DNA from: an uncultured Dokdonia sp.
Lineage (GTDB): Bacteria > Bacteroidota > Bacteroidia > Flavobacteriales > Flavobacteriaceae
Length of the DNA: 32,945 bases
Direction: 5' to 3'
Assembly (NCBI RefSeq): GCF_937910895.1
Contig: NZ_CALEMI010000154.1
Coordinates: 1 to 32,945, forward strand
Below, in pieces: positions 1-32,945 of this stretch (position 1 is the stretch's first letter; every line of letters starts with the position of its first letter). The position numbers and the translations under genes were made by a program. Under the pieces are notes generated by a model that worked only from the letters and a program-made list of their open reading frames with translations, did no database searches and was not told the origin of the DNA.

Positions 1-188
1 CCAACTGCATTTTTGAACAAATACCACCAATTGCCCGTATCACCGCTCTGGTCATACTGGAATAGGGAAATGCCCAAAGGCTGTATGATGATTATACCAA
101 CCGCAAACCCTAATACAATAGCAATAAAAAGACCTCGCCTGTTCAGCGCCCCTCTTTTTTGATTATGTATGCCATTAGCCAGTTTCAT
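1..188 (-). CDS. Partial membrane protein, unknown family (cut by window edge)
   Basis: An open frame starts with ATG at 186-188 and runs off the left edge after about 62 codons. The N-terminus is basic (MKLANGIHNQKRGALNRRG) and is followed by one hydrophobic segment (LFIAIVLGFAVGIIIIQPLGI), then a polar stretch with WWYLF. This suggests an inner-membrane anchor with an N-in orientation. The start codon lies 2 bases after the TGA of the DoxX gene, so the two are very probably co-transcribed and translationally coupled as the distal end of the metal-efflux operon. I do not recognise the family, and the rest of the protein is outside the window. Confidence 0.6.
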   Translation of the reverse strand, partial: MKLANGIHNQKRGALNRRGLFIAIVLGFAVGIIIIQPLGISLFQYDQSGDTGNWWYLFKNAV

Positions 189-190
189 TT

Positions 191-625
191 TCAGCTATTT
201 ATAGGTTTAGAAATCAGATTGTCCAATTCTAAATATTTTTCTTTCATAAGACTCAAAGCAAAAGCTCCGGCAGAAGCACTAAAAACAGAAAAGTCAAGCG
301 CTCCTTTTACTCCAGTTGAAAAAGTCATTGAAACAGCAAATAGTAACAGTAGAAACCCGCTTAATTTTGCAAACAGTTCCGTTTTAAACCCTATTATCAA
401 GAAAATCGTAAAAACAATTTCGGCTATGGTTACCAAAAGTCCGATTGTTGGTATTAATGAATTCGGAATCCAAGGATTGATCATTTGGGTATAACTCAAG
501 AAACTGTCCCAATTTCCCCAAACAGAAACTTCTTTGCTCCAAATTCCAAATCTATCGGCGACCGCCGATAAAAAACCGATTGAAATTGCTAATCGCAAAA
601 AGACTTTAATAAACTTGGTATTCAT
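191..625 (-). CDS. DoxX-family membrane protein
   Basis: The 144-residue product starts MNTKFIKVFLRLAISIGFLSAVADRFG and contains four hydrophobic segments, with the AxxDRFGxW pattern after the first helix, as in DoxX-like small membrane proteins. Family members are often linked to redox or thiol chemistry, but the role here is not shown. The frame stays open upstream to an ATG at 818-820, adding 65 residues with a CKNCYEKKNC cluster. I prefer the inner ATG at 623-625 because it gives the normal family length and puts the first helix at the N-terminus; the longer form cannot be excluded. It sits downstream of the STAS-like gene and 2 bases before the next gene, at the end of the metal operon. 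Confidence 0.7.
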   Translation of the reverse strand: MNTKFIKVFLRLAISIGFLSAVADRFGIWSKEVSVWGNWDSFLSYTQMINPWIPNSLIPTIGLLVTIAEIVFTIFLIIGFKTELFAKLSGFLLLLFAVSMTFSTGVKGALDFSVFSASAGAFALSLMKEKYLELDNLISKPINS

Positions 626-657
626 ATTTTTTATTTCTAATTTTCTTAGCGTTTGGT

Positions 658-675
658 TAAATGCAACGCAATTTT
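658..675. promoter_or_regulatory. Second copy of the candidate metal-operon operator core
   Basis: The 13 bases TAAATGCAACGCA at 658-670 are identical to the core of the dyad at 8547-8565, and the right arm continues as an imperfect GCAATTT. The site lies about 33 bases upstream of the preferred doxX start (625). A shorter 9-base match, CAACGCATT, is at 2364-2372 in the gap between the PII-like and CDF genes. Recurrence within gaps of one operon suggests a shared regulator, but chance is not excluded. Confidence 0.35.
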
Positions 676-857
676 TTTTCTCGTAACAATTTTTACATTT
701 CTTAAAATCCTCCTCACTTATTTTACCCCTTGCAAAACGTCCTTCAGGATTTCCATTGAGCACTATTACATTTGGGGATTTGGGCTGAGGATTATCCACT
801 GCTTCCAGTGTAAATTGCATTCCCCAGATTTTAATAGTAAATAATAGTTCTTTCGTT

Positions 858-1217
858 TTAATTAATTTCTTTCTCTATCCATTCTTTGGCCAATTTTTTT
901 TCATCTGGACCAAAGAATTTAATATGTGCCCTTGTAAATGGTATCAAAACTTCCGTAAATTGTTCTTGCCATTCTAAGTTTCCTACCAATGCGACTCGTT
1001 TTAATCTTTCCTCCTTTGGAAGTTTGAGTTCAATACCTTTCCAATATGCACTTGAGGACCAACCCTCAAAATTTTCCATCTCGATATACCAGTACACTTT
1101 ATTATGTTCTTGTATATGGTCTTTTAATTGTGATTTCATATTTTCATAATCTGTAGCATCTAATCTATTTTGAGCTACCATATATACCTTACATTCATTT
1201 TTATAAATCGTCATCAT
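858..1217 (-). CDS. STAS/SEC14-like (SpoIIAA-like) domain protein
   Basis: The 119-residue soluble protein has the alternating strand/helix pattern of SpoIIAA-like proteins: an N-terminal strand region (NECKVYMVAQNRLDATDYENM), a strand with YWYIEMENFEGWSSSAYWKG, then LKRVALVGNLEWQEQFTEVLIPFTRAHIKFF and a C-terminal KKLAKEWI helix. This fits the small STAS/SEC14-like family (formerly DUF3478), whose function is poorly known; many members are encoded near stress or metal genes. It lies 26 bases downstream of the Fur-type regulator and 37 bases upstream of the longest DoxX frame, so it is probably in the same operon. Two Met codons in tandem make either start possible. Confidence 0.65.
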   Translation of the reverse strand: MMTIYKNECKVYMVAQNRLDATDYENMKSQLKDHIQEHNKVYWYIEMENFEGWSSSAYWKGIELKLPKEERLKRVALVGNLEWQEQFTEVLIPFTRAHIKFFGPDEKKLAKEWIEKEIN

Positions 1218-1243
1218 TGTTCCAATTTTTTAAATCAAAATAT

Positions 1244-1666
1244 TTAATCCAAGTCATTGCTGCACTTCTCACAGACTCCCTTTGCCACAAGGTTGATATC
1301 TTCTGCCACATAGCCTTCGGGCAGGTTTATTGTCGGAATTTTATGCTCGGTCAGGCACACCGTTTCACCGCAACTATTGCAATGAAAGTGTAAGTGAAGG
1401 TCGTTGCCGACCTCACATTCACAATTTTCCTCGCACAGGGCATATTTAACAATGCCGGTGCCATCCTCAATTTGGTGCACGATTCCTTTTTCCTCAAATG
1501 TTTTCATAGTACGGTAAAGTGTGCTCCGTTCTGAGCGTTCAAAATCTTTTTCGAGCTCGCCCAGGCTAATGGCCACTTTTAGTTGCGCCAAGCGCTTATA
1601 GGTCATCAAGCGCATTGCCGTAGGTCGTATCCCTTTGCTTTCTAAAAATTTTTCAACTTCTTGCAT
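1244..1666 (-). CDS. Fur-family metal-responsive transcriptional regulator
   Basis: The 140-residue protein has the Fur layout: an N-terminal winged helix (IRPTAMRLMTYKRLAQLKVAISLGELEK..ERSTLYRTMKTFEEKGIVHQI) and a C-terminal metal-binding half with HLHFHCNSCGETVCL and a terminal CEKC pair. The two CxxC motifs are those that hold a structural zinc in this family. The gene is 2 bases downstream of the CDF-type transporter gene in the metal-efflux operon, so it is a good candidate for the operon's own metal sensor. The metal cannot be read from sequence; Zn, Cd or Co would fit the pump type. A peroxide-sensing (PerR) role is less likely given the context. Confidence 0.85.
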   Translation of the reverse strand: MQEVEKFLESKGIRPTAMRLMTYKRLAQLKVAISLGELEKDFERSERSTLYRTMKTFEEKGIVHQIEDGTGIVKYALCEENCECEVGNDLHLHFHCNSCGETVCLTEHKIPTINLPEGYVAEDINLVAKGVCEKCSNDLD

Positions 1667-1668
1667 AT

Positions 1669-2301
1669 TTATGTGATATTGTAGTTGATATTTTTTGCTT
1701 TGTTAAATGCTTCCCAACCTTCTTTTGCAGCGTATGGAACGATGAGCAAGGCCGCTACAGGATCTGCCCACCACCACTCCAGCCAGTTGACCAATAGCAA
1801 TCCTGTCAATACGACCACTGTCTGGTAAAGACAAATAAAGGTGTCTTTTGCATCAGCCATTAGAGCTGGACTTTCCAGTTTTTTGCCATATTTTCTTTTA
1901 AAATATATCAAGATAGGATTGACAACGAGCGAGACCAATAATATGACCAGTCCCAACGTGCTCCAGCTTGCGGTTTCCTTATTGATGAGCTTGGTAATGG
2001 AATCATAGGAAATGAAAATACAGATGAGCGTAAATGAAACTGCAATCACGTTCAAGGTAATTTTTTGTCTTCGTTTTACCTTTTCTTCATCGATGCCTTT
2101 GAGCTCGCCGTGCAGTCGCCATCCAAGTGTTGCAGCACTTATCACTTCTATCGTGCTATCCAGTGCCCAACCTACGAGTGCGGAACTATTTGCTGTTATT
2201 CCAGCAATAAGCGAAACGACCACCTCTATAACGTCATAAATGACGTTCCAGATTTGAAGTGTTCTGGCCTGTTTTAAATTGGTTTTTCTTGTTGTTTCCA
2301 T
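1669..2301 (-). CDS. CDF-type cation transporter lacking the C-terminal domain
   Basis: The 210-residue protein has about six hydrophobic segments and is close to the transmembrane part of cation diffusion facilitators (CzcD/FieF group). The metal-site helices are divergent: the usual HxxxD positions read GWALDSTIEV in helix 2 and LMADAKDTFIC in helix 5, so Asp and Glu are kept while His is missing. The cytoplasmic C-terminal domain of full-length CDF proteins (about 300 residues) is absent. In the operon it lies between the PII-like gene (84 bases upstream) and the Fur-type regulator (2 bases downstream). Efflux of a divalent metal from the cytoplasm is the likely role; a changed specificity or a purely regulatory role is possible. 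Confidence 0.8.
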   Translation of the reverse strand: METTRKTNLKQARTLQIWNVIYDVIEVVVSLIAGITANSSALVGWALDSTIEVISAATLGWRLHGELKGIDEEKVKRRQKITLNVIAVSFTLICIFISYDSITKLINKETASWSTLGLVILLVSLVVNPILIYFKRKYGKKLESPALMADAKDTFICLYQTVVVLTGLLLVNWLEWWWADPVAALLIVPYAAKEGWEAFNKAKNINYNIT

Positions 2302-2385
2302 ATTTTTATGGCTCTATTATTTTGTGTTTTTTTGCTATCTATTTAAGCCTAATTATTTTTCTTCAACGCATTAATTACGAAACAA

Positions 2386-2724
2386 TTAAATTTTGAATTG
2401 TTTTAAGGATTCCTCTGTTTTTATCTGAAAAGCATCTTCAATCTCAGACAAATAAATGATGCCATCACCAGGATCTGGGGTTTTGCCATTTTTGAGAATG
2501 ATGTCAATTGCCGATTGGGCCTCCTCGTTCTGGCAGACCAGTTCCAATTTTACCACAGGGCTGTTTGTTACGTGAAAATCGAGTGAAGGTTTAGCTCCTT
2601 TTGCCTTGAAAGCTCCAGTTCCTTCTGCTTGTGACAGGGTCATACTTTTAAATCCGTTATCAGTCAGAGCTTCTATAATTCTTTGTATCCTGTTCGGTTT
2701 TACAAATGCTTTTATTTCTTTCAT
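2386..2724 (-). CDS. PII-like signalling protein (PII-NG type)
   Basis: The 112-residue protein begins MKEIKAFVKPNRIQRIIEAL, the classic first strand and helix of PII proteins, and has the double beta-alpha-beta layout with a shortened, Tyr-less T-loop (SQAEGTGAFKAKGAKPSLDF) and a C-terminal GDGIIYLSEIEDAFQIKT, matching the GxGKIFVxxVxxAxxIRT signature. It lacks nitrogen-metabolism neighbours such as amtB or glnA. It fits the PII group known to be encoded beside heavy-metal efflux RND genes. The gene follows the adaptor gene after 105 bases. Its target is unknown; sensing a nucleotide or metal to control the pump is an inference. It is cytoplasmic. Confidence 0.8.
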   Translation of the reverse strand: MKEIKAFVKPNRIQRIIEALTDNGFKSMTLSQAEGTGAFKAKGAKPSLDFHVTNSPVVKLELVCQNEEAQSAIDIILKNGKTPDPGDGIIYLSEIEDAFQIKTEESLKQFKI

Positions 2725-2829
2725 AATTATTTATTTTTATCGATTTTGAACCGAGCCTGTTCTTTAATTTTAACTAACTAATTAAGACGATAAACAAACC
2801 CGGAATCAAAACCTTTGATTATTATTGAA

Positions 2830-4086
2830 TTAATGTCCGTGTTCCAGTTCGCCCTTGACCATTTCCGAAGAAAGGGTGTAGGCTCCAACTGTGACAACCA
2901 TAATATTTTTTGCCATTTCTGAAGGAATATTGATTTCCACAAAGCCAAGGTCATTGACACCTGTACTTACGGGGATTCTTCTGAATTTCACCGTGTTTTC
3001 TTCGGTTTCCTCATCCTCATCCACAATGAAAATATAGGATTGTTCGCCTTCCTTGACAATGGCTTCCTCTGGAACGGCATATCCTGATTTTTGTCCTTCC
3101 GCAATCCTGCCTTCAACATACATACCGGGAAGTAATTCGCCATTTTTATTATCTATATCGGCGTGCACGTGCAAGGCCTTAGGGTCTTCCTCAAAAGTTT
3201 TACCGATGGAATGTACTTCTGCGGTCAACAATTCATTGGGTTTAGAAGCTACCGTAAAGATTATTTTCTGTCCTTCCTTTACCTTTGGAATATCCTTTTC
3301 GTACACTTTTAAGTCTAAATGAATTTTAGAATTATCGCTCACGGCGAACATCTTGGACTGTGGTGCCACATAGTCCCCAAGACTTACCATTACCTCGTCT
3401 ACATAGCCCGATATTGGCGTAGTTATAGGTATTGCAGAGTAGATTTCTCCTTGCTCTACCTTGGATGCGTTAATTCCCAATAAACGTAGTTTTGACCTTA
3501 AACCGTTTACACTTGAGGTCGTGGAACGAAATTTTGATTGTGCCATCTGGAATTCCTTGCCTGAGGAAACACCTTTGTCGAACAATATTTTTTTTCGCTC
3601 AAAATCCTGCTTTAGGAATACGAGTTCGTCGTTTTTTTCCTGATATTCCTGCTGCATACTTATAATATCCGGATGTTCAAGATATGCAAGCACTTCACCC
3701 TTGCGCACTTTATCTCCTTCTATAACCTTGATGGACCTAACATTACCACCCATAAATGGACTAATATTGGCCTTGTCTTGAGGGAAAAGTTCGAGTCTTC
3801 CTGTAACCTTGATATTGTTACCGAGATTACGTTTTTCCAACAATTTGGTCTCAAGACCAACGGTTTCGATTTGGTCGTTGGTAAGCATTACCACACCTTC
3901 CTCGCCTTCTTCTTCATTATGACCGTCTTCTTCTTCATTATGTTCACCGTGTGCATCTCCTTCACCTTCCATTTTTTCGGTAGTTGTGTTTTCTTCGTTA
4001 TGTCCCAATTCTGAATCGGGCTTGTCGTTGCAACCAACCATAAAGAAGGTCATTAATGCTACACTTACTATTGCTATATTTTTCAT
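2830..4086 (-). CDS. czcB: CzcB/CusB-like periplasmic adaptor lipoprotein of the metal efflux pump
   Basis: The 418-residue protein starts with a lipoprotein signal (MKNIAIVSVALMTFFMVGCNDK, Cys at 19). Next comes a strongly acidic, His-bearing linker at about 25-65 (repeats of HNEEEDGHNEEEGEEG), a possible metal-collecting tail. The rest is a membrane-fusion protein: barrel-sandwich hybrid halves around SPFMGGNVRSIKVIEGDKVRKGEVLAYLEHPD and ITTPISGYVDEVMVSLGDYV, a helical hairpin between them, and a beta-barrel/membrane-proximal part (GMYVEGRI). It bridges the inner-membrane pump and the outer membrane factor. The gene starts 18 bases after the pump gene stop. The C-terminus ends in HGH. Confidence 0.88.
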   Translation of the reverse strand: MKNIAIVSVALMTFFMVGCNDKPDSELGHNEENTTTEKMEGEGDAHGEHNEEEDGHNEEEGEEGVVMLTNDQIETVGLETKLLEKRNLGNNIKVTGRLELFPQDKANISPFMGGNVRSIKVIEGDKVRKGEVLAYLEHPDIISMQQEYQEKNDELVFLKQDFERKKILFDKGVSSGKEFQMAQSKFRSTTSSVNGLRSKLRLLGINASKVEQGEIYSAIPITTPISGYVDEVMVSLGDYVAPQSKMFAVSDNSKIHLDLKVYEKDIPKVKEGQKIIFTVASKPNELLTAEVHSIGKTFEEDPKALHVHADIDNKNGELLPGMYVEGRIAEGQKSGYAVPEEAIVKEGEQSYIFIVDEDEETEENTVKFRRIPVSTGVNDLGFVEINIPSEMAKNIMVVTVGAYTLSSEMVKGELEHGH

Positions 4087-4104
4087 TTCTTATTCTTTTT
4101 TAGA

Positions 4105-7100
4105 TTATAGGTTACCCAGTTGGTATTGCAACTCAATGAACTGCTGGTTATATTGATTTATAAACTGTATATGATTTTGTTTTATCCTGATGGCGCTGTT
4201 GAGTATCGTGATATAGTTCACATAATCAATTTCACCTTCCTTAGAAGCCAGTTCCGCCGTAGTAATTTGTTCCTCGGCCAAAAGCAATGCACCTTCCTGA
4301 TAATAGTTAAGTGTTTTTTGGGTCTTTTCCAGCGATTTTATGAGCTGTGACACTCTACTTTCGGTCATTGCCTTTTGTTCGAGATATTGATTCTCGGCGA
4401 CCAATGCATCTGCTTTAGCGGCCTTTACCCTTGATTTCTGCGGAAAGAACCAAAGCGGTATGCTAATACCAGCCTGATAGGTGTTGAAACCCGACGCATC
4501 ATCCACAATCTGCCTGCCGTAGGTGAAGTTGAACTTGGGTAGGAACTGTGCTTTTTCTACACCGATATTGGCTTTGCTTACTTCCGCATTTTGCATAGCA
4601 TATTGAAGCAAAGGATTATTGGCTGCGGAAGCCGAATCCAAATTGGCCAAAAAATCCATCGGTTCATAGAGCTGACCAACCGTTTCTATTTCTTGGTCAA
4701 TGCCCAAATACTGCTTCAATGCCCTTTTTGCAATTTCAATGTCATCATAGGCTTGCTGTCGTAAAACCTGAATCTGCTGATATTCGGAAGAGGCAGCAAT
4801 AAATTCCAATTTGCCCGTTTCTCCTGTATCGTAACGCAATTCTGCAGCGGTCCTAAAGTTAGCATAAACACTGTCCAACTGTTCCGCAAAACGCAATTGC
4901 GCCTTGTTGTAATTGATGCGGTCATAAGCCTGCATCACATTGCGAATCAATTGCTGCTCGTTGACCGCGTAGAACGTTTCGCCCAGTTTAACACGTTCCT
5001 TATAGAACTTGGATTTTGAAAAACCTGAAAGTAAATCAATATTTCCTTGCTGTACACCTATGGTAGTTTGTACACCGGGAAGGTCATTGCCAAACTCTTC
5101 CTTTCCTGTAAATACCTGTGTATTTCCCAAATCGAAGCTGGTACCCTTCATCGCCTGTTCACGTTCAATAAAGGCTTGGCTCTCTTTAAGGGAAGGATAA
5201 TTTTCCTTGGCCAGAGTGATGGCTTCTTGCAAAGTGAGCACTTGGCTCATCTGGCCGTCCTGCGCACTTGCGGAATTTGGGGTTAAGAAACCTCCTAAAC
5301 TCAATAATACCACAACCACGGTTGCACTTTTCTTTACATAACTTGCGTCACCACCATTGTTTTTCTTTTCTTTTCGTGATTCCAGCCAATAATACAGGAC
5401 AGGAACAATGACCAGTGTCAAGAAGGTAGCCGTTATAAGTCCACCGATTACTACTGTCGCCAAAGGACGTTGTACTTCCGCACCACCAGAGGTAGAAACC
5501 GCCATTGGTATAAAGCCCATAATGGCTGCGGTAGCCGTCAGTAAAATTGGGCGTAAACGCTCGTGTGTTGCCTCGTATATTCGTTTTTTTAAGTCTGTCA
5601 TTCCACTTTCTTTTAGTTCATTGAATTTGTTTATCAGTACCAAACCGTTTAAAACCGCAACTCCAAAGAGCACGATAAAACCGACTCCCGCAGAAATACT
5701 AAAAGGCATTCCCCTTATCCAAAGGGCAAACACGCCACCAATGGCTGCCAAAGGCACTGCCATATAAATCATTAAGGACTGCGAGAACGAACTCAAGGCA
5801 AAGTAGAGCAATATGAATATTAGGAAAAGTGCAATAGGCACTACAATCATCAATCGGTCTGAAGCACGTTGAAGATTTTCAAACGAACCTCCGTAGGTTA
5901 CAAAATAACCAGGTGGCAGTTTCACGTCCGTTTCCAATTTTTGCTGAATTTCCTCGACCATCGATTTTACATCGCGCCCACGAACATTGACCCCCACCGA
6001 AATACGACGAGAGGTATTGTCCCTTGAAATCTGCATTGGTCCGGGCTTATAGCTGATATCTGCAACCTCCTTTAAAGGCACTTGCGCTCCGTTTGGTAAA
6101 TCGATATAAAGATTTTTAAGGCTGTTGATGTCTTGTCTAAATTCCTTTGCCAAACGAATGACCACATCGAACCGTTTTTCGCCCTCAAAAATGACACTTG
6201 CCTGTTCTCCAGCAAATGACGCACTCACATAATCGTTCAGCTTGTCAACGGTTACACCGTATTGTGCCATTTTTGCGCGGTTATACACCACTGTCATTTG
6301 TGGCAAACCACTTGTAGCCTCCACATTAAGGTCAGCAGCTCCAGGAACCGTTCTGATGACTGCTGCGATTTCCTGTACCTTGTCTGCCAACACGCCCAAA
6401 TCTTCTCCGTACAGTTTGATTGCTACGTCCTCACGGACACCTGTAAGCAATTCATTAAAACGAAGTTCCACGGGTTGGGTAAACACGAAATTTACGCCGG
6501 GAACTACTGAAATTTTTTCTTGGATTTTTTCTATGAGTTCTTCCTTACTATCTGCAGAAGTCCATTTGCTCTTATCTTTTTCAAGAATAATGTAACTATC
6601 GGCAATGTCCATTGGCATTGGGTCTGTTGGTATTTCAGCAACACCAATCCTTGAAACTACCGTTTTTACTTCCGGAAATTCATTGATTAAATTTTGAAGT
6701 TTTTTTGAAGCCTCAATGGATTCGGTAAGACTGCTCCCCGGTTTTATCAAAGCCTGAAACGCAATATCGCCCTCATCAAATTTAGGTATGAATTCGCCAC
6801 CCATATTGCTGAAAATAAACCCTGCAATTAGTAATAGAGCAACTGCGCCAATCACGACACCAGCTCGAAAGCGCAGTGCGAAATTGAGCAAAGGAAGGTA
6901 AGCTCGATTTAGGCCCGCCATTATTTTATCACTGAACCTATCTATCTTGTTTTCAAATTTTGCAAACCAACTATTCTGATTTTTAGTAGGTTTAAGGAAC
7001 ATTGCAGAAATCATTGGGACGTAAGTAAGACAAAGGATAATTGCTCCTAAAACGGCAAATCCAAAAGTAAATGCCATTGGACGGAACATTTTTCCTTCTA

Positions 7101-8508
7101 CACCCGTCAAAAATAGAATTGGTGTAAATACAATAAGGATAATAAGTTGTCCGAAAAACGCCGAATTCATCATCGTACTGGCAGATTCATAAGCAATTTC
7201 GTCCATTTCAGCCTGCTCAATGACCTTTGTTGATTTTTTCATCCGTTGATGAATGTGAAACACCATTCCTTCTACAATGATTACTGCACCATCTACGATG
7301 ATTCCAAAGTCGATTGCACCCAATGACATTAAGTTTGCCCATACACCGAATTGTTTCATCAAAATAAATGCGAAGAGCAATGATAAAGGAATAACCGAAG
7401 CTGTAATTAATCCGCCACGGAAACTTCCCAAAAGCAAGACCAAAACAAAAATCACAATGAGGGAACCTTCTATGAGGTTTTTTTCAACGGTGCTTGTGGT
7501 TCTTCCTATCAATTCACTTCGGCTTAAAAATGTATCTATGTAAACGCCTTCGGGTAGGGATTTTTGTATTTCTACAATGCGCTTCTCCACATTTTCGACT
7601 ACGTTGCCTGGGCTTTCGCCTTTCAGCATTAAAATTTGTCCACCAACAGTTTCGTGTCCATCTTGGGTAAACGCACCATAACGCACCTGATTACCAAAGC
7701 CTACTTTTTCGGCGACATCCCGGATTAAAACAGGACTTCCATTTTGAGTCGTCACAACTGTGTTTTCCAAATCCTCGATACTTCGTGCCAAACCTTCTCC
7801 ACGAATGAAATTTGCTTGGTGGTTTTTTTCAATATAAGCACCACCAGTATTGGCATTGTTTGCTTTAAGGGCTTCAAAGACCTGATTCATTGTAATACCG
7901 AAACTTTTCAGCTTATTAGGGTTTATGGCAACTTCATACTGCTTTACATAACCACCAAAAGCATTTACCTCGACGACTCCAGGTACTAATGCCATTTGAC
8001 GTTTTACAATCCAATCCTGAATGGTACGAAGCTCCATAGCATCGTATTTATCTTCGTAGCCCTCTTTTAATTTTAAGGTGTATTGGTAGATTTCGCCAAG
8101 CCCTGTAGTTATTGGTGCCATAAATGGCGTGCCGAAGCCTTCGGGGATTTCTCCAGCAACTTCGGTTAATTTCTCTTGTACCAATTGCCGGGGAAGATAA
8201 GTGCCTGCCTCATCCTTAAAGACAATTGTAACTACGGACAGCCCAAAACGGGATACTGAACGCAGTTCGATAACGTCAGGAAGATTGGCCATTGCCAATT
8301 CTACGGGATAGGTAACAAATTGCTCAATATCTTCTGTCCCCAAATTTGGGGCCACGGTTATTACCTGTACTTGATTGTTTGTTATGTCGGGTACAGAACC
8401 CAAGTTTATAGTGGCCATAGACCAAATGCCGGTACCAACCAATGTCACTATAAATAAGCCAATAATAAATTTATTATTAATGGAAAATGAAATGATTTTG
8501 TTAATCAT
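4105..8508 (-). CDS. czcA: CzcA-type heavy-metal RND pump fused to its outer membrane factor
   Basis: A single frame of 1467 codons. Residues 1 to about 1042 are a heavy-metal RND transporter (N-terminal helix, two large periplasmic loops, twelve helices). The helix-4 motif AIDFGIIVDGAVIIVE near residue 400 has the Asp-Asp-Glu set of CzcA-type pumps for divalent Zn/Co/Cd, unlike the VGVMVDAA form of CusA. After a basic linker (SRKEKKNNGG) comes a hydrophobic segment ending LTPNSASAQ at about 1056-1078 that looks like an internal signal peptide, then a TolC/CzcC-like domain (LTLQEAITLAKENYPSL to the end, about 385 residues). Such fusions are known in Bacteroidetes. The adaptor gene follows after 18 bases, and there is no separate outer-membrane gene in view. 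Confidence 0.92.
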   Translation of the reverse strand: MINKIISFSINNKFIIGLFIVTLVGTGIWSMATINLGSVPDITNNQVQVITVAPNLGTEDIEQFVTYPVELAMANLPDVIELRSVSRFGLSVVTIVFKDEAGTYLPRQLVQEKLTEVAGEIPEGFGTPFMAPITTGLGEIYQYTLKLKEGYEDKYDAMELRTIQDWIVKRQMALVPGVVEVNAFGGYVKQYEVAINPNKLKSFGITMNQVFEALKANNANTGGAYIEKNHQANFIRGEGLARSIEDLENTVVTTQNGSPVLIRDVAEKVGFGNQVRYGAFTQDGHETVGGQILMLKGESPGNVVENVEKRIVEIQKSLPEGVYIDTFLSRSELIGRTTSTVEKNLIEGSLIVIFVLVLLLGSFRGGLITASVIPLSLLFAFILMKQFGVWANLMSLGAIDFGIIVDGAVIIVEGMVFHIHQRMKKSTKVIEQAEMDEIAYESASTMMNSAFFGQLIILIVFTPILFLTGVEGKMFRPMAFTFGFAVLGAIILCLTYVPMISAMFLKPTKNQNSWFAKFENKIDRFSDKIMAGLNRAYLPLLNFALRFRAGVVIGAVALLLIAGFIFSNMGGEFIPKFDEGDIAFQALIKPGSSLTESIEASKKLQNLINEFPEVKTVVSRIGVAEIPTDPMPMDIADSYIILEKDKSKWTSADSKEELIEKIQEKISVVPGVNFVFTQPVELRFNELLTGVREDVAIKLYGEDLGVLADKVQEIAAVIRTVPGAADLNVEATSGLPQMTVVYNRAKMAQYGVTVDKLNDYVSASFAGEQASVIFEGEKRFDVVIRLAKEFRQDINSLKNLYIDLPNGAQVPLKEVADISYKPGPMQISRDNTSRRISVGVNVRGRDVKSMVEEIQQKLETDVKLPPGYFVTYGGSFENLQRASDRLMIVVPIALFLIFILLYFALSSFSQSLMIYMAVPLAAIGGVFALWIRGMPFSISAGVGFIVLFGVAVLNGLVLINKFNELKESGMTDLKKRIYEATHERLRPILLTATAAIMGFIPMAVSTSGGAEVQRPLATVVIGGLITATFLTLVIVPVLYYWLESRKEKKNNGGDASYVKKSATVVVVLLSLGGFLTPNSASAQDGQMSQVLTLQEAITLAKENYPSLKESQAFIEREQAMKGTSFDLGNTQVFTGKEEFGNDLPGVQTTIGVQQGNIDLLSGFSKSKFYKERVKLGETFYAVNEQQLIRNVMQAYDRINYNKAQLRFAEQLDSVYANFRTAAELRYDTGETGKLEFIAASSEYQQIQVLRQQAYDDIEIAKRALKQYLGIDQEIETVGQLYEPMDFLANLDSASAANNPLLQYAMQNAEVSKANIGVEKAQFLPKFNFTYGRQIVDDASGFNTYQAGISIPLWFFPQKSRVKAAKADALVAENQYLEQKAMTESRVSQLIKSLEKTQKTLNYYQEGALLLAEEQITTAELASKEGEIDYVNYITILNSAIRIKQNHIQFINQYNQQFIELQYQLGNL

Positions 8509-8519
8509 AGAAAATGTAT

Positions 8520-8629
8520 TAATTCAGTTTAAAACTTACGTTACGAATAAATGCAACGCATTTATATAGCAATGCCTATCTTGAGAAGCATCACGTTAGG
8601 ATATAGCTATCCTTAAAAAAACTGAATTA
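8520..8629. promoter_or_regulatory. Dyad-rich leader between the His-rich gene and czcA
   Basis: The 118-base gap holds three nested inverted repeats. An outer 11-bp pair, TAATTCAGTTT (8520-8530) and AAACTGAATTA (8619-8629), encloses an 8-3-8 dyad ATAAATGC-AAC-GCATTTAT (8547-8565) and a 6-4-6 dyad AGGATA-TAGC-TATCCT (8598-8613). The 8-3-8 dyad is of the size expected for a dimeric regulator such as the operon's Fur-family protein. Its core TAAATGCAACGCA recurs exactly at 658-670, upstream of doxX. The function as an operator or attenuator is inferred. Confidence 0.45.
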
Positions 8630-9019
8630 TACTTGAGGGGGTTGGAAAAGGGATTCCAGATATCTGGAATTGAAGTTGACTGTATATAAATTAAACTGCT
8701 CTTTATCTTCAAACTTAAATCGATTGATAAGAGGTGTTGCGGTGTTTGCTATAAAAACTACAGGATGACAACATTGATGATGAGAATGGACAGGTACGTT
8801 ATCCTTATCTGAATTATTATGATGCCCTTCGCTTTTTGCATCGTTTGCGATGTAATCTTCTACTATATATTCAAAGAAAGAGTCGCCATAAACTTTATGG
8901 TCTTGATAATGGGAAATTAAGTTTGAAATTTCTTCAATTGGTCCACATAAGTCCATATCTACGCTGATTCCTTGAAAAAAGAGTAAAATAGACATTGATA
9001 TAGAAAAGAATATTTTCAT
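8627..9019 (-). CDS. Exported His/Cys-rich small protein, first gene of the metal efflux operon
   Basis: The 130-residue product has a signal-peptide-like start (MKIFFSISMSILLFFQGISV). It has a His/Asp-rich middle (EGHHNNSDKDNVPVHSHHQCCHP) that could bind soft or divalent metals, and it ends in FQPPQV. I do not recognise a named family, though short proteins of this kind are often found in front of metal RND pumps in Bacteroidetes. It lies 118 bases upstream of the czcA fusion on the same strand. A -7 element (TATCTTTG, 9036-9029 on the minus strand) sits only about ten bases before the ATG, so the mRNA may be almost leaderless. A periplasmic metal chaperone or sensor is the best guess from composition and place. 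Confidence 0.7.
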   Translation of the reverse strand: MKIFFSISMSILLFFQGISVDMDLCGPIEEISNLISHYQDHKVYGDSFFEYIVEDYIANDAKSEGHHNNSDKDNVPVHSHHQCCHPVVFIANTATPLINRFKFEDKEQFNLYTVNFNSRYLESLFQPPQV

Positions 9020-9028
9020 AAAGTTTTA

Positions 9029-9063
9029 CAAAGATACAAATTAATCGATGCACAGGTTGTGCA
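9029..9063 (-). promoter_or_regulatory. Candidate promoter and operator of the metal-efflux operon
   Basis: On the minus strand TATCTTTG (9036-9029) matches the Bacteroidetes -7 element TAnnTTTG. No TTG is found 19 bases upstream; instead a perfect 6-3-6 dyad TGCACA-GGT-TGTGCA (9049-9063, plus-strand reading) covers the place of the -33 element. This is the arrangement expected for a regulated promoter, where a repressor or activator binds over the -33 region. The ATG of the His-rich gene is at 9019. Confidence 0.45.
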
Positions 9064-9231
9064 AAGAAGAATGCCAACACTTTGATATGAATGTGTAATG
9101 AACTCAAACTTGAAAATGTAGTTGTAATAATTTAAATAAGATGACGATATTGTGATACATTTCTATTTAGCTCATATCATAGTAGAAGTATCCTTAAATT
9201 AAATGAGGTTGATTGCTTGTAAGGCATTAAA

Positions 9232-9250
9232 TCCAGTTTGAGGTACTGGA
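9232..9250 (-). terminator. Weak hairpin after the DUF932 gene
   Basis: TCCAGT and ACTGGA form a 6-bp stem with a 7-base loop about 17 bases past the DUF932 stop codon on the minus strand, followed by TTTAAT. It may end the DUF932 transcript before the metal operon promoter. Confidence 0.35.
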
Positions 9251-9266
9251 CAAACCTTTATTTATT

Positions 9267-10127
9267 TTATGCCATAGCATAGACTTCATCAAACAGCTTT
9301 TTATCTAACCGCTCTTGTTGTCCGAAGCTTTTCTTCAAAACGTTATGAAGTACCGAGTTGAAGGCATTGTAACCCAACCATAGATTTGGTTCTTCATTGA
9401 GCAACAAGGCTTCATAGTTTAAAATTTCTATGACCTCACGAGACTTTTTTGAAGGGTCGCTGTTCTTGTCGCTACACTCGTATCTGAACAATTTCGTTCT
9501 GTCGAGAATTGCCTTCACAAATTCTTGTGTATCGATGATTTTAAATTCTTTCATCTTGTCGAATTTCTTGGTAATGGTATAGAATTCATTATCCAAAAAT
9601 TTATCGAATAGATTATTCAATCTCGGCATAATCAAGTGCGTATTGTTCTTACTATGTTTGATGGAAAACTCGATTTCTGCCTGAGAAACGTGTAGTCCGT
9701 TTGAACATACTTCTCTATAAAACCCGAAGTGTCCAGAAGTTTTTTCACTTCCGTCATACGAGTTTTTGAACCGAAGCATCGGTAATATCAAGTCCTTATC
9801 GTTCTTCACGGTAAACTGGCTTTTGTCGTCGATAATAAAGTCAGTTATGAACGACCTGTCATTTTTGTTGATCGTGCGTTTGTGGAAATTCAGCTGTGCG
9901 TCGGTCAGCATTTCTTCAGCTTTCCTGAAGAACAGTTGGTTCGGAATGTGGCCATAGCTGTTCGATACCACGTTGACGATTTTGCCATTTGAGATAATGG
10001 CATTTTCAAGTCCTCTTCGGGATTCCATCTGGGTCAGACTTTTTAAGGATTTCATTTCTGATGGAACAAAGATTTCATCCTGTTGCAAATTTTGTAAATA
10101 CATAGCTTTTAAATTTAGATTAAACAT
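9267..10127 (-). CDS. DUF932 family plasmid/phage-type protein
   Basis: The 286-residue protein matches the DUF932 (phage/plasmid-like) pattern: an N-terminal part with NAIISNGKIVNVVSNSYGHIPN, a central DFIIDDKSQFTVKNDKDLILPMLRFKNSYDGS region, and the conserved core GHFGFYREVCSNGLHV. Such proteins are common on plasmids, integrative conjugative elements and phages of Bacteroidetes; their biochemical role is not known. No membrane segments or signal peptide are seen. The ATG at 10125-10127 overlaps the end of a 53-codon ORF by 8 bases; a second Met at residue 9 (10103) is an alternative start. The shared upstream leader copy suggests co-regulation with the ParB-like gene. Confidence 0.8.
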   Translation of the reverse strand: MFNLNLKAMYLQNLQQDEIFVPSEMKSLKSLTQMESRRGLENAIISNGKIVNVVSNSYGHIPNQLFFRKAEEMLTDAQLNFHKRTINKNDRSFITDFIIDDKSQFTVKNDKDLILPMLRFKNSYDGSEKTSGHFGFYREVCSNGLHVSQAEIEFSIKHSKNNTHLIMPRLNNLFDKFLDNEFYTITKKFDKMKEFKIIDTQEFVKAILDRTKLFRYECSDKNSDPSKKSREVIEILNYEALLLNEEPNLWLGYNAFNSVLHNVLKKSFGQQERLDKKLFDEVYAMA

Positions 10128-10281
10128 TTTCTAATAATACTTTGTAATGGCTGGGATGCTTATCTCTGTAGTAAGCGAAATGGCTTTCCCCACTATCAAT
10201 GTCATAATTTTCACTACTCGACTGATAATGGTTTTCAGCTTCTTGCAACGAAATTTTAGGTTTTTCAGATACTCGTTTCAT
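10120..10281 (-). CDS. Small 53-residue hypothetical protein overlapping the DUF932 gene
   Basis: An ATG at 10279-10281 opens 53 codons ending in TAA at 10120-10122. The product starts MKRVSEKPKISLQEAENHYQ and ends with SHYKVLLENV; it is polar, Tyr/His/Ser-rich and has no membrane segment. Support for it being real is positional: it begins 9 bases after the end of the duplicated leader (10291-10434), exactly as the ParB-like gene does after the other copy, and its 3' end overlaps the DUF932 start by 8 bases, a usual arrangement for translational coupling. I do not recognise the family. Confidence 0.6.
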   Translation of the reverse strand: MKRVSEKPKISLQEAENHYQSSSENYDIDSGESHFAYYRDKHPSHYKVLLENV

Positions 10282-10290
10282 AATGATATA

Positions 10291-10434
10291 TTTTGATTAA
10301 ACAATATTTGAGCAGTACCCAAACGGAAGATAAAATCTCAGCTCAAAAGGAAACGGAATAAATAAGCGTAGGATGTTGCGTGGGCTTTATGCCGTAGTCT
10401 TTTGATGGGTGTATTTTACGAGTTTACCTTTGCG
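10291..10434 (-). repeat. Duplicated leader, copy A (upstream of the 53-codon ORF and DUF932)
   Basis: About 144 bp aligning with 12341-12484 in the same orientation, at roughly 85 percent identity with several blocks of over 20 identical bases. Identical blocks include TTTTGATTAAACAATATTTG, AAACGGAAGATAAAATCT, GCTCAAAAGGAAACGGAAT and GTATTTTACGAGTTTACC. The variable part is a central stretch of about 15 bases. It lies between the terminator of the ParB-like gene and the small ORF, so it must hold the promoter and 5' UTR of that unit. No perfect TAnnTTTG is visible in it. Confidence 0.8.
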
Positions 10435-10499
10435 CTAACTATTGATTGATAACCCCTTCCTTGTAAATACATTTTTTAAAAACTATCATAAAAAAGAAA

Positions 10500-10525
10500 A
10501 AGGGCCAGCACGAATGCCGACCCTT
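10500..10525 (-). terminator. Terminator of the ParB-like gene
   Basis: On the minus strand AAGGGTCGGCA and TGCTGGCCCTT form an 11-bp stem with two G-U pairs and a stable UUCG tetraloop, followed by TTTTTCTTTTTT. It begins about 16 bases after the stop codon at 10542. Confidence 0.85.
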
Positions 10526-10541
10526 CTTCAAACAACAAAAG

Positions 10542-12329
10542 CTAATCGTTAAATTCCTGAACTTGCTTTTCAAGAACTGTGATGCGCTCTTTCAAACGTG
10601 CTTCACGCTTGTCTCTCTTTTCGGCATATTCTTTTTCAATGCCGGCAATCTTGGATTTGTAATATCCTTGCATTGCGTCGTAGAATGAAATGTTCGTCAG
10701 ATTATTGACGTGATTGCTTTCGCCGAAATGCACTTGCTTTGTGAGCATATAGCGTATCAACTTGTGAAAGATTTCCTTTTTGAACTTCTTCTTGAAATTC
10801 TCGACTATTTCAACTTTGGTCATCTTTGAAGTGTCGCCCAAGAACTTTGAGAAATACTTTTGTTGGCTCATATAGTCCACATTGTTCTCAAATAGCGATA
10901 TCGAGAATGCCACCATTTCATCTTTTGAAAGTGTCTTCTTAGTATCAACGTATTTCGTCTCACGAATCATCTGCACAACTTCTTCAAACTGCTTGTTGTT
11001 CTCTATTTGCTTCTTCCGGATTTCTCTTTCGTTGATTTTAACGATTTGTTCTTCGGGCGTACAATCTGCCATTTTTCTGTTAGCCAATGGTGCCGAATAA
11101 TCTGTTGATTCATCTTTTGTTTTTTCAACAATTTTTATGAAGACTTCTTTATTCCTGTACGTTTCAGGATGGAACAAAATGCCATTGACGAATCCATTTT
11201 CTTTCGCTGAATTGTATTCTTCCAAGGCTTCATTGTGATTCTGCATTGCTTCATCCAATTCTGCCTTTAATTCATCTTCAGAATAATCGTAATGTTGATA
11301 TTCTATCTTAATGCCCTCGATTGTTGGCTCAATCGGATTCTTTATAATTTCAACATCGTCCAATAAATAGACTTTCAATCGGTTCTTTTCTAATTGCGAT
11401 ATAATGAGCTGATTGTTCTCGTCATCTGCCCAATACTGTCGTATTTCAGGGATTAAAAGGATATTCTCTTTCTTGGACTTTTCAATCAGGTTCAAGAGCG
11501 ATTTGCTTTTCTTCGTTTCAAAACAGGCTGCTTTCGTACAGACCATTTTTCCTTCGCCGAACAGATTGCCTTGATTTGCAGCATTGAAAGGACATTCAAC
11601 ACAAGACCCTGCTTTCGGGACCAATTTCTTGTCAGTTACATCAAAAGATGCTTTTTCCAAGTCATAAGTCTGGTCTTTAATCATCCTGTTTATCTGATGT
11701 GCATTAAAATCCTCGCCCATCGTTTCCAACATCATCTGCTGTTCTTCCGGTTCAAAGAGCGCTACACCTACACCCAATGATATGGTCATTTCGCCATTAC
11801 GCACAAATTGCTTAAAACCATCAATCAGTCCAGCCAGTTTAAGTCGCTGTCTGATGAAGTTATCCGTTCTACCCAGCCGCTTCGCAATTTCAGTAGGTGC
11901 ATATTTCTCACTTAGGTAAGCAATCGCATCGGCTTCTTCGGTCGGTTCGACATCCTGTCTTTGCAGATTCTCGATAATCTGAACTTCCAGAACATCATTG
12001 TTCTCATAAGTCCTCACGATACAGGGTATCGTTTTCTTTCCTGCCAATTTACTGGCACGATACCGACGTTCGCCCATCACGATGACATATTGACCATTTA
12101 GTTGTCTTATCGTGATTGGTTGCAACACACCGTGCTTTTCGATACTCTCAGATAGCTGCTTTAACGCATCTTCGTTAAACGTCTTTCTCGGCTGTTCTGG
12201 GTCAGGCTTGATTTTACCCAATGGTAAGTTCTGAATTTGAAGTGCTTTGGATTTCTTTCCGTTTACTTCTTTCTTGGCAGCTACTTTTGTTCTGCTGCGC
12301 TTCTTTGTGGTACTCGCTTTTGTTGTCAT
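10542..12329 (-). CDS. ParB/RepB/Spo0J-like protein of mobile-element type
   Basis: The 595-residue protein opens with a Lys-rich tail, then a ParB N-terminal domain (LPLGKIKPDPEQPRKTF, VLQPITIRQL, MGERRYRASKLAG: the GERR box) and a helix-turn-helix (YAPTEIAKRLGRTDNFIRQRLKLAGL). A four-cysteine group, CVECPF at about 250 and CTKAACF at about 275, may bind zinc. The long C-terminal part is charged and ends in a coiled coil (about 560-595). It is twice the length of a chromosomal ParB, and no parA lies next to it, as is common for ICE and plasmid versions. The frame extends three codons further to a TTG at 12338; ATG at 12327-12329 is preferred. It is followed by a strong UUCG-loop terminator and preceded by a duplicated leader. 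Confidence 0.85.
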   Translation of the reverse strand: MTTKASTTKKRSRTKVAAKKEVNGKKSKALQIQNLPLGKIKPDPEQPRKTFNEDALKQLSESIEKHGVLQPITIRQLNGQYVIVMGERRYRASKLAGKKTIPCIVRTYENNDVLEVQIIENLQRQDVEPTEEADAIAYLSEKYAPTEIAKRLGRTDNFIRQRLKLAGLIDGFKQFVRNGEMTISLGVGVALFEPEEQQMMLETMGEDFNAHQINRMIKDQTYDLEKASFDVTDKKLVPKAGSCVECPFNAANQGNLFGEGKMVCTKAACFETKKSKSLLNLIEKSKKENILLIPEIRQYWADDENNQLIISQLEKNRLKVYLLDDVEIIKNPIEPTIEGIKIEYQHYDYSEDELKAELDEAMQNHNEALEEYNSAKENGFVNGILFHPETYRNKEVFIKIVEKTKDESTDYSAPLANRKMADCTPEEQIVKINEREIRKKQIENNKQFEEVVQMIRETKYVDTKKTLSKDEMVAFSISLFENNVDYMSQQKYFSKFLGDTSKMTKVEIVENFKKKFKKEIFHKLIRYMLTKQVHFGESNHVNNLTNISFYDAMQGYYKSKIAGIEKEYAEKRDKREARLKERITVLEKQVQEFND

Positions 12330-12340
12330 AATACTCAAAT

Positions 12341-12484
12341 TTTTGATTAAACAATATTTGAGCAGAAACCAAACGGAAGATAAAATCTTGGCTCAAAAGG
12401 AAACGGAATAAATGAGTAGGGGAAGAAGCGTTGGCTTTATGCCGTAGTCTTTTGATGGAAGTATTTTACGAGTTTACCTTGCGT
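12341..12484 (-). repeat. Duplicated leader, copy B (upstream of the ParB-like gene)
   Basis: Second copy of the repeat at 10291-10434, in the same orientation and at the same distance from its start codon (11 bases against 9). The duplication covers the whole 5' UTR and presumably the promoter, and stops just before the coding sequence, which argues for keeping by selection for common regulation. Confidence 0.8.
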
Positions 12485-12630
12485 GTATATTGTATGATAA
12501 TAAACCCCTCTAACGAAGAACGAAGGTTGAGATAACCTAAAATTTATTAATCCTCAATACAGAAAATAGTGTTTGGTATCAAATGAAAGGATATAGCATT
12601 AAAGTCAATTCGGTTCTGAAAAAAGGTAAA

Positions 12631-12651
12631 ATGTTGTACCTATGTTGTACC
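12631..12651. repeat. Direct repeat pair ATGTTGTACC, 11-bp spacing
   Basis: Two identical 10-mers are placed one helical turn apart, about 72 bp from the 3' end of the tRNA-Leu gene. Such helically phased repeats beside a tRNA are typical of arm-type or excisionase sites of integrative elements, which is an inference here. Confidence 0.4.
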
Positions 12652-12693
12652 CAAGGTCAAAAATCGTGAAGAAAACCCACTTTTTTAAAATGA

Positions 12694-12721
12694 AAAAGCC
12701 GAAGATTTCTCTTCGGCTTTT
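12694..12721 (-). terminator. Bidirectional terminator after tRNA-Leu
   Basis: AAAAGCCGAAGA and TCTTCGGCTTTT form a perfect 12-bp stem with a 4-base loop. It starts 1 base past the tRNA 3' end on the minus strand and has T-runs on both sides. Confidence 0.85.
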
Positions 12722-12722
12722 G

Positions 12723-12804
12723 TGCGGATGACAGGAATCGAACCTGCACACCTCGCGGCATCAGATCCTAAGTCTGACGTGTCTACCAGTTCCACCACAT
12801 CCGC
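12723..12804 (-). tRNA. tRNA-Leu (anticodon UAG)
   Basis: Reading the minus strand, the acceptor GCGGATG pairs with CATCCGC. The D arm contains TGGTAGAC. The anticodon stem TCAGA/TCTGA encloses the loop CTTAGGA with anticodon TAG. A long variable arm typical of class II tRNA follows, then the T arm GCAGG-TTCGATT-CCTGT. The length is 82 bases; no CCA is encoded. It is intact and immediately followed by a terminator. Its 3' end borders the region that looks like a mobile element. Confidence 0.95.
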
Positions 12805-12835
12805 ATTTTAAATATTTTAACACTTTTTCTTAGGT

Positions 12836-12878
12836 TAAATCCTAAGTCTAGCGTGTCTACCAATTCCACCACGCCCGC
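12836..12878 (-). pseudogene. 5' half of a second tRNA-Leu
   Basis: The minus strand from 12878 reads GCGGGCGTGGTGGAATTGGT and continues through the D arm to the anticodon loop CTTAGGA. After that the match stops: the 3' anticodon strand should be TCTAG but reads TTTAA, and there is no variable arm, T arm or acceptor 3' strand. It resembles the neighbouring tRNA-Leu over about 40 bases with five or six differences, including the acceptor (GCGGGCG against GCGGATG). It cannot fold into a tRNA. It lies between the promoter and the intact gene, so it is probably still transcribed. Confidence 0.85.
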
Positions 12879-12916
12879 GTTTAATAAACCATTACGCATT
12901 GCTTTGTAACGGGGTG

Positions 12917-12944
12917 CAAATATAAGAATAGTTTTTAATTGCAA
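12917..12944 (-). promoter_or_regulatory. Promoter of the tRNA-Leu unit
   Basis: On the minus strand TATATTTG (12924-12917) is a perfect TAnnTTTG -7 element, with a TTG at 12944-12942, 17 bases upstream (the usual spacing is about 19). It points at the truncated and then the intact tRNA-Leu. Confidence 0.7.
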
Positions 12945-12990
12945 AATATTTTTATTGAAAATTTAATCGCTTTTTTATCTCCTTGTTTCC

Positions 12991-13677
12991 TTACGATTTC
13001 AATATATTCTCAATCAGTTCTTGAGACACCTCCGTTCCTTGGCGTTGTAACTCCTCCACAATCCGTTGCTTTTCTTCTTCGGAGTAGGCTATTTGCTGGT
13101 TTTCTTGTTCGAAATCATAACCTAGTTTTGCAAATAAGGCATCGCTCCACGCATTTCGCTTACAATCCATGACGAGATGGATTCTGTCTGATGTTCCGTT
13201 ATTCTCTACCGCATGTGGCAAATTAAAATTACCGTACCAACAGCTCCCTACGTCCATGGTCACAAGTTCTTTATTGATATAAAATCGAACATCTTCATTG
13301 GTTGTAATAGGTACATGTACTCTAAACACACCATCTTCATAGCCCAATTCCAGATCTGTATGCTCATGAATTTTACTTCCTGCACAAAGATTCAGTAAGC
13401 GGATGGACTCCTTCTCACATTCAAACTTGGCAATAATCTCCTTAAAATACTCGCATTTTTCTAATAAAGGGCTATTCATAAATTCGCCCGAAGGAGAAAA
13501 AGCACCAATCGTATCTGTCGCTCCATCCATAGAACGAAGCGCAATCAACTTCCAACTTCCCGCAAAATCAGCTTTATTGTAATGCTCAGAAAAAGCAAAC
13601 CCCTCACATATCTTATACTCCTCTAACAATCGATCTTCGGAAAAAGTAAATGGGAAACAGGCACTCGAAAAACTCAT
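12991..13677 (-). CDS. Aspartyl/asparaginyl beta-hydroxylase-like dioxygenase
   Basis: The 228-residue protein belongs to the Asp/Asn beta-hydroxylase (Fe(II)/2-oxoglutarate) fold. It has the iron motif HEHTDLELG near residue 110, FRVHVPITTN just after, and the distal NLPHAVENNGTSDRIHLVMDC with the second His and the Arg that would hold 2-oxoglutarate. No signal peptide is present, so it is cytoplasmic. The substrate is unknown; the bacterial members are poorly studied. The C-terminal 40 residues are a Glu/Gln-rich helix. ATG at 13675-13677 is preferred to the GTG six codons upstream. It is divergent from the dipeptidase gene across a gap with a 9-bp inverted repeat. Confidence 0.8.
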   Translation of the reverse strand: MSFSSACFPFTFSEDRLLEEYKICEGFAFSEHYNKADFAGSWKLIALRSMDGATDTIGAFSPSGEFMNSPLLEKCEYFKEIIAKFECEKESIRLLNLCAGSKIHEHTDLELGYEDGVFRVHVPITTNEDVRFYINKELVTMDVGSCWYGNFNLPHAVENNGTSDRIHLVMDCKRNAWSDALFAKLGYDFEQENQQIAYSEEEKQRIVEELQRQGTEVSQELIENILKS

Positions 13678-13696
13678 ATCTTCTGTTTTATACACC

Positions 13697-13726
13697 TTAA
13701 AAGTAGTCCATTTTTAGTACTTTTAA
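13697..13726. promoter_or_regulatory. Inverted repeat in the divergent promoter region
   Basis: TTAAAAGTA (13697-13705) and TACTTTTAA (13718-13726) form a perfect 9-bp spaced dyad in the 68 bases between the divergent hydroxylase-like and dipeptidase genes. It could be an operator shared by both; it is AT-rich, so chance cannot be dismissed. Confidence 0.3.
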
Positions 13727-13745
13727 AGAAAAATTTAGAATCTAT

Positions 13746-15137
13746 ATGCAAACTATCACTTCCTATATTCAGGAACACAAACAACGCTTTATCGATGAGC
13801 TGATCGAACTCTTAAAAATCCCTAGTATTAGTGCTGATTCCGCTTTCGCGAAAGCGACCTCACAAACAGCTACCGTAGTAGCAGACAGTTTAAAAGCCGC
13901 TGGATGTGACACCGTAGAAATATGCGAGACCCCCGGATATCCGATTGTATATGCTCATAAAATCATAGATCCGAATCTACCTACCGTATTGGTTTATGGT
14001 CACTACGATGTACAGCCACCAGATCCACTAGATTTATGGGATTCACCACCGTTTGAACCTGTCATCAAAAAGACAGAAAAACATCCTGACGGTGCTATTT
14101 TTGCACGTGGTGCCTGTGACGATAAAGGGCAAATGTATATGCACGTCAAAGCGATGGAATATATGACTGCAAATAATAAGCTGCCGTGTAATGTCAAGTT
14201 TATGATTGAAGGCGAAGAAGAAGTAGGAAGTGTCAACCTTGCTTGGTATGTAGAACGTAATCAAGAAAAACTAGCCAATGATGTGATCTTAATTTCAGAT
14301 ACAGGAATGATCGCAAATGATATTCCGAGTATCACGACAGGACTTCGTGGTTTAAGCTATGTAGAGGTAGAGGTGACTGGACCCAATCGTGATTTACATA
14401 GTGGTTTATACGGAGGAGCGGTCGCAAACCCAATCAATATCTTATCCAAGATGATTGCCTCGCTTCACGATGAAAACAACCATATTACCGTCAAAGGATT
14501 TTATGATAAAGTAGAAGAACTCACCGCTACCGAACGTGCAAAAATGGCGGAGGCGCCTTTTGATTTGGAGAACTATAAAAAAGCACTTGATATCGCTGCG
14601 GTATATGGAGAAAAAGGCTATACTACTAATGAGCGCAACTCCATACGCCCTACCCTAGATGTCAATGGAATTTGGGGCGGTTATACGGGTGAAGGAGCCA
14701 AAACAGTGATCGCTAGCAAAGCATTCGCAAAAATCTCTATGCGTTTAGTTCCACATCAAGATTGGAAAGAGATCACCGAATTATTTAAAACTCATTTTGA
14801 AGGCATTGCACCAGAAGGCGTGACGGTAAAAGTAACGCCACACCACGGAGGACAAGGGTACGTAACGCCTATAGACACCATAGAATATCAAGCCGCCGAA
14901 AAAGCGTATGAGAAAACCTTTGGCAAAACCCCTATCCCACAACGTAGTGGTGGGAGTATTCCTATCGTGGCTCTTTTTGAAAAAGAACTAAAAAGCAAAA
15001 CCATCCTCATGGGATTTGGCTTAGACAGCGATGCCATTCATTCTCCAAACGAACATTTTGGGGTTTGGAATTACTTAAAAGGAATCGAGACCATTCCGTA
15101 TTTTTATGAGTATTTTACGGCGTTGAAAAGCAAGTAG
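13746..15137 (+). CDS. M20-family dipeptidase/peptidase
   Basis: The 463-residue protein is a metal-dependent M20 peptidase of the CNDP/dipeptidase type. The first metal motif is LVYGHYDVQPPDPLDLW (His and Asp near 87-89). The second Asp is in GACDDKGQM. The catalytic Glu and next metal ligand are in MIEGEEEVGS. The dimerisation (lid) domain contains DLHSGLYGGAVANP, and a distal His is in DAIHSPNEHFG. It probably hydrolyses dipeptides in the cytoplasm. Residues about 36-40 (AFAKA) are written by a full copy of the palindrome CGCTTTCGCGAAAGCG, in the loop before the first helix, a place where family members vary. It ends in a strong terminator. Confidence 0.9.
   Translation: MQTITSYIQEHKQRFIDELIELLKIPSISADSAFAKATSQTATVVADSLKAAGCDTVEICETPGYPIVYAHKIIDPNLPTVLVYGHYDVQPPDPLDLWDSPPFEPVIKKTEKHPDGAIFARGACDDKGQMYMHVKAMEYMTANNKLPCNVKFMIEGEEEVGSVNLAWYVERNQEKLANDVILISDTGMIANDIPSITTGLRGLSYVEVEVTGPNRDLHSGLYGGAVANPINILSKMIASLHDENNHITVKGFYDKVEELTATERAKMAEAPFDLENYKKALDIAAVYGEKGYTTNERNSIRPTLDVNGIWGGYTGEGAKTVIASKAFAKISMRLVPHQDWKEITELFKTHFEGIAPEGVTVKVTPHHGGQGYVTPIDTIEYQAAEKAYEKTFGKTPIPQRSGGSIPIVALFEKELKSKTILMGFGLDSDAIHSPNEHFGVWNYLKGIETIPYFYEYFTALKSK
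13841..13856. repeat. Palindrome CGCTTTCGCGAAAGCG, copy 1 (perfect 16-mer)
   Basis: It lies inside the M20 peptidase gene and is read as AFAKA. Confidence 0.95.
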
Positions 15138-15165
15138 CATTTACTTTATAACTTTATAAAATGAT

Positions 15166-15203
15166 AAAATCCTTTAGATGAGCACAATCTAAAGGATTTT
15201 TTT
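15166..15203 (+). terminator. Terminator after the M20 peptidase gene
   Basis: AAAATCCTTTAGAT and ATCTAAAGGATTTT form a perfect 14-bp stem with a 7-base loop and a T-run. It separates the peptidase from the BlaI promoter. Confidence 0.9.
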
Positions 15204-15216
15204 GTTAAAGTTTTAC

Positions 15217-15257
15217 TCTACACTTGTAGAATTAAAATTTTATTCTACATTTGTAGA
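15217..15257 (+). promoter_or_regulatory. BlaI-type double operator containing the promoter
   Basis: Two 14-bp dyads, TCTACACTTGTAGA (15217-15230) and TCTACATTTGTAGA (15244-15257), have the TACAnnTGTA core of BlaI/MecI operators and lie 27 bp centre to centre. The TTG inside the first (15224-15226) and TACATTTG inside the second (15246-15253) are exactly 19 bases apart, which is the full Bacteroidetes promoter TTG-N19-TAnnTTTG. Repressor binding would cover both promoter elements. Transcription would start about 15258 and the ATG is at 15284. Confidence 0.85.
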
Positions 15258-15283
15258 GTTAATTCTAAAAAACGTAGAACCAC

Positions 15284-15655
15284 ATGGCATTATCTGCAGC
15301 AGAAGAACAATTGATGCAACTCCTTTGGAAACAAGAGCGTGCTTTTATGAAAGATCTCATAGATGCCTACCCAGATCCGAAGCCTGCTACGACAACCATA
15401 GCTACCTTATTGAAAAGGATGCAAGACAAAAATTTTGTAGACTATATTCAGTACGGACGTTCTAGAGAGTATTTCCCGTTAGTAAAAAAGACAGATTACT
15501 TTTCTAAACACGTAAACGGTCTCATTAAAAACTTCTTTAACGACTCTGCCTCTCAATTTGCTTCCTTTTTTACACAAGAAACAGATCTCAGCGAAAAAGA
15601 ACTTCAAGAATTAAGAGGTATCATAGACAGTCAACTTAAAAAGAAAAAGCAATGA
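15284..15655 (+). CDS. blaI: BlaI/MecI/CopY-family repressor
   Basis: The 123-residue protein has the BlaI winged helix (LSAAEEQLMQLLWKQERAFMKDLIDAYPDPKPATTTIATLLKRMQDKNFV, about residues 3-55; family members usually have KPxxxTVxTxLxRLxxKG), followed by a dimerisation part of helices (FFNDSASQFASFFTQETDLSEKELQELRGIID). It should repress its own operon through the two TACAnnTGTA operators just upstream. Its stop overlaps the start of the BlaR1-like gene (ATGA at 15652-15655), a sign of translational coupling. What inactivates it is presumably the BlaR1-like protease. In Bacteroidetes such pairs are frequent and often not linked to beta-lactam resistance. Confidence 0.92.
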   Translation: MALSAAEEQLMQLLWKQERAFMKDLIDAYPDPKPATTTIATLLKRMQDKNFVDYIQYGRSREYFPLVKKTDYFSKHVNGLIKNFFNDSASQFASFFTQETDLSEKELQELRGIIDSQLKKKKQ

Positions 15656-17847
15656 TCATTACCTACCTCATCAAAAGCACGTTGTGCCTAGCTGTCTTAT
15701 TTGGGTTTTATAAGATCGCATTAGAGGGCAAAGCATTACATCAGTTTAAGCGTTATTATTTATTAGCAAGTCTTGTGTTCTCACTTACCATCCCTTTAGT
15801 AACATTTACCTATACAACGACAGCAATGCCAGAAGATATCTGGGTAGAAAATTTTGTGACGGCTTGGGATCAAAGTCCTATAGCACCTACTCCTACTGTG
15901 GTAAAAAAATCAAAAACCAATTATCTTCCTTATGTGCTTTTGAGTATCTACGGCATAGGACTCTTTATTTTTGGAGGGCGTTTTATTTTAAATTTAATTC
16001 GCTTAAAGCGAAAAATCACGATGGCGGAAACCCATCCGCAACAGGGTTTTACGTTGGCACTCTTACAGCAGTCCATTGTTCCGCACTCGTTTTTGAAGTA
16101 TATTTTTCTTTCGCGAAAGCGGTATAAAAACAAGGAAATTCCCTCAGAAGTCATTGCACACGAAGCAACACACGTACGTCAAAAACACTCGTTAGACATT
16201 TTATTTATAGAATTTTTACAAGTGGTATTTTGGTTTAATCCGCTGTTTTGGATTGCAAAAAAATCTATAACTCTTAATCATGAGTTTTTAGCCGACCAAG
16301 GTGCCATACGAGAACAAAACAATATTTATCAATACCAACATATACTCTTAAGTTATGCGAGTAGTACTCATCATACTACCCTTGAGAGTCCATTTAATTA
16401 TTCATCAACAAAAAAACGAATCCTTATGTTATCACAATCATTTAACCGAAAACGACTCGCAATAAGCGCGTTATTATTGATCCCCATTTTTGCGGGCTGT
16501 GTCTTAGTTTTTAATCAAGGAATTATTGCACAACCAAATAATGATCTTGCCATAGAAGGGCACTGGATAGACAAAAAACACGAGAACACCAATGTTTCTA
16601 TTTATAAAGAAAATGATGTTTTATGGTGGGATATGAATAATAACAAAACACCTATCACTACTAAAAATGGCGAATATTATATAGATTTAGCTCCACATAA
16701 TAGAGCTATAGATAAAAAAATTAAATTATCTATAGAAAATGAGTTACTTAAAGTTGGTGATAGTATCTATTATATAGCTCCAGAAAACACTATAAGTCAT
16801 AGAATACATGGTATCTGGATGACTCCAGATGGCGACACCAAATACCACTTTAATGGTATAAACGGGGGTACTACCTGTGATGTCATTAATGTTTCAGAGA
16901 ATAAAAGCGCTCGGTATTATCCAGATCCTATTGACAATGGAATGACATTTACAATGGGATACGATTGGGTGACTTTTACTTTTGAAGGAGAACAACTTAT
17001 AACACAAGACGGGACCGAACTTCATCGTATTGAAAACTATTCTGTCTATAAAACAGAAACGCAACAAACCTCTACTACATACGCCAAAGATTTTGTAGAA
17101 GGTGCCGAAAGAAATGGAGAGAAAGCGCTTGTAATTGAAATAATGAACAAAACTGTTCGCGTTAACGGAAAAGCATCTTCGGTGGCAACACTTCGTAACG
17201 ATATTGATGCGGTTACTAAAGATTGGTCAAAGTCAGAATATATAGAAGGATATCCTTCTATACTGGTTAAAAATCCTGATAAAGAATTTCTTAAAAAACT
17301 AAATGAAGAGTTCTTAAAAACGAAGTATTCAAAAGCAAATGGAGGTATGGATTTATTACCACCACCTCCGCCACCACCGCCTCACGCTCCCGAAGCTCAT
17401 TCACCAGTAGCTCCTCCTGCACCACCTGCGCCTCCAGCGCCACCAAGTGTTGAAGATCATCTTAGGAGTATGAATAACATAGGAGGGGTGTTTTATTATG
17501 AGAACAAAGAAGTGCCTTTTGAAAAAGCGTTAAGTCTTGTAAAAACAAACAACAGTCTTAATGTGCAAACACGTTCTCCATACACCAATGCACCTAAGAC
17601 CTATATTTCTAAAGCACCTATTACCTTCTCTGCTCAGGATCAAAACAAAAAAATGATTACTAAGGAAGATATTAAGGTATATAATAAACTTGCGAAGAAG
17701 TACAACAAAAATCCTAACGGACAAATACTTAAAAAAGAGGTTGCTTTTATGTACGATATCTATAATAGAATGACAGAAAAGCAGAAGAAAAATGCTGAAC
17801 CGTATCCTGCTATTCCACCGCCACCACCTCATATTCCTGAAAAGTAA
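15652..17847 (+). CDS. BlaR1-like M56 membrane metallopeptidase with long extracellular tail
   Basis: The 731-residue protein has hydrophobic segments at about 5-20, 35-55 and 95-115, then the M56 zinc motif HEATH near residue 169-173, followed by NHEFLADQGAI near 210 for the further ligand, and another transmembrane helix at about 270-290 (LAISALLLIPIFAGCVLVF). The remaining 440 residues are outside. They show no penicillin-binding SxxK domain and end in a Pro-rich stretch (PPPPPPPPHAPE and PPAPPAPPAPP, about 567-600) and a C-terminal PAIPPPPPHIPEK. It probably senses an unknown signal and cleaves BlaI. A variant palindrome copy at 16108 is read as LSRKR just before the zinc motif. Confidence 0.88.
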   Translation: MIITYLIKSTLCLAVLFGFYKIALEGKALHQFKRYYLLASLVFSLTIPLVTFTYTTTAMPEDIWVENFVTAWDQSPIAPTPTVVKKSKTNYLPYVLLSIYGIGLFIFGGRFILNLIRLKRKITMAETHPQQGFTLALLQQSIVPHSFLKYIFLSRKRYKNKEIPSEVIAHEATHVRQKHSLDILFIEFLQVVFWFNPLFWIAKKSITLNHEFLADQGAIREQNNIYQYQHILLSYASSTHHTTLESPFNYSSTKKRILMLSQSFNRKRLAISALLLIPIFAGCVLVFNQGIIAQPNNDLAIEGHWIDKKHENTNVSIYKENDVLWWDMNNNKTPITTKNGEYYIDLAPHNRAIDKKIKLSIENELLKVGDSIYYIAPENTISHRIHGIWMTPDGDTKYHFNGINGGTTCDVINVSENKSARYYPDPIDNGMTFTMGYDWVTFTFEGEQLITQDGTELHRIENYSVYKTETQQTSTTYAKDFVEGAERNGEKALVIEIMNKTVRVNGKASSVATLRNDIDAVTKDWSKSEYIEGYPSILVKNPDKEFLKKLNEEFLKTKYSKANGGMDLLPPPPPPPPHAPEAHSPVAPPAPPAPPAPPSVEDHLRSMNNIGGVFYYENKEVPFEKALSLVKTNNSLNVQTRSPYTNAPKTYISKAPITFSAQDQNKKMITKEDIKVYNKLAKKYNKNPNGQILKKEVAFMYDIYNRMTEKQKKNAEPYPAIPPPPPHIPEK
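16108..16121. repeat. Palindrome copy 2 (CTTTCGCGAAAGCG)
   Basis: It lies inside the BlaR1-like gene and is read in another frame, as LSRKR. The left arm has lost its outer two bases. Confidence 0.9.
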
Positions 17848-17925
17848 AACATACGAAAATCGGATCAAAAAAGACTTTAAAGACATATAGCTTATAATCA
17901 CTACAAACAAAACTTCATACATTCT

Positions 17926-17950
17926 AAAACCCGCTTTCTTGCGGGTTTTT
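17926..17950 (+). terminator. Terminator after the BlaR1-like gene
   Basis: AAAACCCGC and GCGGGTTTT form a 9-bp stem with a TTTCTT loop and further Ts. Confidence 0.85.
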
Positions 17951-17996
17951 ATATATTTACATAGAAGTGATCTAAAAGTAATAAAACAAGTAAATC

Positions 17997-18093
17997 GTCA
18001 CCCTGAACCTGTCGAAGGGATGCATAATCAAAAGATTAAAAACTTCGACACGTGTTACACTGAGTTTATCGAAGAGCTCAGTTTGACAAACTA
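17997..18093 (+). repeat. REP-like intergenic repeat, copy 1
   Basis: About 97 bp built from GTCGAAG-type half-units in both orientations (CCTGAACCTGTCGAAGGG, AAAACTTCGACA, TTTATCGAAGAGCTCAG). It matches the reverse complement of 21508-21606; shared blocks include AAGATTAAAAACTTCGACA and GCTCAGTTTGACAAACTA. It lies just upstream of the serine hydrolase gene. Confidence 0.8.
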
Positions 18094-18134
18094 CATGAAC
18101 TTTTTTGAATCCTATTATACATAAATCATCAATC

Positions 18135-19850
18135 ATGACATTCAAATCAACTCTTCTTTCTGTTTTTCTAGTATTCGCTTTCGCGAAAGCGGTCTCAGGA
18201 CAAATCACAACACCACCCACATTCACTAAAATTACTCCAGAGCTTGCAGCAAAAGTAGACGCTGTATTTGCGGATACTGATAAAACAAATCATCCTGGAG
18301 CGGCTTTGGGCATCTTTAAAGATGGAGAAATCATTTACGCAAAAGGATATGGATATGCCAATTTAGAATATGACATCCCCATTTCATCTACCTCTGTCTT
18401 TCGAATTGCCTCTACCTCAAAACAATTTACAGCCGCCTGTATTGTCTTACTCGCGCAGCAAGGAAAACTATCCTTAGACTCGACACTAGACACCTTCTTT
18501 CCTGAATTTCCAAGCTATGCAAAAACAATTACGGTAAGACACCTTCTTAACCACACCAGCGGAATCCGTGATTATCTGGTTCTCGCTTCTCTCAGCGGAT
18601 TAGGAGATGAAGATTTTTATACGGATGAAGATGTTATGAAGTGGCTTGTACATCAAGAAGAGCTTAATTTCAAACCTGGCGATGAGCATTTATACAGCAA
18701 TTCTGGCTACTGGCTACTCGGTCAGATTGTTCAGAAAGTAACAGGAACATCGATGGCAGATTACGCCATGAAAGAGATTTTTAAACCTCTGGGGATGAAC
18801 AACACCCATTTTCACAACGATTATACGGCTATTGTAAAAAATCGTGCTTCTGGGTATTATCCTACACCAAATGGAGGTTTTCAAATCAGTATGACCACCC
18901 TGAATATGATTGGTGATGGTGGCATATTTACTACGATAGAAGATTTAAAAAAATGGGATGATGCGTATTATGATTCTAAAATTCTTACGGAAGATTTCTG
19001 GAAAACCATGACTACAACCACCATACTTAATGACGGAACGGCCAATGAATATGCTTCAGGTCTGGAGGTAGGCGTATATGATGGTCATAAAATCATAAGT
19101 CATGGCGGTGCCTTTGTAGGATTCCGTGCGCAAAAATTTCAATTTCCAGATGATCATTTTACCGTTGTTGTCCTTGCCAATCGAGGGGATGCCAATCCTA
19201 ACGAACTCGCCTCCAAAGTGGCTGATTTATTTTTAGATCCTATTGAGATCACTACCCCAAATGAAGATGAAGATGCTGTTGTTTCTAATACCGCTTTCGC
19301 GAAAGCAAAACCCATACAACTCCCAATAGCCGATCTTAAAAAACTAGAAGGATCGTATTGGAATGCAGATTCAAAAACCAGTAGAAACCTCACGCTTGTA
19401 AATGATACGCTAGTCTATGACCGCGGAAGTGGAAGAGTGACCAAAATGGAACCTGTTTCAAAAAATACATTTAGATGGATAGGCCCTGATATTCCTATTA
19501 AACTTACCATAGACAATCCAAACACACCCTCTGGTTTTACATTAGAGATTCCAGGACAAGGGGTTTTCAATTATAAAAAATATGAGCCTCTAAAACAACT
19601 TACAGCAACGCAATCACAGCAATACGAAGGCGATTATTACAGTAAAGAATTGGATGTGACCTATACTTTTAAAAAAGAAGATAACGGACTCACTTTATAT
19701 ATAAATGGAGAAAATCTTGCGCCTGTAGTGCCTATTATGAAAGACAAATTTAACGTCGCTGGATATATGACATTTGATTTTACAAAAGATCAGCAAGAAT
19801 TCAGAGCTTCTGCTGGACGTGTTCAAAATCTACGTTTTGTAAAGAAATAG
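18135..19850 (+). CDS. Serine hydrolase, beta-lactamase class C/DD-peptidase-like, exported
   Basis: The 571-residue protein has a signal peptide (MTFKSTLLSVFLVFAFAKAVSGQ). The penicillin-recognising fold has SxxK as STSKQ near residue 94-97, YxN as YSNSGY near 187, and HGG near 322 (SHGGAFVGF, the KTG-equivalent box). A C-terminal lipocalin-like or DUF3471-type region spans about 400-571. It probably cleaves an amide or ester bond in the periplasm or outside; true beta-lactamase activity is not implied. ATG at 18135 is preferred to one 30 bases upstream because it places the signal peptide at the N-terminus. Two palindrome copies fall in the gene, one of them inside the signal peptide. Confidence 0.88.
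   Translation: MTFKSTLLSVFLVFAFAKAVSGQITTPPTFTKITPELAAKVDAVFADTDKTNHPGAALGIFKDGEIIYAKGYGYANLEYDIPISSTSVFRIASTSKQFTAACIVLLAQQGKLSLDSTLDTFFPEFPSYAKTITVRHLLNHTSGIRDYLVLASLSGLGDEDFYTDEDVMKWLVHQEELNFKPGDEHLYSNSGYWLLGQIVQKVTGTSMADYAMKEIFKPLGMNNTHFHNDYTAIVKNRASGYYPTPNGGFQISMTTLNMIGDGGIFTTIEDLKKWDDAYYDSKILTEDFWKTMTTTTILNDGTANEYASGLEVGVYDGHKIISHGGAFVGFRAQKFQFPDDHFTVVVLANRGDANPNELASKVADLFLDPIEITTPNEDEDAVVSNTAFAKAKPIQLPIADLKKLEGSYWNADSKTSRNLTLVNDTLVYDRGSGRVTKMEPVSKNTFRWIGPDIPIKLTIDNPNTPSGFTLEIPGQGVFNYKKYEPLKQLTATQSQQYEGDYYSKELDVTYTFKKEDNGLTLYINGENLAPVVPIMKDKFNVAGYMTFDFTKDQQEFRASAGRVQNLRFVKK
18176..18191. repeat. Palindrome copy 3 (perfect 16-mer)
   Basis: It encodes AFAKA in the last part of the signal peptide of the serine hydrolase. 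Confidence 0.95.
19292..19306. repeat. Palindrome copy 4 (15 of 16)
   Basis: It is read as AFAKA in the linker between the catalytic and C-terminal domains of the serine hydrolase. Confidence 0.95.
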
Positions 19851-20084
19851 TTTTTCATGGTATAAATTGAGAGAGATCTCTTAAAACAAGTTTGTTTTCT
19901 CACGCTCCTCCCTACCAGAAAAGCAGGTTTGCGGAATTAAAATTCATCCTGAGTTAGCGCAACTGACAAAGCATGTATCACATTACTTCTCTAAATGTGT
20001 AACATTCTATACTTTTTTGCGTTCTTATAGGCGAAGCATCATCAATCAACCTATTCGTTACCAGCGAATGCAAAACATACTTTT

Positions 20085-21188
20085 ATGATACAAAAATTTT
20101 TCATTCTCTGTTCTGGAGCAGATAGAGATGTGTTAGACACGTGTTCTCGTGGCGAAAAAAACAAATACGCTGGTATAGGAGCCACCGTATTTTTTACAGC
20201 AGTTCTAGCCGCTATTGCAGCCACATACGCCTTATACACCATCTTTGACAACGTATACCGAGCTATTCTTTTTGGGATGCTTTGGGGTCTTGTGATTTTT
20301 AATCTAGATCGTTTTATTGTATCTACGCTGAAGAAAAGAGACAATTGGTGGCAGGAATTTGGTATGGCAGTACCGCGATTGATATTGGCAGTGATTATTG
20401 CCATTGTGATTTCAAAACCATTGGAACTTAAGATTTTTGAAAAAGAAATTGATCGGGTGATGCTAAGCCAGAAAAACGAATTTACGGTTCAGAATCAAGG
20501 GGAGATTCTAGCAGCATACACGCCAGAAATCAACAAACTAGATACCGAAATTACCGCGATTAAAGATGAGATTACGACCAAAGAAACCGAAGTCAATAAC
20601 CTCTACGAAATCTACATTGCCGAAGCTGAAGGCACGGCAGGCACAGAACTTTTAGGCAAAGGCCCTGTCTATCAAGAAAAACGAGACAAGCATGATGCTG
20701 CGCTCATCGAACTGACCGCTCTTAAAGCAACGGGTGCTGATAAAATCGCTTTCGCGGAAGCGGAAAAAACACGACTCAGAGATGAATTTAACACCGCGGT
20801 AAGCACAAGCCAACCGATCATTAATAACTTTGACGGACTCATGGCGCGTATAGACGCGATGAAAGAATTGCCATGGCTTCCGTCTTTATTTATATTTCTA
20901 TTATTTCTTGCTATAGAAACCGCTCCGATATTTTCAAAATTGATTTCTCCAATGGGAGAATACGATATAAAACTAGCCGACCACGAGGCTACTATCAAAG
21001 CGTGGAGTGCTCAAAAAGCAGCACAACGTAAAATATTGACAGAGACAGATCATATTTTAAATGATCGAATCTATACAGATATTGCCAATGAAGAAGAGTT
21101 GTATAGCTATAAGAAAAAGATGGCAAAAGAAATTATGAAGCGACAGCAAGATGCCTTTTATCGTAGGCAAACAAAAATATTAGGATAG
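20085..21188 (+). CDS. DUF4407 membrane protein
   Basis: The 367-residue protein fits DUF4407: a short N-terminal FFILCSGADRDVLDTCSRGEKNKYAGIGATVFFTAVLAAIAA region, helices at about 27-47 and 60-78 with FNLDRFIVST, a further helix at about 100-115 (PRLILAVIIAIVISKPLEL), a long coiled coil (about 125-250), and a last helix near 265-285 (LPSLFIFLLFLAIETAPIF). The function is unknown. It is a single-gene unit followed by an inverted-repeat terminator. A near palindrome copy with one mismatch at 20747-20762 is read as AFAEA in the coiled coil. Confidence 0.85.
   Translation: MIQKFFILCSGADRDVLDTCSRGEKNKYAGIGATVFFTAVLAAIAATYALYTIFDNVYRAILFGMLWGLVIFNLDRFIVSTLKKRDNWWQEFGMAVPRLILAVIIAIVISKPLELKIFEKEIDRVMLSQKNEFTVQNQGEILAAYTPEINKLDTEITAIKDEITTKETEVNNLYEIYIAEAEGTAGTELLGKGPVYQEKRDKHDAALIELTALKATGADKIAFAEAEKTRLRDEFNTAVSTSQPIINNFDGLMARIDAMKELPWLPSLFIFLLFLAIETAPIFSKLISPMGEYDIKLADHEATIKAWSAQKAAQRKILTETDHILNDRIYTDIANEEELYSYKKKMAKEIMKRQQDAFYRRQTKILG
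20747..20762. repeat. Palindrome copy 5 (one mismatch, CGCTTTCGCGGAAGCG)
   Basis: It lies in the DUF4407 coiled coil and is read as AFAEA. One base is changed, making Lys into Glu, possibly a decaying copy. Confidence 0.8.
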
Positions 21189-21206
21189 CCAGATAATAAG
21201 GAATAA

Positions 21207-21264
21207 GGGTGTGATGAATCTGTCAAGACGTTGGTGGATAACGCTTCATCATCACACCCATTTT
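21207..21264 (+). terminator. Bulged hairpin after the DUF4407 gene
   Basis: GGGTGTGATGAA (21207-21218) pairs with TTCATCATCACACCC (21245-21259) with a small bulge, and TTTT follows. The loop is about 26 bases. Confidence 0.6.
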
Positions 21265-21267
21265 AGT

Positions 21268-21343
21268 GAAACGCTGTTTTGAGAAATCTGAAAGATGCAT
21301 TCAAAATAGTTAGTTGAACTAATCCCGCTTTTTTTAGCGGGAT
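21268..21343 (+). repeat. Interspersed intergenic repeat with terminal hairpin, copy 1
   Basis: About 76 bp matching the reverse complement of 26191-26265. Shared blocks include AAACGCTGTTTTG, TCTGAAAGA, CAAAATAG and TAGTTGAACT. It ends in the hairpin ATCCCGCT / AGCGGGAT (21322-21329 with 21336-21343). In the other copy the corresponding stem has a compensated base pair. Confidence 0.75.
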
Positions 21344-21430
21344 CTAAAGATTTTTATCCCAATGTTAGATGTTAGGATTTAATACTTATATTATTTAAAA
21401 AGTAAAACTAAAAAAACCACTACTTGAATA

Positions 21431-21478
21431 TTCATAAATAGCGTAACCCTCTTACGAGCGTTACGCTATTTTTATGAA
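21431..21478. terminator. Long hairpin between convergent genes
   Basis: TAGCGTAAC and GTTACGCTA form a perfect 9-bp stem (21439-21447 with 21460-21468). The flanks TTCATAAA and TTTTTATGAA extend it. It has T-runs on both sides and can act as a bidirectional terminator. Confidence 0.65.
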
Positions 21479-21507
21479 ATATTATGTGCACGAGTAAAAA
21501 GTACCTT

Positions 21508-21606
21508 TAGTTTGTCAAACTGAGCTTGTCGAAGTTTTTAATCTTATGATTATCACATATCCTTCGACAGAGCCTGTCTTGAGCTTATCGAAAGACTCAG
21601 GATGAC
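21508..21606 (-). repeat. REP-like intergenic repeat, copy 2
   Basis: Inverted copy of 17997-18093. On the plus strand it contains TTTGTCAAACTGAGCTTGTC, CCTTCGACAGAGCCTGTC and TGAGCTTATCGAAAG. It is located between convergent genes. Confidence 0.8.
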
Positions 21607-21704
21607 AGCTAGCTGATTTTAACGCTTTTTAGATAGTCTCATTTTTTATAGAACAGTATAGACTCTAGTGTTGTTTTCTAAAAACAACATACTGACCTAA
21701 TTTC

Positions 21705-21998
21705 TTATAGTTCGATAACGGAATTCTCTGCAGCCGCATACGCATTCCATTGAAGACGATCTGCTTCTTGCTCATTGGTCCACTCGCCATCTATCACGTA
21801 ACGGAATTCGTACGCTTGTTCTGTCGGAATATCAAAAGTTCCTTTAAAACTTCCGTTCTTTAATTTCTTTAATGATGCAGTGGTGTCCCAATTATTAAAA
21901 TCTCCAGCAACTGCTACCGTAGATGCTTCTGATGCAGGCACCGTAAATGTTACTTTACAGATAGGCTTTGACTTTAAATATTTTTTTGTGAGTGACAT
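21705..21998 (-). CDS. Small CBM48/isoamylase-N-terminal-like protein
   Basis: The 97-residue protein has the glycogen-recognition fold: VTFTVPASEASTVAVAGDFNNWDTTASLKKLKNGSFKGTFDIPTEQAYEFRYVIDGEWTNEQEADR, with the typical GDFNNW and FRYVIDGEW motifs of CBM48. It has no catalytic domain, so it probably binds an alpha-glucan or acts as a small regulatory module. The ATG at 21996-21998 gives a clean domain; an upstream in-frame start would add a hydrophobic 29-residue leader and is less likely, because a -7 element TATCTTTG lies inside it (22032-22025 on the minus strand). Confidence 0.85.
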   Translation of the reverse strand: MSLTKKYLKSKPICKVTFTVPASEASTVAVAGDFNNWDTTASLKKLKNGSFKGTFDIPTEQAYEFRYVIDGEWTNEQEADRLQWNAYAAAENSVIEL

Positions 21999-22024
21999 AC
22001 TATGATTGTTTAAATTACACACCT

Positions 22025-22032
22025 CAAAGATA
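22025..22032 (-). promoter_or_regulatory. -7 element of the CBM48 gene
   Basis: TATCTTTG on the minus strand fits TAnnTTTG about 27 bases before the ATG at 21998. No TTG lies at the right distance upstream. Confidence 0.45.
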
Positions 22033-22201
22033 AAAATAGACAGCAATAAAAAACAGTTTATCAAACTGTTAACGGCATTTTTCACAGAATGACAATATTA
22101 CATACCCAAAACCACCAAAACCACAAAACGCAAACGTTTTCAATTATGAAATCGCTAGTAAAAACGGCGTATTTAAGATTTGTCTTTTATGAAAAATCAC
22201 T

Positions 22202-23281
22202 TTAAAAAGATGCTAAAGCATCTAATAACACCTGTAAATCAGCTTCGGTATTAAAATATTGAAAACCTACACGCACGCCGTCCCCTCTCAAAATACACGT
22301 GATTCCTCGTTCGTTAAGATGTTTTGCAAGCGCTTTATCCCCTTTTAAATTAAAAATAGACGAATGTGCTGTGCGTTGTACAACGGCATCTTCAAGTAAA
22401 CCACGTTCTGTAAAAGCAGTTTTTGCTTTTGTCGCGAGTTCTTGAATGCGTTCTTCTATCGTTTCCATTCCTATCTGATTGATCAAATCGATGGCTACAC
22501 CAAGGCTGCCGTAGTTAAGTGTATCCTGATGTCCTGGTTCAAAACGTCCTAAAAAACTTCCTTCCTGTGCTTTATATTTTCCTTGTAAAGAATTGAATCC
22601 TGTTGTTTTTGGGAACACCTTTTTGGCGACAGCTTCTTTAAAAAGAAAGATCGCATTGCCATAGCCTGCATTCATCCATTTATAACAACTCCCGCCCATC
22701 ACATCAAAAGCAGATGTATCAAAATCAAAAACTTCGGTGCCAAAATATTGTGTAGCATCGGCAAAAAATAAGGTGTCGGGATACGTCGCTTTCAGTCGTT
22801 TTAGGAATTCAAAATCTATTTTGATTCCGTTGATGTATTGTACGGCAGAAAATGCGAATATATCTGGTGGCGCTTTCGCGAAAGCGGTCTCCACATGTTG
22901 CTCCAAATCCCCATCAATTTGTGTGTATGTAATCTCAAAATCACGCGACTCAAATGGCCAATTGACCGAAGGATAATCTTGTTCTAATAACAATACTTTT
23001 TGAAGCGTAGGCACTCCTTCTAAAAGTGTATTAAATCCGTACGAAAAGTTAGGCACCAGTGCCACGCGATTGGGTGCACAAGAAAATAACGTTCCTACTT
23101 TCTCACGTACCGCCGTGAGTGCTGGACCCCGATTGTCTTTGATCGCGCTTCCCATCATAAAAAAATCGAAGTCGTGTTCCTGTCTGTATTCCAATACAGG
23201 CAAAGGCAACACTCCTGAAGCGGGTGTATTGAGGTACGTACATTGTTTGGTAATTGGAAAGTATTTTTTATAAGCGGTCAT
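22202..23281 (-). CDS. Class-V-like PLP-dependent aminotransferase/desulfurase family protein
   Basis: The 359-residue protein has the class-V PLP fold: LNTPASGVLPLPVLEY at the start, a cofactor region VALVPNFSYGFNTLLEGV, the Asp that contacts the pyridine ring in FFADATQYFGTEVFDF, and the PLP lysine in GGSCYKWMNAGYGNAIF near residue 200. The usual class-V SxHK box reads SCYKW. There is no catalytic Cys loop, so it is more likely an aminotransferase or lyase of the kynureninase/isopenicillin-epimerase-like subgroup than a cysteine desulfurase. A full palindrome copy is read as AFAKA near residue 134. It is divergent from the 2TM/DHFR unit. Confidence 0.85.
   Translation of the reverse strand: MTAYKKYFPITKQCTYLNTPASGVLPLPVLEYRQEHDFDFFMMGSAIKDNRGPALTAVREKVGTLFSCAPNRVALVPNFSYGFNTLLEGVPTLQKVLLLEQDYPSVNWPFESRDFEITYTQIDGDLEQHVETAFAKAPPDIFAFSAVQYINGIKIDFEFLKRLKATYPDTLFFADATQYFGTEVFDFDTSAFDVMGGSCYKWMNAGYGNAIFLFKEAVAKKVFPKTTGFNSLQGKYKAQEGSFLGRFEPGHQDTLNYGSLGVAIDLINQIGMETIEERIQELATKAKTAFTERGLLEDAVVQRTAHSSIFNLKGDKALAKHLNERGITCILRGDGVRVGFQYFNTEADLQVLLDALASF
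22871..22886. repeat. Palindrome copy 6 (perfect 16-mer)
   Basis: It lies in the class-V PLP enzyme gene and is read on the minus strand as AFAKA. Confidence 0.95.
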
Positions 23282-23339
23282 AGGTTGAAGATATGCATAA
23301 AAAACAGTAATTTTATAGGATCATATAAAGATCGTACAA

Positions 23340-23786
23340 ATGGGATTATTTTCAAAAAAAACACCTCCTGCTATTGACCAAGAACAACGCGTATTAATCG
23401 AAAATGCACAGGCTCGGATTCGTCAGAAAAAGAAATTATATCGTCACTTCGTACTTTTTTTGGCAGGTGCTGTTTTGATGATTATTATCAACCCCGTGCT
23501 AGGCATCGGAAAGGAGATTACACTTTTTGGATACGACTGGTTTATGTGGGCAATTTTAGTATGGTCTTTTTTCTTTTTAGCGCACGTCATCAATGTATTT
23601 GTGATGAATCCTTTTATGGGCAAAGCCTGGGAAGAAGAGCAAATCAATGCTTTGGTAAAAAAACAACAAGATAGAATTGCTGAGTTAGAGGAAAAAGTGG
23701 CTGTAGAACATCCATTACCAGAAAAAAAAAGCATCACCATCACCTCAGAAACAGCCGCTACGATAGATCCCGATTCTCCCCTATGA
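23340..23786 (+). CDS. 2TM-domain membrane protein
   Basis: The 148-residue protein has two helices (HFVLFLAGAVLMIIINPVLG and WFMWAILVWSFFFLAHVINVF) separated by a short FGYDW link, flanked by a basic RIRQKKKLYRH and a C-terminal GKAWEEEQINALVKKQQDRIAELEEKV coiled coil. This is the 2TM domain family, common in Bacteroidetes and of unknown function. Its last codons overlap the ATG of the DHFR gene by 4 bases (ATGA), so the two are translationally coupled. It starts 58 bases from the divergent PLP enzyme gene. Confidence 0.85.
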   Translation: MGLFSKKTPPAIDQEQRVLIENAQARIRQKKKLYRHFVLFLAGAVLMIIINPVLGIGKEITLFGYDWFMWAILVWSFFFLAHVINVFVMNPFMGKAWEEEQINALVKKQQDRIAELEEKVAVEHPLPEKKSITITSETAATIDPDSPL

Positions 23787-24265
23787 TCACGATGATTGCT
23801 GCTGCGGCAGAAAATAATGCTTTGGGTAAGGACAATGACCTTGTATGGCATTTACCAGACGATTTTAAACGTTTTAAAACCCTGACCACAGGACATCATA
23901 TTATTATGGGTCGTAAGACGTGGGAGTCGTTTCCAAAACCATTACCTAACCGTACGCACTTGGTCATTACCCGTAATAAAGACTACAAAGCTGAAGGCGC
24001 TACGGTGGTACATACGATGGAAGATGCACTCGCTTTCGCGAAAGATGACTCGAATGCTTTTATTATAGGCGGTGGTGAGATTTACACCATCGGACTCGAT
24101 TACGCCACGCATATCGAACTCACCCGAGTTCACAGCACTTTTGAAGCTGATGCTTTTTTTCCAGAGTTCAGTACAGACGAATGGGAGTTGCAAAAAAGTG
24201 TGTTTCATGAAGCAGATGACAAGCATAAATTTGGGTTTACGTATGAGACGTGGAGAAGGAGGTAG
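23783..24265 (+). CDS. folA: Dihydrofolate reductase
   Basis: The 160-residue protein carries the DHFR signatures: MITMIAAAAENNALGKDNDLVWHLPDDFKRFKTLT (the substrate Asp in HLPDD), GHHIIMGRKTWESFPKPLPNRTHLVITRN for NADPH binding, and AFIIGGGEIYTIGL. It reduces dihydrofolate to tetrahydrofolate with NADPH in the cytoplasm. Length and domain order are normal. A palindrome copy is read as LAFAKDD near residues 85-88, in the loop before the GGGEIY strand. It overlaps the 2TM gene by 4 bases and has no separate promoter in view. Confidence 0.97.
   Translation: MITMIAAAAENNALGKDNDLVWHLPDDFKRFKTLTTGHHIIMGRKTWESFPKPLPNRTHLVITRNKDYKAEGATVVHTMEDALAFAKDDSNAFIIGGGEIYTIGLDYATHIELTRVHSTFEADAFFPEFSTDEWELQKSVFHEADDKHKFGFTYETWRRR
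24031..24044. repeat. Palindrome copy 7 (14 of 16)
   Basis: It is in folA and is read as AFAK. The right end has diverged (AAAGAT). Confidence 0.9.
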
Positions 24266-24312
24266 TTTCTTTTCTGAATATTTTTAAATCTACCGACCAA
24301 TAATTAAAACCA

Positions 24313-24879
24313 ATGAAACTAAGAGATCAAAACACCGCTTTACTTTTGATAGACCTTCAAAAAGGATTTTCTGAAGAAGCCCATTGGGGAGGCAACAGAA
24401 ACAATAGAGACGCCGAAGAAAAAGCGTTACAACTATTAGAAACGTGGAGATCTCTTAAACTTCCTATATTCCATATCATTCATAGTTCGCAAGATCCAAA
24501 TTCGTTATTGCACGAATCCCATTCTGGATTTGACATGATAGATGCTTTAAAACCTAAAAATGACGAACCACTCATTATTAAACATGTCAATAGTGCTTTT
24601 ATAGGAACTGATCTCAAAGAACGTCTGGATGCACAAAACATCAATAAACTGGTCATTGTTGGATTAACCACAAACCATTGTATTTCTACCACCACCCGAA
24701 TGGCGGGGAACTTAGGATTTGACGTTTTATTAATATCAGATGCGACGGCTACGTTTGACAGAAAGGGATTGAATGGGCAGCTCTTTTCTTCAGAGATGAT
24801 TCATGATACAGCGCTTGCAAGTCTTCATAAAGAATTTGCAGAGGTGGTTGATAGTGTTGCTTTGTTGCAAATGGTTTGA
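24313..24879 (+). CDS. Isochorismatase-family cysteine hydrolase
   Basis: The 188-residue protein has the family's catalytic elements: Asp in LLLIDLQKGF near residue 14, the second-half Lys in KHVNSAFIGTDLKERL, and the Cys in VIVGLTTNHCISTTTRMAGNLGF near 123, with DATATFD near the end. It is soluble and cytoplasmic. The substrate is unknown; relatives cleave nicotinamide, N-carbamoyl compounds or isochorismate. It lies 47 bases downstream of folA on the same strand with no terminator between them and may be in the same unit. It is followed by an AT-rich repeated stretch. Confidence 0.88.
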   Translation: MKLRDQNTALLLIDLQKGFSEEAHWGGNRNNRDAEEKALQLLETWRSLKLPIFHIIHSSQDPNSLLHESHSGFDMIDALKPKNDEPLIIKHVNSAFIGTDLKERLDAQNINKLVIVGLTTNHCISTTTRMAGNLGFDVLLISDATATFDRKGLNGQLFSSEMIHDTALASLHKEFAEVVDSVALLQMV

Positions 24880-24960
24880 GTCGCTTTGCTCTGATTGATG
24901 CTGGATGCTGGAAGTTTAGGAATTAGAATTTTTTGAGATTTATTTTTTTGAATTTAAAAT

Positions 24961-25012
24961 CTCAAAATAGAGTACTACTCTAATTCAAGCTCAAAATAGA
25001 ACAATACTCTAT
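24961..25012. repeat. Direct repeat pair with a hairpin
   Basis: CTCAAAATAGAGTACTACTC (from 24961) and CTCAAAATAGAACAATACTC (from 24990) are near-identical 22-23-mers. The second contributes to a hairpin AAAATAGA / TCTATTTT at 24993-25015, which may be the terminator of the isochorismatase-like gene. Confidence 0.55.
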
Positions 25013-25042
25013 TTTAAAGTAAGCTTTGATGGGGTTTTTTTT

Positions 25043-25057
25043 GCTTTCGCGAAAGCG
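25043..25057. repeat. Palindrome copy 8 (15 of 16, intergenic)
   Basis: GCTTTCGCGAAAGCG lies in the gap upstream of fabD, outside any gene. Confidence 0.9.
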
Positions 25058-25113
25058 CACATCATATAAAAGAATCAAGAGACAAGACCGCTTCGCTCCA
25101 AGACTCACGACTC

Positions 25114-25176
25114 AAGACCAAAGACCAAAGACCAAAGACCAAAGACCAAAGACCAAAAAGCAAAGACCAAAGACCA
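25114..25176. repeat. Nine tandem copies of AAGACCA
   Basis: Eight perfect units and one variant (AAAAGCA, 25156-25162) lie head to tail. They are preceded by degenerate copies and placed just upstream of the fabD -7 element. Confidence 0.95.
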
Positions 25177-25202
25177 ATTTACAGACAACACAAAACTTTC
25201 AG

Positions 25203-25210
25203 TATTTTTG
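25203..25210 (+). promoter_or_regulatory. fabD -7 element
   Basis: TATTTTTG matches TAnnTTTG 25 bases before the ATG at 25235. No TTG is found 19 bases upstream, where the tandem repeat ends. Confidence 0.5.
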
Positions 25211-25234
25211 CACGTACAACTAAACAAACCACAC

Positions 25235-26122
25235 ATGAATGCATATATTTTTCCAGGACAAGGAGCACAATTCTCAGGAATGGGATTGGATTTATTTGAA
25301 GCCTCTGGACTCGCACAAGATTTATTTCATCAAGCCAATGATATTTTAGGATTTAAAATTACTGATATCATGTTTGAAGGAGCCGCCGAAGACTTAAAGC
25401 AAACCAAAGTCACACAGCCTGCTATTTTCTTACATTCTGTTATTTTAAGCAAAGTATTAGGAGATACGTTTCAGCCTGATATGGTGGCGGGACATTCGCT
25501 AGGAGAATTAAGCGCACTCGTGGCAAATGGTACTTTGAACTTTGAAGATGGATTACGATTGGTATCGCAACGTGCACTAGCAATGCAAAAAGCCTGTGAA
25601 TTACAACCTTCAACTATGGCAGCTGTATTAGGTCTTGAAGATCATATCGTAGAAGAAGTCTGTGCTACCATCAACGGAATTGTGGTTGCTGCAAATTATA
25701 ACTGTCCTGGACAATTGGTGATTTCTGGAGATATTCCGGCGATAGAAGCCGCTTGTGAAGCTTTAAAAGAAAAAGGAGCACGACGTGCTTTGGTACTTCC
25801 CGTAGGAGGTGCTTTTCACTCCCCACTCATGGAACCTGCTCGCGAAGAACTTGCGGCAGCCATAGAGAACACAACATTTAATACCCCTAACTGTCCGATC
25901 TATCAAAACGTATCGACGACAGCGATTACAGATCCAAAGGTGATTAAAGAAAATCTAATGGCACAGCTTACGGCTCCGGTAAAATGGACACAAAGCATGC
26001 AACAAATGATCGCCGATGGGGCTACTCACTTTATAGAGGTGGGACCTGGTAAAGTATTACAAGGCTTGATGGGTAAAATAGATCGCACGGTGACCACTAG
26101 TGGAGCGACGCTACCAGAATAA
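25235..26122 (+). CDS. fabD: Malonyl-CoA:ACP transacylase
   Basis: The 295-residue protein begins MNAYIFPGQGAQFSGMGLDLFE and has the active-site GHSLGELSALVA near residue 87-91 (Ser in GHSxG), the Arg-containing loop (LVSQRALAMQKA), the distal His in GGAFHSPLM near 196, and the C-terminal FIEVGPGKVLQGLM. It transfers malonyl groups from CoA to acyl carrier protein in fatty acid synthesis. ATG at 25235 is preferred to one 27 bases upstream, which would lie upstream of the expected transcription start. It is monocistronic as far as can be seen and followed by a repeat and a strong terminator. Confidence 0.96.
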   Translation: MNAYIFPGQGAQFSGMGLDLFEASGLAQDLFHQANDILGFKITDIMFEGAAEDLKQTKVTQPAIFLHSVILSKVLGDTFQPDMVAGHSLGELSALVANGTLNFEDGLRLVSQRALAMQKACELQPSTMAAVLGLEDHIVEEVCATINGIVVAANYNCPGQLVISGDIPAIEAACEALKEKGARRALVLPVGGAFHSPLMEPAREELAAAIENTTFNTPNCPIYQNVSTTAITDPKVIKENLMAQLTAPVKWTQSMQQMIADGATHFIEVGPGKVLQGLMGKIDRTVTTSGATLPE

Positions 26123-26190
26123 AAGGGATTAAACCTCAGCAAGCTCTGGACACTAAAAATCGACTCAAGGGTCAAGGTATTACATCATAA

Positions 26191-26265
26191 ATCTCACTGA
26201 AAAGTGGGATGAGTTCAACTACCTATTTTGTATGCGTCTTTCAGACTTTACAAAACAGCGTTTAA
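26191..26265 (-). repeat. Interspersed intergenic repeat with terminal hairpin, copy 2
   Basis: Inverted copy of 21268-21343. The minus-strand reading contains AAACGCTGTTTTG, TCTGAAAGACGCAT, CAAAATAG and TAGTTGAACT and ends in ATCCCACT / AGTGAGAT. The G-C pair of copy 1 is A-T here, and one further pair is a G-U wobble on the plus-strand RNA. Confidence 0.75.
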
Positions 26266-26268
26266 CAA

Positions 26269-26295
26269 AAAAAGCCCGGCAGTGCCGGGCTTTAA
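26269..26295. terminator. Strong bidirectional terminator between fabD and the lipoprotein gene
   Basis: AAAGCCCGGC and GCCGGGCTTT form a 10-bp GC-rich stem with loop AGT between convergent genes, with an A-run on one side. Confidence 0.9.
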
Positions 26296-26313
26296 GTTCG
26301 TGTTGATCAACTA

Positions 26314-26646
26314 CTAATTATCATCAGTAGTTGTTTCAACTTTTATTTTAGTGTTTTTAACAGCTTTTTCAGCATCATTGGCAGCATCTTTTATAGCATT
26401 TCCAGTGTTATCTACTGCATCTCCTACAGCATTAGCTGCATCTTCAATTGCGTTACCTGTTGCATCTGCAGCATTTTCAATAGCATCACCTGTTGCATCT
26501 GCAGCATTTTCAATAGCATTACCCGCTTCATTTGCAGCGTTTTCAATAGTATTCTCTGCATTTTCAGAATTTTCTTTTACTTTTCTACAAGAAGTAATGT
26601 TAAAAATCAATGCTATAGCAGCAATACTTAAAAAAAATCTTTTCAT
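26314..26646 (-). CDS. Small lipoprotein with 11-residue helical repeats
   Basis: The 110-residue protein has a lipobox (ALIFNITSCRK, Cys at 20). Residues about 30-95 are then a run of 11-residue units around NAADATGDAIE, as in LEA-like or apolipoprotein-like amphipathic helices. It is rich in Ala, Asn and acidic residues and has a Lys-rich tail. It is probably anchored to the outer or inner membrane with a long helix in the periplasm. The function is unknown; a stress or envelope role is only suggested by the LEA-like pattern. A TAATTTTG -7 element (26686-26679 on the minus strand) lies upstream, with a 10-bp dyad over the -33 region. Confidence 0.8.
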   Translation of the reverse strand: MKRFFLSIAAIALIFNITSCRKVKENSENAENTIENAANEAGNAIENAADATGDAIENAADATGNAIEDAANAVGDAVDNTGNAIKDAANDAEKAVKNTKIKVETTTDDN

Positions 26647-26678
26647 TTCGTTATATATTTTGACGATTAGTTAATAGG

Positions 26679-26719
26679 CAAAATTAACATATAAATCCTA
26701 ATTAAATAATTAATTAGGA
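26679..26719 (-). promoter_or_regulatory. Promoter of the lipoprotein gene with a dyad over -33
   Basis: TAATTTTG (26686-26679) fits TAnnTTTG. TCCTAATTAA (26696-26705) and TTAATTAGGA (26710-26719) form a perfect 10-bp inverted repeat with a 4-base spacer where the -33 element should be, a candidate operator. Confidence 0.5.
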
Positions 26720-26797
26720 CGAATGTTTTGTTTTTACCGATGAAATACCCAAATAACACCTTTAAAAACATATTTAGCTTCTAAGTTTTGCTTTATA

Positions 26798-26895
26798 TAC
26801 GTTTGCATATACCTTCTGGATCGCTACTTATATAGAAATGATGGAAATATCCCCAATAAATTACTAGGAAATATTCCAAAATTTCTTATATTTCC
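26798..26895 (+). promoter_or_regulatory. Promoter and candidate operators of the XRE-S24 regulator
   Basis: TACGTTTG (26798-26805) fits the -7 element. Downstream lie GGAAATAT (26843-26850), the same 8-mer 24 bp further on (26867-26874, inside GGAA-ATA-TTCC), and its inverse ATATTTCC (26888-26895), ending 3 bases before the ATG at 26899. Self-regulation through these boxes is an inference. Confidence 0.5.
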
Positions 26896-26898
26896 CAA

Positions 26899-27669
26899 AT
26901 GGGAGCAAATGAATTACCTTCGGAAATACGTCGTTTTAAAGAAATCCGCGAAGATCATGACTTTACACAGTCTGAATTTGCAGCACAATTAGGGATTAAA
27001 CATTCTACGGCAGATATAGAACGTGGTCGCACCAAACTTTCTGGACAGGTGGTCACCGAGTTATTACGCCTATTTCATGTGAATCCGTTGTGGTTATTTG
27101 GTTATAGCAATCAAAAACATTTGAACACTCATAGTGGAGATATAAGCCCCAAAGTGGTGATTGTAGATAAGGACGATCAGGAAAACATGGTGTTGGTCAA
27201 TCAAAAGGCAGCTGCTGGGTATCCCAATAATATTCAAGATGTAGAGTGGTATCAAAAACTTCCTGCATTTGACCTCCCGTTACCACAATTTCGCAATGCT
27301 ACCTATCGTGGTTTTCAAGTAGAAGGAGATAGTATGCTTCCTAATTTTAGACCTGATGACTGGGTGCTTGCTAAAGGCGTAGAGAGTCTTGACTATGCCA
27401 GTGACAACAAAGTATATGTGGTAGTCATGCAAGATGCGGTGGTGGTAAAAAAACTACAAAAATTACCTGATTCATCAAAAGTATTATTAGTCTCTCTTAA
27501 TGAAGAATATGTTCCTTATGAGGTATTTGTAAGTGATATTCAAGAAATCTGGCAGGTCAATAGCAAACTTACTTTTAATATAGATATCGGCTCAGAACAT
27601 ACGTTGCTACGCGAATTACAAGCATCGATGCAAGAGTTAAAAAGTCAAATCAAAAACCTAAATACGTAA
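26899..27669 (+). CDS. XRE-type HTH regulator with S24 (LexA-like) peptidase domain
   Basis: The 256-residue protein has an HTH (RRFKEIREDHDFTQSEFAAQLGIKHSTADIERGRTKLSGQVVTELLRLF, about 10-62). An S24 peptidase domain follows, with AAAGYP near 104-108 as a possible self-cleavage Ala-Gly site, the catalytic Ser in GFQVEGDSMLPNFRPDDWVLAKG near 145 and the Lys in VVVKKLQKL near 184. Such regulators are typical of SOS-like or phage repressors; in Flavobacteria they also occur as chromosomal genes without a prophage, as here. It ends in a coiled coil (LQASMQELKSQIKNLN). The gene is 7 bases upstream of DUF2461 and is probably co-transcribed with it. Confidence 0.88.
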   Translation: MGANELPSEIRRFKEIREDHDFTQSEFAAQLGIKHSTADIERGRTKLSGQVVTELLRLFHVNPLWLFGYSNQKHLNTHSGDISPKVVIVDKDDQENMVLVNQKAAAGYPNNIQDVEWYQKLPAFDLPLPQFRNATYRGFQVEGDSMLPNFRPDDWVLAKGVESLDYASDNKVYVVVMQDAVVVKKLQKLPDSSKVLLVSLNEEYVPYEVFVSDIQEIWQVNSKLTFNIDIGSEHTLLRELQASMQELKSQIKNLNT

Positions 27670-27676
27670 ATACCGC

Positions 27677-28333
27677 ATGGGGTTTCCTGAATTATTCAAC
27701 TTTTTAGAACGTTTACAACTAAACAATACAAAAGAATGGATGGATCTCAACCGCAAAGAATATCAAGCGGTGCGTTCTTTTTTTATAGGTTGGTTAGATG
27801 AACTGAATGCAAAACTTGCTACGGTAGATCCTGAGTATTTTGACACGCCTGGAAAAAAAGCGATCAATCGGATTAATAATAATTTGATGTTTGCGCCTCA
27901 TAAACCTATTTATAAAGATCATTTTGGTGCGGGTCTTGACCAATTAACTAAGCAAGGAGATTTTTACATTGAAATGGGATTGAAGCAATGCCTACTTGCA
28001 GGAGGATTTTGGCGTCCTGAAAAATCCATTTTACGTAGTATCCGAGATGCTATAGATTATAATGGAGACGAACTAATTGCCATTATTGAAAAACCTTCTT
28101 TCAAAAAAATGTTTGGAGGTCTCTATTACGATGATCCATTAAAAACCGCTCCTAAAGGCTTTTCAAAAGAGCATCCATATATTGACTTATTACGACGCAA
28201 AACATTTGCTGTGGAGATGACGCTTTCGCGAAAGCAAATACTAGATTCTCACTATCAGGAATATTGTATTGAAGTGTACTTAGAAATGCTTCCTTTTAGA
28301 CGCTACTTACGAGAGGCAGTAACGGTACAATAA
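27677..28333 (+). CDS. DUF2461 family protein
   Basis: The 218-residue soluble protein matches DUF2461: LFNFLERLQLNNTKEWMDLNRKEYQAVR at the N-terminus, INRINNNLMFAPHKPIYKDHFGAGL (the conserved R/N and YK region), FYIEMGLKQCLLAGGFWRPEKSILRSIRDAIDYN, and PKGFSKEHPYIDLLRRKTFAVEM. The function is unknown. It follows the XRE-S24 gene after 7 bases. A palindrome copy is read as TLSRKQ near residues 184-187, just after the conserved core. It is followed by a terminator. Confidence 0.88.
   Translation: MGFPELFNFLERLQLNNTKEWMDLNRKEYQAVRSFFIGWLDELNAKLATVDPEYFDTPGKKAINRINNNLMFAPHKPIYKDHFGAGLDQLTKQGDFYIEMGLKQCLLAGGFWRPEKSILRSIRDAIDYNGDELIAIIEKPSFKKMFGGLYYDDPLKTAPKGFSKEHPYIDLLRRKTFAVEMTLSRKQILDSHYQEYCIEVYLEMLPFRRYLREAVTVQ
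28221..28235. repeat. Palindrome copy 9 (15 of 16)
   Basis: It is in the DUF2461 gene and is read as LSRK, not the AFAKA frame. Confidence 0.95.
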
Positions 28334-28373
28334 CAAAGTATGCGAGACTATCATGATAATCTAAAATAGTACG

Positions 28374-28397
28374 AAAGAGACATTAAAAGGTCTCTTT
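28374..28397 (+). terminator. Terminator after DUF2461
   Basis: AAAGAGAC and GTCTCTTT form an 8-bp stem with an 8-base loop, followed by a T-rich run that leads into a palindrome copy. Confidence 0.75.
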
Positions 28398-28405
28398 GTT
28401 ATTTT

Positions 28406-28419
28406 CTTTCGCGAAAGCG
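28406..28419. repeat. Palindrome copy 10 (14 of 16, intergenic)
   Basis: It lies between the DUF2461 terminator and the rplU promoter. Confidence 0.9.
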
Positions 28420-28442
28420 GTGTAAAAAAATATTTACTGTTA

Positions 28443-28472
28443 TTGTAAATTAATAGATTAGTGGTATATTTG
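28443..28472 (+). promoter_or_regulatory. rplU-rpmA promoter
   Basis: TTG (28443-28445), 19 bases, then TATATTTG (28465-28472): a perfect TTG-N19-TAnnTTTG. Transcription should start about 28478, giving a 5' UTR of about 45 bases before the ATG at 28524. Confidence 0.85.
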
Positions 28473-28523
28473 CACCCGCTTAAATCGAAAGATTGAGTTA
28501 ATTTTAATCATTAATTAATCGCT

Positions 28524-29225
28524 ATGTACGCAATTGTAGAGATAGCAGGGCAGCAATTTAAAGTTGCAAAAGACCAGAAAGTCTTTGTACACCGCCTAAC
28601 AACCGAAGAAGGAAAAGAAGTGTCTTTTGACAATGTTCTTTTAATCGGTGACGGTGACAAAGTAACGATCGGCGCCCCGGCTATAGACGGAGCTCTAGTA
28701 GGAGCAAAAGTCATTAAGCACCTTAAAGGTGACAAAGTAATCGTTTTCAAGAAGAAAAGACGTAAGGGATACCGTGTTAAAAACGGACACCGCCAGTCTC
28801 TTACTGAAATCGTAATCGAAAGCATCACTGCTTCTGGAGCTAAGAAAGCTGCTCCTGCAAAAAAGGCTGAACCAAAGGCTGCCGCTCCTAAGAAAGAAGC
28901 TGCTCCTAAGGCAGAAGCTAAAAAAGAAGCACCAGCCAAGAAAGAAGCACCAGCCAAGAAATCGGCTATAAAAGGAGATGATCTTAAGAAAATCGAAGGT
29001 GTAGGTCCTAAGGCTGCAGAGGCTATGGTAAATGCTGGAATGGACACTTTTGCAAAAGTAGCAAAAGCTAAGCCAGAAGCTATCGAAGCTATTTTAGCTG
29101 AAGCAAGTTCTGGACTTGCATCACTAGTAGCTAATACTTGGCCAGAGCAAGCAAAATTAGCTGCAGCTGGTAAGTGGGATGAGCTTAAAGAATTACAAGA
29201 CAAATTAAACGGGGGAAGAAAATAA
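28524..29225 (+). CDS. rplU: Ribosomal protein L21 with C-terminal HhH extension
   Basis: The 233-residue product has a normal L21 domain at residues 1 to about 100 (MYAIVEIAGQQFKVAKDQKVFVHRL, VIVFKKKRRKGYRVKNGHRQ). An Ala/Lys/Pro linker follows (about 108-150, EAAPKAEAKKEAPAKKEAPA), then a helix-hairpin-helix-type domain (GDDLKKIEGVGPKAAEAMVNAGMDTFAKVAKAKPEAIEAIL) and an Ala-rich tail. Most bacterial L21 proteins have about 100 residues; long versions of this kind are known in Bacteroidetes. The core binds 23S rRNA domain I in the large subunit. It is co-transcribed with rpmA, 57 bases downstream. Confidence 0.95.
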   Translation: MYAIVEIAGQQFKVAKDQKVFVHRLTTEEGKEVSFDNVLLIGDGDKVTIGAPAIDGALVGAKVIKHLKGDKVIVFKKKRRKGYRVKNGHRQSLTEIVIESITASGAKKAAPAKKAEPKAAAPKKEAAPKAEAKKEAPAKKEAPAKKSAIKGDDLKKIEGVGPKAAEAMVNAGMDTFAKVAKAKPEAIEAILAEASSGLASLVANTWPEQAKLAAAGKWDELKELQDKLNGGRK

Positions 29226-29282
29226 TCTTTCACCAAAGTATAATAAATCCTGATTTTATTCAGGATAAAAAACCGAAACAAG

Positions 29283-29543
29283 ATGGCTCATAAAAAAGGA
29301 GTTGGTAGTTCTAAAAACGGTCGTGAATCACAATCAAAGCGCTTAGGTGTTAAGATTTTTGGTGGCCAAGCTGCAATTGCAGGGAACATCATCGTACGTC
29401 AAAGAGGATATACACATCACCCAGGTGAAAATGTATATGGTGGAAAAGATCACACACTTCACGCTTATGTGGATGGTGTTGTAAAATTCACTAAAAAGAA
29501 AGATAACAAATCCTATGTTTCAATCGTACCGTTTGAAGCATAA
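29283..29543 (+). CDS. rpmA: Ribosomal protein L27
   Basis: The 86-residue protein begins [29 protein letters not shown] and contains [23 protein letters not shown], the invariant L27 signatures. It is a large-subunit protein whose N-terminal tail reaches the peptidyl-transferase centre. There is no cleavable Firmicutes-type N-terminal extension. It follows rplU in the usual L21-L27 pair and ends in a strong terminator. Confidence 0.98.
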
Positions 29544-29568
29544 GTACTTTTTTTCCTTATAAACAAAC

Positions 29569-29602
29569 AAAAACCCTTTTCAAATTGAAAAGGGTTTTTT
29601 TG
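29569..29602 (+). terminator. Terminator after rpmA
   Basis: AAAACCCTTTTC and GAAAAGGGTTTT form a 12-bp stem with loop AAATT and a T-run. Confidence 0.92.
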
Positions 29603-29658
29603 TGTATTTCATTTAATAGTGTCGCTGATTTTATATTTCAAAATGCAGCAACTCCAGT

Positions 29659-29696
29659 TAGGCTTGCCTATCTCGACAGGCAGTCGTAAAAGCCTA
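29659..29696. terminator. Nested hairpin at the end of the DUF6503 gene
   Basis: TAGGCTT (29659-29665) pairs with AAGCCTA (29690-29696), enclosing TGCCT / AGGCA. It overlaps the DUF6503 stop codon (29694-29696). Confidence 0.4.
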
Positions 29697-30392
29697 CTCT
29701 TGTAGTAGTTTATCGGTTCCTAAATACCCATCATCTTTATTGTAATACCACGCACGGTCTTTAGGCATTTTAATACCTTGCACTTCGACTTCATCTGTAA
29801 GTAGGATATATTCTCCTGTGGTTTCATCGGGACCTTTAAAAAACTGATACACTTCCATCGCGTACGTAGTTGGATCAAAATAAAATTGCCAAATATCAGA
29901 TCCTACCGCTTCATCATAGGTTACTTTTAGCACTAGATATTCTTTTCCTTTAAAGTTTTTCTTCTGTACGATAGGATCGATATGTGTGCCTGAGTCTTTA
30001 AGTTTCATTGGGAGTCCGTAGAGGTACGTATAATAATTTTTAAACATAACTGTACGCTCACAGGTTTCGTCTGAAGTTGTAGTTTCAGTTGTAGTCGTAT
30101 CTTCATTTGAAAAGCGACAGTTGGTGGCACGTATTTCGCGAAAGCTAATCTTCCCATCTTGGATAGTAGAAACATTAAAGTATTGCTCAGGCAGATTGAT
30201 GGAAATGGTACTTTTACGTTCTTTCCCGCCGGGTGTTTCTAAGACAACCGTAAAGCCTCCAGCAAATGTTTGCCAATTTCCTTGTGGATCATGATACGCT
30301 ATTGCTTTTTCTAGGACTTGGTTTGCCGTTACCGTTTGTCCTACTATTGTAAAAGAAATACATATTAATAAAAATGTAAAAATAGTTTTCAT
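29694..30392 (-). CDS. Exported DUF6503 family protein
   Basis: The 232-residue protein starts with a signal peptide (MKTIFTFLLICISFTIVGQTV), and the mature part is a beta-rich domain. It has a conserved VLEKAIAYHDPQGNWQTFAG start, a Thr/Glu-rich loop (NEDTTTTETTTSDETCER) with two cysteines, and YYTYLYGLPMKLKDSGTHIDPIV. This pattern fits the DUF6503 family found in Flavobacteria, of unknown function. ATG at 30390-30392 is preferred to an upstream start because it gives the signal peptide and avoids overlap with the next gene. A palindrome copy is read as SFREI near residue 84. Confidence 0.8.
   Translation of the reverse strand: MKTIFTFLLICISFTIVGQTVTANQVLEKAIAYHDPQGNWQTFAGGFTVVLETPGGKERKSTISINLPEQYFNVSTIQDGKISFREIRATNCRFSNEDTTTTETTTSDETCERTVMFKNYYTYLYGLPMKLKDSGTHIDPIVQKKNFKGKEYLVLKVTYDEAVGSDIWQFYFDPTTYAMEVYQFFKGPDETTGEYILLTDEVEVQGIKMPKDRAWYYNKDDGYLGTDKLLQE
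30134..30145. repeat. Palindrome copy 11 (12 of 16)
   Basis: TTTCGCGAAAGC is in the DUF6503 gene, read in the third possible frame on the minus strand as SFREI. It is the last copy seen in the window. Confidence 0.8.
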
Positions 30393-30421
30393 GTGTGATT
30401 GATTGTAGCTGAAATATACAA

Positions 30422-30670
30422 TTAATCTTCCCATCCGCATAATGTCCGACCAAGCTCCTTAGCAGTTTCTAAAGAGATTTCTTTTATCTCTTTTTTACAA
30501 CTACTGAGTCCTCTGCAATTTTCTTTATAGTGATATTTTTTGGCGGTAGTACTATTGCAGATGTAGACGTTTTCATTTATGAATTCATTTTTAAGATCAT
30601 TGATCTTAGGGTATGAATCATCTGTACAAAACAGGAAAATAAAGCAAGTAAATATTAAAAAACTTTTCAT
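30422..30670 (-). CDS. Small exported Cys-rich protein
   Basis: The 82-residue product has a hydrophobic start with a Cys at residue 15 (MKSFLIFTCFIFLFCTDDS), possibly a lipoprotein although the lipobox is not canonical. Its C-terminal half, VYICNSTTAKKYHYKENCRGLSSCKKEIKEISLETAKELGRTLCGWE, has the spaced Cys/His pattern (YHxxxCxxL...A...GRxxC) of small metal-binding-like domains found in secreted nucleases and phage proteins. The function is unknown. It starts 5 bases after the stop of the nuclease-like gene upstream, so it is in the same operon. Confidence 0.65.
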   Translation of the reverse strand: MKSFLIFTCFIFLFCTDDSYPKINDLKNEFINENVYICNSTTAKKYHYKENCRGLSSCKKEIKEISLETAKELGRTLCGWED

Positions 30671-30675
30671 ATCGT

Positions 30676-31725
30676 CTATTCGTAAAAGGTTATTGTTTTA
30701 AGAAGTTCGTCTTCATATTGATAGATTTCATCTAAGGAAGAAAGCTTCTCTTTTCGCTCTCTTTTATTTTCATCAAATATTCCTAAATATTTTGTTTTTC
30801 CATTAAAATGAAGTCTACATAAAGGCTTTCTATTATTATCGTCTAATAATATCCCAAAATAAGATTGTGTGTCTCTATATATAATACGCTCGATAGGTAG
30901 TTGCCTTCTCAAAATGGCAACAATAATTCTATACCCTTCCAACTCCTCTTCTGTCGTCGTTATTTTAGGATCTCCCTCTTCTACTTCTACTACTTCGCCT
31001 TGTTGTTTTTCTGTTTCTTTATTAAGTGCAGCATTTAATCTATCATTAACTCTATCTCCTAACGTTTGATTAAAAGCTTTATTAACCAAAACTGTAAACT
31101 CATCCATTACTTTCTCAGTTAATCTTCCAGTGTATACTTGATTTGCAAATAATCGTACAAAGTCAAATGAGGGTTCTTTCAGCTCTTGTAAAATCAATTT
31201 CTTAATTTCCTTGGTGTACTTTAATGAACTTGCGTTGTCAACAATATGATTGACATCAAAATTTGATTTATGAAACTTAATAATTTCACTTACTGTACTA
31301 TCTTTTAGATTTGTTATATTGAACTCTAAAAATGGTTTTTCATCCATTTTGTTTGTTTCTTCAAGATCCGTATAAAAACGATATTCTATCCCATTTGTTA
31401 GAAGTGCAAATCGGGTTTTTGTGGTGTGAAAGTATCTAAATAATTGAGAATTATGCGCATTAAGCTCTTCCCTCCAATTCTTACATTCAATGATTAAAAT
31501 TGGTTTCTCGTCCTGAAAAATAGCGTAATCTACTTTCTCTCCTTTTTTTAATCCTAAATCTGCGGTAAATTCAGGAACAACTTCTAAGGGATTGAAAGTG
31601 TCATATCCTAGAATATTTATGAATGGTAGTACAAAAGCATGTTTTGTAGATTCCTCCGTTTCAATACGTTCTTTTAAGTCCTCAATTTTGTCGGCTAACG
31701 CTTTGAGTTGGTTTTGTAGTTCCAT
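30676..31725 (-). CDS. Stand-alone HsdR-N-like restriction endonuclease-domain protein
   Basis: The 349-residue protein has, after a coiled-coil start, the type I restriction R-subunit N-terminal nuclease pattern: FVLPFINILGYDTFNPLEVVPEF, then KVDYAIF (Asp 66) and IIECKNW (Glu 80 and Lys 82), the PD-(D/E)XK triad, followed by FRYFHTTKTRFALLTNGIEYRFYTD. The rest (about 160-349) is unlike a helicase; it has a charged middle and ends with a KTITFYE tail. No methylase, specificity or helicase subunit lies next to it. Such orphan proteins are widespread and their activity is not established. Confidence 0.82.
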   Translation of the reverse strand: MELQNQLKALADKIEDLKERIETEESTKHAFVLPFINILGYDTFNPLEVVPEFTADLGLKKGEKVDYAIFQDEKPILIIECKNWREELNAHNSQLFRYFHTTKTRFALLTNGIEYRFYTDLEETNKMDEKPFLEFNITNLKDSTVSEIIKFHKSNFDVNHIVDNASSLKYTKEIKKLILQELKEPSFDFVRLFANQVYTGRLTEKVMDEFTVLVNKAFNQTLGDRVNDRLNAALNKETEKQQGEVVEVEEGDPKITTTEEELEGYRIIVAILRRQLPIERIIYRDTQSYFGILLDDNNRKPLCRLHFNGKTKYLGIFDENKRERKEKLSSLDEIYQYEDELLKTITFYE

Positions 31726-31770
31726 GATATTATGCTATTTCCTTTTGTTTAATTAAAATCAACTTTAATT

Positions 31771-32433
31771 TTATTCTAATATTGATCCATCTGTAAAAAT
31801 GATTTTTTCAGGTGTCCAAACTATTTTAACATCGTCCATATCTTTATTTCGGAGACGAGTATCTTCATCTCTAAATTGATTATAATCTGAAGTATAGGAT
31901 GCTTTTAAAATTTTAAACGCTTCAATCTTATCATCTACAGTTAAATTAATTGACTTAATTTCAACGTCAAATAAATCTCGAATAGAAACAGACCCTTTGA
32001 AAGCTCTTATGTCTTTTTTAGATTTATTTTCAAAAACAAAATCATACGTCAGATATTCTTGATAATCATATTTTTTAAACCCTTTATTATACATAGCCAC
32101 TGTAAGAGATGCTCCTAATCTCTGTCTATTTGCCTCTTCTTCTGCTTTTATTTTTTCTGCTAATTCTTCTTGCTCTTTCTTATACAATTTTGCTTCGTCA
32201 ATTATTTCAGCATACGTTTTTCCTTCTAAATCATCATTCGTTAGTTTTGATTTTAATATCCAACCAGCTAATATTTCAGCATCCTCCTCAGAAAGTTTAT
32301 CGCTTTCCTTAATTTCTTTAGCATCAATTTCTAGTGTATCCTCATTATACTTCTTATCTAAAGGAGATGAGCAAGATTGAAATACTAGAAATAGTAATAC
32401 GTAAATAATAGATTTTTTATTTGTTGATTTCAT
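31771..32433 (-). CDS. Lipoprotein with charged coiled coil
   Basis: The 220-residue protein has a lipoprotein signal (MKSTNKKSIIYVLLFLVFQSCSS, Cys at 21). An acidic helix-rich stretch follows (about 40-105, with EEQELAEKIKAEEEANRQR-like coiled coil), then a beta-rich domain (YDYQEYLTYDFVFENKSKKDIRAFKGSVSIRDLFDVEIKSINLTVDD) that resembles extracellular immunoglobulin-like folds found in other small lipoproteins. I do not recognise a named family. It lies 45 bases upstream of the nuclease-like gene and 11 bases after the small Cys-rich gene on the same strand. Confidence 0.7.
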   Translation of the reverse strand: MKSTNKKSIIYVLLFLVFQSCSSPLDKKYNEDTLEIDAKEIKESDKLSEEDAEILAGWILKSKLTNDDLEGKTYAEIIDEAKLYKKEQEELAEKIKAEEEANRQRLGASLTVAMYNKGFKKYDYQEYLTYDFVFENKSKKDIRAFKGSVSIRDLFDVEIKSINLTVDDKIEAFKILKASYTSDYNQFRDEDTRLRNKDMDDVKIVWTPEKIIFTDGSILE

Positions 32434-32444
32434 TTGTTATATTA

Positions 32445-32651
32445 TTATGATGTATGACAATCTCTTGAGCAATAATAACATCCGTTCACTTGATCATAAT
32501 GCTTTTTTGCTTCCTTAACAGCAGCCGTACAAGAATCAAATGTTCCCAAGTACTTTCTGTTTTCTTCTTTAGGTAACCAGCTGCATCCAGATGTATGGAC
32601 TTCGTGATCTCCATTGTTTTGTGCATTTTTGTTTACATAATATCTAGCCAT
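32445..32651 (-). CDS. Small Cys/His-rich protein
   Basis: The 68-residue product (MARYYVNKNAQNNGDHEVHT...) has HTSGCSWLP, FDSCTAAVKEAKKHYDQVNGCYYCSRDCHTS, with six cysteines and four histidines over the whole, which suggests a zinc- or metal-binding fold akin to the C-terminal half of the gene at 30422-30670. It has no signal peptide. It is the first gene of the minus-strand cluster; a -7 element TAAGTTTG (32689-32682) lies 31 bases upstream. Confidence 0.65.
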   Translation of the reverse strand: MARYYVNKNAQNNGDHEVHTSGCSWLPKEENRKYLGTFDSCTAAVKEAKKHYDQVNGCYYCSRDCHTS

Positions 32652-32945
32652 AATTTTATTACTTATTAGTTTTTATTACTCCAAACTTAAAAACATTAGT
32701 AATCAAACCTTTGTGGTTTTCCACAAGGCTTCTTATTAATCCAACGTGAGTTCGACGTAAAAAATTAGTAAGTCTTTTAGTGTAATTACGTTAAAATTTA
32801 ATGTAATCAACTTACAATCAACTTTTTGTTAATTTTATTTGCTCGTCCAAAGAAAACCGAACCAAAAGAAAAGACGCTTTTTATGCGTGTGATTTCTATT
32901 TCAGTTATAGGAACTTATGAATCTTCGATTTCTTAGGTATTTTTT
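32652..32945. other. Right-end gap with a candidate promoter
   Basis: No gene is seen. On the minus strand TAAGTTTG (32689-32682) fits TAnnTTTG and would serve the cluster at 30422-32651. Just upstream, CCTTTGTGG (32708-32716) and CCACAAGG (32721-32728) form a hairpin with one bulge, over the expected -33 region. The rest is AT-rich. Confidence 0.45.

Follow-up and report, generated by a model that had tools for sequence, protein, structure and literature searches.

Recombination hotspots, DNA uptake and chromosome positioning have all come to light through words retained hundreds of times per genome. Known Chi sites, which are over-represented over the entire chromosome at one per few kb, are short, asymmetric words read by RecBCD/AddAB. 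At the parS, Noc, SlmA and matS sites a dimeric chromosome protein binds a palindromic duplex, and these sites are confined to, or kept out of, origin or terminus regions; REP and RPE are mobile palindromes whose copies arise through insertion. The word described here, a 16-bp palindrome with a 12-bp core (CTTTCGCGAAAG), comes from a 32,945-nt stretch of Dokdonia DNA (referred to hereafter as the window). It resembles Chi in being over-represented chromosome-wide at one copy per few kb and parS in its TTTC...GAAA arms; unlike Chi it has no orientation, because it is long (16 bp) and palindromic, and unlike the parS, Noc, SlmA and matS sites it occurs in hundreds of copies everywhere, at even density and with no regional bias. 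D. donghaensis has separate parS-like words as well.

Two further systems bear comparison. Like HIP1 (GCGATCGC) of cyanobacteria, as portrayed in PMC4390886, the Dokdonia word is a very over-represented, clade-wide palindrome whose one-base deviants are biased to the first and last positions, in agreement with the HIP1-like behaviour proposed by an earlier, sequence-only reading of the window; unlike HIP1, it is twice as long and carries a long skewed flank. It shares with the DUS/USS of Neisseriaceae and Pasteurellaceae a clade-specific occurrence in at least hundreds of copies, a greater frequency between genes and extended flanks, and differs from them in being a palindrome (DUS are non-palindromic; PMC1939737) and in that no type II/IV secretion or pilus ATPase is shared by all its carriers.

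Copies in the window and across the genome

Eleven copies had been counted between 13841 and 30145, nine in genes and two between them, and the recount and the ORF list agree: nine exact cores (starts 13843, 16108, 18178, 19294, 22873, 24033, 25044, 28223 and 28406) are accompanied by two with one mismatch (20749 and 30133). Three of the eleven are perfect 16-mers, each read as AFAKA, located at 13841..13856 in an M20 peptidase gene (13746-15137), at 18176..18191 close to the start of a beta-lactamase-family gene (18105-19850), and at 22871..22886 in an aminotransferase gene on the minus strand (22202-23281). The beta-lactamase-family gene holds another AFAKA copy at 19292..19307 (exact core, one outer change), and an ORF at 23783-24265 holds an AFAKD copy at 24031..24046 (exact core, two outer changes). 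The LSRK copies are also exact in the core, with the left outer arm altered at 16106..16121 in an M56 peptidase gene (15652-17847) and one outer change at 28221..28236 in a DUF2461 gene (27677-28333). Of the mismatched cores, that at 20747..20762 (AFAEA, DUF4407 gene 20085-21188) is conserved as the identical variant in four further Dokdonia genomes, and the other (ATTTCGCGAAAG, 30133..30144) lies in a minus-strand ORF (29694-30440). The intergenic copies, at 25042..25057 and 28404..28419, have exact cores with one and two outer changes, respectively. By ORF-start codon phase, frame 1 (AFAKA/AFAEA/AFAKD) is used six times, LSRK twice and SFREI once, the three frames previously reported. In 100 dinucleotide shuffles of the window the mean number of 16-mers at ≤3 mismatches was 0.09, against 10 observed.

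No copy at ≤1 mismatch precedes 13843 or follows 30144 in the window, and to that extent the reported absence from both sides stands. The copy-free segment 1..12722, which carries RND/OEP efflux, HlyD, cation efflux, FUR, ParB_N and DUF932 genes and ends at a tRNA-Leu, is probably an acquired element; the missing copies on this side, taken alone, are weak evidence and suggestive only, zero copies in 12.72 kb having P=0.087 at the genome's mean density and 0.027 at that of D. donghaensis. The stretch after 30,145 is uninformative, since it spans just 2.8 kb.

The original observation is confirmed as genuine and extends well beyond the window. In the genome from which the window derives, CTTTCGCGAAAG is present 922 times and the 16-mer 549 times, against 1 and 0 occurrences of the respective reversed control words; the palindrome is highly iterated, as had been proposed. 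An 820-kb sample of D. donghaensis holds 232 cores, far above the ~0.2 expected from an order-4 Markov model (464 vs 0.40 with both strands counted); even an order-5 model, which was trained on the same sequence and hence already contains parts of the word, expects 43.7 against 464 observed. The mismatch spectrum is all-or-none, with 284 sites within 0-3 mismatches of the 16-mer vs ~1 simulated, and 102 vs 92 at five mismatches.

Architecture, placement and conservation of the site

The conserved unit comprises the 16 bp plus a symmetric skewed flank ~25 bp deep on each side, the 5' side being G/T-rich and the 3' side A/C-rich on each strand. The left-flank G/C ratio is 2.6 at 3-10 bp, 3.3 at 11-20 bp and 1.5 at 21-30 bp, falling to 1.1 further out; this skew is present in both genic and intergenic copies and is also seen at Nonlabens loci. 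Within the word, the central CGCG is no more variable than the arms, and one-mismatch forms fall mostly at the outermost core position (29/47 in D. donghaensis; 82/114 in partly overlapping stretches from four Dokdonia species).

Copies in D. donghaensis are spread at uniform density (~1 per 3.5 kb) around the whole chromosome with no origin or terminus bias, an evenness by which an origin- or terminus-linked site is rejected. Their spacing is more even than chance (CV 0.70 vs 0.91 ± 0.05 random), and intervals below 1 kb number 16/191 against 57.9 ± 5.4 expected when genic/intergenic class is preserved; in G230, a complete carrier genome from another genus, the corresponding values are 0/63 vs 8.6 expected and CV 0.71 vs 0.98. 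The D. donghaensis copies prefer intergenic gaps (118/232 lie outside called genes), particularly the region just 3' of stop codons (median 27 nt to the 3' end vs 55 random). The 114 genic copies divide 62/29/23 between the three frames; the use of three frames, with about half of all copies between genes, rejects codon bias or peptide selection and upholds the proposal that selection acts on the DNA. Density shows no clear difference between core and accessory regions (46 copies in 185.7 kb vs 183 in 694.3 kb, four species summed). In 51 cases from 12 ordered species pairs in which one species lacks a copy, the nearest other lies at a median of 2165 bp, vs 1033 from a random position, and no compensating copy was found nearby; because no neighbour replaces the missing copy, evenness is not seen being restored.

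Comparison of orthologues between Dokdonia genomes G016 and G006 shows that 31/35 aligned coding copies are exact, with a flank identity of 0.77, whereas control 12-mers are kept in 10.7% of cases, and that 6/11 aligned intergenic copies are kept vs 18% of controls. Intergenic conservation is thus below that of coding copies (6/11, 8/12 and 8/12 aligned, from just 11-12 alignable copies of 23). Between genera, 5/7 of the G230 coding copies with an aligned orthologue have a D. donghaensis copy ≤24 nt away, and 1/10 Nonlabens coding copies is matched at the same place in D. donghaensis. A self-propagating mutational pattern, suggested previously, is unlikely alone, since orthologous conservation greatly exceeds that of control words.

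Candidate roles of the site

Our preferred explanation, held with middling confidence, is that a dedicated chromosome-maintenance protein, acting as a dimer, would recognise the palindrome as duplex DNA. Such a putative protein would bind the palindrome all round the chromosome, its role most likely being organisation, with the word as an evenly spaced anchor, or possibly recombination or repair. Copies would settle where they disturb genes least (just after stop codons and in tolerant peptide stretches), selection would keep those established, and a second copy less than ~1 kb from the first would bring no benefit, or harm. No binding protein was found, which counts against this explanation. 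Somewhat more tentatively, the word may be a regularly spaced landmark that a clade of marine Flavobacteriaceae sets every few kb, a 16-bp palindrome within a ~70-bp symmetric G/T-A/C element that would be read by the putative protein independently of methylation or uptake and would serve either as an anchor in chromosome architecture or as a site of two-way handover in recombination. Among the functions listed by the sequence-only reading, this choice retains a nucleoid- or recombination-protein site and disfavours methylation. We count against the maintenance-protein explanation that most genera of Flavobacteriaceae do without the word, and likewise the lack of compensating copies near missing ones, the single shared Nonlabens coding copy, the weaker intergenic conservation and the phages that lack the site. 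The carrier genera include a PacBio-sequenced type strain (D. donghaensis DSW-1, CP015125; PMC4974333), and the combination of cultured members, complete genomes, strong conservation, even spacing and few genera makes the function of highly iterated palindromes directly testable.

An uptake or self-recognition signal, by which the word would mark kin DNA and spread through biased uptake and recombination like DUS/USS, appears unlikely. Copy number, clade specificity, the post-stop-codon preference, skewed flanks and conservation are all in keeping with it, as are the long homologous blocks exchanged between Dokdonia species (G008 is mostly ~85-96% like G006, and ~97% like G016 over ~20 kb) and the absence of the site from two phages, closely related to each other, with a Nonlabens-type host. 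As quoted in PMC1939737, Karlin et al. claimed even spacing for uptake words too, a claim that the author of PMC1939737 disputes. Against this reading, besides the palindrome itself, stands the machinery: DUS reception employs a type IV pilin according to PMC12616744, and the pilus-type ATPase family PF00437, by which alone type IV pilus machinery was judged, is above cut-off in 5/14 genomes (with weak sub-cut-off matches in 14/14); complete D. donghaensis, G006, G008, G009 and G230 all fall short of the cut-off. Pilus-type uptake is disfavoured because no such ATPase is present in all carriers tested.

A HIP1-like origin, with the word as a by-product of DNA methylation together with methyl-directed mismatch repair, is decidedly improbable, despite the shared over-representation and outer-position deviants. 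Also in its favour, one methylase family, PF02384, is found in 15/15 Dokdonia and Nonlabens genomes searched (presence by family, not by orthologue); it has no match in the complete carrier G230, where the methylase searches covered PF02384 and PF02086. PF00145 has no match in 10/18 Dokdonia genomes, complete G004, G006 and G009 among them; PF01555 is above cut-off in 1/18, and PF02086 has no match in G006, G008, G009, G230 or G281. Methylase sites are, moreover, much shorter than the unit of 16 bp plus flank, and CGCG by itself is not enriched (934 in total against 1040 expected, 702 of the 934 lying outside the core); TCGCGA is enriched when exact cores are set apart (79 vs 48), mostly via near-copies. 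The methylation site raised earlier is therefore disfavoured, because none of the four families is common to all carriers tested.

We assign a similarly low probability to a Chi-like function of the palindrome, in which a helicase-nuclease resecting from either direction would hand over to RecA, on the G/T-rich strand, at the site. The G/T-rich 5' side on each strand, the frequency of ~1 per 3.5 kb and the absence from the two phages examined fit such a site, and RecA prefers TGG-type sequence resembling Chi (PMC3763553); known Chi sites, however, are short and asymmetric, and a single-strand reader does not need a 16-bp duplex palindrome.

An RNA or DNA hairpin signal (terminator, processing site or cruciform) is very improbable. 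The word folds into a stem of 6 bp whose loop is CGCG, a 28-base extended form folds better than 200/200 shuffles, copies favour gene 3' ends, and pair-preserving double changes make up 6/80 two-mismatch words, a little more than the 3% that a uniform draw would give. However, the supposed loop varies no more than the stem, the 16-mer itself folds no better than shuffles (z -0.94), and past position 5 the two flanks resemble each other only as far as composition predicts, which together disfavour an RNA hairpin; the 3' side is also A/C-rich rather than a T run, and 21 copies lie in divergent gaps.

Insertion of a small REP- or RPE-like mobile palindromic element, which many near-identical copies (about half genic) and a few gap differences between species might suggest, is hardly credible and mostly refuted by constant-length alignments, given that relatives carry other bases at unchanged length at window copies 13843, 16108, 19294 and 20749 and nothing longer than the skewed flank surrounds the copies. 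Of the remaining window copies, 18178 shows gaps in one relative and six are without an aligned orthologue. Overall, the comparison of orthologues proposed earlier shows copies mostly kept and, in relatives that lack a copy, usually other bases at constant length.

Distribution among the Flavobacteriaceae

All of 17 further Dokdonia genomes searched are rich in the word (383-937 copies). A survey of 397 Flavobacteriaceae genomes found six rich ones (two Dokdonia, three of a second genus, which we infer to be Nonlabens, and G230), the remaining 391 having 0-21 copies. An RpoC tree places all carriers in a single clade, which includes one word-poor member; the word seems to have been lost in genus g164. 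Judged from this one gene tree, a single gain probably took place in the ancestor shared by Dokdonia, Nonlabens and a related genus.

Our literature search returned no earlier description of the word; ten papers contain the inner 10-mer, and none contains any of three longer forms. Plasmid searches with the window DNA or the motif gave no match, and a phage search with the motif gave a 17-base match in two Mycobacterium prophages (E 4), sensitivity being poor in all of these searches for such a short word. In seven 20-kb stretches from outgroup genera no other palindrome of 10 or 12 bases was seen three times; two of the seven contain other repeated words.

A copper-resistance island with four copies occurs in a genome otherwise without the word, and a closely spaced pair from this island is also found in three other genera otherwise without it. 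The word may thus trace gene transfer, as in the case of this island.

Abundance and distribution of the palindrome

The palindrome (a 16-bp word, the 16-mer, whose inner 12 bp we term the core) matches the window 10 times, against 0.09 in shuffled sequence. The eleven copies picked out by the sequence-only reading are all present (nine with an exact core, two with one mismatch), and they lie, as it had described, nine within genes and two between genes, using three codon phases. The core occurs 922 times and the perfect 16-mer 549 times in the source genome (4.81 Mb in 169 contigs); the same words reversed, used as controls, give 1 and 0, respectively. Counts are also remote from Markov expectation: an 820-kb part of the chromosome of D. 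donghaensis DSW-1 carries 232 copies versus ~0.2 under an order-4 model, and even an order-5 model fitted to that part itself, which contains pieces of the word, expects 43.7 versus 464 on both strands, less than one-tenth.

All 17 other Dokdonia genomes searched contain between 383 and 937 cores. Among 397 genomes of the family, six exceed 400 cores (two Dokdonia, three from genus g11, and G230, from another genus), the remaining 391 having 0–21. We infer that g11 is Nonlabens; the alignment of genome G027 over 1912 bp with named Nonlabens, versus 460 bp with Dokdonia loci, weakly favors this assignment. In a scan of 84,980 species, the matches listed (at least 103 stretches) comprise 83 from Dokdonia/Nonlabens, 5 from Flavobacteria bacterium BBFL7 and 15 scattered others.

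An RpoC tree of 27 genomes (single gene, midpoint root) places Nonlabens, G230 and seven Dokdonia in one clade (support 98/98), which also includes G184, a genome with 13 copies that is sister to G230 (support 97/94). On this tree, the distribution of carriers (genomes rich in the palindrome) would need two changes, either a gain and a loss or two gains. G184 and its congener G368 (8 copies) represent an apparent natural loss, useful for finding a putative reader protein. Words at up to one mismatch number 58 and 49 in these two genomes (reversed controls 19 and 13), which is suggestive of a decaying remnant and no stronger than that, because an excess over controls is likewise seen in four genomes from elsewhere in the tree, beyond this clade (33 vs 10, 32 vs 9, 49 vs 11 and 32 vs 5).

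Architecture, spacing and candidate functions

Matches to the 16-mer show an all-or-none mismatch spectrum, with 284 sites at 0–3 mismatches versus ~1 in simulated sequence, 23 versus 12 at four mismatches and 102 versus 92 at five. One-mismatch cores in D. donghaensis number 47 against 232 exact, and 29 of the 47 change the outermost position. The central CGCG is about as invariant as most arm positions; alone it is not enriched (934 in all vs 1040 expected). TCGCGA outside exact cores is enriched (79 vs 48 expected), like other longer inner words, chiefly because near-copies contain such words. Immediately outside the core, half-sites carry the expected first base in 99% of cases and the expected second base in 86%, followed by T/A preferences.

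Copies are evenly spread round the D. donghaensis chromosome (counts per 20 kb average 5.7 with a variance of 3.4; the sample covers a quarter of the chromosome, with ~3 kb masked), and no bias toward origin or terminus is evident in this species, the origin being placed near 0.74 Mb by parS-like words and GC skew. Spacing is more regular than random (CV 0.70 vs 0.91), with intervals below 1 kb depleted (16/191 vs 57.9 ± 5.4 expected with genic/intergenic class kept; 3/66 vs 16.7 in the initial 225 kb, a stretch overlapping the 820-kb sample in part; 0/63 vs 8.6 in G230). Genes, called as simple ORFs, cover ~91% of the sequence; 118 of the 232 copies fall outside them, close to stop codons (median 27 nt from the 3′ end vs 55 random) and far from starts (91 nt vs 68 random).

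Even spacing and presence everywhere suggest that the palindrome may serve a function needed at intervals along the chromosome, and our preferred reading, to which we give even chances, is that it is the site of a putative chromosome-maintenance binding protein. The invariant centre favors recognition as a duplex, by a symmetric protein, over a hairpin; pair-preserving double changes (6 of 80 two-mismatch words) do not decide between the two.

The flanks carry a symmetric skew: on the left, G outnumbers C for nearly 30 bp and T outnumbers A for ~20 bp, the right flank is reversed, and the bias is absent more than 30 bp out. It is present in genic and intergenic copies alike, as well as in a Nonlabens set of 48 loci (five from BBFL7; inner bases are inflated because part of the loci were chosen for holding a 16-mer), and is weak in G230 (18 copies). 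On either strand the 5′ side of the palindrome is G/T-rich, which also fits an unlikely alternative, a two-way RecA handover site.

DNA methylation, a role raised by the sequence-only reading, is disfavored, as each of the four methylase families searched is missing from complete carriers: PF00145 matches 8/18 Dokdonia genomes, PF01555 is above cut-off in 1/18, PF02086 matches in 7/12 genomes and PF02384 in 15/16 carriers. G230 is the only carrier without PF02384, so Dokdonia and Nonlabens could have a common methylase of that family. An uptake signal of the pilus type, and that type alone, is disfavored because PF00437 is above cut-off in only 5/14 genomes (13 carriers and G184).

Conservation, turnover and probable transfer of copies

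Using 220 kb of D. donghaensis as reference (39 coding and 23 intergenic copies, the same in all three comparisons), aligned coding copies are exact in 31/35, 29/34 and 29/33 cases in the Dokdonia genomes G006, G008 and G009, respectively (control 12-mers 10–18%), and intergenic copies in 6/11, 8/12 and 8/12 (controls 18–22%). Changed copies show mostly single substitutions and some gaps, and no replacement copies were found near missing ones (51 cases, 12 ordered species pairs). In comparisons over greater evolutionary distance, five of the eleven window copies have an aligned orthologue: those at 13843, 16108, 19294 and 20749 face other bases at equal length in relatives, and the copy at 18178 has two aligned relatives, one with the word and one with gaps. 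Of the G230 coding copies with an aligned orthologue in the D. donghaensis sample, 5/7 are matched by a copy no more than 24 nt away, one of these in another frame; in the Nonlabens set 1/10 is so matched, in another frame. Separately, G008 (L242 and neighbors), mostly 85–96% like G006, is ~97% identical to D. donghaensis (L240) over ~20 kb, a block that points to recent recombination between species.

A pair of closely related phages with a Nonlabens-type host lacks the palindrome over 35.0 and 34.0 kb, even when up to two mismatches are allowed. Several copies do occur on some other phage contigs (L154, L171 (IMGVR 3300040781_000495) and L139), which encode structural proteins and, in one case, an integrase. 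Examples are 7 copies in 27.9 kb of a contig encoding terminase, portal, sheath and baseplate, and 4 in 18.5 kb of the integrase contig, densities that are biased because the contigs were found by the palindrome itself. These contigs fit temperate phages living in palindrome-rich chromosomes.

Clusters of intact copies also occur in genera otherwise without the palindrome in number. One, in the otherwise almost palindrome-free genome G118, is a copper-resistance island (L333 1640–18165, annotated in this stretch alone) encoding an efflux pump, a multicopper oxidase and a P-type ATPase. A 933-bp copy pair from it recurs in three other genera (L334, L336 and L337), and ORF lengths in L337 resemble those of the island; island and pair were probably transferred from the Dokdonia/Nonlabens clade.

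The left part of the window

The left 12.7 kb, where efflux, ParB-like and DUF932 genes extend as far as a tRNA-Leu, is indeed free of copies, as the initial reading had claimed, but this absence is only weakly improbable (0.03–0.09). The segment was probably acquired. A direct repeat of 140 nt (89%; 10291–10430 and 12341–12480) flanks the ParB_N gene (10542–12338), and a partial second tRNA-Leu copy (5′ half, 12839–12882), possibly a trace of integration, sits beside the intact gene (12722–12804). A single 1467-aa ORF (4105–8508) fuses an RND pump to an outer-membrane efflux domain. Further right, the tRNA-Ile (tat) placed by ARAGORN at 17000–17085, within an M56 peptidase gene, is probably a false call.
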